Shown here piece after piece: positions 1-64,000 of a stretch of DNA of 64,000 bases. The stretch covers positions 1-64,000 of the forward strand of contig AZLU01000146.1 in the NCBI GenBank assembly GCA_002224055.1, written 5' to 3'. How positions within the stretch are numbered: position 1 is the stretch's first letter; each line of letters opens with the position of its first letter. This DNA comes from Pezizomycotina sp. ARF18. Taxonomy: Eukaryota; Ascomycota. The position numbers and the translations under genes are program-made. Under the pieces are notes generated by a model. The model saw only the letters and a list, made by a program, of their open reading frames with translations, was not told where the DNA came from and did not search any database.

Positions 1-383
1 TGTGAAGAGTCCGTTCGTCGTTGTATGGTGACTCTCTCTCGGGAGCGGAGCGGACACTGGAATTGAATCTTGGGTTCTCAGAGGTTTCGACTTGAGTTAG
101 ATAGAATACCTGACAAATCCTTCATCTCCATTCGTTGACCGGAGGTTGGGGTTTCACACCTGCCGGACGTGAGGCTCAATTACTCAAACGGCGAGCGGGA
201 ACACTAAATCTGCAGAAACGTCAAAGCGGGATCCTCGGTAAGCCCCCAGTTTGAAGTCCAATCAGGGGCGCAGGCGTGTCTCTCGTTATTACTCCGACTT
301 CTCTTATAGACGGCACGCGTTTTGTTTCAGTTCACAACTCTTACTGCCGCCCGTTATGAACTCGAACCAAACGCTAACTCACC
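1..383. other. 5' flank, no gene seen
   Basis: No convincing coding frame. The stretch just before the first F-box copy at 384 is its probable promoter and leader. Confidence 0.4.
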
Positions 384-815
384 ATGTCCCTCGAAATCAT
401 GCCAACGGAAATCCTCCTCTTGATATCGTATTACACGCCTCATGAGCCGACAAGCAATCTCTGAGGTCGACTTGCCGTCTTCTCTACCAAATACTTCCGC
501 CTCCAGTCCTCTGCCGGCATCACACATACCCGAAATGCTCCGACGTTTACAACGGCCATCCGATTACGACGATCCTCACAGACATCCAATACCATGTGAC
601 GAGCATGTATACGACCGGTGCGGTGCAAGCCGCGCGATGGCGAAACCTGTTGGCGGTATTTCGATCAGCAGGCCCAGTTTCTGAACCGACTATTTATGGA
701 TATGAAACCAGAGCGACGGCGCAGCTTGGCGGACTTGGAGCTGTTCGTCCTCGACAATGATTCTGAAGCTACTACCATCGCTTCAAGAGCATCGACGAGC
801 GGTATTTTGAGTTAA
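384..815 (+). pseudogene. F-box/CxxC family copy 1, degenerate
   Basis: The ATG at 384 lies in ACC-ATG context and opens an F-box first half (MPTEILLLIS). The frame stops after about 20 codons. The rest of the F-box continues in another frame as QSLRSTCRLLYQILPPP, and the linker ends GETCWRYFDQQ followed by FLNRLFMDM near 640-705. These last motifs match copy 2 (GETRWRFYDEQ, FLMRLARDM), so this is the same family. No CxxC pair is visible after the helix, so the C-terminal zinc module looks lost. F-box proteins bind Skp1 and present substrates to SCF ubiquitin ligases; that role here is inferred from family only. At least two frame changes are needed. Confidence 0.6.
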
Positions 816-1684
816 CGGGCATTTACGCGGCGGGGCGCGGCCGGCGCGAACTTTCAGTGGTGTCTGTGGTTATAAGTAGTTGGTTTTTTAACGTTCGGTT
901 TTGTTTTGGGCGAGGTAGGAAGATCAGGGTGTCCGGGATATATATAACTCGGCTCTTCGGAAACGTGTCAGTGTTGAATACACGCTACCTTGATCTCGAT
1001 ATTATTTTTAATTATCCAAATGCGATTCAGCAATGTTTTTGGAACACTTGGATTATCCCTTGTGGCCATGCAGTTGCTTAGGGGAGTTTGTGACTATAAA
1101 AGGGAAATAAATATATGTAAATAGCTCAGTTCTAATAATAATATTAGAGTTGAAAGAACGTGAAGCGTTTCGAGAAATATTTGCATCAATACCCCTTACC
1201 AAGCTAGAGAGTCAAAGAACGAGATACGAATTATACAAAGCATTGATTGTATGAAGTTGAGCGCCTATCGGTTGGATAGTACTTTTGAAAATGAAAATGA
1301 TTCGCTCATTGGAGTCTTCATAACTGCCGTAGAAATATCGTATTAACTGTATGTACACGTAGCTTAATTTGGACTGTGTAACGTAATATATAAGCAAGTT
1401 GGGTTTAGATCTCGAGGTTATCTCGTGTACCCCTCGCTTGTGGTATAGAGATGATCGGTGCTGATTTGTTAAATTTCACAACTCACTATTTAATGTTGCA
1501 TTGGCAACCTATGATTCAGTTGTAGGATTGCTGAAGGATATATGGTAGATGGTATCTGAGGAAATTGCGAAAGTCAATCATTTTACGTTATGAGAATGAT
1601 GATCAGGAACAGTGGCTCGGAAAAGAAGGTAGATATCCGACAGATCCAAGGATTCCTTATCGTTCATAAAGCCGGTTTGAAGAC

Positions 1685-1734
1685 GCAACGGTCCAATGCG
1701 TAGAGCTATGCAACGGTCCAATGCGTAGAGCTAT
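1685..1734. repeat. 25-bp perfect tandem duplication
   Basis: Two identical adjacent 25-bp units, each containing GGTCCAATGCGTAGAG. Not in a recognised gene. Confidence 0.95.
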
Positions 1735-3516
1735 GCCTTTGCGGCCTCCGTATAGTGCAAGCGTAGTCACAAGGCTAGAGAGCCAGAATAGAATGGGGTC
1801 GCCAAAGCATAGGTAAGGAACATTAGGCGAGCTCACTTCACGGGGGATTATTGATGATGCTTTCAGCGCAAAATGTTCATGGAGCGATCGGCCACCGGAC
1901 GCTAGATGGGATTGAACTACACGTATGCCACGGCTCGAGTGGGGATAGGCGCACCCGTAAGAGAAAGCTGGGTTGTATGGTGAGGCTGACTATACCCGCG
2001 GCCACGCCAAATATTCTTGTATCACTCCACTCGTGTTCTGATCGCAATTGCCTTCCTTCTAGACCAGACGTCAAAGGAGTAGAAAAGAGAGGTCGTAAAA
2101 AATACCATTCGTCCAGGTAAGCATTTTAGATCATCATCAGACCACCATGATCCATGGGTTGACACTAGGTGTCTTGCTTATATATCTCATTCTCGACAAG
2201 TCGCTACGCTCCTGCATCTCAAAAAGAACGGGCTATGCTTGCAATGATCCTAACCGTCTCTGGATGCCTTATTTCATCGGCGGGGCGCATCGACCCACGC
2301 ATGAGCAAAACAAACGTATCCATGACCCTTCTTTAATCCCGGTAACATTAGTATCCGGGAGGCCTAGGTATCTATTAGAAGGAGTATAGCGCTATGTGTA
2401 TTAGCTGAAGGTCCAGGTGCGCTTGCTTATCAAGTTCGCAGCATCAAGAGCCCTTAGCAATCTTCAGTTACCCTGCTATATTGTTCTGAGTTCGGCAGCA
2501 TCGAGGAGGTATATTTCACTGGAGGTCCCTCTGAGAACCGGAGCATATTCAAACTGATTCAAGATTGGGACTACCAGCCCTTGCGGGACTTTTGCGTTGG
2601 GATAGGTTGAGTTAATCATGCAGATAATACCGGGATGGTGCGGAGATTGTAGGAGAATCTCTTGCGTGCTATTAAAGAACATACGCAATGAGAGAATAAT
2701 AAGAGTACGAGAAGAGGAAGGGGTGAACCCATGTCGATGGCGGATCGAGGTGAGGATCATTGGTGATCAGGCTGTAGGGAATATTTAAGGTGAACAAGAT
2801 GACAGTGCATTTAAGACATCTCGACCGCGAACCGCCACGTCAAATTAAAACGTTGCCGAGCTTTAACTTGCCCAAAAGACACTAGCTAAAGACAAGGAAC
2901 TTGCCTTAACATGGGATCTTTTTTTCCGTTACGGTTTTCGTTCTGCCGTTCAGTATACCAGACACGGGAAGGAGATCATATATTTTGCTCATTCTCAAAA
3001 ATAAGAGCCCCTCTTATCAAACATATAAGAGCTCCTGGTATGCTCCTCCATACTTTTGACGCCTTTTTACAATATAACCCATGGCCCCCGTTTCTAACTT
3101 CCTTTCAGAAGAAGCACAAGGAGCACAAAAGCTGTCCGTTCGATACAAGGCCGTCGCTTAAAGCTGCAGGCGGCACCAATGGTTTTCCGAGTGCCCCCAC
3201 GCTTCAAAGGGGGATTGAGACCATGGTGTGAAGATCTTGACAATCTTGATGAAGAAACTTGAAGGCTTCATTGACGGAACTGTTTTCGTAATAGTTAGTA
3301 GAACAAATGGCCGAGATTCGTCAGATCGAGACAACGTAACAATCCTTTGTCCCGCTACCGATCGACGAAGCCGACAACGATAGACATGCAACTATCGTTA
3401 GATGGCGTAGCCGGAAGCGAGAAACAGTGTTTTATGCTCATACTGGAGCCGAACTAGTCTTTCTGGGATTCCTGTGCCGTCATGCATCAATGGAAATCCA
3501 CCAAAAGCTCAATTTT

Positions 3517-3543
3517 GGATCATGGATCATGGATCATGGATCT
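3517..3543. repeat. GGATCAT short tandem repeat
   Basis: Nearly four copies of the 7-bp unit GGATCAT. Confidence 0.9.
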
Positions 3544-4004
3544 AATAAATATCGATCCAATCCAATCTTCAACGTACCGGGAGATTTCGGTATCGAGTTT
3601 GTCCTGAACGAGTATGCAGAGAGTAGTGAGAAAGGGCTGATGTATTTTTGAGGCTTGGAAATATCGCAAGGGGTTGGATCAGTTTTCGCAATTTTTCGCG
3701 TTATCCTGTCTTTGAATTATACAGCGAACGCTTTTTTTTCACTCCATTCAACATCCCATGTTCTCAAACCCCTTTCCTGCTCCTATCTAATTATCCGCTT
3801 CTTCTGCTTTCTTATTTGGATATAGTTTAGCTTCATAGATAAAAAGGAGCTGGCCTTACCATGAAAAAGCTTGCAATCTTCAAAAACAACCCCTTTGTCA
3901 ATGATCCTTTTCACTCGTTTCTACATTTTCTTTCAATACAATTGTCTGCTGAACAAAGTCTCAACATATAGTAGCTCTAAAATCGAAGCAATAGCTGAAA
4001 GACA

Positions 4005-4515
4005 ATGTACTCGCTCGCTTACATGCCCACCGACCTCATCCTGCGCATCTACGCGCAACTCCCTAACGAAGCCGACAGACAGTCGCTACGATACACGTGC
4101 CGTAGGTTCACGCATTACCTACCCCGCCGATACTGGTGCCCGACGGCGGCTTACATCCTCCCCGCTCGATGATAATGTTCTTCACCGGCCTCTATCCGCA
4201 CCCCGGCTCAGTTCCGCCACGCGAAGGGGAGACTAGATGGCGCTTCTACGACGAGCAACGAGACTTCTTAATGCGACTGGCGCGCGACATGCCTAAGCTA
4301 CCGGACGGCAGGAACGCTTACTTCGCTTGTAAGGTGTGCTACAAGATTAAGGGATGCACGAAGCGTACCCGATGGGCCACCACCCTGCGATGGGTCATCC
4401 TCATGCTGGCCGTCGATGGGCACTGCTGGATCTTCAATGATGGGAACTGCACACCTTCAACCAACGGAATATATGCCACCACTGCGGGCAGATGGTATTT
4501 TGGCAGGGAGTATGA
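4005..4515 (+). CDS. F-box/CxxC family copy 2
   Basis: Best-preserved long copy. The ATG at 4005 starts an F-box: MPTDLILRIYAQLPNEADRQ followed by SLRYTCRRF. The first frame ends near 4159. Coding signal resumes in a second frame with MFFTGLYPHPG, GETRWRFYDEQ and FLMRLARDMP, then YFACKVCYKIKG (first CxxC). A third frame gives NICHHCGQMVFWQG (second CxxC) and a stop at 4513-4515. The order F-box, amphipathic FLxRLxRD helix, CxxC about 55 residues apart from CxxC is shared by the sister copies. It is probably a substrate receptor with a small zinc-binding module. Two frame changes are needed, so it is either broken or affected by consensus errors. Confidence 0.7.
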
Positions 4516-6852
4516 GATGGAGCGTGGGGGTATCGGGACCCATAATTTTCTTTCCTTTTTCTACTTTTTTTTCCTGCTTTTTTTTCTTTTCAGTTTCCAA
4601 TTTTTCGGCGTTTATGAATTATTAGGTAGCGTTGATATCCCACTGCTGGCGAGTTTGATATTCGCCATTGTTCGTAATCGTAATGTCTGTATGTAGTTTT
4701 CGCGTCCGATCTGTCAATCACCGTATAAAATATTCAATCTTACTTCATACCTACCGCGATTTACTACATATTATTTGCCTATTTCGTTTTCATAAGTAAC
4801 CAAGGCTTGATCTTAGGTGAAGTAATTAATCGTACCTGGATAGCGAAATGAAAAAACCTCCCCGTTGCCTTTCTTCCAAGGTACCGGAATTTGATCCGGC
4901 GTGGGTCCGCAAAAAAATTTGTAAAACAGCATGGCGATCCAAAAAGATAAACTCTGGAGAAAAATGCGACAGGGCGGTGTCAAACTGGCGATTCCAGCTC
5001 CACTTATGCGCTGTGCCTTGCTTTTGAGGCTCAAAAAGCAAAAACGAATACGAGCTGACATGTCCAGTCAAGGCTAAGTAAGCTAAGGGGAATAAAAAGT
5101 CCCCCTTCGCAATTCTGAACGCCGTTTGTCTCTCTCTTATTCTTTCTCGTTGGAATCGATGCTCTCTTAAGACTTGCTATTTCATTATTAGTACGTCCTT
5201 AAATCCTTAATCACAGTGCATATGTAGCAGGATTCAACGGCTTGCGACTTACCCTCCTATCGAGTTCAGAAAACGGAGCTTCCGGCCGAGGCCGTCTTTG
5301 TCCATCACGAGAGTAGCAGAACAGACTATCACTTGCCGAATAGCTTCGCTAGATTTTACTCATCGCCTGCTCCCGCATTCGCTACACTGGACCCATATCC
5401 TACATGGCAATTACCATAAGATCGGCGTCTTTGATTGACCGCGTGAACTCATGTGGAATTACCATACACAGGGAAAGAAAATGGTAGTAACCCGCACTCG
5501 GGGCGCTCGGGAATAACAATCGTGGTGGGGCCTCGATTGGAGTCTGGGCTCTGGAGGAAATAAAGCGACAGCAGCACTTGCCACGATGTCTGGGTTGCCA
5601 CATGGCAGAATCCATGAGCAATATCGGTATTATTTCCCCTTCCAGAGGCCTTTATCATGGTTCTCCCTTGTTATATTCTGTCATTATCCGCTCATTACAG
5701 TTACCGGCCGTCGATAAGCATGCGACGTTCCATCCTGTCTTGCAAATTGCGCTTGACGACTTATCCTATCGCTCATACCGCCTCGAATCCAAGTCCTTTA
5801 TATAACTACCGATGAACCAAATAATTTTCGCCACCAGAAATAAAAAAGGGACCAGACGTCAAATTTACATTATGGATCCGATCATCGATCTAAGACATAA
5901 TGGCATCGGCGGCGTATTGCGTATCCGAGAATAGATATTTTCCGATGTGGAATTCTCCGCGTGGCGAGTTTTTCTCGAAGATCATTAACTATCGCGATAT
6001 CGAAAAGTCGGCCTCAGGCGCTTCGCTCGCTGACCGTCCGGAATTAACCCTCTTCGCAACTATACCTGCACTTTTAACGCGATATATCCTGGCTTCAAAC
6101 TTCCATTAAATCCGGTATATCTTTATTAGGCCGTATCAGAAAAGTAATTGAGGGCGCCCCTTCGCGGACAGGCTCATCTTTTCCCTTACCCGATACTCAA
6201 GGAGACGTATTACAAAGCAACATCTCGCAGTAAATGGGCCGTAGGTTGTAAAATACGAGACATAAACCGCCCAATCGGCGCTGACTCGGTATTACCTTCT
6301 AAGCAATGTTAGAAACAGGACTTAGAGGATTGATATCTGGCAGTGTTGATATGGGGCAGAGCTCCTATGCTACCGCCAAGATACACCATTCGAGCAAGTA
6401 AACATATTACCTCACCAGTGTTGCTTTTAAGCTTGGCCTTTGAGATACTACTAAGTTGTTAAGGCTATAAGTTGATAAATCCCTTTCCGGTGACAAGCTT
6501 GCGCAATTGCAAGCTCAACTTGAAATAGCTTAATTGCTATTAGTTCCGGAGCTAGAGGCAGAAGTTCACTGTCTCTCCCGAAAGTCCGAAATAGAACTGA
6601 AGCCACTGCTTGACTATCTGAAAATCCAATTCAACGGAGCGGTTGTAGATAAGGTAAACCATGATCGCGAGTATTTGGATCGGATGTGCGGATTCGCTTC
6701 CGGTCGTTCATTGGCTTTTATGGCATCCCTGACACCTGTTCGTTTGCCCACTCAGCCCATAAGCGATGACAGCCTTAAATATTTCAATAACACTCAAAAG
6801 AGCCCCGCCGGCACATAATCCCCTATAAAAAGTCTCCATAGACATCACCACA
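4516..6852. other. gene-poor stretch
   Basis: Starts with a T-rich tract at 4550-4600 behind copy 2. The rest has scattered short frames on both strands with no recognisable domain. Confidence 0.45.
6824..6830 (+). promoter_or_regulatory. TATA box candidate
   Basis: TATAAAA 23-29 bp upstream of the ATG of F-box copy 3. Close for a fungal TATA box, so it would imply a very short leader. Confidence 0.4.
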
Positions 6853-7426
6853 ATGTTCACGACGGCTTTGCAATACGTCACCGCCACCCTCCCCTCCTTA
6901 TCTTCAGGTGCTTTCCCGCTGCTCTCACTGCCCGTGGAGCTAATCCTCGCCGTATCAGATAACCTCCTCGACGAAGCAGATTTCCAATCACTTCGCGCCA
7001 CCTGCACTCTTCTCCGCTCCACTCTTCCCCGACACACCCGCAAGTCACCAGAACACCACTGCTACCTCCACGCCCACCTCCCACGCAGAGCATCATTCGA
7101 CTACTACGCACACGGTCCACCGGTCGCCATACCCGCTCCGTCACCGATCCCGATTCCGGAGCGGTTTTCGTCTACGTGCAGGTGACGAAGTGGAGCGCGC
7201 CTGCCAGCTCTTCGATTTCTCCGGGCGGCTTGTTCGCGATCTTCCGTGGCTGGCTCGGAGGAATTGGTTTGTGTGTCAGAGATGCTGCCGCGTACGCCCG
7301 TCCAGCGGTAGGCAGAAAGTTGATGTAGGAGCTCTGTTGGAGACGACCTGGTTGATGAGATATTGCTGCGCCGATTGCGCGATGGATGCAAGGATTGAGA
7401 GGGCTCGGTATCCGATAAATCTTTGA
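6853..7426 (+). CDS. F-box/CxxC family copy 3
   Basis: The first frame from 6853 carries a hydrophobic Ser-rich start and then an F-box at residues about 26-60 (LPVELILAVSDNLLDEADFQ, SLRATCTLLRSTLP). It ends at 7185 after a Pro-rich linker. The second frame (7190-7426) supplies the C-terminal module: GRLVRDLPWLARRNWFVCQRC, then YCCADCAMDARIERARYP, that is two CxxC pairs about 35 residues apart. A single frame change between linker and zinc module is enough to join them, making this one of the least broken members. The paired CxxC suggests a zinc ribbon; its ligand is unknown. Confidence 0.65.
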
Positions 7427-7589
7427 TCGGCGGCTTGGTTGTGGGCACCAAACCATGGGGGCGGGGCCGGTGGGCTCCTTGCCCAACCCCCATGATTCTA
7501 ACTGCTTTTTTATAAGAAACATAGCGCGGTTTGTGAATTTATCACTTGTTCTAGCGTTCTAGGAATTTTCAATAGGCGTTAGTGCACGG

Positions 7590-9250
7590 AGGTTAATACT
7601 CAAGCGCTGGGCCTTAAAATGAGGACTCTTAATATGTATACTTTCACCAAATGAGCACATAGATTGACGCATGAAGTGCTCCTGATTCGTATTTAGCCTT
7701 TTCCATTCCCTATTACTTTATGTTAAGGCGCATCGTAACGCGAGGGTTGAAGTATCTTACCTATTTGAACACGTTCGTCAGTTAACGACTTGAGATTGAA
7801 AAACAGAGCAAAAGGATGGTTCTTAACACACATTGAGCTAGAAAATCAATGTTAGAGTTTAACGCCTTGTTCAGTCGCGTTCGAAGGTATCGAATTCACT
7901 GTATCACAGCATGATTTGGGCATCCACAATTTGAACATGAAGGATTTTGAGCTTAAAAGCGCTAGTAAGGAGTCGACGAATGGTCGGAACATGATGATGG
8001 ACAACGCAATGCTTCTCAACATATGTAAAGCCAGGGAAGCAATAGCATACCTCAATGGATGTTACTTAGTTACATCCAAAATTATTCTAATACCGTGTCA
8101 AAGCGTAAGTCGGTCGTGGCTACTCGAGGTAAAGAGGATTTTGAACCAGAACACGTAGCGGACGAGTCAACGAGTTCAAAAATGAGAAGTAGAGTAACAA
8201 AATGCTTCCCAACCTACACAAACTTGAAAATGAAGGTCGTGATTCGATGCACATTGGTCCGCTGCATCTAAAGCTGTTGAGTTTGTTTCACCTGAGGATG
8301 GGTTGAGCATCCGCTATTGAAGGACCAAATACGTTTCAATTGAAACTCGTACGTTGACCATCGACGATTTTTCAAAGTTAGTAATAGTACTGCTCAATAT
8401 ATAGTTCCAAGGGAATGGAGTATATGTATCGAAGTACCCGAGGGAGTATTCTAGATTCCGGCTGTAGATTCACTAAATCCATGTGTTGGGACTCCATGAC
8501 ATGGTGATTTTGAACATTTTAGGCCCCGCTCATTCAATGGAACGATTGCATTCGTCAAAGTAAAGAAAAAGTCACACCTCAAGTTACTACCAGACAGTGA
8601 AATAAATAGCGATTTGAATACGCCAATATGCGTTGAATTGAATATACTTACCTAACGCTCGCCTGATGTAGGTTGGGACGGCAGACATGGCACCGCACGA
8701 ATTGAAGTCGGCACAGGCGAGAAATAACGTACGAATTCAGACCTGAAACACAACGATTCTCGACATTGCTCCTCGGGAGAAACACAATCCAACCCTGCAT
8801 CAAGTAAAGTGCTCCGACTTTAATTTCATACGTGACACCTTCGGGTATTGTAGGTTGAGATATCGTTCTTTACACCATTTTGAAAAGTTCAGTGCTGCTC
8901 TGGGAGGTGATTCGGGTTCTGAGGAACATCAAAATGAGAGGACTCCAACCTATCTTCCCGAATAGAATAAAGATCCCAATCGGTCCAAAATGCCTGACAG
9001 AGTTCAACGATGGGGGTTTTAAACCTTGAACTAGTATGTTAGGAAACACCGTTACTTCAAAATTCATTTTTCTGGGCTGTCTTCAGGCGACGAAAACAAA
9101 TTAGCTAGGGCGCCAAAGTGTGATGATGTATTCCACGCGCATAGTAAGGACAATATTCAATTCATGATTGGGTAGTGGATTTATGAAAGGGGGTTTTATT
9201 GAAAGGAGATGCATGCTGGAAACCTGATCTCGCCCTTGGATTCTTCTAGC
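7590..9250. repeat. diverged ~185-bp repeat array, block 1
   Basis: Two anchor motifs alternate through this stretch. Anchor A is like AGGTTGAGAAACC (near 7741, 8104, 8299, 8482, 8668, 8851, 9032). Anchor B is like GGTTCTCAACATAT (near 7819, 8006, 8198, 8389, 8572, 8938). Each recurs every 177-195 bp, and B follows A by about 80-95 bp. The units are strongly diverged otherwise. No coding frame spans them. Confidence 0.6.
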
Positions 9251-9666
9251 GTCTTAGACTAGGGAGACCTCGGGATCTGTAACCGCGCAAGATTTTAAGA
9301 AAATGGTACCGCAATAACAGATTATTTATTCGCCAGGACAGCAGAGGAACCATAGAGTTTACCCTTCGATAAAGCTGGATTCCTTATGCTTCATTGGATA
9401 CTACAAGTCGATTTTGTGTAATAACATCCTAAAAATTAACGAGTCGGTGCATGACGTTGTCGCTATACTGTGGCAAACTCGAAGACTTGGGATCAATGAT
9501 GGGTATTCGAGTTGTCGCTGTCCTTTTCAGAGCAGCTGCAAAAGAAATTGTTGGATGTTAATGAGATACATGGCAATGACGAAATATACTCTCTATATTA
9601 TACAATCTAGAAATCTATTCCTAAAATACAATACAATGATGATACATTCATACCCTCAACTTCTAT
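9251..9666. other. spacer between repeat block 1 and a minus-strand gene
   Basis: No gene or clear repeat seen. Confidence 0.35.
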
Positions 9667-10168
9667 TCAAACACCTCTAGTTCTTCTCGAAGTTCTCCGT
9701 AGTATAATATCGTCTCCAGCCGCACCCAACATCAGCGCAGCGCTCTTGAACGGCGTCGTCGGGTTCTCTGTCTCCTTGGGGTTCTCAGGGAGGTGCATAT
9801 CGAGAATCGTCCTGAAGACAACGAACGTCTCGTCGCCGACGGTGACGTTGAAGTGGTCGGAGCGCATGAAGTCGAGCTGACCGCCGATGCCCATGGGGAA
9901 CATATTCAACCCTACGTCGGTGCCGTTGATCTGTTGGATGTAGGCTTGGCCCATGTTGGTTTTATAGTTGAAGTCGTAGGAGAATGATACGTTTAGGGGA
10001 CGTAGGAGGGGACTTGACCCTTGTAGAGGTGTTCAGCATTAAGCTGAAGGATTCGTGGGCGATGCCGGCCATTGTGAATAGGTGTAGGAGGATGGAGAGG
10101 GAGTAGATGGAGGTTTGTTTGGAGGATTGGTGGAGGATCGTGAGATATGACTGAGGAAACCTATTCAA
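9667..10168 (-). CDS. small secreted glycoprotein candidate
   Basis: Unrecognised. The ATG at 10168 opens a frame with a hydrophobic stretch (IYSLSILLHLFTMAGIA) that could be a signal peptide. The mature part continues in two other frames: AEHLYKGQVPSYVP, then LNVSFSYDFNYKTNMGQAYI, and on through MRSDHFNVTVGDETFVVF to an Arg-rich end at 9667. N-glycosylation sequons NVS, NGT and NVT are visible. One base missing in a C run near 10010 would explain the second frame change. It sits alone between the two repeat blocks. Secretion is inferred from the N-terminus only. Confidence 0.5.
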
Positions 10169-11299
10169 AGAAAGAAAACGGGAGACAGCAGAGGCCTTTA
10201 TATTTACGGAAGTCCCGCCCCCGTACGCACTCAGTAAGGATCAGCGGGGACATTTTCATTCTCAAGTTCCAGAATAAAATAAAAAAATCTGCGCGAACCC
10301 CTTCCAGCAACTAAGTCGTGGGGCCGGGGCCGTGGCACGTAGTATCAAACCCACCTTACCAGAGAAATCGAATCGAATGCTACCCGTCAGCAAGGAAAGA
10401 AACAATGCTGCCTATTTATCATAAGAGGCTCTTCGAATAACATCGTAGGTTGAGGGCGCTAACGTAAGGGCAACCACGGCTCGGTTTAGGAATATCACGA
10501 ATTTTACCTGGCTAGCTAGATCAAGGATTCTGCGTCGTCATTTCCTCTATGGAGGATGTGGTCTGACCAGAAAGCGGCGCGGAACAGAAGCCGAGAAGTT
10601 TTGTTTCTTTTTATATATAACTCAACCGAAGATCGTTATTATCGCCTCCATCCTGATTAGGAAGAACAACTGATGGTGCCCATGGGAAGCCGTTAACTGT
10701 GTACCAATCTTTGGTTGAAAATTCCTTATCGTATTTCGAGTTTTTATATCGCTCGCTCGTAGTTCCCCACTTCGGAAGGTTACCGGCGCATACGACAAGG
10801 TAAAAATTTTGTTTGAAGGCAAGGGTGGAAGATTCATGAGAGACACTGGACAGAAACTTTGCCGACCGACAGCTTTAAACAGTCAGAAATAGTTCTATAA
10901 TGTAAAACAGAACTATACACGGAATTAGGGATGAATTAAGAGATGTCTTGCATCGGCAAGTTGGTGATGTTTGTTGACCTTAACTATGGTTGCAGGTCAC
11001 TTCAAGCTAATAATTCAGTGGTGCCAGGCTCCAGATGAGAAATTCAACACCGGGATCGTATGCGCCTCGCCGAGGCGATTCGAATGAGGTACTATATGTC
11101 CTCTAAGGTGGTACTTGGGCTTTCATGACCGGACAGGTTTCTTAATATCCCCCTCGTTCCCCAGGAAATTTGACCAGAGCAGTTTTTCAGTTCCAAGCCT
11201 GAAAATTGATGCCCAATCCATATCGATAGCGTAAAACGGCCCCGTAAGTTACGTACACGGTTGATGTGGTTTGGTCTATATAAGTGAAGTGGTTCTTGA
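10169..11299. other. upstream region of the secreted-type gene; no gene seen
   Basis: Contains a TATATATAA stretch near 10612-10621 and one isolated anchor-A-like motif of the 185-bp repeat (near 10446). No coding frame is supported. Confidence 0.4.
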
Positions 11300-13900
11300 A
11301 GGGAGGTTGAGAAAGCATGTTTTCGTGGTGAAACTTTCAGAAGCTGCGGAGCGCAGTTACAGTTGGTTGACTGGCGCTAAACCGAGGGATGAAAAATATC
11401 GCCTAATCTCTTCTTCCCAAAAGAAAAAAAAGAAAAAAACCCAATAAATGAAGCTATGCGAACTTCATGGAATTGCCTTAGTGAAATACTGCGAGGGTGG
11501 TTGGTAGTCCATGTTTCATAGTTCTACGCTTCGTCGTCGTATGACCCGCCTATCCATTTAACAATATGCCAAAAGTGAGATACGCCATACCTCAACCCAT
11601 GTCTTCCCAATCAAGACTACATGAATCAATACAGTAATTCAAGCGCGTCAAAATGGTATAGCGCATTCATGGTGAAGATGTGCGCTGGGACACAAGATAA
11701 CAGATGGTTTAAGATCAGAGATGGCCCTCGGCGAATTTCCTGACGAAGAGAAACAGAAAAGTTTGAGCATACACACATACCTCTTTTTGAGCAAAGTAGC
11801 GTAAGAGTTTGTGTACAAGCCTTAGCTTCTTTGAATACCATGGGTCAATTAGTCTAACAGCATACGTTGGGGAACCCCAATTGGGTTGTGATGGTCGTCC
11901 TACGAGTATTGGCATGGAAGAACTTAGAAATGATGAGATGGTGTTCCTAGCCGTCTCAACTATACTTCCATTCCAAAGCAATCATTTTTTCGGCTCAGCA
12001 TGGCCGTGCAAGCAGAATGGCATGGAGCTTTGGCTCGGAGTCATAGGTTGAGGTACACGTAACCGAGGGAACATCATTCGACTGCTTTCCTGTGAGTAGA
12101 GTTTCAAAATGTAAATACGCAGAAAAACGGTTTCTCAACTCACCCTTTACCACGAATTCAAAGGGGTAGATCCAACCAGCCTGCCGCCTTAATCCGAAAC
12201 TACTGTTTAAATATCTTAGGGCTATAGGTTGAGATGTTCTAGCTAAGCTATATTCCTATTCCTGATCTCAGTTCGCACGTTGACATCTCTAAACTACATG
12301 AACTCTTGGATATAGCTCCTCAAGTCATACCGGATTTATGAACCTTCACAACCGATGAATTTGCTTGCTTGGGGTGATTCAAATTACATTAGATTTAAAA
12401 GTTGAGAGTACTAGTTGAAGAACCATTTCTTAGCCATTCCTCCTCTCCTTGTCGTTTACTCGGCGTGAAGGCACTTAGGAATGACAGTAGCACTTGCAAC
12501 TATACCTCCATGAGATTTGACCTTACTTTTCTATTCCCCTCAGTGCAGTGGTTTGAATGATACTCGTCTTGGTGATTGTGAAGGTAAGTTGGGGAACACT
12601 TCTATTTATGTTCTTATCGTTGGTGTTGCATCGTCAATGGAGCGTTCGACGGTCAATTAAGCGTTCGACGAACGATGTTCATGAACTGATGGTTCCCAAA
12701 GTATAGCCTGTTGAAAATTCATCACCACGACTAGACTCTATTTACCACAGTGCTTTGAATGATATTATTTTTATTGTATGAGAGGATGGGTTGGGCCACA
12801 TTCGCGGTCTCCTGCAATTAAAAATCCAGGACTCGGGTCTTTTGGCTCAGGAGGGGTACTCTATGATCACGGTTACTCAAACTATATAACTCGAGAAGTA
12901 AAAGCACCCAGCTGAATTCCCCAAGCCTACCCGGATTCAATAAAATGAATCTGCCTCCTGAGATTGCTAGGTTGAGAAACCATTTCTCACGGAAGTTGAT
13001 AATCTTGCTCGCGAACTAATCATCCCGCCTCTAAAAAGAAGAATTTTACAAATTTACAAGCAAACGGTTCCTTGAAGCATTTAACCTGTAGATCTCAACA
13101 CCACCAATGCACTCCCGGCATCCCCCTGAGCGAGGAAATATAATTTTGCTTGCGGGATCTGTTAGGTTGAGAAACCATTACTCAGAGAGGTTCATATCCT
13201 CATCTTGTATGCCCGCCATACCTTGCCTTAAAAAGGAACACTTCGAAAAATGGTTTCTTGTAATACCTCAAGAGAGATTCTAAGAAAAGGAATATACTCC
13301 GCACATCTCACTGAGTTCAAAAATATAGATTCGCGTCCTAAACAGGTTATGTTGAGCAACCAGATTTTAGGGATGTTTAAATCCCACGTTGTGGACGTAG
13401 GTTTGGCTTTGACGAAAGGAAACTCAGGAAAATGGGGTTCCCAAAGTATATTACCTTCAATTTTGAAATATAGAATATTATGTACTCACTCACGCGGATC
13501 GGAATATGTGAATTTTCTTCAGAGAAAGGTGGTGTTGGGTATCTATCAATACTCTCCATGCTACCTTATGCGTTGCATAAGGAATATAGTACCTCATACC
13601 GCAGCCCATGTAAATAGCGTGAGTCCAACATGTACTGCATAACAGTTTAAAATACACAATCTCGCAGAGCTAACGCTGGTGGATCGTGAATTAGAATCAA
13701 TTGTCAATGAGATGATAGGTTGAGGTGGACGGTTTCGAGTGGTGAAGGAGTAAATCGTTGGTGATGGGAGTGGGATTTGGGCGAAAACGACATACACCAG
13801 AACGCGGTTCCCAAACCATACTACAAGACTAAACTTGAGGTAGAATCTAAAACTGCTTAGTGCCGCGGATGACAAATTATTGTTCTTTTTTGCGAATAGC
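11300..13900. repeat. diverged ~185-bp repeat array, block 2
   Basis: About fourteen units. Anchor A (AGGTTGAGAAACCATT or close) occurs near 11303, 11498, 11680, 11867, 12046, 12222, 12402, 12583, 12785, 12969, 13163, 13346, 13531 and 13716, spaced 170-202 bp. Anchor B (GGTTCCCAAAGTATA or close) lies 85-110 bp after each, best seen near 12691, 13436 and 13806. The units at 12969 and 13163 share the longest identical start. The same anchors build block 1, so both blocks belong to one family split by a gene. Confidence 0.65.
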
Positions 13901-14361
13901 ATACGTTCGTGTATATCATGTTTTCCCATACTGGTCGTTTATGGGATAGTGACGAGGGGCATGCCGAGCGGAGTATTACGAAAATTAGGATGTCCCAGCC
14001 TACGACTGCACACTGCGAGGACTGTACTTTTGGAATCTCCAGAGCGAACTCGGTTAAATGCTGAGGCATTTACTCAAGCCATAGTGGGTTTGGGACTCGG
14101 GATTTCGGACTCGTACGGAGCTTGGATTCTATCAGCAGATCGTAAGGAGAGCCGGTGCAGAGAACCAAGGTTAAGACAACCACGACATCGCAAAGATACT
14201 ACATTCTCTGGACAAAAAGCGAAAGCTTGAAGCACCAAAAATTGCTCTTGAAGCAATAACGCTGCTCAATCCCCAAGGCGCGAATGTTCTTTTAGGGAAT
14301 GGCAAGTTTGTCCCGGTCATCACGGCGGGTTTCCAAATTTTTCTTACCAGTGGAATTAAAA
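13901..14361. other. no gene seen
   Basis: Open frames on both strands near 13880-14230 carry no recognisable domain and are probably chance. Confidence 0.35.
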
Positions 14362-14710
14362 TTAAATTAAAACGGCGCGGTTTAACAACTTCCTCGTCCA
14401 CACCTCGACATCCACCTCCATCCCCATCTGCAATTCCTTCCCGTACTCCCTAACCTTCTCAATCTCCCTCAGCTCCCTAAAAAGCTATCCAGCATCCCAC
14501 CACTTCCTCATCTCTTACCTTTCCTTTCTATCGTCTCATCCTTGTCCCACAAACAGCCCTACCAAACATCTCACAATTCTCGCAACTCCCCACCTCTCCA
14601 CCCCAACCCCCTTTCTCCACCACCGTTTTGCTTCCTCCCAACCCTACAACAATAAACACGCAATATCTAATACAGAGCAAAGCACTAGGGAGACGGCGCT
14701 TCAGCAACAA
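14362..14710 (-). pseudogene. 3' fragment of an F-box/CxxC family copy
   Basis: Minus-strand text reads GSCENCEMF (CxxC) near 14595. After frame changes it gives ELREIEKVREYGKEL and GMEVDVE, ending at 14362. The tail is nearly the same as that of copy 5 at 17.8 kb (EPREIEKVREYGKQF, MEVDSKR). The nucleotide text is also alike, including the stretch coding GMLDSF. No F-box is found upstream. The fragment starts beside the poly(T) run at 14730-14757. It shows that the charged tail is a conserved family module. Confidence 0.6.
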
Positions 14711-14729
14711 GATTCGTTAACAACTAGTG

Positions 14730-14757
14730 TTTTTTTTTTTTTTTTTTTTTTTTTTTT
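14730..14757. repeat. poly(T) tract, 28 bases
   Basis: Uninterrupted T run at the upstream edge of the family fragment on the minus strand. Confidence 0.95.
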
Positions 14758-15189
14758 GTTTAAAGATCTTCGCATTAATTCGTCTGGCGAACAGCTATTC
14801 ATGAATTGAAGCTCTTGAAACATCGTTCTAGTATCGAGGACTAAGATAATCGGGCAAAAGAGACAAAAGATCTACCATGGGCCGAAAAGAAACCCCGAAG
14901 AAGAGAAAATGCCCCCCGGGGAAAGGGTGTTGACAATGAGTCTTGATATGTACAACGAGGGGAACGCACACGCACGACACTGCTACTTAGTACCGTGTGC
15001 CCTAACAAGAATCTATGTTCCAGGGAGTCTTGATGGTCTTCTTCAACAGCCCTACACATAACGGTTGCGTCGAAGGCCAGCAATCCATCGACTCGGAGGG
15101 AAAGACCACTTTCAAGATCCCCTATCCAAGAGCCGTCATGTATCTGTGTATCTGAGCTAAAATACAACTTTCACAAATCAATCATCGAG
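14758..15189. other. no gene seen
   Basis: A minus-strand frame (14841-15167) is open but has no family match. Confidence 0.3.
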
Positions 15190-15672
15190 TCAAAAAAAAG
15201 TCCTGTCCAAGTACACCCCAATGCTCCCTGTATACAAAGAGTATCGGAATAACAAGGACAAAACCAAACAAAGCCTATCAGAGCGCAACCCTGAAAAGTG
15301 TGAGCCTTTAACTATAAAGAGTATTGAAATAACCATCAAAAATATCCAACATACCCTATCAAGGCGCAACCCTGAAAGCGAGGGGTTAGTACTCCAAGAC
15401 CAACCCGTACGGCCTTCCCTTCTTCCTGTTTGGAAAATCCAAATCGTCATGCGCGACGCGACTGGGGTCCTTGCTATAATCAAGGCCAAGCTCGCCGAAT
15501 CCTTTCGTGATGCTCGAATCCGAAGTCCTTCTACCAGGCTGTCCAGGCTGTTCCTGTCTGCTGGCCTCCAAGAGTCCGACCTTCTCCTATGTTCAAAGTC
15601 TCGCTGTGGTGGCCTTTTGAGATTCATCTCCTGCTGATCAACACGCGGGTCGATAACTGTCGCTCTCGTCAT
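15190..15672 (-). CDS. unrecognised frame downstream of F-box copy 4
   Basis: The open frame begins MTRATVIDPRVDQQEMNLKR. A second frame carries SSITKGFGELGLDYSKDP and HDDLDFPNRKKGRPYGL, which looks like protein text. It lies directly behind F-box copy 4 on the same strand and may be its C-terminal half after a frame change. Its last part runs through an 80-bp duplication (15236-15380), which is unlikely to be coding. Function unknown. Confidence 0.3.
   Translation of the reverse strand: MTRATVIDPRVDQQEMNLKRPPQRDFEHRRRSDSWRPADRNSLDSLVEGLRIRASRKDSASLALIIARTPVASRMTIWIFQTGRREGRTGWSWSTNPSLSGLRLDRVCWIFLMVISILFIVKGSHFSGLRSDRLCLVLSLLFRYSLYTGSIGVYLDRTFF
15236..15380. repeat. imperfect ~80-bp tandem duplication
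   Basis: AAAGAGTATCGGAATAAC at 15236 recurs as AAAGAGTATTGAAATAAC at 15316. CTATCAGAGCGCAACCCTGA at 15277 recurs as CTATCAAGGCGCAACCCTGA at about 15356. Two diverged copies of one unit. Confidence 0.85.
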
Positions 15673-16093
15673 AACCGGCGCCGGTTTCGTCGGCGGCCTA
15701 AAAATCCGCCGCAGAACGACCGCCGCGTTATGCCTATAATTCTTTGAAGACTGCGTGGCTTTATCCTTAGATTACCTTTTTCGAGGTGATTGATGAGACG
15801 GGCGGCTTTTTCGGGAGGATGTTTATGCTTTGATAACTTGATCGGTTGGAACGGAAAGTAACGGCGAATTCTGCGAAGTCGGAGTAACAATGAAACCCGG
15901 GAGCTTGGAGCATAGTACAAGGGAGGAGGTGGGGAAGGCGGGGAGGCGGGACGTGTATTCTCATGTACCGGCAAGAGAGGCGGACCGATTGCCTGTCCTT
16001 ATCGGACTGGATGTGAGAGAGGATACGATAGAGGACGTCCAGGGGATGGACAACAGCGGTGAGGGAGTGACCAAGGAAAGTGGCGGCGAGCAA
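15669..16093 (-). CDS. F-box family copy 4
   Basis: The frame from 16093 starts MLAATFLGHSLTAVV and holds an F-box at residues 15-50: HPLDVLYRILSHIQSDKDRQ, SVRLSCRYMRIHVPPP. DRQSVR matches the DRQSLR core of the sister genes. A neighbouring frame gives HPPEKAARLINHLEKGNL, which may correspond to the FLxRL helix. No CxxC is visible nearby. It may run on into the frame at 15190-15672. Family role (Skp1-binding receptor) is by homology. Confidence 0.55.
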
Positions 16094-16242
16094 GTCATGG
16101 TTATTTATAAGAACTGGCTCCGTGGATGGAGGTTGTTAGATTTTGTTTGCCGTTGGAGAAGTGGTGGTGGTTGTAAGTGGTTGTTAATTTTGTTTGCATG
16201 TTGGTTGTTTGCTTGAGGTTGAATATTGCCGTTTTAAGGAGG

Positions 16243-16258
16243 AAAAAAAAAAAAAAAA
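16243..16258 (-). promoter_or_regulatory. poly(dA:dT) tract upstream of F-box copy 4
   Basis: A16 on the plus strand, T16 for the minus-strand gene, 150 bp before its ATG. Such tracts exclude nucleosomes in fungal promoters. Confidence 0.35.
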
Positions 16259-16272
16259 GCGTCAAGAACTGT

Positions 16273-16301
16273 CTTATTATTATTATTATTATTATTATTA
16301 T
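16273..16301. repeat. (ATT)n microsatellite
   Basis: About nine ATT units. Confidence 0.95.
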
Positions 16302-17196
16302 ATTTTTTATTTTAATTTTACCCTTGGCAGTAGACGCCGCCGACGCTCTAGTGTATACTTCTCCCGTGCGTTTCGATATTGCCTGATCTTCAGGTGGCAG
16401 TTTTGCTTCTCACGTGAACGACATTTGGCGACTGTATCATGCCTCGGCGCGGCGACATTGTTTGCGGCAGTTTGCTGCCTATCTGCGCTTCGCAATATAT
16501 CCTTGCGGAAAAGTTTTCAAAGACCAGGCAATCGGGCCGGGCCGATGTTTCGGCGCGATTCATGCCATGATCCTCCCCACCACACGACAGACGATAAACA
16601 CCACCTTATAGCATCACTAATCCGTTGCAAAAAACATAGCTGACGAACAGCTCTAGCTATTGATCCAAGGTACAGTGCCTAGCGCCACTAAGCTAAAGTT
16701 CAGAAAAGAATAAGGCTGAGGCATCGCCCCACCAAGTCATCCCAAGCTCTCGAATCGAATCAATCCTTCCGCAGCTAGTAATGTTGACAAATCTCTCTCG
16801 CCATGGCGTGCATGGCAGACAGACGGCGAGCAACGTTTTCGAATCAATTCCTGGTTTAATTTCGTCCGCTGCCAATATAAAACCAGGGGTTGCTTCCAGA
16901 AAAAAGTCTCCCCTAAACGGTGTAACGGTCAGGTCGACGCTTCCTACCCCTCACGTAAGCTTTAAATAGGCATGAAACAACCCACCGCTGCAGGGAGTGG
17001 TGGTCGTCGATAATTTCGCCAAAAATCACGACACTCAGATTGAGATCTCCCTCTATCGGGCTTCTGTTCTCCTTCTCGAATCGCAATTATCGAGACGGCG
17101 AGGCAGACAAAAGCAGACATCCCTGATTCTCGACGACTTATGCGCTAAGCTGACTCTGATATAAGCTAAACCAGCACGCAGATTTTTCGTCCGGAG

Positions 17197-17207
17197 TTTT
17201 TTTTTTT
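17197..17207 (+). promoter_or_regulatory. poly(dA:dT) tract upstream of F-box copy 5
   Basis: T11, about 100 bp before the ATG at 17305, followed by CCCCTTATATTC. Confidence 0.35.
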
Positions 17208-17304
17208 CCCCTTATATTCAATCTATGTCAGCTTCCTCCAACATAATTCGCACCTGCGTAATCCCGAAATTTCGTCACCATCCACACCATCAACTGCCCC
17301 CGAT

Positions 17305-17859
17305 ATGCAAGAAACCATAATGACGACGATCAACACCCTAACCCCCGAACTACTACTCCTCATCTCCTCCCACCTCACAAACGAAGCCGACGCGCAATCC
17401 CTCCGCTACGCATGCCGCGGATTCCACACCATCCTCCCACCGCCGACAACGATAATGTACACCTGCGACTCCGCGACATTTCGCTTCTATACGGCTTCCA
17501 CACAAATACTTCGAACAATCAAAAGACGACGGACTGGATACGACCCGAAGAACGAAGGGAATTTTTAGCGAGATTGTATAGGATATCAAGGATAAAGAAG
17601 GGTTGATATTGTGCGTTTACTGCTGTAGCATCGGTAAAGAGCAAAACAGGAAAAGGGAGGAACGGCTGTCAGTAGGTGTGAACGGTGTCACGAGAGGGAT
17701 GTTTGTAAGAAGGGTGTATTGGTGAAGGAAGGGGTGAACAAGGGCGGCGAGGTAGTGGGCATGCTGGATAGCTTTTTTCGGGAGCCGAGGGAGATAGAGA
17801 AGGTTAGGGAGTACGGGAAGCAATTTGAGGTGGAGATGGAGGTAGACAGCAAGAGATAA
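17305..17859 (+). CDS. F-box/CxxC family copy 5, full architecture
   Basis: Most informative member. The F-box is at residues about 10-50 from 17305 (LTPELLLLISSHLTNEADAQ, SLRYACRGFHTILPPP). A second frame (17412-17606) carries IRPEERREFLARLYRISRI, the FLxRL helix. A third frame gives LCVYCCSIGKEQ (first CxxC). After another change CERCHERDVCKKGVLVKEG (second CxxC with ER following) runs without stop through GGEVVGMLDSFFREPREIEK and VREYGKQFEVEMEVDSKR to TAA at 17857-17859. The order F-box, helix, CxxC, CxxC-ER, charged helical tail appears to be the ancestral layout. The start could also be the ATG at 17320. Confidence 0.7.
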
Positions 17860-18332
17860 AAAGACGAAATTGAAGGCAGGAAATTAATATTACTTTTTTG
17901 AAAGGAATTCTCTCCGCAGGCCTGCTGTCGCCCCTGCCCAGTAAAATTGAGCCCCTGGACCCGCTATATATGCTCTTGATTGGTTTGCTATTTATGCGAG
18001 CGTCCGTGATGGTGACTGCCTATGGGCTGAAAAACACAAAGAGCCGCAAGAAAAAGAAAAAGTCGCAATGACCAGGCTCACGTTTATGGGCTGCTTAAGA
18101 CCAGCTTATTACGCTGCTGCGTTGTTCATTAGGACAACAATTCCCAAGGTGGACCAGCCACAGCTTCAAGAAAACTCAGGATTAATCCTTAAGCTGTCTT
18201 CCCTCCTACCCATACTACTATGTCTTCCTCCTTTATACCTATGTACAAAACCTTCGCGAAAAAACCCTATAACGCCGCGGAAAAAAAAAAAACATAAAAA
18301 CAGAAATAAATGAGAAAAGAAAGACCAAGAAA
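17860..18332. other. spacer before F-box copy 6
   Basis: No gene seen. Contains a poly(A) run at 18281-18292 upstream of copy 6. Confidence 0.4.
18281..18292 (+). promoter_or_regulatory. poly(dA:dT) tract upstream of F-box copy 6
   Basis: A12 about 40 bp before the presumed ATG at 18333. Confidence 0.3.
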
Positions 18333-18840
18333 ATGTTCACCCACCACCTCCCGCAAGCCCTCCTCACCCTCCCATCCTCATCGCCACCGTCTTCGTCGTC
18401 CTCCCCCCCTCCAAAGCCCCGAAAACGCGCAAAACGACACCACATTCCTCCTCTTTTCCACCAGAACTACTCCTCCACATCCTCTCATACCTGTCAGAAT
18501 CCGACGTTCAGTGTCTCCGACATACCTGCAAGCGGTACATACCGCTCGTTCTTCCCACCACCCCAACCACCGTCGTCGAATAGAAGTGAGCAGCGCCGGA
18601 AGTTCATGCAGCAGCGTAAAGACTTCCTTAGGAGGATCGCGAGGGATTTAAGCGGTGGCGAATTCGCGTGCTTGCGGTGTTATACTATACAGCATGGTGA
18701 GAACTGCGATAGTAGGTGAGAGGGGGGAGTGGTGTAGAGCTTGTTGGGAGAGACGAGGCGGTGCGTCGCTTAAAAGGAAAAAAAAAAAAGAGGAGAGGAA
18801 GGTGAGAAGAGATAAAGAAGAGCCGGTTATTGCGTCGCAG
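18333..18840 (+). CDS. F-box/CxxC family copy 6
   Basis: The ATG at 18333 opens a Pro/Ser-rich leader. The F-box lies in another frame as PELLLHILSYLSESDVQCLR and HTCKRYIPLVLP. The first frame then supplies QRRKFMQQRKDFLRRIARDL and FACLRCYTIQHGENC (first CxxC). The next frame gives EWCRACWERRGG (second CxxC followed by ER) and a Lys/Glu-rich tail running into an A11 stretch. CxxC-WER is shared with copy 11. The 3' end meets copy 7 on the opposite strand. At least three frame changes. Confidence 0.65.
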
Positions 18841-19221
18841 AAGCACATTCTTTACAGCTCCTACTCCACCCCATATCCCCCTCCTTATCATAAACAAACC
18901 GTAAACACGGCTCGCTTTCTTCGCGAAGTAAGAACAACCCAGGCATACGAACAGCGTCCTATTCCCATCTGCGTCTTGCATTGGTCTGTCTTTTAGCAAT
19001 CGGAAGAGGAAGGCGCGCTGGTGTTGCAGTCCCGGGCTGACCCAGCGGAATTTGCGCGGTTGCTTTTCGGGGTTCCGTGCGGCGCGGGAGGAAGCGAGGA
19101 GCGGAAGGGTTTGCAGGTGAAGCGCAGACATTGGCGGTCTGTTTCTGTTGGGAGGGAGTGGAAGATTTGGAGGAGGAGCTCGAGGGGGAGGAGGAGATGT
19201 AGTTTGTGGTGGTTTCGACAT
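18841..19221 (-). CDS. F-box/CxxC family copy 7
   Basis: The minus-strand ATG at 19221 starts MSKPPQTTSPPPP. One frame over lies a clear F-box, LELLLQIFHSLPTETDRQCL, then RFTCKPFRSSLPP. The original frame then gives HQRAFLFRLLKDRP and TLFVCLGCSYFAKK, the helix and first CxxC. No second CxxC is seen before the convergent copy 6. The leader and F-box differ by one frame step. Confidence 0.6.
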
Positions 19222-19561
19222 CGTTTTGAGGGCCTTTGAAGTGTCTTGATGAAGAATATCGAATAGTAGACTATTTTGAACGGATTAAATACTGGAAAGT
19301 TACCTCACTTCGTTCGCAGTTTTTTTCTCTTGAGGCGGGGGGGTTACCGTCTACTCCTTCCACAACGAGGAACACTGCCACCGAGATACACGCAGGATCG
19401 AAAAGCACAGCCTGAGAATATAAATCCCTTGAACGAAATATTGCCATAACGCCTTGGAAACAATGGAGCTCCGGGCTGCGAAAAACAACGAGAGTATGGA
19501 AGCGGAAAAAAGTGAAAATGTTATACTGTACTTTCTTATTCACAGTCCACGCCGCGTGCAT
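19222..19561. other. spacer between minus-strand copies 7 and 8
   Basis: No gene seen; promoter region of copy 7. Confidence 0.35.
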
Positions 19562-19969
19562 TTACGACACGTGATGGAGCGGTCCACCGTCCGCCCCGAA
19601 CCAGAATTGCGTCGCTGCTTGGTGCAACTGAATACACCGACTGCACACGAACCACTTCTCCTTCTCCGCGACGGCAAATCCCTGATCAGCATGTTCAGAA
19701 AGTCGGTTTTTTCCTTCTTGTCTTCCAGCAGGAAACTTGGAAGTACGGGACTATGCCAGTGGGTTCTGCTGTGGGTTCTTGTTTCTTGGGCATGGGGAGG
19801 AGGTAGTCCGCGGTTGACGTGTCGTGAGCGGTGGAGGCGGGATGATGGCGTAGAGGCGCCTGCAGGTGTGACGGAGGGATTGGCGTCTGCTTCGGAGAGT
19901 ACGATGGGATGCGATGCACAGGTGAAGTTCGACGGGAGGGAGAGTACTGTGGGCTCGTGGAGAAGTCAT
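19562..19969 (-). CDS. F-box/CxxC family copy 8
   Basis: The ATG at 19969 begins MTSPRAHSTLPPVELHLCIA, then RRQSLRHTCRRLYAIIPPPP, a diverged F-box with the QSLRxxCRR core. Another frame supplies EKTDFLNMLIRDLPSR, the FLxxLxRDLP helix. A third gives VCSRCIQLHQAATQF (CxxC) to a stop at 19562-19564. No second CxxC is visible. Three frames are used in 400 bp. Confidence 0.55.
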
Positions 19970-20260
19970 CGAGGGGAGTTATTGGATAAAAAGTTGAGAA
20001 TCGCGTGTACTTTCCGTAGTGTCGATGGTGTTTCTTCTTTCTTTCTTTTTCCTTTTCGTGGGGGCTCCGCTACTTTTGACTCAGCGAGAAAACGTGAATG
20101 CGGTTCCACGCGAGAGCCCATGCTCGTCCTCCTTTTCTTCCCTCCCCTCCACAAAAATTTCAAACCGTTCCAGTGTACTTCGGCCATCCTACTACGCTGC
20201 CACCCCAAGCTACCGCAATCTCGGCACGCTGTAAACCGCGCGCCAGCGTTCTTCTCCTAC

Positions 20261-20330
20261 TCTTCTTGTTCTTCTTGTTCTTCTTGTTCTTCTTGTTCTT
20301 CTTGTTCTTCTTGTTCTTCTTGTTCTTCTG
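20261..20330. repeat. TTCTTCTTG microsatellite, ~7.8 units
   Basis: Nearly perfect 9-bp unit, 70 bp long. Because the unit is divisible by three it keeps frames open on both strands. Confidence 0.97.
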
Positions 20331-20466
20331 TTCCGCTTCTTCTCCCTGGCCCAGATACCGGTACAGCTTCGCTGTCTCCCGCAGGCAAACGCACGCAGCG
20401 CACGAGAAACCAGTCCGCCTCTAATCTGCGGCGGCATATCTCTAAGCATCCTACTTGAAAAATCGA

Positions 20467-20479
20467 TTTTTTTTTTTTT
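20467..20479 (+). promoter_or_regulatory. poly(dA:dT) tract upstream of F-box copy 9
   Basis: T13, about 55 bp before the ATG at 20534. Confidence 0.35.
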
Positions 20480-20533
20480 CGCGTCGTCGGCCTACCTGGG
20501 AACATCAAGATACGGGAAATCTATACGCTTTTT

Positions 20534-20887
20534 ATGCACGAAGCCGCCAAATCGTCCGTCATGCCTCCAGGCCCTACGCTCCCTCACTCCCACCGAACTC
20601 CTCCTTGAAATCCACTCTACTTCACACCACGGTCGTCTGAACGTCGAATCCCTCCGCGCCACATGTCGCCTCTTCCGCTCTCTGCTTCCGCAACTGTACT
20701 GCGAGCCTGCGGGCCTTCGCGACTCAAAACGATCGTCCCGAAAGATGGAATATGCTGAGGAGGCAGCTGAGTTCCTGAAAAGGCTAGCGAACGATTCCAA
20801 TGGGCGTGCTCGCGCTGCAACGGGCTCATCGAAGGGAAACCGGTGCGGTGCGAGGATTGCAGGGAGCGTTTGAGGTTTTGGAAGTGA
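20534..20887 (+). CDS. F-box/CxxC family copy 9, compact
   Basis: The ATG at 20534 opens MHEAAKSSVMPPG. One frame over, the F-box reads LTPTELLLEIHSTSHHGRLN, then VESLRATCRLFRSLLPQ, and stays open through EYAEEAAEFLKRLANDSN, the helix. A second change leads to WACSRCNGLIEGKPVRCEDC, then RERLRFWK and stop at 20885-20887. The two CxxC pairs are only 12 residues apart, giving the clearest zinc-ribbon-like arrangement of the family. It is the shortest complete-looking member, about 115 residues. Confidence 0.65.
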
Positions 20888-21002
20888 ATAAGGAGAAGGT
20901 GGTGAGAGGTTATGAAGCTCGAGCTCTACGGTTCAACGTTTTTTATTGAGGGTGGCGGGGATAAAGGAATAAACATAGAGTTCGTGGAGGCTCTGTTCAG
21001 CC

Positions 21003-21023
21003 TTTTTTTTTTTTTTTTTTTTT
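21003..21023 (+). promoter_or_regulatory. poly(dA:dT) tract upstream of F-box copy 10
   Basis: T21, about 95 bp before the ATG at 21118. Confidence 0.35.
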
Positions 21024-21117
21024 GTTTTTAAATCCAATCCATTAATTTTCAATCTTTACTCGCTACACCCCCACCAAACACCCTTCACCACTCCACATTC
21101 ACATCGCCCATCGCACC

Positions 21118-21506
21118 ATGATGACTCTCACGATAACAACCCTCCCCTCGACGTCCTCTTCGTCATCCTCTTCCCGCCTCCCGACGAAATCGACCGGCAG
21201 TGCCTCTCCGCCACGCTGCGCGGCGTTCTAAAACGCGCTCCCTACACGCCTCCGACCTCCACCACCCGAGCAGCATCTGGCTCGACCGCGACGCCAGAAG
21301 TTCTTTACACCCGCATACTCCTCTCCCACGTCCGGAAACGTAAAGCGGCGGCTGGTTGTCTGCTGGACCTGCTGCAAGGTTAAAAACACCCGGAGTCGCT
21401 CGGTGCGTTCAAGTTATCGAGGGAAAAGGCGATGCTAGAGAAGAAGAGGATTGTGTGTTTGAGTGTGTTGGTGGACAAACGGTGTGGAGGGGCGCGCTAT
21501 AAGTAG
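21118..21506 (+). CDS. F-box/CxxC family copy 10, degenerate
   Basis: The ATG at 21118 is in CACCATG context. The F-box lies in a shifted frame as PPLDVLFVILFPPPDEIDRQ, then CLSATLRGVLKRAP. Another frame reads RLVVCWTCCKVKNTRS, one CxxC. The last frame gives HPESLGAFKLSREKAMLEKK, RIVCLSVLVDKRC to TAG at 21504-21506. The FLxRL helix is not recognisable. DRQCLS replaces the usual DRQSLR. Confidence 0.55.
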
Positions 21507-21574
21507 CTGAAAGGATTTTGGAGATTTTCGAAGACCACTAACCGGTCCACGTTTCGTCTCTGTTAACAAGACGC

Positions 21575-22181
21575 TTAATTGTTCAGTGTTTTAGGTACTC
21601 TCGGATGGAGAGAAGCAGGAGAAGTGGAAACCCGTCTGTCTGCGTTCGTAGCCGCATCATAACCAAAGACTGAAACACGCACAGCCCCTCGTTCACATGA
21701 AATAAATAATAAATACCCCCTCAAGTATCTTACTATCACCAAACTCCAACACCGCGCTGCGGTCCTGAACGTCCTCTCCCAGCAATCCCAGCACGCCGAA
21801 CCACTCGCGGCCCGCTTATAACTTAAACCCCCTCTTCTCCTTAATCTGAACGCATACGGACACACGCTATATAAATCTTCCTCTTTACATCTACAATCAA
21901 CTTTTTCAAAAACTCTTTTGTTCGCGGGGGTTGTGCCAGGAGGCGGGGTAGTGGTGCTTCCAGTACGGTGGTATTTGTTTTGGACGCGAGGGTCCATGTA
22001 CCGCGGAGGGATGGCCGGAGAGGGAGGTGGGAGGCAGGAGCGGAAAGAGGCGGCAGGGTAGCGGAGGGATTGGCGGTCGCATTCGGAGGGATATCCGAGA
22101 GGATTATGTGGAGGAGCTTCGAGGGGGAGAGAGAGGATGGAGCAGCGGCTTTCGATGTTGTCGTTTTGTTGGGTCCGTCAT
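21575..22181 (-). CDS. F-box/CxxC family copy 11, degenerate
   Basis: Minus-strand ATG at 22181 (MTDPTKRQHRKPLLHPLSPP). The F-box is split over frames: KLLHIILSDIPP, then ECDRQSLRYPAASFRSCLPP. The helix reads RTKEFLKKLIVDVKRKIY followed by IACVRMRSD, where the first CxxC has lost its second Cys. A later frame has SACWDCWERTFRTAAR, the second CxxC with the WER signature also seen in copy 6. The end is uncertain: the frame with CWDC runs to 21575, another stops at 21693. Confidence 0.55.
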
Positions 22182-23525
22182 TTTTGGTGTTGAAGCTCGC
22201 GTAATGAAAGATAAGCTATGGCCGTTAAGAGATCACGACTTTAGAGTTTGGATCTTGGAGGATAAGAAGTAGAAGCGGACGTGTATATAAGTTCTATGTG
22301 TCGCGATAGTTATTATTAAATATTAGGATGAACCAAGTTTGTAATAAGTCACCCTTTTTTTTAAGGCTTGACTCAATTGTCGGGGCTGACCTCTAGGCGA
22401 TGCACCGTCAACGAGATCTGGTGACCTCGCCTCCAGATTCTTCTTCAGCTTTCTTCTCTTCGTATAAACTAGTACAAACACCTGTCACACTTGAAGCAGA
22501 CTCTACGTGTCTAAATATAATTACTTACTTCTTTCTTTACATAGCTATCATTGTGCTAGCTGAGCACGCGCAAGTATTTATTTGATCGCGGTCCTTTCTT
22601 AATTGACTGAAAGAGGATGTGATTTTATAGAGAATAGTTCCAAAGTGTTCCGATGCTGTATTTTGCTAGCAAAATACGGTACACTCAGTCCGTTCCTGGC
22701 CGAGCAGGGCTAATCTGTGGTAATACGGAAGCTGAAGCTTCTTCACTCGTCGAGCGGTAAGGCTTTGAGCTACTTATGTCCACATCTTTCGCCTTATTAG
22801 CCAAATCAGTGTAAACTAATATTTATTAAAATATTCTTCCATAATTTATTACATTTATTAGCAGAAAGAAAGAAAAGATCCGCAAAGTAGGGAGAGATAT
22901 TCAATCCCAATGGTTATGCTGGTAACCACCCGACAGCGCCTCAACTGGCTAACTTCCACCCGCCTCCGGCCGCTGCCAGTACCCGAGCGGCTCTCTTCGC
23001 GCGCTGATCCAGCTCTTACAGTAACTCTCCGCCACATCGCGAGCTCAACCCAACCGTAAAATTCCCTCCAACACACCGGTAGCGCTACTAACCTCCAATC
23101 CCGAAAAACACCTAGCCGTCCCCGCAGCTAGAAAGAGGGCGTTGGAAGCGAACACAACCGTTGTTCCCACGATCTTCTGCTGTTTCGCTATTCGAGGCTG
23201 TAATCGGGTGGGAAAGATAGGGAGGTGAGAGGTTACCGATGCCCGGAGTAAACCCGCGCTCGAGCGGGAGGTTTAAGTACACTGACGGCCGTCCGTTTTC
23301 AGATTTTAATCCTTCGATGGTTAAAGGTTGTAAATCGTCCGAAAATGTATCGGTTCGGGTATGGCGTATGGTATCCAGCGGCATTAATACGTGGAATACT
23401 ATATCGTAACTAATTTCCCTCGTCGGACTGCTTTCTTCAGAGTGCGCTGATCCATTCATCGTAGAAAACTTCTGCCGTTTCTCAAGCGTACTCCTCGCAT
23501 CCCGTAGTCGCGAAAATAGCTTCAT
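22182..23525. other. no gene seen
   Basis: A 137-residue minus-strand frame (23112-23525) has no recognisable motif. Confidence 0.35.
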
Positions 23526-23889
23526 CTAATCATCATATTTTCCACAATAATTCGATTCGGCAGACTCTCCTCGCTTTCTCGGTGATGCGGTGGAAGCCGG
23601 GGTACCAGCTTGTATCGGGTGGTATACGAATATCTTATGGTTGAGGGGAATTATTGTCGTCGTCGTATTCGACGCTTTCATGCGGATGTAGTCGTACACA
23701 TGCTGCGCGAAGGATTCTTGGAAGAGGAGGGCGTTTTGTTCGCGCTGCTGCTGCTTTCGATGTCTTCGAGCGGGAGGGGAGGTTGTTGTTAGGGTGTCTA
23801 GGCCTTTGTATATGCGGAACCAGAAGGCGGCGGAGGCGAGGGAGGTTAGGAAGGGAGTAGGGGTCTATTTTTGGAGTTGCGGGAGACAT
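23526..23889 (-). CDS. small unrecognised protein
   Basis: The minus-strand ATG at 23889 starts MSPATPKIDP. After one frame change the text reads PFLTSLASAAFWFRIYKGLD, then QQQREQNALLFQESFAQHVY and DYIRMKAS, ending at 23526. A hydrophobic segment is followed by a Gln/Glu-rich helix. It may be a small membrane-attached protein. No family recognised. Confidence 0.35.
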
Positions 23890-25287
23890 TTTTGAGATGA
23901 ATATCTTATTTGGATGTTTAATCTGAAGCATTTTCCTGAAAGAAGAAGGTAGAGCAGAAGGAGGAGGTAAGAGGAGGAAGTCTCCTGGAGGAGTTTTATG
24001 GAGGCGTGTGATCATGCTACTGACGATTGAAGAATGGAAATTCGAGCAATTGACGAAGCATTTTATGTATCTTTTACGGACTGTGGAGAAGCATAAGAAA
24101 GATATCGGTTGAATTATCGATAAAAGCCAAATGCCCACCATCAATGTTGTTGAATCGCTGTAGGTGATGAATGGGGGGTGTCCGGGTGCGGAATGCAAGC
24201 AGACGTGGCAGGATATGAACCGAGGCCCGAACGTGAAGACAGAAAGATAACGATCGATGATGATGTACGACCACGTACAAGAAGCCATTCCTATTTAACT
24301 TGTAATACGGAATAGAAAACGGTTTTTATTTGTTTTGCCAATGTTTGAATCGCTCAATGTTAGAGATGGTTACTGGTAGGGATGATTTGGCATATGCGGG
24401 TGATTGACATTTCGTGCTCAGCAAGGGCACATCCATCGTCAAGGTTGCCTCGGTGCCCCTGTAAGGGTTTTGTTGTCTTTTTACCTTTGGAGATTCCTCA
24501 AATCTCATGATGATGACGTACCTCATCAAAGAAAGAAAATCAACGTGGTATTGTAATAATCAATCGGTTTCGGCGAAATTACTGCGTCGTGATAATCGCG
24601 GAAAGCCAACGTATAACAGCAGATCATTGGATTATTTGAAGAGACCGATTCGTCTCATCGAAAGTTCGGCTATACCTCCTCCCGCGGGTGACCGTCTTTC
24701 CCCACCACCAGCCGAAATTCCGGGGAGATCGTGGGCACCTAAGCGAATGTCTAAAGACCGAGATCGCGCTGATTTCGCGTCGGCAAGCTATTTCAAGAAA
24801 CCCCATGATCTTCAAGATGCAGACGAAACCTGAGATGTTACTCTCTTCTCCAGGGAAATTGTAATGGTCCCATACAATTTCTAGCTAGATGTTATTTTCC
24901 ATTCTACTCATATGGTAGACGTGTCCTTGCATTTTTTCGTCACGCCAGCAATGCAAAATCATCAGTATCATTCAAGGAGAAAGAATAAAAAAAAAAGCGA
25001 TCGGTAGCAGAAAGACCTTCGGAGCTCTCTAAGAATCGATTCTAGCATATTTACATAGAAAAATTACCTATCAGCAGTTAAAGGAATAAGTAACATCAGA
25101 AATCTATCGTCCATGGTTCATTATATCCCGACATCGCTATCATCAACCTGCATCCCCTCCCGAACCTCTTCCTCGCCTTCTTCACCCAGCCGACCTTCTC
25201 AACCCCTTGGTCCGCTACTCTTCACGGCTCCAACGTATGCCTAATCTCCCCGCGATAATACCGCTGCTAAACTCCGTAACGCGTGCT
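23890..25287. other. no gene seen
   Basis: A plus-strand frame of 25.13-25.38 kb is open and Leu/Pro-rich but matches nothing known to me. Confidence 0.35.
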
Positions 25288-25998
25288 TTATTCCCCGGAC
25301 CCGCTTACTCGATTGAACGACGACTTATCACCAATGTCGTCGCAGTCTTCTTCTTCGTCGTGCCGCCGCTTCCTGCTACGGCTTAGGTACGTTATCGTCG
25401 GCGTAACGGTGGGAAAGACGGTCGGCGGAGTATACGCTTCTGTAAGATGTAACGGAATGAGAGGCGAGGAGTTAGGCGATAACCCGCTGTGGATTTCTAG
25501 GTCAGTGCGCGTTATATCCATCTGAACGGCGGATGGTTGTCGGGCTGCTCTAGTTGCGGATTTGAATTTCCGAAGACCAGCGAGGCGCGGGGAAGAGCGG
25601 AGTGCGCGGTCGGCCGTTTTCTTTGCCTTTGGTAGTTTGCGGCGGATACTTCGGCGTGTGGGCCTGGTGAGTTGTAGCTTGTTCTGACTCTCTTGTTGGA
25701 TGTTGGTTGGACGGGTTGGTTTTCAGCTCCTTCGTCGTTGGCTTCGTTTTCACGCTTGCGCTTGCGAGTGAGAGGCGTCGGGACGATCATTTATCGTCCG
25801 TGGCAGCGGATTCCGGTATATTCAAGGCCCTCCCGTGGATCTGTAGGACTTCAGTGAATCGGACACGCTTTTTGATATCTGTGGTAGGTGTTTTTATCTT
25901 CTCTTCTTTCGTAGAAGAAGGCATCTGGTTCTCGTCCTGCAATTGCTGCGCTGCCGCAGCTGCTTGTTTCGCTCTTCTGACGCCAACGTTCTAGCCAT
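25288..25998 (-). CDS. Lys/Arg-rich, probably nuclear protein with an RVxF-type motif
   Basis: The ATG at 25998 opens MARTLASEER. One frame over the text is AKQAAAAAQQLQDENQMPSS, then DIKKRVRFTEVLQIHGRALN. KKRVRF fits the RVxF docking motif of protein phosphatase 1. A further frame (from 25790) gives LTRKRKRENEANDEGAENQP and SNKRVRTSYNSPGPHAEV. A last frame ends with RSRKRRHDEEEDCDDIGDKS near 25300. Several basic clusters look like nuclear localisation signals, and an acidic patch follows the last one. Intrinsically disordered; no fold recognised. Gene order and strand agree with the similar proteins downstream to 31.6 kb. Confidence 0.5.
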
Positions 25999-27182
25999 GT
26001 TAGTTGTTTTGGTTGCTTTGTATTTTGTTTTGTTTCTGCTTTTTCGAAATTCTACGATGGAGTTCGTGAACCTCCGTAGGAAATCCGTGATCATTATCAC
26101 TTTATAAAAAGGAATTGAGATGAGAATCTTCTTGTATAAGGGACCAGGACAGGGAACATATGACGGCGGGAAACCTCGTGTGCTTTATATACAGCGAGGA
26201 CGGCGCGGGCCGCAAATTTGATATCGTCGGTCTCGCGAGCCTGGAAGTGGTGTGATTGGTCGCGTTCGGGGAACTGACGTGGCGTGATAATAAATCCGGG
26301 AAAAGACGTGTTGGCAGTGCGCCGGAATGACTTGGCGGCTTTTCTCAGAAAACCCCCCTAAAACCCAACGTCAGAGCTCTCTGCTCTCCTCGGACCGTTT
26401 CCCAGATATTCGGGATATGGAACCGCGAGATTGTAATCGATAATATAGTCCCTAAAGGTGATTTTTGCTAGATAGACAGCGATGTTTTTCTCGCCTGACA
26501 TGATGGAGGATTGTTGTAGGCCTATATATATGGTCCCTCATTTGTTTCTCTATGGCTGCCAATCGGCCTCGCCACGTTTGCGCTGCTGTATTAATGTATC
26601 GCGCTCTTATTATATTCTCATTCCTTGGCTATGATAAAAACGGACACGATCGGTCAGGAGCTATGAGAATGTTAAATTCCTTACTTGGATCACTGTCTAG
26701 GCTTTCTCCACGTAATACGATAACAAAGATCACTCTACGCTTAATTAGGGCGAATGCATAAAGACATTCCTTTTTGAATTTTCGGGCGGGGTAGTGCTTC
26801 GAATATTTCCGTTTACAAAGTACAACGGTCTACTCTACCTCAGTAAATAATATCTGATTTCTAGTTTACATGCACACAAGATAGACTGTTGTTATTTCCA
26901 AAGGGGTATTTCGCGTAATTGGAAAAAGAAAAAGAGAAGTTTGAGAAAGAATAAACAGAGAATGGGGAAGCTTGCCTGGTGTATAATATGCTGTACATGA
27001 CTTTTTCCAGGGTGCGCTCTTAGGCTCTGTCAAGGGAAGGGTTATGTCAATAATATACGTTAAAGAATCAATTAATCAAATAAGAGTCCTTATGTTAGTC
27101 TGGAGGAGACCAGAGTATAAGGTCTCGCGTAGGTTGAAACGACGTGCAATTTTTTATTTATTTATTTATTTATTTATTTGGT
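25999..27182. other. no gene seen
   Basis: AT-rich towards its right end, with a (TTTA)n microsatellite at 27150-27179. Confidence 0.4.
27150..27179. repeat. (TTTA)n microsatellite
   Basis: About seven TTTA units. Confidence 0.95.
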
Positions 27183-28404
27183 CTATAAATTCGCAATCTT
27201 ACGGCCGCAGACTGACATCCACTGCTCACCCACGCCAGTCGCCGGCATCTGAATGAACCGCCATATCTTTTTCATCGGTGTCGTCATGGCCTTGAGCCTG
27301 TTCAAGTGCTGCGGTGAACCCTTCCTGGCTAGCGTGGTAGTAGCTCTTAGGAGATTCTTAGATATTATCCGAAGGGTGATGCTGCATGGTAGTACGCTGA
27401 GACCTAACTTGCTGAGTAGCGCGTCGATATTTAAGAATTTTTTGCGCATGTCTGCTTGTGTCGTGGAGTCCTGAGGGCATCTTTGGGATATCGAGGATGC
27501 CGCGTATATTTTCGACGAACCTCTCCGGGAGTGTAATGATTCGGTAGCGAAGGTTTTGCGGCGTTTGTTCTTCTCCGGAATGCCGTGTAAGTCGGTAGTA
27601 ATGGTTATTTCGACCGTCCTTCGTTTTGATCTGAGATTTCCGTGATCTTGCGCTTGCGCGGCTTAGCGGCGGTAGCCGTAGGCCTCGTCGAACGCGCCTG
27701 CATCAAATTCTGCCGTTCATGGCTCTTACGCGCGTTATGTCCCGCGCCTTTACAGCTTTTAAACGCTTCAGCTCGAGTACTTTGTGTTTTGGTGTAGCTG
27801 TATTGTTCAAGTTCTGCGGTTGAGTAGCTTGCGGATCTTTCCCGCGAGACCATCTCGGGACGATGGTTCTAACAGAGGGATGTGGTCCCCTTTGATCCTC
27901 TTGCTAGTACGCGGTGACTCAGAGCCGTGATGATGATGATGATGGCGACGGTATGAGTAGCTAGTGGAGATAGTTCTGCGGATATACCAGGAGTATGGAT
28001 AGGAGTCTGAGATCCGTTCGGGGTACGCGGGTTCGAAATTAGCGAGGATGACTGTGGAGTTGGAAGACCGTGGTTTGGAGAGAGGAATATTAACTTGAGG
28101 TATTCATAGCACTAGCCATACGCGGCGTGGATCTTGGCCTAATCTCGGGCTCGGCAATGGACGACGCCGCCATTACTAGAGGATTGACCCATGGCGGCCC
28201 AGATGGCGATGCAAATGAAGTAGAAGTGCTTGGAGAAATCATCGAGTACGTCGTAAATTCCGAGGCTGCGGTACGGGTAATCCCCACCATTCGGGTATTT
28301 AGTCGTTTATTATCAGTCTGCTGGCGCTTTAACGACTCCGTTTTCGTGCGCTGATGCGCTTTCCCTTCTTCACTTTGAATCGCCTTCCTAACGGAGTATC
28401 CGCA
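27183..28404 (-). CDS. basic low-complexity protein, unrecognised
   Basis: Coding text is followed through several frames. KAIQSEEGKAHQRTKTES begins a frame open from about 28404 to 28090. Next come SKPRSSNSTVILANFEPAYP, then RRHHHHHHGSESPRTSKRIK, then KHKVLELKRLKAVKARDITR. KPRKRKITEISDQNEG lies near 27620, and HASQEGFTAALEQAQGHDDT near 27300. Basic clusters suggest a nuclear protein, and the His run comes from a GAT repeat. At least four frame changes and one substitution-type stop. The start is not clear. Confidence 0.4.
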
Positions 28405-28589
28405 GCCTTCCTTCTGGTGTCAGAGCCGGCGGTTAGAGTTCATTCGATCGGTTTTGAGTTCGAGGGATGCTGCGCCGTGCACGCTTCTGGTGCGGCAGAT
28501 TAGTCAATCAGTATGTAAAGCAGTAAGTATAGAAAGCGTATCTCGGAGAACAATAACCTGGTGAAAAAACCCTCGGTAGAAGTAACTAT

Positions 28590-29256
28590 TTTCAAAGCCG
28601 CTACATCGCGTTGCTGCTGCTCCGGCAGTATTATAATTCGCTGATGTCTCGTGCTTCCAAGTCAGAGGTCGCCGCTTGAAGGCTCGTAATAGCAGCGCCG
28701 TCATGATTCTGTTCTAGACTACTGCCTCTGAAAATAGCTCCTGGTACCGTCTTGTGCTGTAGAATTGCGACCTTCGAATGGTCAATTGGCGTATTTCCTG
28801 TGAAATGTACTAAAAGTTCTCTCTCGCCCTGTATCTGCAACTTCATCGCCACTCCAATCGACACAACATCACTTCCAGGTCCCGGCTTCGCAATCTCAAA
28901 CCCTTTGCCGAGAGATGCGCGATTGAGAGCTGATATGCGTATTCTCTCTTGTACATATTTTCAACATAATATAACGGCGATAACTCGATTTCTTATCAAT
29001 GATGGGCCTTCCAGTCGCTAATTCCTCAACCCGTTGTCCGTCACCGACAACAGCTGAATTCTGATGTGTTCCCCATTCGGTGCTTCTCTTCATCACGCAA
29101 CTTGCTCCGGTCGTCGTGCCTCTTGTGGACGTAGTGAGATCCGTCAGCCTTGGTGCTTCTCAGAGGCTTCGCACGGGCAATCATGAAGTCGTTCTCCCCT
29201 GGTCCAGGCGCGCCGGCTACCACTCTGTAGAGCTTGTCTAGGAATTGGCGCAACAT
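28590..29256 (-). CDS. unrecognised soluble protein of about 210 residues
   Basis: The ATG at 29256 opens MLRQFLDKLYRVVAGAPGPG, then ENDFMIARAKPLRSTKADGS, HYVHKRHDDRSK. Following frames give NSAVVGDGQRVEELATGRPI, MYKREYAYQLSIAHLSAKGF, EIAKPGPGSDVVSIGVAMKL and QIQGERELLVHFTGNTPIDH, ending SDLEARDISEL near 28631. The repeated GPG turns and alternating polar/hydrophobic text look like a folded domain. No family recognised. Same strand as both neighbours. About three frame changes. Confidence 0.45.
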
Positions 29257-30041
29257 AATGACATTTGCTTGGGGACGTGTAAAAGCGTGAAGAGCAATGT
29301 AGATGACAGGACTGTCCTCCGATCAGTAATGACCTCTAATCTAGTACGAAAGTTAATACAACGCAATTGAACAGGAAGTTCGAAGTATGAAAGAATAGAT
29401 TTCGGGCGGGTTCTCGTGTTAGCTATATTGATTAGCGTAAAGCGATATTCGTGTGTAATAGAAGTTTGTCGTGGTTATAAGCATAAGAATAAAGGACAGT
29501 TTTGTAAATAGTGAAAATGGATATTTTGAATATATATTTGGATCAAGTTGCAGGTTGAAGGGGAGTTGGTGATAATGAAATTTTGGGTTAAAAATCTTGA
29601 GGAATTTCAGCTGAGGATTTTTTCACTTGAAAAAAAAAAAAAAATTAGGCGTTAAGCTACCTCCCCTACGCTACGCAAAAACAGAAAGGAAGAAAAAGTT
29701 GCAGGAGCGTCTAACCAGACCAGCTAGGGATCATTATCCTCGCGTCCAAATCCGTTGTGAAATAAGGTGCTTAACCGTTACTAATTCACCGAAATCAATT
29801 GCTTGCAGTCTTTCTTTATGATACATGGTGTATAGCCTTAATCAATATCATCTCCATTCTCACCCATGGACATCATAATGACCAGGAGCCACTGGTATTG
29901 ACTATCTTATCTCGATATCTAATATCTTCTTTTTGAACTTTATTAGTTGATATAATCTCGTAAAAACCCCGACGTTTGCTGTTGCGTTTGGCAAACTGCT
30001 TCAATAGGCGCGCCAGGCAGCCTTGGTAGTTGAGCTTAAGT
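29257..30041. other. intergenic, no gene seen
   Basis: AT-rich, with an A15 run near 29631-29645. Confidence 0.4.
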
Positions 30042-31645
30042 CTAATCAGCAGTTCCACTTCCTTTTCCCCAGGTCACGATATTAAAGCTGCAATTGCATG
30101 CTCGAAATCTTTTTAGCCTTTCTTGCAATATTGGATCCTCATCTTCGTCATGTATCCGCTTCAGAGACGGGAGAAGTGAATCTGAAGTATTCACAGAAAT
30201 TTTCGCAATTGGTCGGAGGATATCATGATCCTCCTGTGCCTGTTCTTCTTCGAGGACTACCTTCTCTAACCTCTTTGCCTGTTGTGCGCCTCGTCACTGG
30301 GTCGTTAATTCTAATAACGATAATTTGTCGCGTTCATAAGTGTTAAACGTCGACGTCGTGTTCTGTTCTTCATTCATGGTGCAGTCAATGGTTGAGACCT
30401 GCTCTGGCGCAGTGGCATTCACCGCGTCTCCTCCGTGCGCCGTTTCACCTTCTTTACAGTGGATTTCATCGCTTGAAATGAATTCGTTAACTTCGTTGGA
30501 AGCAAAGATCTCCGATAGCCGTTGTCAAATTCATTCCCTTCAGGATCAAATTCGTGATCATCCTGAGGTTCCTTAATTTCCCCATCTTCAACATTAGTAT
30601 CGTTCCCTTCCCCAATATCTTCTGTTTCCTCTTCGTCATTGATATCCATTTCAGAAGAGTAACCAGACGATGTACTGGATCCGCTGGAGCTATCAGAATC
30701 TGAGTCTGCGCTGGAACTACCGAATGAACATTCCGATGTCTCGAAGAACTCAAGTATACCCGCTATCGTCTTCTTCGTAGTTCCTCTCGACCATTCGCCT
30801 CTTCAATATCCTGTTTCTGTCATATCATCTTCTGCGCCACGCTTTCGCTTCCGTTTTTCGCCTCCTGATGAGCCTAAAAAAGCTGCATTGTCTTCGTGGT
30901 TGTCATCCTGAATGATTTTAGGAATATAAGAGTAACCGTACTCAGTCGGCGAACGGAGCGGGTATAGATTGAGCCTTTTAGCCCAGAATTCTTTGTCTTC
31001 TAGAAGATGCTTGTGAAACTCTAGATGCTCTACAGCCTTTTTAAGCACGAAAAGGTCCTCGGGTGATCGCATTATGGCTTCAGCTTGTCCACTGGGTTCG
31101 AAGTTAGCACCATTTTTTATTCAGTGTTACCCTCTCTCTAACCATGTCATGATAAAAGAAATCCCGCTAGATGAGTATGTATCATAGATACTGTGCACTT
31201 ACGCAAGCTCAAGCGCACGTCGGCACTCCTGAAAAACCTCTTGATTTGCGGCTCTTTCAGCGTAACGAAAGGATCCATCTTCCCTTTCGTCGTCAAGAAC
31301 ACTATCTTTCCTTCAAAGCTATCATCGTCCACGCGCCTCTTCCAGAAGGACGAAGCAAGGGAGTCCGCCTTGTTCCCATTACTACAGAGATGGCATAATT
31401 CGCGTCTGAGGAGAACTTTTCTCTCATCAGCCTGCTCGAAGTCGAGGAGCTCGAGACATTCGCAGTACGGGAGCGGTTCGTGACCGTTAGGTTCTCGCGT
31501 CCAGAGATGAGGGAAGGCGCCGTCGAAGACGTCATAGTGGCCGCACTATATGATGAAGTCCTGTTGTTAGTTTAACGATCTCATATATCGGCGGAAACAA
31601 GAGGCGTACACTCACGCAAACGCTATAGACACAAACGAAGCACAT
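30042..31645 (-). CDS. Cys-rich N-terminus plus acidic/basic tail, unrecognised
   Basis: The ATG at 31645 lies in CCACCATG context. Exon 1 reads MCFVCVYSVC. A short intron (donor at 31615; acceptor at 31561 or 31546) leads to CGHYDVFDGAFPHLWTREPN, PLPYCECLELLDFEQADERK and LLRRELCHLCSNGNKADSLA, open for about 115 codons to LKEQ-like LKEPQIKRFFRSADVRLSL. The Cys/His spacing resembles small fungal proteins that open MCxxxxxxxxCGH, probably zinc-binding. A second intron (31092-31202, branch GCTAAC) precedes AEAIMRSPEDLFVLKKAVEH. The tail is acidic (DINDEEETEDIGEGNDTNVE), then coiled (QQAKRLEKVVLEEEQAQEDH), ending at 30042. Several frame changes. Confidence 0.5.
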
Positions 31646-33537
31646 GGTGGAAGAGACGTGTTGGTCAGTGAGTCTTGAACCAGGGTTTATAAAGGAGTGA
31701 ATACGGAACAGAAATATTCAGACACAAAATTTCGACTAGGAGAAACCATTTTATTATACCGTAGAGGCCGCTAATAGACCATACCTAACAAAGACATGCG
31801 AGAAAGTTCCGTGAGGCCATATGGCGATTGAGGTTCCCATTCAATCTCAAAGGAAGTGCGTTTAAGCTACAGTCGAAAGAATCATTGAGATGATGCTCTG
31901 GGGTTCCTGGACCAACTAAGCTAAGAGATACGTAATAGCGAGGAAGAATTCAAAGGAAGTAGAAGAGTTCTTATCTTTGGCTATTGCAGGAATCAATCAT
32001 TCCTTCAGTTTACTTCATAGCCAGAGCATGATATATATATAGTAGGCAAGATCCAGTAACTTACAGAGCTGGACGCTTTAATAAACAAAAAACCCGAAGA
32101 AAAATCTTATTTGAAGAAATCGCTAATCGGTACCCCCAGCAGACAAATTACCTTTTCATATTTGATAGCAATTAAGGACGAAATCATCCTTACCTATATT
32201 CACGATCTACATTTTTAGCGATGCCAATGACCCTCTCTATAGTCATACGAAAGGAAACTACGAAGAGATTGACCTGGAGTCATTTTTTGTCCACAGCAAG
32301 CCGAGGATCCTATGACAAGATCCCAGCAGTTCGCGTATTTTGAGTGTTCAAGGCGTCTTCTAGAGACTTGTCCAGAGCAATTATACCATTGAACGAGCTG
32401 TGAATCGAGCATTGCCATCGATGCATTTCTTCTCTGCTATATTATTGGCTCGTACGTTATCTGGCTTGCGGGCTTTGAGAGTTATAGAAATGGTGGCACG
32501 GCACTATAGTGGTTCCGCGTTCTCGGCGCGGACCGATGCCTATTAGGTTCCTTAAAACATGTGACATCGATCAGTCTCTACGCTCTCAAAAAAGTCAATA
32601 TGAGATAAACGAAGCGAAGGGGATAACCGGCTCACGGAAGTCTGAATCCCACGATGAGTAAATCTAAACTATCTGTAGCTGTACGGCTGAAAAGCCTTCC
32701 CTCAATCGTGGCTTCCACAGCTAGACACAAGAACAACTTGAAAAGAAACAAAGTCAATCTATCATTGCCGCCATGGAGGAGTGTCAACTAGCGAATAGAT
32801 ATCGAACCGTGATCAGACGTGGCAATTTGTGAGGTATTCGTGCACCGAGAATATCAATATGGACCACATGTGCATGAGCCGCGCCTATCCCGATGCGGAG
32901 GAATATCGATGCGGTCCGCATACGCATTCTCGTGCGTACGATACGGGCCGCATGTGCAGCGAGCTTGGCACTCGTTCAAACGTCCCGCCAACGCCACTCT
33001 TCAAAGGGTCTCGAAACCGAAATGACAAGAAGAGCGGGGTAACATAATTCACACTTTGATGTCAAAGAGATTTACCAGATTTCTTAGCGCAGAGGTCCAA
33101 GGAGACTTGTGGCCATCTGGATGCATTCCCTGAGGAACATAGTGTGTTCCTTTGAGACTGCGAACGAGCGCGGATAACGCGGATGAGAAGGACATGAGTA
33201 GCGTACTATTGCCATTCTCATCACGCGAATGTCCTTGGAAACTTGAATCGGAAGCTAATTTCGAATCCAGAGAACAAGACGAAGAATTGGGGAGAACAAA
33301 AGGCTACAAAGAGGGACGACGAGTATTTTGTCTATATATAAACCACTCATGAATCCCACCTTCAACATCCTACTATCTTTCATAAACAAACCTACTAAAT
33401 AGGATCATCCAATGCCTGGCAGAGCTCAAATACCTACCAATTTATCGTTTAATTGAATCATTTCCGCCAGATACCCGGACCTTCTTCCCATCCCACCTAT
33501 TATCTAGAGCCTTAGAACGATATTAAAACATAATTAA
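31646..33537. other. no gene seen
   Basis: A short Cys/His-containing plus-strand frame at 32829-33047 overlaps an imperfect repeat (TATGGACCACATGTGCAT, then TGCGGTCCGCATACGCAT) and is not supported. Confidence 0.4.
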
Positions 33538-34322
33538 GTGAAGATGGCGACCGCAGCCCTTCAAGTACCAAGTGGCCCCCAGATATCCCATACAAATATA
33601 AATGGGCTCGCTATGTTACCAAGAAGATGCGAAGCAAAGACTGGACCAACGCAATACAGAAAGGCAATGCTGTCCAAACAAACCGGTGACGGCGATCGTC
33701 CCTCTGATGCGATTTCTCCCCCACCATATGATCCTAAGCTTGGGTGTCACTTGCCTTCCGGCAGAGGCAGGTGACCCTTTGTGGAAGCGAAACTACTTTG
33801 CAGTCTTCAATTCCACTACCCTTGGCGCCTTGCAGAGAATGGACCTGTCCGACGCAGGTTTAACTTACAATACAAAGCAGGCGATCCGCTGCTTGGGATA
33901 CGGCGCTTCGTGCGAGGTTGAAATGCGATTCAAGACGGACTAGTAGATGAAAGAGCCCTACAAAGTAACCGGCGGATTAGGTCATACGGACATGCCACTG
34001 CGAGTGTGCGTGTACCCGTCTTATAATCTCGGCGAGGAGAAGGGCCGTGCGTCCTCCTCTGTTCGTACTCCTGGGCACAAGATGCGCAACGCATCGGCGC
34101 GCTCGTATCACCGGATTCCCCAAAAAATGAAGTGACCCTCATCGACTTGTTACTCCGGAATCTTGCCCACTTACACACTCCCACTGATCCGGAATTGCAA
34201 GAAATGGCTTCGGACGTATCGGGAAACCTACGATTTCCTCAAGGAGCAACTTATTGGCCATCACGCGTTTGATTGGTACGCCCAACCATACAATGTAATA
34301 CTCAGAATACTCAGAATCTTCT
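33538..34322 (+). pseudogene. flavin amine oxidase (L-amino-acid oxidase type) fragment
   Basis: The central part of the family is clear: WKRNYFAVFNSTTLGALQRM, then DLSDAGLTYNTKQAIRCLGY, RFKTD, YKVTGGLGHTDMPLRVCVYP, VLLCSYSWAQDAQRIGALVS and GHHAFDWYAQPYN. The family oxidises amines or L-amino acids with FAD. The N-terminal GxGxxG FAD motif and the C-terminal FAD-binding end are absent, so this is a remnant. Where relatives have FKT-x-WW, the sequence has two consecutive TAG codons (33941-33946); TGG to TAG twice fits CpA to TpA change on the other strand, as in repeat-induced point mutation. Further frame changes lie near 33700 and 34050. Confidence 0.7.
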
Positions 34323-35334
34323 AGTTTTAAATCAAATATCGTCCCTTGCTGAAGAGAAAGAAAAACTCAAATTGTTCCATCGAGCTACTACGAGGGTAAC
34401 TATCCCTAAATAGGTACAGAGAAAGTGATTTTAATTCGCACAATATCAATTCAGACGACCCTATTCCGATGCTAACGTTTGATAAAGAGGAATGACCCTG
34501 GTTTGTCACAATTAGCGGGCCGGGCATCGCGACTAGGGTGACTTCATGCAGACCGACCGACATTGGCGATATTGTCGTGGAATATATCTGGAAGGATTCC
34601 GCGAAAGAACTCTCACATATGAGCATCGACAGATATTTACGTATCACACACTGCGATTGGATTAGCTAAATTTTCAACCTGAATTACACCGGACTACTTC
34701 AACTTCTGGATTTTCTGGAAGCTTCTTGTCGAGTAAATTCGTTTGACCAATTGGAGCTATTGCTTATAAGCAAAGGATCGCTGGCATAAATGCCTCTATT
34801 TGGCATTGAACGCAGAAAGTAATGTACGGCAGTTTAACAGCGGATGATCAAAGAAAGCTTGGTTTACTCCTGCTCAGAAAGGTTAGCGGCCTTTTAATTG
34901 ACTTTCACTACCGCAGCGCTAAACCGCATCGTTTTTCAGAGTTTTCTCAATACCACGATCTCCGAATTCTTAGGGTAGTTACAATTGAAATTCTAAACGC
35001 TCCAAGGCCTTGGTTCTCCAAATCCGGCGCAATGCAATGCTTCCCAATTAACTCATTTGGACTCATTCATCGACGCTCCTGCGAGCAATGCGCGAGAACG
35101 TTCTTCGAAAATACCCGTCGCGTTCGTAATATCGTTCGACGTCATTCTAGAAACTTTCATTTTGCGACTTGAAGCTCGAGCTTTCTTAATACCTGCTGGT
35201 TATAAAAACCTGTTGTATATGAGTAGGCAAACCGCGCTCGAGTTTCTCCATGTTCATCATCTTGATCGATTCCTCGAGAACGAGACCTCCAATAGACTTA
35301 TAGAGAGTTTATTATACAATCCGAGTCTACCACC
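34323..35334. other. no gene seen
   Basis: A 116-residue plus-strand frame at 34822-35172 has no recognisable domain. Confidence 0.35.
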
Positions 35335-35985
35335 ATGCATTTCTCTATCGTCGCCGGAATCATCTCTACCTGTCTGACCAGCTCCGCCCTCGCTGGCGGT
35401 TTGCAATCACTCGTCGGCTATAATGCCTTCTCCATCGGCACATTCCAGAAGCACGTCGAAAGCCTAAAAACCCACCAAGACGTCGTCGAGCTACGCAACG
35501 TATTCCTCAAGAAGGCAAGCTCCAGGGATGCCCTTCCCTCGAAGACTCCACCATCACCCTCATCTCCGTCAACGGCGAAAAGCAAACCGACAGATACTTC
35601 TCCGCCCCCAAATACGACCTTACAGCGAAGCAGTAACCTCCGTCGGCGACCTCGACCAGATCAAGTACGTCTACCACGTCAACGGCGGCAAATGCGGCTA
35701 CATCACCGTCTACAAGATGTTCCACGAGGACGTGAAGAAACGCCAAGGCGATTTTCCTTCCGGAATTGAAGGATGATTCGGATTGCCTGGATGCAGCGAG
35801 ATTCCGCTGGAGAATCTGAAGCTCGATGCTGATCAAGCGCTTCAGCTGGCGATTGAGAAGTATCCTCAGCTTGAGAAGGCTTCCACGACTTGAAGCTGTC
35901 ATGGAACCGCGGGTACGAGCAGCGAAGTACGTCTTCGCGGTTTGGAGCTGCAGCGCTGAAGATCCGCGCTGGAGAAGCGGAACTT
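35335..35985 (+). CDS. small secreted protein, frame-broken
   Basis: The ATG at 35335 starts a signal peptide: MHFSIVAGIISTCLTSSALA, with a probable cut after ALA. The mature text is GGLQSLVGYNAFSIGTFQKH, VESLKTHQDVVELRNVFL. A second frame gives GCPSLEDSTITLISVNGEKQ, TDRYFSAPKYDL. A third gives VGDLDQIKYVYHVNGGKCGY, ITVYKMFHEDVKKRQGDF. Further on GCSEIPLENLKLDADQALQL, AIEKYPQLEKAS follows. Three Cys and no membrane segment. Family not recognised. At least three frame changes, all explicable by small indels. Confidence 0.55.
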
Positions 35986-36514
35986 CGGCCCCATGCAACA
36001 GAACGGAGTCCACGTTAGCATCGGGGTGAGACTGGTATTGTGGGAGTCAACCACCGCCCGCTATATAAGTGATACAACTGGCAATGGACAGAAGGTTCAC
36101 GGGACCGAGCGAGGAACCGAATGAAGTCCATCAGCATTAACAGTGTTCGCATCTCTGATGACATATACTTCGATAGACAACATTGAATAATGTAATTATC
36201 AATCAACTAATCTACACGTACGTTTAAATCGGAATGTGCCTGAAATGGATTGATTAACACGATTATCCGGACTTGAGATAGCAAGACACGGGCAAACATG
36301 ACGGTGAATTGTCACGGTTATAGAATCAAATAAGAACTAGGAAAATCCAACCTTGGAGATAGCAAAAAGTATACCTGATTTAAACATTAGCTATTCATTT
36401 ATTGTGAGAAATTAAGTTACATAATTACGAAACGCTCATCACAACAAGGAGAAAAACGAGTCTTCAAAATCACAGCTGAAATTTTTTTTCTTCCAATTTT
36501 CTCGCCCAAAATCG
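35986..36514. other. intergenic, no gene seen
   Basis: Lies downstream of two convergent genes. Confidence 0.4.
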
Positions 36515-37596
36515 TCAGAGCGTCCAGTTTCTCAGAGTCCCAAATAACACCAACCCCAACGACCAAAATCGCATGCCAGCCTCGACAGCCTTCGACGCCG
36601 CAGCGCCCGTAACGGCGGCGGCGCCGTAGTCGACGACGATCGTCGATTAGCAGAACAGGGCAGCGACAGAGTAATGCTGGCGCTGGTGGGCTCTGGCGGC
36701 GGCGCGTTAGTAACATGAAGCGTTGGAATCACGGGCTGCGTGTACGGCAGCGTCGTCGTCGTGCCCGTGTACACATCCACCGTCGTGACTGTGGACGAGG
36801 TGGTTAGGGATTCAAGGGTTTTGGTACCTAAGAAAAAAAAAAAAAAAAAAAAAAAAAAAAAGCGATTCGTATTAGTGGTTAAACCTGACATCGAGGAGAT
36901 ATTTCATAGCAACGGCTGGACGAGGAATGAATTCATACCGGTAGTAGCAGTCCACGCGAACACCGTCTCGACGGTGTTCTTCAGGTACACTCCGTCTGCA
37001 CCTCCGGCTCGTAGTGAGCGTCTTCGTCTCGATAATAGCAACGCATGGGCTCGGTAGGGTATTAAGCTGCCTCGCCGTCGTCGGTGCCGTAGCAGTCGTC
37101 GGTCCCGGTCCGGCTGTCCAGGCACATACGAGTGCGAAGAGAAACACGGCTTCCGTAGTAGAGTACGTGACCGTACGGAGACGAAGTACTGGATACTGTG
37201 GTGCTCGTAAAAGTACGTCGTGCAACGGTGTAAGTCTTCGACGGCGGCGCGAACTGTGTCACCCACGTTATCGTCCCCGAGCAGTGCGGGGTTAGTATGC
37301 GGTTGTGGTTAGGGTGTCGTTTTAGTACCTGTCGTGCATGTTGTCGAGGTGTAGGTTGTTGTGGTGGAGGTTGTTGACGTGTATGCCGGGCTTGCTGGTA
37401 TATATTTGGGTTCCGCGCTATAACGGGATCGATGGAATGTTAGAAGAGAAACAACGCAAAGGCTTTACGTCTTCATGTTTTGAAAGGATAGAATAGAAGT
37501 AAACCACAGGAAACTACCTTCCGCAATCATCACGAATAACAGATGCATCACCGCGGAGGCCAGTAAGGCCAACGAAGACAGAATCAGACTCTTCAT
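36515..37596 (-). CDS. GPI-anchored Thr/Ser-rich cell-wall protein
   Basis: The ATG at 37596 gives a signal peptide (MKSLILSSLALLASAVM). Thr-rich text follows: IPASPAYTSTTSTTTTYTST, and FAPPSKTYTVARRTFTSTTV. An intron of about 111 nt (36828-36938) has a GTATGA donor and a 29-base T run just before the TTAG acceptor. The last exon continues TKTLESLTTSSTVTTVDVYT, PYTQPVIPTLHVTNAPPPEP. One frame over, it ends AAAVTGAAASKAVEAGMRFW, SLGLVLFGTL, a typical GPI-attachment signal with small residues before a hydrophobic end, stop at 36515-36517. Heavy O-mannosylation is expected. The function is structural or adhesive, by inference. Confidence 0.6.
36833..36861. repeat. poly(A) tract, 29 bases
   Basis: Reads as T29 on the minus strand, as an extreme polypyrimidine tract before the intron acceptor of the GPI-protein gene. 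Confidence 0.9.
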
Positions 37597-39213
37597 TATT
37601 CAATGGTCCCCAGAAGATATGTGAATTAAGATCACTATAAGGCTTGAGGATATTATGTAGTATTGTATTATGTTTGCATATTAACCTTAACCTTCCAGGC
37701 AAGCGAGTGTAATAATTGAATAACCACACGCAGAATAGCGAGAGTATATTCAGCGATAGTATGTTTATGAGGATGGGGAAACGAAGGAAAGGCCGGGAGA
37801 ACCAAAAGACCTGGTAAAATAAGAAAGATGAGAGGAAGTTACTTTTGTGTAAACAGGTAGGGGAGGGAACATGAGTTATATGAATTTCAAGTTCCATCGT
37901 AACACCACGACATTTTGCCTCTGGGACGTGATGCAACTCGTGGAACTAGTCATGCAATAGTAATCAATAGAAACGAAGAGAAAAAGTTTGGGCAAAGCAA
38001 GCGTTTTGTCAAGCTTTAACAAGAATATGAGTATCGTGGAAAAGAAGACATAAACACTGCGATCGTGCGGTGAGCATTTGTAGACATACGTAAACGTCAT
38101 GCGCTGGGTAGCAATACCATTGCTGATTTGCCAGTCGCCAGTATCCGCCCCCTGGACTCCGGTTAATGGACCAAAAAGCGACAAAGCAAACATTGACTAC
38201 CAAGCAACGCAAAGGGATATGATCGCGTTCTAATTGACGTTCTGGAGATGATTTTTAGGCACTCGGAACAAGACGTATTCCTTCTTCGGGAACTTGAACA
38301 AGTTCCATGGCGATAGCTGCACGTGTATGTATTCAGGCATAGCCGGAAATGATCACAAACTGTGAGTCTCATAAACCAAAAAAACGCAAGAGGCAAAAAA
38401 CATGCAACAAGCTTTGAAAACATGCGACGAGCACGCACCGAACGCACGCCAATTCTTGGATTAGTTCTCGGGCGCCACAAGTGTCTCAACTGTCACCCAA
38501 TGAGGGCTCTTGCGCACCGAAATCGCGCACTTACCCGCTCTGTAATGATATCGAGGTTTTCTTGGGCCTTGTTCCGGCTAGCGTGGCGACGGAAGGGACT
38601 TCCTGCCCGCTGACGATCAGCCTCCCAAAGTGGAGCGAACTCAACCACTGGAGCCCAGCGCTGCAGCAGCGCACCAGAACAGCAGCTAAATCCAGAGACA
38701 TCATCATGAGCGCACCGCGTTGGAATTTGGGAGCAAAAAAAAAAATGGGCGTTCGGGTTTGCCACACCACGTCATTATTTTTAGAACAGAAAAAAAAAAA
38801 AGTAACTGCGATCAACGACGTCGGATTTGGTTGTTTGGGATGGCGAAAACTTAGAAGTCAATCAAGGAGAGAGGAGAGAGGATTCACCCAATTTCCTCTC
38901 GCCCTCAATCTCATCTCCTTGAATTTTTTCGCCGAATCGCAGTGGTTTTTATTCTTAGAACCTTGGAAATTGGTATCCGGGGTTGATGAAGTAAAATTTT
39001 CGGCGTACGGTTTTCTCCATCCTCCATCGGTGAGTGGCCAATTGACGTTATCGAAATTTAAAAGAAAATTAAAATTGAAATTGAATAAAAGACTTTGAAT
39101 GCGCGTAGTTCAAAATTTTTTTCGCATTAAACCATTCCTGCATCGTCTGGTCACGACGAGACACTATTCTATTTCCAATTTTCCTTTTCATCAATGGTAG
39201 GCAGTATAAAGCC
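37597..39213. other. divergent intergenic region
   Basis: Between the GPI-protein gene and the pepsin-like gene. A 205-residue plus-strand frame (38481-39098) has no domain and borders the next gene's promoter; treated as chance. Confidence 0.4.
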
Positions 39214-41405
39214 ATGATATTAGAACTGGCTATAATAACGCTGGCGCACGCGCGCGCGTCGCAGAAGCGGCGGTTGCGCCGCTGTCGATACCGTCGAGCA
39301 CGAGTTTTTACTCATGGTATGTTCCCCCTCGGTTCCTCTAGAATACAATCGTCTCGATCGCTAACTGAACGATGAACAGGTACGGTAAAGACGGCAACTG
39401 GTCCGCCGTCACCGTCGAAGTCGGCACGCCGCCGCAGAGGGTGCAACTGATACCCTCGACCGACGGAACGGAGCTGTGGGGTCCTATCGCTGGATGCCAG
39501 CAGGGGCACGCGTCGGGATCGAATTGCCAGCAGGTAAGCAATTCTCTCTCTCTCTCTCTCTGAAAATCTCCATGAAATGATTGTATTAACCCCCGTAACC
39601 GCGGCGGCGTCTTCGACGAAAGCAAATCGACGAGCTGGAAGCAGTTAGGCTACTACGACGTCTTCTCCGACCAGCGTGAAGTAACGCAGGCTTCAACCTC
39701 ACCGGCCTCTACGGCACGACAACATCCAACTTACCAGCTCGATAAGCCTCGACAGCCACCTCATGGCAGGATCGTAGACGACACAGTGTTTACGGCGGTG
39801 TATTCGGATTGGGGCCGGAGAACACGACATTCGACGGGACGACGGAGTACTCGAGCCTCGTCGGATCGCTGTTTGAAAAGAAGCTGATTCCGAGCTTGAG
39901 CTGGAGTTTTACCGCGGCGCATATTACCGCGAGAAGTCGGTGCTTTGTCAGGTGTTGTTGGGCGGGTACGATTTGGATAGGTTCGAACCGCACGGATTAC
40001 GTTCTCGTTGACGCCGGAGTTGAAGCCGCTGGCTTCGCTGCAGCGTTTGACGGTGAAGAGCGGTCGGATTCGACGGATATGGTGGGCGAAGCGGTGAACG
40101 TGTACATCGATAGCACGACGCCGTACCTCTGGCTTCCGAATAGCATGTGCGAGAAATTTGCGGATAAGTTGGGCTGCACTGGGATTCGTCGGAGGAGCTG
40201 TATTTTATAAGATGCTGCAGCGTATTCGTCCGCGTCGAGCGCGAATTATTCTTTCGTATTCGAGCTTAAGAATTCCTCTTCTGTAAGCGACGATGTCGTC
40301 ACGTTAAATCTTCCTTTCGCTGCGTTCGATCTCTGGCACCAATTCGACAACCAGTCGTCGCGCGCTACTTCCCACTAAAGCGAACGAGCAAGAGCATAGA
40401 GTATACTCTGGGAAGATCATTCCTACAAGAGACGTACCTGATAGTCGACTACAACCGGGTCAACTACACGATCGCTCAAGCGAAGTTCGACGGTAACACT
40501 GGTTCAACGCAAAACATTCAAACGATCTCCGACGTCCTGTTGGAGTTAAACGCGTCCGGCACGCCGACAGGCCTCGTTGCGCAAACGTTAGCTGCGACAA
40601 GACAGCCAATCCGCCTGGTAGCGGCGGCGGAAATCATAAGCACAAAGTGGCGGGTATCATCGCGGGTGCCGTGGTTGGCGGCCTCGTCCTTCTCGGCCTC
40701 GTCGCTGCAGCGTTCTTTATCGTAATCAGGCGTCGCCGAAGACAACGTCTCGCGGAAGAACTCAACACTGCCGCGCCAACGTTCCCCGGAGATGCAGCTG
40801 CTTATTCCGCTATGCACAGTCCAGTTCTCACCTCGCCGAGATCACCAGTGGAAATGGCGCATACGTCACCGAAGGCAGAACTCGCAGCCGGTCCTGTACC
40901 TCCAGCATACCTCGCGCCGCAAGAACTCGACGGTATGGAAAAGCAGGAGCTCGACGCTACCGGCGCGAATTACGATAGGGGCGAGACGGACGACTCGGCC
41001 ACGGCTGCAGCTGCCGAAACAGCTCTAGCAGAGAAGCTAGCGATGGAGAGGAGCCCCGAAGAAGAGGCAGAAGAGCAAGCCGAGATGGAGATGGCGGCGA
41101 ATAAGGCGCTCCCGGAACCGGATTCTGCAGAGGTCTCGCCATTGAGCCCGAGGCACCACCACCAGGAAGAATTCGACGACATGCCGCTGAGTCCCGGGCA
41201 TCCTCAGCACGAGTTTGACGACGAAGAGGAGATTACGCCGGAAAGAGGAGTAGAAGACGACGAGCGAAAATGGCTGAGAGCCAGCGCTGAAGGAAGTATA
41301 AAGGTGAAAGAGCAGGGTGCTGCTCCACCAGGATTGAGGAACGGTAAAGCAACCTCAGAGAATCTCCTTGACAGCCCGTTCTTCAGGTTAAGCGTGAGGC
41401 AGTGA
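39214..41405 (+). CDS. pepsin-like (A1) membrane protein, probably inactive
   Basis: The ATG at 39214 encodes a signal peptide (MILELAIITLAHA). Intron 1 (39317-39379, branch CTAAC) joins SIPSSTSFYSW to YGKDGNWSAVTVEVGTPPQR. Where active enzymes have DTGS the text is LIPSTDGTELW, so the first catalytic Asp is replaced. The second site reads YIDSTTPYLWLP. The pepsin C-terminus is clear (YTLGRSFLQETYLIVDYNRV). It is followed by a membrane span (GIIAGAVVGGLVLLGLVAAA), RRRRRQR and an acidic tail of about 220 residues, stop at 41403-41405. This matches fungal membrane-anchored pseudo-proteases of the cell surface. Intron 2 starts at 39534 but no AG acceptor is visible where exon 3 (GGVFDESKSTSWKQLGYYDV) begins. 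At least five frame changes. Confidence 0.75.
39543..39561. repeat. (CT)n microsatellite in intron 2
   Basis: About nine CT units just after the GTAAGC donor. Confidence 0.9.
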
Positions 41406-42067
41406 GAACCGACAATGGCTGACTGACGCTTGTCCTTCTTCTTCTTCCCACCCCTTTGGTTTATGATTTCTTTCTGTAAATGATTTGCTTTTAATTAGCC
41501 CAACCTATATCATGATATCCACGATGGTCCTTCGTGTTTTGGCGTTCACTTCCTGTCATTCCTTCCAACAAAAATGGAGTTTCTTGTTTTTGCATTAGCA
41601 CTTACCTTTTTAATATCCAAAAATGATATATATATATATACCCAAGCTTGTAATTCTTTCGTCGTCCATCATCGTCGTCTTTCCATTGCCGTCGTCATCA
41701 TGACTTCTAGTTCGCCCTTTCTTCGTGTAACTCCTTGATTGACCTTCGGCGTCCTCTCCTGCACATCGTAGAACAATCCTATTCTTTCCAGCGCAACCAG
41801 TAATTCTATTGTCCCTCCACACTCCGTACCCGTCCAATCGTCGTTCAGCATCATAGATCGTGTGCTTTCGTTCTTTCTCAGTCTCTTCTAGGTAAATCGG
41901 CGTTCTGGACCGAGATCCCGAAACTTGGCGTTGGGAGGTCGGTGGAGTCATTTCGTTAAAAGGGAAAAATCCTTCGGTGATGGTGTGGAGGTAAAAAAAA
42001 AAAAAAAAAAAAGGAATTGCGCGTGAAATTCCAGCACCACCTAAATAAAAAGTTTTGCTGGCAAACC

Positions 42068-42091
42068 TTTTTTTTTTTTTTTTTTTTTTTT
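42068..42091 (+). promoter_or_regulatory. poly(dA:dT) tract in the sfh5 upstream region
   Basis: T24 about 260 bp before the sfh5 ATG; a second run (A20) lies 55 bp further up. Confidence 0.35.
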
Positions 42092-42257
42092 CGCAAATTT
42101 TAATTGTCTCCCACGGAGCCACGGAGAGGGGAACAAACACGTTATCTTTTCCATCTCCCCTTATCAATCAACCCAAATCAAAATCCCTCTTCTCATGAAA
42201 ATTTCCCTCCTCTAACCATCCCCCTTGCATCTTCAAGCCATCCTACGACAACAATCA

Positions 42258-42299
42258 TCAATCAATCAATCAATCAATAAATCAATAAATCAATAAATC
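42258..42299. repeat. (AATC)n/(AATA)n microsatellite
   Basis: About ten 4-bp units, 50 bp before the sfh5 ATG. Confidence 0.9.
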
Positions 42300-42348
42300 T
42301 CTTCTCGTTCTTACCCTGTTCCTGATCGCTAAATAGAGTATTCAGAGG

Positions 42349-43897
42349 ATGTCTTCCGAGACAGAAACAGAAACAGCCCCAGTCCTGCCGCTGCTGCGAT
42401 CCCCGACATCGCGCCAACGGAAGCCGCTGCGGCGACCGCCACAGCCACGCCTGCGGTTCCAGTCGAAACCGCAGTCGTGACCACTGAGGAACCACAACAA
42501 ACCAAAAACGAAGAACCCACCGCTGCCGCTACCGAACCCACGAAAACCCCGAAACCGCTGACAAGCCGCTGCGGAAACTGATCCCGCGACCGAGGCGCCG
42601 AAGGAACCGAACCACCGAAGGAAGGCCAGTGGCCGGCCCTGGAGCAGTCGCACATCCTCGTCACGTTCCTCAAGCGCCTCCCCGAGATCAAAACGGTCGC
42701 AGAACACGACGAAGTCTGGGGCGTCACCCTGCACAACCCTTCGGATGGGTTTAACACTTTCCTCAAGAAACAGGAGACGAAGCCGACGAACGAGAAGATT
42801 CCATCCTCTCACTTGCCCGGCGTTCCCCAGATGAATATATTGCAGAAGTTCCTTCGCGCGAATAAAAACGATCTCGAGAAGGCCGTCAAGCAGCTGACCG
42901 ATACGTTGGCGTGGAGGAGGTCGTTCCAGCCGCGTAAGGCCGCGTTCGAGGAGATTTACGACGAGAAGCTGTTTGGCCGGTTGGGGTACATCACTGAGAT
43001 TCCAGTCGCGGGCAAGAAGACGGTTATCGTTTGGAATATCTACGGTACGCGTCTCGCACTAACTTTTTTTTTCTTTTTTTTTTTTTTTTCCTCTCCGTAT
43101 TGGAGGAACGTCTTACTAATACAATCCTAATCTTTACAGGAGCCGTCGAGGACAAGAAGAAAACTTTCGGAGACCTAGAAACCTTCATGAAATGGCGCGT
43201 GGGCCTCATGGAAGCTAGCCTCGAACCTCTCGACCTCCCCAACGCCACCGAACGTATCCCAGACTACGACCCCGCCAAGCCGACCGTGGACCCTTCCAAG
43301 CACCCAAGTCCACGACTACCTCAACCTCTCCTTCCTCCGCCAGGATCCCTCCGTCAAAGCAGCCTCGAAAAAAGTCATCGAGGTCATGTCGAGCTTCTAC
43401 CCGAACTCCTGTCCCGTAAATTTTTCGTCAACGTTCCCGTACTCATGCAGTGGGTCTTCAACACGATAAAGATGGTTTTGCCGAAGGAGACCGTCGCCAA
43501 GTTCATGGTTGTTAGCTACGGCGAGCAGCTGCACAAGGAGCTGAGCGAGGGCGTGCCGAAGGAGTACGGTGGCAAAGGGGAGCCGCTCAAGGAGTGGGAA
43601 GGCGCGGATTATACGCTTAGGACCCAAAAGAACATCGGGGCCAAACCCAATGAAGAAGCTACGTTCCTGTCACCACGGAGCCTACGGCGACTGTTAGTGC
43701 TGCTGCCCCGGAACCTGCTCAGACGGAAGAAAAGAAGGTTGAGGAGCCGACGCCGACGGGGGCAGCGGAGGCTAAGCTGAGGAGACCAAGACCGACGGGT
43801 TCAGCCTGCGGAAGTCGCCAAGGGTGTCGAGGATCTAACGCTCAACGAGAAGAAGCCTGAGGCACCAGTCGCAGACGCTGCTGCTCCCATCGTCTGA
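42349..43897 (+). CDS. sfh5: Sfh5-type Sec14/CRAL-TRIO phosphatidylinositol transfer protein
   Basis: The ATG at 42349 opens MSSETETETAPVL, then an Ala/Thr/Pro-rich low-complexity N-terminus typical of filamentous-fungal Sfh5. The N-terminal CRAL-TRIO part reads HILVTFLKRLPEIKTVAEHD, EVWGVTL and ILQKFLRANKNDLEKAVKQL, TDTLAWRRSFQP. A 95-nt intron (43045-43139) with a long T-rich tract splits NIYG from AVEDKKKTFGDLETFMKWRV. The lipid-binding domain follows: VHDYLNLSFLRQDPSVKAAS, then RKFFVNVPVLMQWVFNTIKM and KEYGGKGEPLKEWEG. The Ala/Glu-rich tail stops at 43895-43897. Sfh5 moves phosphatidylinositol between membranes at the ER and plasma membrane; the yeast protein also binds haem. At least five frame changes in an otherwise well-conserved protein point to consensus indels. 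Confidence 0.88.
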
Positions 43898-44665
43898 GCG
43901 GAGTGGCCTAGTTGAATCATTGCCGTATTACGGAATCGCCTACGAAAAAAAAAAAAAGGCTTTAGTGCGATTATTATTCTTATTGTCTCTTTAATAAAGA
44001 TAAAGTTACTTCGTTTTTTTTCTTTATTCTGACTCGTTTCTACCACACTTTGATTTGGGTGTCGAAAAGAGAAGGATGAAAAATGCCCACATTTTATTAA
44101 TTAGAATAGACGGATTCGATTCTCCTCTTGCGCGACTGTTAGCGCTTTTGTTTGTTTCTGTTAAAACTGTTTGTTTTTACTGCTTCTACGAATGTAACCG
44201 CCGGAGAATTAGATCGCGATTAAGGGTTTTCTTTTTCGAAAAGTACAGATTGATCAGATAATAATTTACTCTTCTCACTTCACGAGTGTTAGGATAACGA
44301 GATATCAGGGTTCCCTATGATCTGGTGTATACCTAGTACTCTAAGATTATACACTCGCCATTAATCTACTTGTGTACCCCATCGTTCCGACGCAAAACAA
44401 GGTGGGCCAATTGAAAAGGAAGAATGAGAGTATAAGTTAAATGTCTGTAGTTCGAGTCGCAGAAACCCCGACCGGAACGAGACTTGCAAATAGTGACAGT
44501 TGCAGAGAAAGCTTTTTTTCTTGCAACTCAGTTTTGAAGTTTTCGTTTATATAACGCATTCCAAAGAGCACGTAGATTTGTGATGTTGGATTCTTTGGTA
44601 TATCTTCAAAGTCTCAATCATCTCAATCTACTACATACTCGTTAGGCCTGCAACTTCGGGACAAT
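43898..44665. other. intergenic, no gene seen
   Basis: Downstream flank of sfh5 and upstream region of the next F-box gene. An A13 run lies near 43945. Confidence 0.4.
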
Positions 44666-45485
44666 ATGGCACCACCACTATCAACGGAATTATATACCCA
44701 GATACTTTCAGAGCTACCATGGTACGCTCGTTCAGCGGCGTCCCTAGTCTGCCGCCTCTGGCATAACATTCTGAAAAGCGAGCATTTCAAAAAGACCGTC
44801 TCAATCGATGGACCGTTCCCGAATACACGCGACGGGGCTGATAAATTCTACTTCCATAGAACCTCTCAAGTAAGGTATGCCGTTCACGTCTCCAAAGTAT
44901 ATCACGGTGACCTGGACGTAATCATACGCAACACTGGCGTCTGCCCCTCCACCGCCTGGCCCCGGCACGTTCCCTCTGGAGGTAAATTCTTGACGAAACA
45001 CCGATTTCTCAGCGATGTCAGCCACGGTCTCTCGTTCAAACTTCGCAAACGCCGTCTGTAGTAAAGGCACCAACGGCCGATGTATTATGGAATATCCCAT
45101 GGCGGAGGTGAGCATCCTATGTCAGGAGATGTTCTGTATAGACCCTGAGATCGAGATTTTGAATACCAGAAATCCCGTCCCGCAAAGACCAATGGTCAGG
45201 ACTCTGGCGTTTCTCCTTATACCTACTGGAACGATCCCCTTTGTATTTCGATGGACGGGAGACCGTTGGGACCTGGGGAGTTGGAGGCACATTTTCACTT
45301 TCAGGACCGTACTGGTCGGGACACGATTGTCCAGGCGCCGCGGCATTCTCTTCGATAAGGTTCCCCATTACGAAGCCGTATGTGACGATTGGCGAGTACT
45401 TTGATTGATATACAAGGTACTTCAGGAACAAGGGCTCGATGGATTTCGGAGTTACCACGAGATCATCGAGGCCGCAGGAACATAA
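44666..45485 (+). CDS. F-box protein, second family, copy A
   Basis: The ATG at 44666 opens an N-terminal F-box: LSTELYTQILSELPWYARSA, ASLVCRLWHNILKSEHFKKT. The first frame is open for 131 codons and includes DKFYFHRTSQVRYAVHV. The C-terminal domain lies in a shifted frame: GVSPYTYWNDPLCISMDGRP, LGPGELEAHFHFQDRTGRDT, IVQAPRHSL. It then runs through VPHYEAVCDDWRVL and VLQEQGLDGFRSYHEIIEAA to TAA at 45483-45485. The NDPLCIS block recurs in the copies at 46.5 and 59.5 kb. F-box proteins join substrates to the SCF ubiquitin ligase; the C-terminal domain is presumably the substrate binder. About three frame changes. Confidence 0.65.
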
Positions 45486-45975
45486 GTTATGTGTAATATT
45501 TAAATGAAGTCTTAGAGCTTAGCAGCGGGAAGCTGATGTTAACGCTAGTAAGGTCTTCAGGATTTCATATGTATCTAGCAAGTTATTACAATCTTTACAT
45601 TCGTAAACTACTTAATCTTCATTACAGAGCTCTCTGATTTTGTACATACAAAGACTCCATTTTCATTTTTTATAGGATGAGAAGTAGCAGACAATCGAGA
45701 TTAAAAAGGGCTGGCTCGCATGACGAACCCTAACCCACGCTCCAGTCTTGCAACCTTCTTTCTTACTAAAGCTAAAACTAAGTTCATGCTGCCTTTTTTT
45801 CTCAGCAGCCTATAAGAATAGAGACCGTGGGAACGAAATTAAAGGAACGGGAAAAGCTAGCTCAGGAGTAGTAACCACAACCCAGCGTGTGCTGCTACAT
45901 ATAGAAGGGAAGAACGCTAGCTATTTCTCCTGCGACAACGCCGTCGGTCTCGCAGTCAATTAAGAGGGGGAAGAA
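45486..45975. other. spacer between F-box copies A and B
   Basis: No gene seen. Confidence 0.4.
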
Positions 45976-46692
45976 ATGCCAGAGTTACAACAATTGCCTA
46001 CCGAAATTCAGCCCAAATCCTCGAATCGGTACCCTGTTCACGACTATAACCTCAAAAGGTTATGTCGACTATGGTACGCAATTGTGACGGATATGTTCAG
46101 AGGAGAACGGCGCCGTCGATATGCCGTTCACCAAGAGGATCAGATAATCTCCTATGTGGTGGTCCGTTCCACTTTGCCAGAAGACTTATTCATCGGCGAA
46201 TGAGCATTATGATCCGGCTCGTACCATCGCAGCTTCCAGTCGCTCTGAGGAGGGAAGGCTGCGACTACACCGCTTCCTAACAGATACGGAACATCGCCTT
46301 TGCTTGTCCATCGATGAGGTTGCTGCGATCTCTGTCTCAAGCCGGTGTACGGAGGTGCGACAATGCGCAATTACAACCAGCCACGGGAAAGTAAACCGTA
46401 CAGTTTGCATACATGGAATGCTTACGACGGAACACCCGGGCTAATCGCATCCAGGCAACGACTTTCTACGGACACCCTGGGGTTTGCGCACGCCAACGAT
46501 CCTCTCTGTTTATCCTCAGACTGGAAGCCACTGGAGGCCAATAACTTAGATATAGTGTTTACCATGGAAAACGGAGGTCTTAGTATGGTAGAAAATATGG
46601 TGGTGCAGGCAAGAATTTTGTCTCTCTGGGTGATTTTTTGGAAACCACTAGATTCTTTATTCATTATTCAATGCCATTGCCGCGGGGTTTGA
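45976..46692 (+). CDS. F-box protein, second family, copy B
   Basis: The ATG at 45976 starts MPELQQLPTEIQ. After a one-step frame change the F-box continues ILESVPCSRL and LKRLCRLWYAIVTDMF. The frame from 46345 carries the family C-terminal block: STDTLGFAHANDPLCLSSDW, KPLEANNLDIVFTMENGGLS, MVENMVVQARIL. It corresponds to NDPLCIS...DGRPL of copy A. An extra stretch, RFEDLVNEYVGDSLMAWIRD, could extend the protein to 46911. It sits 490 bp behind copy A in the same direction, consistent with tandem duplication. Confidence 0.6.
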
Positions 46693-47171
46693 AGCAGTGC
46701 CGGGCCTGCTTCTGAGAAAACACGATTCGAGGATCTGGTCAATGAATATGTTGGCGATAGCCTGATGGCTTGGATACGAGATTGTAATACCCTGATAAAT
46801 TGTAGCGCTTTTAGTGGCATGCTAGATAGCTCAAGTCTAAAATTATATGCTAGTAAACAGGTTTCATTCGTTACATTGAGAGAAACGCAAAAAAGGTATA
46901 TAGGCATGTAGTGATTATCAGAATATGCCAGATATCGTTGACGATGCAATGCTTTCCTTATTGATACCAATACGTTACGCAAACTTGCGCTTTCGTGTTA
47001 TATATCTTTTACTAAATAGGTTCCATTCCCATTGTCTTCATTATTCCTCAAAATCTCCGGATTATAGGAACACCCCTCAGATCCCTAGATAATCATCGCG
47101 CTGCTCTAAACTGAAATGAAGTTGAAAATATGAAACACGCTTCAACTTAATTACTAAACGCTGCGAATATT
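46693..47171. other. 3' flanks of convergent F-box copy B and the MFS gene
   Basis: May include the last codons of copy B; otherwise nothing seen. Confidence 0.4.
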
Positions 47172-48961
47172 TTAATAAACGTAGTTGAACTCCGGTTATC
47201 AAGATCCGTCAAGTCCAAGAACTCCTGGTTCGGGATCTTTTCGTAGTCTGCGGCGAGTCTTGCTTCAGCCTTCTGTTTGTTTCGCCTCCTGAAGACATAC
47301 CATATTAAAGATGAGGTCGAGAAGGGCGACGCCCCAACAGACGATCATGACGATCTCTGCAGCGGACATAACGCGGGGCATCCTTCGGACGAAAGTCTGA
47401 GGCCGAATATTCCCTACGCAATAAAAGATCAGAAAGATCGCCGCAACTGTGGTCTTCCTGGTATAACCAGCGAAATTGCTCGATTCATGCTCAGCAAGCG
47501 ACGAACGGAGTTGACTGGCGCTGGCTAAGTAAACGCCTATAAGCTGCCGGTCTTGTTATCTAGCGGCAGAGCGACGATGAGCAGCATGCCTAAGATTGCA
47601 ACGAGCAGGCCAGCTGTGGATACCAGCACGCGCTGCCGGAGTTTGTCACCAAGTAACACAAGCCAGTAGCGCGACGATTTCGACAGCGCCACCAGGCGTG
47701 CCGTACAGCAGGCTTTGCTCGGCGGTTATACCAAAGCTCGTGTAATCTGGCTGAAGAAATTCGTGAGACCGCCATTGGGATATCCGCAAGCAGGGCATAC
47801 AGAGCAAAAGCCCAAGTCATCGGGTCGACTAATGTCTGCTTAAGTTGGTAGAATTTGAAGTGCTTGTTACCGACGCCTTGCTGGTTTGCGCGAATGCGCT
47901 CGATTGCGAGGAGGCGATCGACGGGTTTGAGGAAACGAGCGTTCATGGGATTATCCGGCATGAGCCAAAGGAACAAGGCGCCGACGGCTACTGTAAGCAG
48001 ACCGGTGAAAAGAAATACGATCTTCCAGGGCGCTATAGCGCTACCGTGTATTCGGGCACTTTTAGCGATCCCATAGGCGATTAGCCCGCCGAAAATCTGG
48101 GCGAAACCGTTGAAACAGAACCAAACGGACGTCCGTGAACCTTGCTCGTGAAGCGTGTACCACTGCGAGGTAAATAGAGCAAACCCGGGGGTAACCGATG
48201 ATTCGAGCACGCCGAGGAAGAAACGGACGGCGACGGCGCCGGCGAAGTCATTTGTTGCGGCGAGGCAGCAGAGTACAACGCCCCAGTATTATGTTTATCG
48301 ATGAGTACTTCGCCAACGGGAGTGCTTGCAGGAGGCGGTTCGTCGGATATTCCCACGCGATATAACCGAAGTAAACATCGATCTGTGGCCGAATCAGAAC
48401 ACTATTCTGGCTCAAGAAAGAGGAAAGAAATATTGTTACCCTAGCCATTGGTAATTATCGCCTTTGAGTTTCAAATCTTGCTTGAACCCCATTATGCTCG
48501 CGTACGACAGCGTTGTTTCTAAAATCTAGGAATTAACAAACTTGAATCGGAAGCGGCACGAAGAACTGCTGCCTGATGATCTCATGTAACTTACTGTCGA
48601 GATATTGTAGTCCATATATCGTGCATAGAAGCTGGAACCCGTCAGTCCTCATTGTAAATAAGCTCAATCATTGATAGAGAAAAAACGTTGAGACTAACCG
48701 GCAGGATATTCAAATCGATCTTGCGGAGCAACCGCTTATTCGTCTCTTCGTCTATCTCTACGACCTCGCCGCTCTCTTCAAGAGCTTTGAGCGCCTCGTC
48801 GGCGTCCGCCACGCTCGCGTGTCTCATCGCGCGCGCGACGTCTTTAGATGTTGAGAGTCTGCCTTCTTCGACTGCTTCGGCTGTTGATTTCCGCGGTATG
48901 GAGGCGCTTCGTGCATCTCCGTACCTGTCGCGTCTGAAGCTATCACTTTCTCCGGATCCAT
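47172..48961 (-). CDS. MFS permease, allantoate/nicotinate (Dal5/Tna1) type
   Basis: The ATG at 48961 gives a hydrophilic N-terminus ending DEETNKRLLRKIDLNILP, the classic start of this family. Introns at 48632-48698, 48519-48594 and 48383-48439 separate LLCTIYGLQYLD, TTLSYASIMGFKQDLKLKGD and VYFGYIAWEYPTNRLLQALP. A long frame follows: VTPGFALFTSQWYTLHEQGS, WKIVFLFTGLLTVAVGALFL, WLMPDNPMNARFL. Later frames give TAEQSLLYGTPGGAVEIVAL, VLVSTAGLLVAILGMLLIVA and TRKTTVAAIFLIFYCVGNI. The end reads RKQKAEARLAADYEKIPNQE, FLDLTDLDN, stop near 47172. About 12 membrane spans expected. It imports organic anions such as allantoate or nicotinate; the substrate is not predictable here. At least five frame changes. 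Confidence 0.85.
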
Positions 48962-49101
48962 GACGAATTGAAAAGATTTATTGCTCCTCAGAAGTCTGTC
49001 TAAATCAAAGGGAACTGTAAGTTCAAGGTGGACAAAGATTCGGGAGATTCACACGAGGAGGGGACACAGAGTGTAATAAAGGGATGGACTCCACGCTAAC
49101 T
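48962..49101. other. upstream region of the MFS gene
   Basis: Nothing further seen. Confidence 0.35.
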
Positions 49102-49740
49102 TCAAATCTCCCAGACGGAATTCCCATTTTTCCGGGTGCAACCATAAACCTTGATCGTCGTTGACCAACGTGATGGAGAAACTTCTTCGAGGATTATCCT
49201 CCGGGACGAGCCTAAAGAGGGTAAACCGTCCCTTCTCCTAGTTTTTTGCCCAATAAGCTTTCCCAGCTGCACTACAACTGCGGAGACAACTCGCGGCCAT
49301 TCTCCATTTCTGCGACGGATCATTTCTAAGATGGGAAGTGCTAGCGCCACCTCTTTTCGGCTGTCATCTCGAGAAATCCTCGAGCATAACCCTGGAGTTC
49401 GCTTGCCGATAGCGGGCGTGGGGCGGCCAAACCCCGGAGAAAAATTGGTGATGGTGTGCTCAGCGCTCAAACCAACAGACTCAGATACAACGCGAGAAAA
49501 AATTTTCTGATCAGTGATCCAGGGTGAATGTAGGATTTTAATTCTCATTCTGTGTAACCGTGTGTTCTCCGATGATCTTAAAGGCGTCATCGGCGTCATT
49601 CTCTGCGCAATGGCTTAACCGTTCAAGGCATAAATCTAGCTCAAAATCTCGTTTGGGTCTTCGTAAACGGAATAGACGCTTAGAAGTCCGTTCAGACACT
49701 CGAGGGATTTTTGGATCGTGGGACCTTATTGAACTCTATT
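49102..49740 (-). CDS. unrecognised minus-strand protein
   Basis: From about 49740 the minus strand reads RPKRDFELDLCLERLSHCAE, then NDADDAFKIIGEHTVTQNEN, which looks like genuine protein. A 165-codon frame (49599-49102) follows: KIFSRVVSESVGLSAEHTIT, KEVALALPILEMIRRRNGEW, PRVVSAVVVQLGKLIGQKTR. The opposite strand is also open here for 119 codons, which weakens the case. No domain recognised. Confidence 0.35.
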
Positions 49741-51879
49741 CTACTTGAGAAAACGGATATCATGAGCAAGGTATCTCATAATCCTTTTGCATCTACGGTG
49801 CCATATCGCAAGCATGCACACGGTGGCTCGCGGATGTTAATCTGCAAGTGAAATATTCAGTACTGGGAAGGTGGCCAGGTACGAACGCTAAGTCACCGAT
49901 CTCGGAGATTGTAATTCCCTCGATGGGGAAAATACGAAGCTATCGCGATGCGCGATGTCTTAAGAGATACGATGATATGTAAAAGCTCTCATCAAGGCGC
50001 CCACTTACTACGTGTAGTCCTCTCATCGCAAATGTGATAATCTAAGAATTGCCTCTAACATGCATCTGCAGAAAACCCAAGCCTGCGGCGTTTGTCGGGG
50101 GTTCTCCGCCTTATCGTGAGGATATAATTCGCCCATAGTCACTAAGCGGATCGATATCGTCGCAATTCCCGAAAACAAAAGTCCAAAACGATCGATAAAC
50201 TCTTACGATCTCGAGGCCAAGCAGGTTTGTTACTCATTTTAATGGCAAGATTCCCACGTAACGTGACATCGATTTGTCTGTAATTGGAATTCCCATCTCA
50301 TCTGTATCTTTAAAAAAAAATGCGGGTCCCGTACCCGTTTGAAGTTATTTAACGCTAAATGCGTAAAAGTGTTTCTATTAGGAATTACGTCTTATTGGAT
50401 CGGATAATAAAAGTCAAAAAGGCAATATATCTTGAGCAAACGCAAATATTATATTTATTTAAGGTATAAGCCTACGAACATGGGAAATCATATCAGGCAG
50501 GAAAATGGAGGGAAATGGAGGTACTCCATCTACATATTTTTTTAAAAACTTCTTTTAACGTACTATCATGATCGTGGCGTATAACATGATCTGTTCGGCG
50601 ACTTGACATTTACTACTAGTCGCTGGGTATAGTTGCCGAATTGCTCCAAGCTGATGACCTTGACTTGGGTGGCCCCTGTCGCTGTGAGACAACCGTTGCC
50701 ATCTCCTTCCTACTCAGTTTGTTCGTTAGCATCTCTGCAGCGGTATTAGGCTCTCACGAAGCGGAATAGTGCCGGGATTAGCGTATAAGCAAGGAAGGAG
50801 TGCCAAAACTATAACTATAAACATCTCGGTACGGGATGTGAAATCTCCCGTTGTGGATGCTTTACCCATTTTCTCCTCTGATTACCCATTTTCTCCTCTG
50901 AAAACCCTGTCCCCTATCTATCGATAAGCTACTCGTAGGCCTTTGATTAGACTTGGAAAGTGTTAAGGACGTCTGCTTATCGTCTCACAGCCAGGGCGTC
51001 GCGCTAATTAACCAGGCGGAATCGCCGTGAAGAATCAATGGCATCAATGATTTGCTAGATGACTTTCCGTAAGAATGTATGTTGATCGGAGCTCTTTACC
51101 GCTCATTACTGTATCGTATTTCTAGAGGGTAGCGTGTGTAGATATCACCAGTGTTTAAAAGCTGGGAAACATCGTGAAGCGGTAGGCACGAAACTTGAGG
51201 ACTCTGTTACGCCGCCACTTTAACTGCCGTTCTTCCCTATCAAAGCGAAAGGACCGCAGACGTCTTATTACAAATATTTGCTATACTGCTCCGATAGTTG
51301 CAATCATTATTGTCTACTCGGCTGCGACTACTTCGGACTTTCTTTCTGGAGGATTGTAAGTTGCGACTCCAAACATCTCTTATACGCACGACTTGCGGAA
51401 ATTTCAGAGGCCGATCGTTTTTTATATTTAGGATTTATCGGGTTTTCAATAGTAAAATCTTTGCGATTACCTTCCTATGCTTGAGTCCTATTTCTATACA
51501 TTTCCGCCCCACGATAAGGCTAGTCTAATAGCTTGAACAGGTCTCTGGATACGCTGGGTGCATTGACATCGTGATATGTGGGTCTGAAATCCAATGCCAT
51601 ATATATTGTTAAATTATATCGTTAGACCGTAGGCATCCCTAAACCGAATATGGCTCACTAACATGCCAAATGCTCAAAGTCTCTCAGGTCGCTATGCCCA
51701 GATTGGCGGATAAAGTCATGTTCTGACGTCCAGAGATTAAACCGATTTTCTATTCCATGAATGTAAGTTTAATCTTCAGCATCGCCGTAAAGTGTCTACA
51801 CTGAACAGATATTCCGATTCACGACACAGATACAAGTGGTTGCATCCATTCTTTATACACTCCAATCAACTCGTTAGAA
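49741..51879. other. gene-poor stretch
   Basis: Contains a 20-bp duplication at 50861-50900. No coding frame is supported. Confidence 0.45.
50861..50900. repeat. 20-bp tandem duplication
   Basis: TTACCCATTTTCTCCTCTG twice in tandem, first unit preceded by T and second by A. Confidence 0.95.
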
Positions 51880-52620
51880 TCTCAATGCTCTACACTTTCC
51901 TACGGTTGTCTTCATCGCCAACCACGAATGGGATCCACAGTCTTCGCATCTGCATCGCTCTCCTATCTGTGGGCATGGCACTCGCCGGCGCTGCAACAAT
52001 CTGATTGAGCGGCACCGTGTTGGCCACCGAATACCTATCAAGGCGCCACCTACGGCCTAGACGGTGAGATGCATTGCGCTTTCACAACCGCTGAAAACGA
52101 GGATACTATCTTTTTCTACATACCGTATTTCACTATGCTAGTTGGCGTAGTTATATCTACCGTCGTGGACATCGTTATTTTCTCCCTGCCATACCTGCTG
52201 TTCCGGAAAGCCGACATCTCGCCGGCGGAGAGGCATGGACTTTACGTGCTATTCGCTTTCGGAGGGGTTGTAGTGCTGGTAAGCACGGCGCGAGTGGCGC
52301 TTTTATCATAGGCGACAACGCCCGGCAGCGCCGAACCTACCGGGCCGTTAAGTGAGTGGCCGACGGTTATAATGCTCGTGATGTGGATTCTTGCTGTTGC
52401 TGAATCGAACATGGTGGTAATGGCGGCCACTATACCCACCTTGAGGCCATTGTACAGAAACCAAAAATTTGGCGGGAAGAGGCCAAGCTCTGACAGTGTC
52501 GGCCTGAGTTCAACTTCTGTCTGATGAACTATCAGCATTGGGAAGGAGAATGTCTTGCTGATCATGGTAGGCGGAAACCACCGAGGATTCTTCTTCATGC
52601 AATCTACCCTAGAGGCTTTG
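51880..52620 (+). CDS. fungal rhodopsin-domain (SAT4/PTH11-like) membrane protein, partial
   Basis: The first recognisable span is SMLYTFLRLSSSPTTNGIHS, LRICIALLSVGMALAGAA. Next comes the extracellular loop NTYQGATYGLDGEMHCAFTT. The best frame (52069-52311) is FFYIPYFTMLVGVVISTVVD, IVIFSLPYLLFRKADISPAE, RHGLYVLFAFGGVVVLVSTA. After an in-frame stop the same frame gives WPTVIMLVMWILAVAESNMV, VMAATIPTLRPLYRNQKFG, the typical seventh-span ending. The family has seven spans and includes Pth11, a receptor for surface cues in pathogens; no ligand can be assigned. The first spans are not recognisable upstream, so the 5' end is missing or too diverged. It has both a stop-type break and frame changes. 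Confidence 0.65.
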
Positions 52621-52739
52621 ATGCTTAAGCTGAGAGTATTACCTAACTAGAAATTATTTCTCTCATCACTCGAATTTTCTATCGACTTGGTTATTAGAGT
52701 CGAGATTAGCATGTTAGTGTTTCTTCACAGTAGATATGC
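52621..52739. other. short convergent spacer
   Basis: Nothing seen. Confidence 0.3.
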
Positions 52740-54549
52740 TCAATCTACTATTGGAAGTCTGAAACTTGACCTTGAGCAGTAGCGACCCTGTCTATTGCTA
52801 AATATATAAGCTTCATTCTCTGGTTTAAGAGTCACGCCGAGATCCAATCCTATAAGAGACTTTCGCGCAGACCGCCCATCATGGTTTTTAATCCAAAAAT
52901 CCTCAATCAACTTTGCCATTTCCATGAACCCTTTTCCCTACAATACCTCAGCAAATAATCCCCTGGTGGTAGCTTGACGCCTGTTTCCAGCAGAAGTCTT
53001 GCAATGAGACTTCGGCCGCTATTATGGCTCTGTTGAGTGCTGCGCCTTGGCTTGTTTTTGATAATTTTTAATATTACCCAGAAAAATGAGGACTATGTCT
53101 GCATGTCCAGCAAGGGCGGCAGACTCAAATTCCTTATCAAACTTGGCATCTGTCGCGCTATGCGCTACGAACATGCAAACGAGGTCGTACAGGGCCCGTT
53201 CGCGACAAGTTGTAGAGCTGTCTTGTTGTCATCGTCCATGCAATCTATCGTCGCGCCGTACCGGATGGGCACCTTTGCAATTTCAGCATGGTTGCGTGTG
53301 CAATTCCGAGGCTAGAAAACATAGGATGTCGTAGTAATAGTTCCTGAATTCTCGCCGTGGTCTAATTGTGAAGCGTAAGAAATACACGAGACAAGCAAAG
53401 CGATAAATTTAAAATTGTAGACTCAGGTAACTCTCACATATAGGTAATACGATAACGAAAGGCATGGGTATACGGGTCAAGACTAAAAGAGGGCTCAGAT
53501 GCTCACCTCTCAGAAGATCAGACAGCTGATCGGCCTCACCGTCCACAATAAATTTGTGCAGACTTTGCTCGAATGTTCTGGCCGTCTTGTGCGGCTCGGA
53601 CGCTCCCTTCCGGCTCCGGGATTGCTCCAGCTTCCTTTGAGTTTGTCGTGTTCATGTTGTCCTCATGGACCTGGGCTGCCTGTGGAGGCTTTGACGTAGG
53701 GGGTTGGGTCTGGTTGTCTCTCAGGATGAATGCTGGCATGCATTGGCATTCATCAGCTCGCTGGAAACACGAGGTTTTGGTTCCCTGGCATTATCGCTTT
53801 CTGGTCGTGTTGCTTAGCAGGAGAACCCATGTCTTCGATAATGTCTAATGATGGAGAATCTGGCTCTCGCGGGCTAACTGGGTCATTTATTGCATAGCCT
53901 TTACTCGTTTGAAGCTTTGCTTGGTAAAAAGGTACTGTAGCAGGTCGCCCTGCCCACGAGCACGACATCATCCTATCATGGTCTTAAGATTTCGCGGTTT
54001 CTAGGGTCTATATTCTCCGCTAATTTCATGGCCCCTTTCAATACTCAAAAGCCGCAGTGTGCTCTTTCTGCTCCAAAAGAGCGAAGGCCATATACCAATG
54101 AATGGCTTCTTTGTAATTGTAATCCTTTCCTATTTCTTCATTGCATTGCTCGAGCAGCAGTCTTGATATTTCTCCGCTTCCTCATATTTTTTAAGGTGGT
54201 ACTGGGCCTTCAACAGGAACTTAAGAGGTTTTTTGATGATCGGCGGAATTGGGATTTCTCAGCAGTATTTCGATTTCCCTTTCCGCTTCCACGACTTCGC
54301 GTTTCTTGGCGTGGCGGTCGATTATATCCAAGAACGTTGTATGGAATCATGTTGTAGAATTTCCGCGTCAATCTCGTCGTAAACTGGATCATTCCGTAGA
54401 AGTGAAATGAGGGAACGGCAGCCTTCTGGTTTGAAGTCCGTATTCCGTCGCTGAACGTGATCGGATTTGGGGCCTATATAACTGTCAGCGATTGACGAAG
54501 GGCGCTGCGTAAAGGTGCGCCGGGCAGCGGTTTCCTGGGATGGTGACAA
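52740..54549 (-). CDS. TPR plus ankyrin-repeat protein
   Basis: The ATG at 54549 opens MSPSQETAARRTFTQRPSSI, then CRSLISLLRNDPVYDEIDAE. The next frame gives DIIDRHAKKREVVEAEREIE. A TPR-like stretch follows: LLKAQYHLKKYEEAEKY, LLLEQCNEEIGKDYNYKEAI, HWYMAFALLEQKEHTAAF, VLKGAMKLAENIDPRNREIL. A low-complexity middle leads to ARTFEQSLHKFIVDGEADQL. Ankyrin-like repeats are RYGATIDCMDDDNKTALQLV, EFESAALAGHADIVLIFL and IARLLLETGVKLPPGDYLL. The end is RSSFRLPIVD at 52740. Such proteins are protein-binding scaffolds, common in fungal heterokaryon and signalling contexts; the role here is unknown. Many frame changes. Confidence 0.5.
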
Positions 54550-55829
54550 GGGCCATATTGGGAACTTTTGGTTTCTAACTTAGCTGGTTCATCACCTCCG
54601 TCAAGCCTTAAACGGGGACTGACTCGGATGGGCACAGCTCTCCTTATAGGATCCTATAGAGGCCAGTACTATGGTAAATGATGGCTATAGGATAGGTTAT
54701 GGATGATAAAAGTTTTCGAGATTGTTGGCTTACTTGGATTAGATTGTGTTCTTGGTAGTTACTCCCGATGAAAGAAATAAAATGTCTCTTTCTTTCCCGC
54801 TGGACCGGTGCTCGTTCAGCAGGGCGCTTCTGTGAGCCTCGATAGGGCGTCAATGACCCGGTGAGCAAGACCGTTGTTCGCGAAATTCGGACATCTGGTG
54901 AGACTTCCTCGCATGAGACGACATAGAAGAGGTGGAATTCGAATGTTATAAACTATTTCTGCTCATTAGTCGATCCTCTTCTAGAGACGAAATGGGAGTT
55001 TCGCTTCTCTTTATACTTGGAGCAAGGGGGTGGTTATCATGTGTCATGGTGTTAAAAACGATTAATTTTAGTTCACTAGCCCGCCAGCAGACAATAAGTA
55101 TCCGTCCACGTCACGAGCCGCCGTTTTCTTTGTTCTAATCCAATCTATACCTATCCTGGGATAGTTCGGATGAGTTGTCGCGTCTTCCTGCGCCGGTCCG
55201 GTGCGGCCAGCGCAAAAGTTCTCTATTTCAGTTTGGGGAACTACATCGCGCTTTGGCCCTTTCCCGTCCTTTCATATCCGAAGGTGGACTCTTCGATTTA
55301 TATCTCTTTGTTCGTTTCATTTCCTGCGCGGTGATTTAGATGTTCCTCTTTGAAGAAGACCCCGATTGGCAACAGTTCCTCATGCGAGGACACAAAACCG
55401 GAACTACTATCATTAGAATCCTCCGGAGAGATAGGAGTGCGCAGGAATTCGTTTGATCGCCCGTATCATATTCGTATTCATGGCCTATTTTGCAAGCGAT
55501 CGAAAGTTATTTTGTCCAAGGCCAGTGTCAGGGTGTAGTGTAGTCGCTATGAAAAGCAACACACTATATAATGGATAGTATAATGTAGTAATAGTAAATA
55601 GGAGTAAAAATCGAGTAGTATTCAACTAACTATCCTCCTCGAAGGAGGAGGGAGAACTAGCTTCTTTATATACACAACTTTTTAACAGAGCTAGAAGGCA
55701 CCGCGTGCGTCCTGCTAGGCCGCGCCTTCCCGTGTGCTCTCGACGCCAAAACACGTGCGCTCTTTCTGCACGACGACGCCAGACATTTAACATTTTCTTC
55801 CTTACCTATTTATATTAGGAAATCCACGA
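54550..55829. other. no confident gene
   Basis: A short plus-strand frame near 55341-55457 (MFLFEEDPDWQQFLMRGHKT) might be the 5' end of the ankyrin gene downstream, but this is not established. Confidence 0.35.
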
Positions 55830-56366
55830 GCTATCAGAATCTGGTTCTGCGAGACAATATTCTCCGTTTTGCGCAGAGAAATGCAATGATCCGAATGTTG
55901 CAGGCAAAATCGCGGAGATTCTTATTCGCCATGGTGCCAATGTTGACGATAGGGACCCCGCGAGCCCTCCGCATTGCAGCTTGCGGCAAGACGCCAAGAC
56001 GTCGAGATGGACGGTTTTATAGCTTCCTTACTTAGCCAGGGAGCCAAGATTTGTCCGGAAAATTGCCATATTCTCGAGCTGTCCGCAGAGGCGGGTCATG
56101 AGAAGGTTGTGAAGGTACTGCTGCAGAATATACGCAGGCTTAGAGGGAAGCGAAAGGTCGCTCGTATCGCAGCCGTATGCTGCAACCACTTACGAGTCGC
56201 AAGGACACTCCTAAAAGAGGGTCGAGTCAGCCCTATCCGCGTCTCCAGGATGGGAAAAAGCCTTCCGGAGATCGCCGAATTGAAGCAAAGCTATGACATG
56301 GTCGATCTCTTGAAAAGCTACCCTGTGAACACCCGGAAGGATACAAGCGGTGATAATATTCGCTAG
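55830..56366 (+). CDS. ankyrin-repeat protein, partial
   Basis: One frame shows DPNVAGKIAEILIRHGANVD, DRDPASP, a standard ankyrin unit. The next frame (55974-56366) continues LQLAARRQDVEMDGFIASLL, SQGAKICPENCHILELSAEA, GHEKVVKVLLQNI and VCCNHLRVARTLLKEGRVSP, then SYDMVDLLKSYPV to TAG. Four to five repeats are recognisable. The N-terminal part is not seen. It lies on the opposite strand from the TPR/ankyrin gene and is not an obvious copy of it. Confidence 0.55.
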
Positions 56367-56761
56367 CATTTTTATTCCTTCCCTTTCCACTTCGCAAGTG
56401 TTAAACTGCTGATTTAGGATGGCAGCGGTAGTAGCAGCAGAAAGTTTCGTTATTCTTCTTAAAAAATTGATTCCAGTACTGTTTCGCCGAATAGTGTATT
56501 TCCTCCTTAATTGATATTGTTTCAAGCGCAATTTGTTTTAAACTCAGCGTCTGATTCCGTACTACGGAATTAATTGCAAAGGAGAGCACCGCGCAAATTC
56601 TGCCTGGAGGTCCCCGGCATGGAAAGCCATGGAGGACCGCCTTCCGTTCTTGTTTTCAACGTTACCATAATAATGATATAAACAGGCGAAAATAAAAGAT
56701 GACTGAGGAGAGCGGGTTAACTACTATTGCTTTACCGCCACGAACGCACGCAGGTTATTTT
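56367..56761. other. convergent spacer
   Basis: Nothing seen. Confidence 0.4.
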
Positions 56762-58080
56762 TTACCTCAGTAGGGCTGATAAATCTAAGATCTCATCATC
56801 TTCTAGCTGTTGCAGCACCACCATATTCACCATAGGCCGGTCTTGATCAGTCCAAACACGGCATGAGAGGCATGGCAGCTTCCCAGCGAGGACCTCCCTC
56901 ATCCAATAGTTAAAGGTATCCAAAAGATCGCCAATTGTGATATTCGCAGACCGTTCAAGGTCGTACAACCCACCATTAATCTTGGCCCGGAGTTTATACG
57001 AAACCTCCGCAAAAATAATAATCTTTAGAATTGCCTGGCTCCCCTGGCTTCCTGACTTCCTGATCTTTATATGTAGGAATAAACTATCAATGGAGTCTTT
57101 CACCCGGCAAATAGGATCGTCTTCAGGTCTTCTAAATATAATACCGGTGGGAGTAATTGCACAGTCATTGGTGGTGGGGCGGTTGTTTCTCCGTGCTCCA
57201 GCCACACCATCGGGGGCGGGGGTTGTAAATTTGCTCTCCTAAAGCGGCGGATCCGTGCGCTCCCTGGCGGCAAATAACAATCTGTGCATGTGGTCTAGTG
57301 CCTCCGCTGTCCTTCCCGATCGTGGCGGGTGCTTCGGTGCCACGAATGGATCTTCAAAATTAGCTCCCCGGAATAGACTCCGTCCACGTAAACGTTGTAG
57401 GCGGTAGAAACAGCCTGGTTCCTCAGGTCATTGGAGAAATGTTTGTCCCCGTTAACTCCTCTAAAGGCGCTATTGGAGGAAATTATATCTCACCACTGTT
57501 TGCAAACTGCTCTGAGGAAGGAATTTCAGCGAGAATTTGAACCTGTAGTTCGACAGGTAGGCCCGTTAAATCCCACATAGAAATGCTCTGAGGAGGGCCA
57601 GTTATTGTTTCTACTGAGCGGTATTTGTCGTTGGATTCGCAGTTTTAAGGAATACATATAGAATGGGAAAATGATCATCAAAGGCTTAATGCACCGGGAT
57701 TGGGGAGGCGGCCGGCAAGCAGGAGGTCCAAGAAAAATACGAATGCAAGTCGATCGCCGCCACCTTGAAGTTAAGTTCTGTATCGTGGCGAGCTGATGTG
57801 ACAGAGGCAATAGTTTGTTTAAATACCCGAAACATGCACGATTCGAGAAGAGAAGAGAGTCAAGCCGGCATGTGATCCCTGGATCGTGAAACTGAACGCC
57901 TAATTGCGAGCATAAAATTCTCGATCGCCAGGTCACCAATTTTAAGAGGGATATGAGCTTAACTGAGGCTACTTTAAGCGTAGGATAGATATCGGTAAGA
58001 TTCGTTCTCAAGCGGGGGAGGTCCACAATACGATCGGAAAGGCCACCATATTCTGAAAGAATCCCTTCCTTATTTTGCAC
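56762..58080 (-). CDS. unrecognised protein of about 400 residues
   Basis: The ATG at 58080 opens MQNKEGILSEYGGLSDRIVD, LPRLRTNLTDIYPTLKVASV. Another frame carries GDLAIENFMLAIRRSVSRSR, then TIASVTSARHDTELNFKVAA, IDLHSYFSWTSCLPAASP. Near 57350 one frame reads HFSNDLRNQAVSTAYNVYVD, and another DPFVAPKHPPRSGRTAEALD, HMHRLLFAARERTDPPL. The C-terminal frame (57205-56762) is intact for 147 codons: CRVKDSIDSLFLHIKIRKSG, EVSYKLRAKINGGLYDLERS, TIGDLLDTFNYWMREVLAGK, LPCLSCRVWTDQDRPMVNMV. Family not recognised. An intron may lie near 57495. Confidence 0.45.
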
Positions 58081-58960
58081 TCTGCATCCGCTGTTAATCC
58101 GTACCAGCGCTATTCCGTATATTTCAGCCTCATGATAGCAAGACGGGCCGGATTATTACTGGATAAGTTCAGAGGTCAAAGTTCAGACGCTTAAAATTGC
58201 GTAATTCAGTGAGGGATCTTCCTTGTAGGGAAATTGACAGACGCACGGACAGTGGAACCAAGGTGCACCGCAAGATTTTGCCATCAAATTATCAAATGTT
58301 CAATAATGCCGTCTATGATTTAAGACGTATACAATCTCTGCAGGTTAGATTTAAATCTCCAATAGAATATAATAATAGATACGGATTATATTGGTTATAC
58401 GGCTTTCGCTCTAAAAAATCAGCTGAGTGCACACCCATTATGCTATTGTTTTGACGCAAATAGGCATCCCGTTAAAATTCTGGTAGCCTTTACGGACTCA
58501 CTCGGCCAAAAATTCGCCTTCGGAAGAGACATTGATTGCTGTGAACCATACCAATATAAGCAAGTTGAGTCGGTTGCAATGGATACGAAGCGCGAACGAC
58601 AGGCCCAATCTGATTCTCACACATGAATTGGAAGCTCATGGATCGAGCGGATGTACTACTAGAATCCCAACAAAAGCAAAAACTCATTGCCTTAGGAGGA
58701 GACGATGTAGCCTGCGCATGCGATCTTCAAAATCAGAGATCGGATAACCGACTGTAAACCATGTCTCAGACACAATAAGATGTCTTAAACATGGTTTACC
58801 AATCGATTAATCTCAAGAGCGTTCATAACAATATAAATATCGAGACTCACTATCTGTTAATTCTGACGTTGAAAACTTCTTCCAAGTATAGTTGAACTTT
58901 TGCAGCATGGTTCTACAGTATATTGACATCTACTTCTAAGCGTCACACGGCTATTTCGAG
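58081..58960. other. divergent intergenic region
   Basis: No gene seen. A near-palindromic GTAAACCATGTCT / CTTAAACATGGTTTACC pair at 58755-58799 could fold. Confidence 0.4.
58755..58799. repeat. inverted repeat
   Basis: GTAAACCATGT near 58755 is matched by ACATGGTTTAC near 58789, giving an 11-bp stem around a loop of about 20 bases. Possible terminator or chance. Confidence 0.5.
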
Positions 58961-59820
58961 ATGACTGGGATATCTGATCTCCCAACGGAGCTTCAGACTC
59001 AAATTCTGGCGTTGCATCCATGGCAATACCAACACCAGTTGTCCAAGGTGTGCTCTCTGTGGCAAGAGATTACCCAAGATCCTTTCTTCGTGGCGAAGCT
59101 AGCACCACGACACGCAGCCTTCGCCAGCATACCCTACACATCCATATTGCGGATGTTGTTTATGGAACGTTGACTGTCAACGTAACGATAGGTTCTAGCA
59201 ATGTTGGTGCTACGGATCCAGCTAACAGCGAGAGCATCTCAGAGCCAGCGTTGTTACACAGGTTTCTACGGGAAGTTTACTATGGATTAACATTCACACC
59301 GCCGGGTGGACGCCATCACTGTTCGCTACACGGCCACGAAGTGATGGGATCGGGTCACGAGAAACGACGGAACCCCGGCGAACTAGTCATCAGGCACAAC
59401 GCTCCTTCCAACTCGCTCCATGGCGGACAGACAGACCAACACCTAGCGTGGAACCATTGGATCGACCTCGAAGCCGGCGGCCCCGATGTCGATGCCCTAC
59501 TACCCACCGGAACATTTTACGACTCTTACAAGGACGACCCGCTATTACAGTCGCCACGGCACAGATAGAGGGTGTTGGGGTTGAATATACCTTCAAAAAA
59601 TTTAACGGTAGCGTGTCGATTTCGTCGGATATTATCAGGGGATGCGGTAAAAGCTCTGGCTTCCCCTCTGTTGGGATTTTGTAACGAGTATGCACCATTG
59701 GGTAGAGAGGCAGGGACTGCTATGCCCGGATTTTTATGGCAAGAGCGGGAATATATTACGACCTTCTTAAAACATGCAGAAAGTTCATATACTTCACTTA
59801 GAGATAGCGCTGCCAATTAA
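58961..59820 (+). CDS. F-box protein, second family, copy C
   Basis: The ATG at 58961 starts MTGISDLPTELQTQILALHP, WQYQHQLSKVCSLWQEITQD, an N-terminal F-box close to that of copy A (same PTELQTQIL / STELYTQIL opening). A frame change leads to LLHRFLREVYYGLTFTPPGG, then HDAP-like text with SLHGGQTDQHLAWNHWIDLE. The C-terminal block reads YKDDPL, then VATAQIEGVGVEYTFKKFNG, SVSISSDIIRG in a third frame, matching NDPL...LDIVFTMENG of copy B. The end is FLWQEREYITTFLKHAESSY to 59820. It lies 12 kb from the tandem pair A/B. Confidence 0.62.
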
Positions 59821-60264
59821 TATATTATTAATTCGACGGTGGTAATGACAATCAGGAAATAAAGCACTGGACAAAGACTTTCCTCCTCAAATACATCTCG
59901 AAGGAGTAAAATGATGATATTAATCGCAAGCTGAATAACCCTCCAGGAAGTATCTCATGAAGATTATTTAACCTGCCAGTTTTAAACCCTTCGATATCCC
60001 AACAGCAAGTTTAGACGGCTTCTATTCTGGGGGAAATCAGGGAAATCAACGGACCGGCTGGGAATTCAAAAGTAGAGAAGCGTTTCAATTAATACAAGTA
60101 ATATATTTTTGGATTATACCGCCCTTTAGCTTCCTGCGACAAGCCGAGACCTCACGTTTCGCCAGTGCCGTGAAAAATATTTGTAAGTACGATTGACAGT
60201 ACCAGCCCTTCCTCGTATATCGGCTATTCAAGGTAATAATAACCCCAAGAGAGAATAGTCATTT
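59821..60264. other. convergent spacer
   Basis: Nothing seen. Confidence 0.4.
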
Positions 60265-62280
60265 TCAGGTTGCGATTTCCAGTGGCGTAATTGGTCCTGA
60301 AACCACACTGCGGGCCATAGCGCTTGGTTCCGAGACTATGCTCTTCGTGGCTTCATCATACTTCCTAGCGCGGCGTTTAAACTGGTGCTCCAAAACCACC
60401 TTTTTGGTGATTTGTTTCTTAGATCTCTTCTGATTAACCTTCCTCCATTTCCACTTCCCTTCCTGATTAAAATATTCTTCGTGATTAAGATAAAGATGAT
60501 AGCGTAGTCGAAGGCGGTATAGTATTCTTCGTCCTTGCAAATCCTGCAGAGCCCTGCTTTCCTGCTCTGGCGAATAGAAAACTTCGGAATGGCGTATTCC
60601 CAAATAGTTTTTTCGACGAAAGATAATTCGATGTTGTGATTTTCGCCAAAGCGCGGTTCAGGTGCGAAAAATACTGGGCCGGCTCGATTTTCACTTGCGA
60701 TTTTGTAGATGCTTCCGGTTTCTCGCTCGTCAAGGCCTTTTCGTGAGCTTCGATTGGATCCTGTAGCCAGTATTTGACGAACCTTTAGCTGACTCGGAGA
60801 GCCAGGTATTGATGATCTCGGCGTCATCTGTTTTGTCTATAGGCGGGCCAGTCAAGAAATAAAAAATATTCTTCATGCCCCGCGATAAAGTTCTTGCCTG
60901 TAGGAATTGTCCATGACAAGTAGGGTTGTTTGAGATGAACCAGTCCAGAGAGTAGTTTGAGATCGTCCCGCTTCCATATCCTTTTTCAGCGAGGTGATGT
61001 CAGCTTTCGGCAAGGAAAATGTTTGGCGAATTCGTTTGGTGTTCTGGGGTCCGTTAGTCACATCTACCTCTAACTCGGGCTCGACGATACCACGATAGCT
61101 ACAGTAGATATTCCATTTCATATCAAGGTAGTCTTCGAGCGCTGATTCCTTGAAAAGGGGTTTCGAAACCAAAGAAAATTCAGAACCAATTTTTTATACT
61201 GCTCGACGATGCAACGACGCAAATTTTCGTACAGATACTGAAATTCTGAAAATCGTTTCTCCTTGAAGGCAACATGATCTGAAAGGCTATAACCAAACGA
61301 CTTTTTGATTGCATTTTCCAGATCCAACTTTTCGCAGATTACAAATGTGCCGTCATTGGGAACTAGAAACTGTCTAATAGAGAATTTGTCATCGTCTCCT
61401 CGACTTCACTGTTGTCAGAAAGCCCAGGGTAAAGATCGGCCATGGAATTTCGAAAGTTGCTGATACCATTGATTACCGGCGCAACACCGTCCTCTGGAGA
61501 TTGTACATAAGGTTTGACGGTATGTATGCTGAACTCACATCTGAGCTGTCTACCTCTGCTAGTAGACTAGCTGGACATCCTGTATTGAATAATATAAGTT
61601 GGTAAGACATCATGCGTACCGTTTACGATTATTCATTTCTAATGAAAATAAACAATACTATTTTGGCAGAGAGTATTACTCCTGTCACTTACTGTAAAGA
61701 AAATCCCTAGCACACTCTTTACAATACTTGACGGGCTTCCCATTCTTTGACTGAGACGTGAGGAACCAGAGTTCTGGAAAAGCGATGGAGACTAGTTTCA
61801 TACAACCGGAGCAATTGTTTCTGAAATTCGCCCCTGAACTTCGCCTATTTTTTAGGAAGATAGCTCGGTAGTCTTTTGAAGGGACGTAATTCTCTTGGTC
61901 TGGCATGTTGAAGACCGTTTTTCTATTTATCTGTACAGGATACGAAGCTGAGTAATACTGCGTGGATAAATATTGCCACTCTCCCGTGTAAGGGTCTAGC
62001 AGCTGGGACCCAAAGGCGACGAGACTCGATAATTGAGTGTCACTATAGGTCTTGTATTTTTGAGGATTTCCTGCATCTCCTTTTGATGAAGCAAGCCGTA
62101 CCAAAGGAGGCTTTGTTCAGCACCTAAGGCTTGTCTCATGGAGCGACATGTGTTACCAAGGCGTATGACGTCGATGGGCTGCGGAAGAATGAGCAAACAT
62201 GGTGACAAGCTCCAGAGGCAGGTTTTCTAAAGGACTACCAGCATAGTGCTGGACCTTTGGTTCGACAACCCGTTTCTCCT
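60265..62280 (-). CDS. large F-box protein with paired CxxC
   Basis: The F-box opens ENLPLELVTMFAHSS in one frame and continues LPQPIDVIRLGNTCRSMRQA, LGAEQSLLWYGLL in the next (62208-61996). The following frame (62104-61685) carries FGSQLLDPYTGEWQYLSTQY, then NNCSGCMKLVSIAFPEL and VKYCKECARDFLYSK, two CxxC pairs about 30 residues apart, a likely zinc ribbon. The protein seems to continue with DLENAIKKSFGYSLSDHVAF, NLRRCIVEQYKK, KPLFKESALEDYLDMKWNIY. The basic end near 60265 reads HEEYFNQEGKWKWRKVNQKR, EHQFKRRARKYDEATKSIVS. F-box plus paired CxxC is the same domain plan as the small family at 0.4-22 kb, but the sequences are not obviously close. An intron may lie near 61600-61680. Several frame changes. 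Confidence 0.55.
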
Positions 62281-62295
62281 CATGAGTTGACGCTG

Positions 62296-63050
62296 CTAGA
62301 GAGCTGCCGCGATTTTGAGGAGAGGATTGACGTTTTTCATATTTGAAGTTTCTGAGAACAGTCTAAACGGCTCTGGAGAGAGGGGTTCAAAGAAGTGATC
62401 GATGCCAACAACGACGAACGCTGTGGTTTCATAATTTGACATGTCGTTTTCTGAGGGCTTTGTAAGCGTGAAAATGAAGAAAATAAGGACGACTTGAGTA
62501 TGCAGGGGCTTAGATTTATAGTCGCTAAGAAAATGTTCCAACGACGACATCTGATCGCAATAAATGCGGAGGAAGTCGCTGGAAGGAGTCGCAATGCCAT
62601 ACGGAGGAAATCCGTTTGAGAGCATCTGTAAATGAAAGATTCTTCCCATAATTATTAAAATTTGGTGTGTTCGAGAATACTCGTGAGGACTTAAGGATAC
62701 ACGATTACGCTCGATCAAGGTCCACTTATCTCCCAGGAGCCTTTGTGAAGCGTATCCATGGTCGTGTAGTCTTCTAGTCTCGATATGCTCCTGCGCCTCG
62801 GTTATCTAAAAATCATCGAACGCCGCAGAGCCTTCTCGAGGTCTTCTTCGACTAAATAGAACCGAGCGGTATCGGAGCCAGATAGGTCTTGTTGACAATG
62901 GAAAAGTCCGTACTGCGAATCGCAAGGAAATCTCGCAGGAGAAAAGATTCGTGACAGAACTACATTGATGTAAAAAGCTATATACATAACGATACGTTTT
63001 AACGATCGCGAAATCTTCTCATTGTAAACTAACAAATTTTTTTTCGGCAA
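62296..63050 (-). CDS. unrecognised minus-strand protein
   Basis: Text begins near 62920 with GLFHCQQDLSGSDTARFYLV, EEDLEKALRRSMIF. It continues in another frame with ITEAQEHIETRRLHDHGYAS, QRLLGDKWTLIERNRVSLSP. A 140-codon frame (62718-62296) follows: GRIFHLQMLSNGFPPYGIAT, PSSDFLRIYCDQMSSLEHFL, SNYETTAFVVVGIDHFFEPL. It could be a separate gene or a 5' part of the F-box gene that follows at once on the same strand; the F-box being usually N-terminal favours two genes. No family recognised. Confidence 0.4.
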
Positions 63051-63051
63051 C

Positions 63052-64000
63052 TCAAGCCAACTCGTGTACCGTGCCGATATTTGTGATATTTGTTACCGGA
63101 GGGGTCGCCGGCGGTTTATGGTAAGGACTTGCCGGAACGCTGCTAGTGCCCTCCAGCTCCGCCTTGGGTTGGTGCAACCCAGAGAAATAATCCGGCTCCG
63201 GAGCCCCCGCCGGGGGTGGCCGCGGAGCTTCTTCCTCTTGCGCCCTGGGCTTCCGTTTAAATAGAAATAGCGCTGCGATTACGACAGCGGCGATCAAGGC
63301 GAGTCCTCCGATTACGCCGCCGACAATAGCGCCGACTGGCGTTTTGAACCTTGAGAGGAAGGGGTGGTTGCTGGCGTTGGTGAAGAACCAGACGTCGTTC
63401 CAGCTGCGTTCAAGCTCGAGCCGTCTGTGCAGACTTTGTTCAGACAAAATAAATCCCCGCTGCAGTCGTTCTCGCTTTCGCAGGCAGCTCCAGCACAGTG
63501 CCCTGGCCAGGCACAGCTAGTGCTAGATGCAGCACTGGTTGAACCGGCACAGCAGAGACGGCGGCGCAGATTTCCCTTGGCACGTTAAATTATCACTACA
63601 ATCGATGTCGTTGTTGCAAGGGGCCCCAGCGCAGTGACCTGCCACGAACATTCCACCGCCGCAGAACCCCGGAAAGAGCGAATTTTGGAGAGTAGAAATG
63701 CTGTTACCGCATCGGCGAGTTTGTATGCGTAGTTTGGGCCGTTCGGAAGATTTGTTGAGGGAGTCCATACTACTGAACCTGAGTCACCGGTGGCTTGGGT
63801 AAGTGTAGAAAAGGTTGTAAGGGAGGAAGATGTTGGGTTTGCGACAAGGTAGACTGTTACGGGACCATCCTTGGCATGCCAGCGAACAGTAAGAGGGCTG
63901 CCGGCGCGGATAGAACTTGGGATACTGCCCTCGAAAACTTTGGCTGTTGTTTGCGCGAAAGAAAAACTGGCGAGGAAAAGTATGATCGCTGATATGCTTG
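63052..64000 (-). CDS. Kre9/Knh1-like N-terminus, Cys-rich repeats and membrane span; 5' end outside window
   Basis: The first visible text is a secretion signal and Kre9/Knh1-type domain: ISAIILFLASFSFAQTTAKV, FEGSIPSSIRAGSPLTVRWH, GPVTVYLVANPTSSSLTTFS, SGSVVWTPSTNLPNGPNYAY. Two similar Cys modules follow: HCAGAPCNNDIDCSDNLTCQ, then HCAGAACESENDCSGDLFCL. A Ser/Thr linker leads to one membrane span (GAIVGGVIGGLALIAAVVIA), a basic stop-transfer (FKRKPR) and a Pro-rich cytoplasmic tail, stop at 63052-63054. It is probably a surface sensor or wall-associated protein, by analogy with fungal single-span wall proteins. The start codon is just beyond the right edge. About four frame changes. Confidence 0.65.

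Follow-up and report, generated by a model that had tools for sequence, protein, structure and literature searches.

A cluster of divergent F-box gene copies with a conserved helix and paired CxxC motifs in Pezizomycotina sp. ARF18

One end of the 64-kb window analysed here (64,000 nucleotides of contig AZLU01000146.1 from Pezizomycotina sp. ARF18) carries a local cluster of F-box paralogues which, judged from their sequences, are probably, though far from certainly, old copies of one small F-box gene encoding SCF-type adaptors with a Cys4 module. The copies begin with an F-box of about 37 residues (core LPxELLLxI...DxQSLRxTCRxFRxxLP); after a linker whose length varies come an FLxRLxRD-type helix motif and then a double set of CxxC pairs, of which the second is often CxxCxER. 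The F-box is predicted to bind Skp1, making the proteins candidate receptors of SCF ubiquitin ligases, and the helix and a Cys4 module with one zinc ion may together make up a compact end that binds substrates or partners.

The extent of the cluster is given by a profile trained on seven copies and searched against the six-frame translation of the 64 kb, which finds ten F-box loci at E <= 4e-5, all within 446-22177 and seven of them the training copies themselves, as well as a weak eleventh locus (20979-21380, forward strand, E 3.2e-3); the same translation holds no significant match beyond 22.2 kb. Leave-one-out searches recover all seven training copies (E 7.2e-16 to 3.3e-4), three loci are matched without having been trained on (19754-19978 and 21578-22177 on the reverse strand, 446-757 on the forward strand), and the best E among 20 Markov-1 random windows is 0.014. 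By sequence, the F-box is an ordinary one (PF12937/PF00646). These Pfam models match seven of the 11 F-box loci scanned, two of them above gathering score: copy 7 (18314-18580) passes both gathering scores (F-box-like, 31.7 against 24.3; 26.6 against 20.5) and copy 8 (18996-19304) passes that of PF00646 (23.8 against 20.5), copies 2, 3, 5, 6 and 9 match below cut-off, and no match is found for copies 1, 10, 11 and 12. AlphaFold2, run on eight aligned F-box pieces, gives three helices (H2-12, H16-25 and H27-32; pLDDT 83, pTM 0.50). The core and the three-helix model are shared with SCF receptors of the F-box and F-box-like families (PF00646, PF12937). A PDB sequence profile search with the F-box returned two matches, an unrelated one at E 0.52 and FBXO31 at 2.4.

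The twelve loci listed from the sequence contain the following features:

378..720, forward strand: copy 1 (384), F-box in two frames (378-461, 446-505) and helix QAQFLNRLFMD with its FL at 678; no CxxC found within 260 nt of the helix
4005..4495, forward strand: copy 2, F-box 4023-4133, helix at 4265, CKVC 4328, CHHC 4474
6853..7423, forward strand: copy 3, F-box 6928-7038, then a weak helix variant at 7217, CQRC 7274 and CADC 7367, these three in one common frame
14411..14667, reverse strand: copy 4 (14362-), C-terminal part alone, with a degenerate first Cys pair, CENC 14584 and a charged tail; neither F-box (by profile) nor helix found
15938..16048, reverse strand: copy 5 (locus 15669-), F-box alone
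17338..17856, forward strand: copy 6, F-box 17338-17448, helix 17562, CVYC 17612, CERCHER 17677, charged tail to 17856
18455..18753, forward strand: copy 7, F-box 18455-18565, helix 18624, CLRC 18669, CRACWER 18733
18840..19190, reverse strand: copy 8, F-box 19190-19080, helix 19011, CLGC 18945, CKEC 18856
19555..19942, reverse strand: copy 9, F-box 19942-19820 (a non-training match), helix 19701, CSRC 19645, CRKC 19569
20589..20884, forward strand: copy 10, F-box 20589-20708, helix 20772, CSRC 20807, CEDCRER 20849
21140..21400, forward strand: copy 11 (21118), weak F-box (E 3.2e-3) and one CxxC (CWTC 21361); helix not found
21780..22142, reverse strand: copy 12 (21575-), F-box in two frames (core CDRQSLRY at 22081), helix 21912, CWDCWER 21793; first CxxC not found

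An earlier note, made from the sequence alone, had seen the same ordered motifs in most or all of about twelve loci. All the motifs, in this order, occur in seven of the 12 (4005, 6853, 17305, 18333, 18841-, 19562- and 20534), and the remaining five (384, 14362-, 15669-, 21118 and 21575-) are incomplete at the motif level and may be true relics. The note's central claim is upheld by the profile, helix and cysteine statistics: the loci form a clustered family of F-box paralogues in which the helix is conserved and CxxC occurs in pairs.

The FLxRLxRD-type helix is found in nine loci, one of them weak. In a 12-residue scoring matrix, one training string of which was off by one residue, eight copies score 26.7-34.7 against 13.4 at the best other place, and the variant in copy 3 (7205, forward strand) scores 10.4, below three unrelated places. 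When each copy is left out in turn, six of the eight still score above every unrelated place, and two (18841- and 21575-) fall below one. Taking the nine helices as anchors, which were picked from the earlier note and our own reading, not blind, a CxxC lies 30-70 nt downstream in seven of nine (background 3-5%), at least one CxxC lies 30-170 nt downstream in eight of nine (background 9-15%), and two separated pairs lie at 30-170 nt in six of nine, against a background of 0.5-0.8% measured outside the cluster. CxxCxER occurs four times in the six frames of the 64 kb, each time at the place of the second Cys pair of a cluster copy. It is scarcely conceivable that the motifs stem from chance or composition: CxxC as such is not rare, with 126 occurrences in six frames of the window, but the observed six to eight of nine stand against backgrounds of 0.5-15%, all four CxxCxER are where they are expected, and the E-values of the ten F-box loci are far below those of the 20 random windows. 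A chance origin is rejected on these F-box E-values, the CxxC spacing and the CxxCxER placement, and the check that the note itself had named, whether CxxC pairs occur at chance positions, comes out in favour of the family.

The CxxC end may plausibly be zinc-ribbon-like. A structure model of the Cys part of copy 6853 (pLDDT 66) has a helix, then a pair of short strands around its first CxxC, and then another helix. Foldseek finds no match to this model at E <= 0.001 (best E 2.3), and the Cys part has no Pfam match at cut-off (best E 0.012, 16 bits against 25, in one member of 7) and no significant match among PDB sequence profiles (best E 0.047). In the cluster segments scanned, Pfam matches none of the LRR, WD40, kelch or ankyrin repeats after the F-box; where such F-box subfamilies have repeats, these copies have a short helix followed by two CxxC pairs.

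Short F-box proteins of Pezizomycotina can carry an FLxxLERD-CxxC-xxLH-type end, and the motif order and wording of that type look like those of the cluster copies. One frame of copy 19562(-) gives FLNMLIRDLP, and the next one WFVCSRCIQLH. Searches of viral_contigs found no relatives by protein and none by exact DNA, and literature searches of open PubMed Central brought up no paper whose title or abstract opening describes the F-box, helix and CxxC architecture. F-box genes are listed, as counts, among expanded families of filamentous ascomycetes, by Table 2 of PMC3828140 for Monacrosporium haptotylum and Arthrobotrys oligospora and by Table 6 of PMC3218866 for Trichoderma. F-box sets of 74 members are given for Aspergillus nidulans (PMC9744329) and of 31 for Macrophomina phaseolina, 19 of which lack a recognised second domain (PMC7991009); the cluster proteins would resemble these 19, although the M. 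phaseolina genes are reported there as not duplicated, unlike the clustered copies here. A lichen genome paper (PMC6652019) makes no mention of F-box. The suggestion that this is not a described family stands for the helix-Cys part, on which no Pfam model reaches cut-off, and falls for the F-box, which is ordinary and whose expansions are published. Fungal F-box expansions are already known, and on sequence comparison the cluster adds to them short F-box copies with a Cys end that no Pfam family covers at cut-off. A further-reaching reading takes the copies for a distinct family of very short, rapidly diversifying SCF receptors, each with a single helix and one zinc-binding hairpin as its whole substrate end, which one fungal lineage would keep clustered as a repertoire, much as in a recognition array; this reading is improbable.

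The reading frames bear on whether the copies are intact. In all nine traced copies the motifs are spread over two or three frames, and none is intact in one frame. The compact form of 115-190 residues that had been proposed is not borne out: single-frame ORFs do not contain the whole gene, and because the motifs of one copy lie in different frames, a point that the note had overlooked, those ORF lengths are not gene lengths. Under the preferred reading of old paralogues, many of the breaks between motifs would come from indel errors in the assembly and not from decay. Other genes of the window, SFH5 and pieces taken to be MFS and KNH, served as controls, with SFH5 located as follows:

42582..43777, forward strand: SFH5 (Sec14-like) control gene, with a frame switch inside contiguous homology

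Two SFH5 pieces that lie in different frames match one solved chain, 6w32, over residues 180-216 and 211-273, which overlap. SFH5 is the only control for which a tool gave an alignment to a relative, and its first piece is weak (i-E 0.8); its frames run 1-2-1, and one switch leaves no room for an intron, while the 55-nt gap at the first might hold a very short one. The MFS and aspartic-protease pieces found no support across frames by tool, and the aspartic protease was excluded from the count. The nine copies have 19 frame switches in 3349 nt and SFH5, MFS and KNH, picked after their breaks were known, 10 in 2034 nt (1 per 176 against 1 per 203 nt); 8 and 5 of these, respectively, lie in gaps of <=46 nt, a limit chosen after the table was seen. 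With two unbroken coding-looking stretches (40638-41402, 765 nt; 42642-43046, 405 nt) added, the controls have 10 switches in 3204 nt, or 1 per 320 (one-sided p 0.085; for the gaps of <=46 nt, p 0.32).

That most copies are relics of a birth-and-death F-box family whose frame breaks are real is possible but rather unlikely. All nine traced copies have at least one break, eight breaks fall in the short gaps, motifs are missing from five of the 12 loci, and the copies appear more broken than the controls once the unbroken stretches are included. Against this, in the stretches of the initial comparison the rate of breaks in SFH5, MFS and KNH is similar, changes are still in excess at third codon positions, and the Cys and ER residues are retained past the breaks. 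As the three control genes also switch frame, the breaks alone do not prove decay of the copies; given the rate of 1 per 320 nt in the enlarged control set, some true decay is nonetheless possible. Intact genes read by pervasive programmed frameshifting, a very remote explanation, would account for switches in all 12 traced genes or copies, but switches in both directions within one gene, as in SFH5, fit random indels better, and long unbroken stretches are present. For method, the lesson is that a frame break in this window should not be read straight away as the mark of a pseudogene, and that the length of a single-frame ORF is misleading. Intact copies, if that is what they are, would be SCF receptors of a very simple kind, offering some ten natural variants with which to ask what a minimal substrate-binding end needs.

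Differences between eight F-boxes fall at codon positions one to three at 0.46/0.39/0.60 (1027 codon comparisons), with pN 0.46 against pS 0.65 in six F-boxes and pN 0.47 against pS 0.90 in eight of the nine helices (copy 3 excluded), and this excess at third positions indicates that the copies diverged under protein constraint. DNA identity between copies is 62-70% and almost confined to coding parts, and recent duplication is rejected on this ground; the C-terminal stretch of copy 4 is 68% identical to 17605-17846 of copy 6, and the F-box of copy 11 also matches that of 15669(-) (67%, 132 columns, E 9e-5). It is very unlikely that a mobile element with a captured F-box spread the copies, an idea with which their presence on both strands and a 32-base T/A run (14730-14761) adjoining the truncated copy 4 would agree, since the shared DNA lies almost wholly in coding parts, the repeat search gave neither flanks in common nor terminal repeats of >=40 nt, and the profile has no significant match past 22.2 kb. 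RIP is rejected as the cause of decay across the whole region, as the indices of 1-22200 (0.81 and 1.10) fall outside the RIP range (>=0.89 and <=1.03, as quoted in PMC3828140); 18.3-22.2 kb taken alone meets one of the two thresholds (0.99). Outside the cluster, a separate gene on the reverse strand (61688..62260), whose match to the family profile is not significant (E 1.6), has by eye a similar layout, with an F-box-like ENLPLELV and a later CSGCMKL...KYCKEC.

The F-box array in the window is real. A profile built from the F-box pieces of seven of the small F-box copies, which are numbered 1 to 12 along the array, and searched against the six-frame translation of the window matches 11 loci, every one within 446-22177: ten at E <= 4e-5 and one at 3.2e-3. 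Of the ten significant loci, seven are the training copies, each recovered when left out (E 7.2e-16 to 3.3e-4), and three lie outside the training set; the untrained F-box of the copy at 19562(-) is matched at E 3.5e-8. Leave-one-out recovery and untrained matches bear out the clustering of F-box loci described in the earlier note. Below these loci the next match is 57298-57489(-) at E 0.053; 20 Markov-1 random windows gave E 0.014 at best. Pfam F-box models match seven of the 11 F-box loci scanned (E 1.3e-7 to 0.094, two above a gathering score), with no match for copies 1, 10, 11 and 12, and the aligned F-box pieces give a three-helix model (pLDDT 83).

The second half of the copies, a helix followed by CxxC pairs, is real as well. 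The FLxRLxRD-type helix is found in eight copies with PSSM scores of 26.7-34.7, against 13.4 for the next place in the 64 kb; a ninth, in the copy at 6853 (copy 3), is a weaker form (PSSM 10.4); three unrelated places score higher, and its position ahead of two CxxC is the reason for counting it. Downstream of the nine helix anchors, a CxxC lies at 30-70 nt in seven (background 3-5%), at least one at 30-170 nt in eight (9-15%), and two separated pairs at 30-170 nt in six (0.5-0.8%). CxxCxER occurs four times in the six frames of the window, each time at the place expected for the second Cys pair (copies 6, 7, 10 and 12). By this spacing and placement, the CxxC pairs that had been proposed as part of the family do not fall at chance positions. 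Between copies 9 and 10, eight TCTTCTTGT units are arrayed at 20261-20333; the CSSCSSC run that they yield in one frame is not a real Cys module. A model of the 6853 copy contains a 20-residue helix and another short helix; two short strands flank the first CxxC, and the second sits at a C-terminal helix (mean pLDDT 66; no fold match at E <= 0.001). No Pfam model matches the helix-Cys end of the copies at its cut-off.

The F-box domain binds Skp1 and delivers substrates to the SCF ubiquitin ligase, and the F-box of the copies would do the same. Beyond it, the protein consists of one helix motif and a module of four cysteines (Cys4), and may represent a minimal receptor in which helix and zinc hairpin would form the binding surface. 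Short Pezizomycotina F-box proteins with an FLxxLERD...CxxC end presumably resemble the copies. In a separate gene of the window, 61688-62260(-), an F-box is followed by CSGCMKL...KYCKEC, as read by eye, and because of this similar layout F-box plus Cys4 is suggested to be a recurring arrangement. F-box-like openings of other types are found at 44576-45058 (20.6 bits against the Pfam F-box cut-off of 20.5) and, identified by eye, at 45994, 57560(-), 58979 and 61688-62260(-); the family profile has no significant match at any of the five. In two nematode-trapping fungi, F-box is among the domain families listed as expanded (PMC3828140, Table 2), and in Trichoderma it counts among the major paralogous expansions (PMC3218866, Table 6). 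Of the 74 F-box proteins of A. nidulans, 46 are SCF-associated (PMC9744329), and in M. phaseolina 19 of 31 F-box proteins lack a second recognised domain and duplication of the F-box genes was not found (PMC7991009).

Across eight F-box pieces, differences by codon position are 0.46, 0.39 and 0.60 (1027 codon comparisons); pN is 0.46 and pS 0.65 in six F-boxes, and 0.47 and 0.90 in eight helix pieces out of nine, all except that of copy 3, so that the copies diverged largely under protein constraint. Recent duplication was rejected, DNA similarity between copies being 62-70% and nearly all within coding parts; the copies are old paralogues. The longest DNA match joins the truncated copy 4, 14411-14667(-), to 17605-17846. 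A homopolymer run of about 30 bases, 14730-14761 (T), lies immediately upstream of copy 4, and another at 36833-36861 (A).

Overlooked in the earlier note, the motifs within a single copy fall in different reading frames, and therefore the ORF lengths quoted there (115-190 residues) are not gene lengths. In copy 6, the F-box is in frame 0, the helix in 2, and the first and second Cys pairs in 1 and 0, the gaps of 17 and 44 nt among the last three being too short for introns. Frame breaks of this kind would ordinarily suggest pseudogenes, but the first three of these fungal-type genes of the window are broken too:

42582-43777, CRAL_TRIO_N/CRAL_TRIO (SFH5)
47593-48288 (-), MFS
63588-63998 (-), Kre9/KNH
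55953-56363, ankyrin repeats

Judged by its gene content, the contig probably comes from a filamentous ascomycete. When SFH5 is aligned to a solved SFH5 chain (PDB 6w32), one frame covers residues 139-174 (weakly, i-E 0.8) as well as 211-273, and another covers 180-216; the alignments at 180-216 and 211-273 overlap, and therefore leave no room for an intron at that switch. Counted between recognised peptides, there are 10 frame switches in 2034 nt of SFH5, MFS and KNH, stretches picked after their breaks were noticed and traced by alignment to a relative for SFH5 only, against 19 in 3349 nt of nine F-box copies (copies 4, 5 and 11 left out). In gaps of <=46 nt, a limit chosen once the table had been seen, the counts are 5 and 8. 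In the traced parts of SFH5, MFS and KNH (42582-43777, 46700-48400(-) and 62700-64000(-)), switches come about every 200 nt, and some of the gaps could not hold an intron. Uncorrected indels seem to be present in the contig, so that single-frame ORFs of the window need care.

Two coding-looking stretches, 40638-41402 and 42642-43046, are without a break, and including them brings the controls to 10 switches in 3204 nt, a rate of 1 per 320 nt where the F-box copies have 1 per 176 nt (one-sided p 0.085; p 0.32 for gaps of <=46 nt only). Assembly indels very likely exist in the contig, but may fall short of explaining every break in the F-box copies. Because the extended controls are less broken than the copies, relics, at first judged rather unlikely, are now considered somewhat more likely though still the less probable explanation, while intact genes, previously favoured moderately, are now favoured only slightly.

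GC content is 42-52% across the window in 2-kb steps; no tRNA was found in it by ARAGORN with the bacterial code, nor any Rfam match at gathering score. In its RIP indices, 1-22200 (0.81 and 1.10) does not differ from the remaining sequence of the window (0.81 and 1.09), although the second index reaches 0.99 in the 18.3-22.2 kb stretch. Three diverged direct repeats, 59-72% alike and spaced by about 190 bp, occupy 12869-13537.
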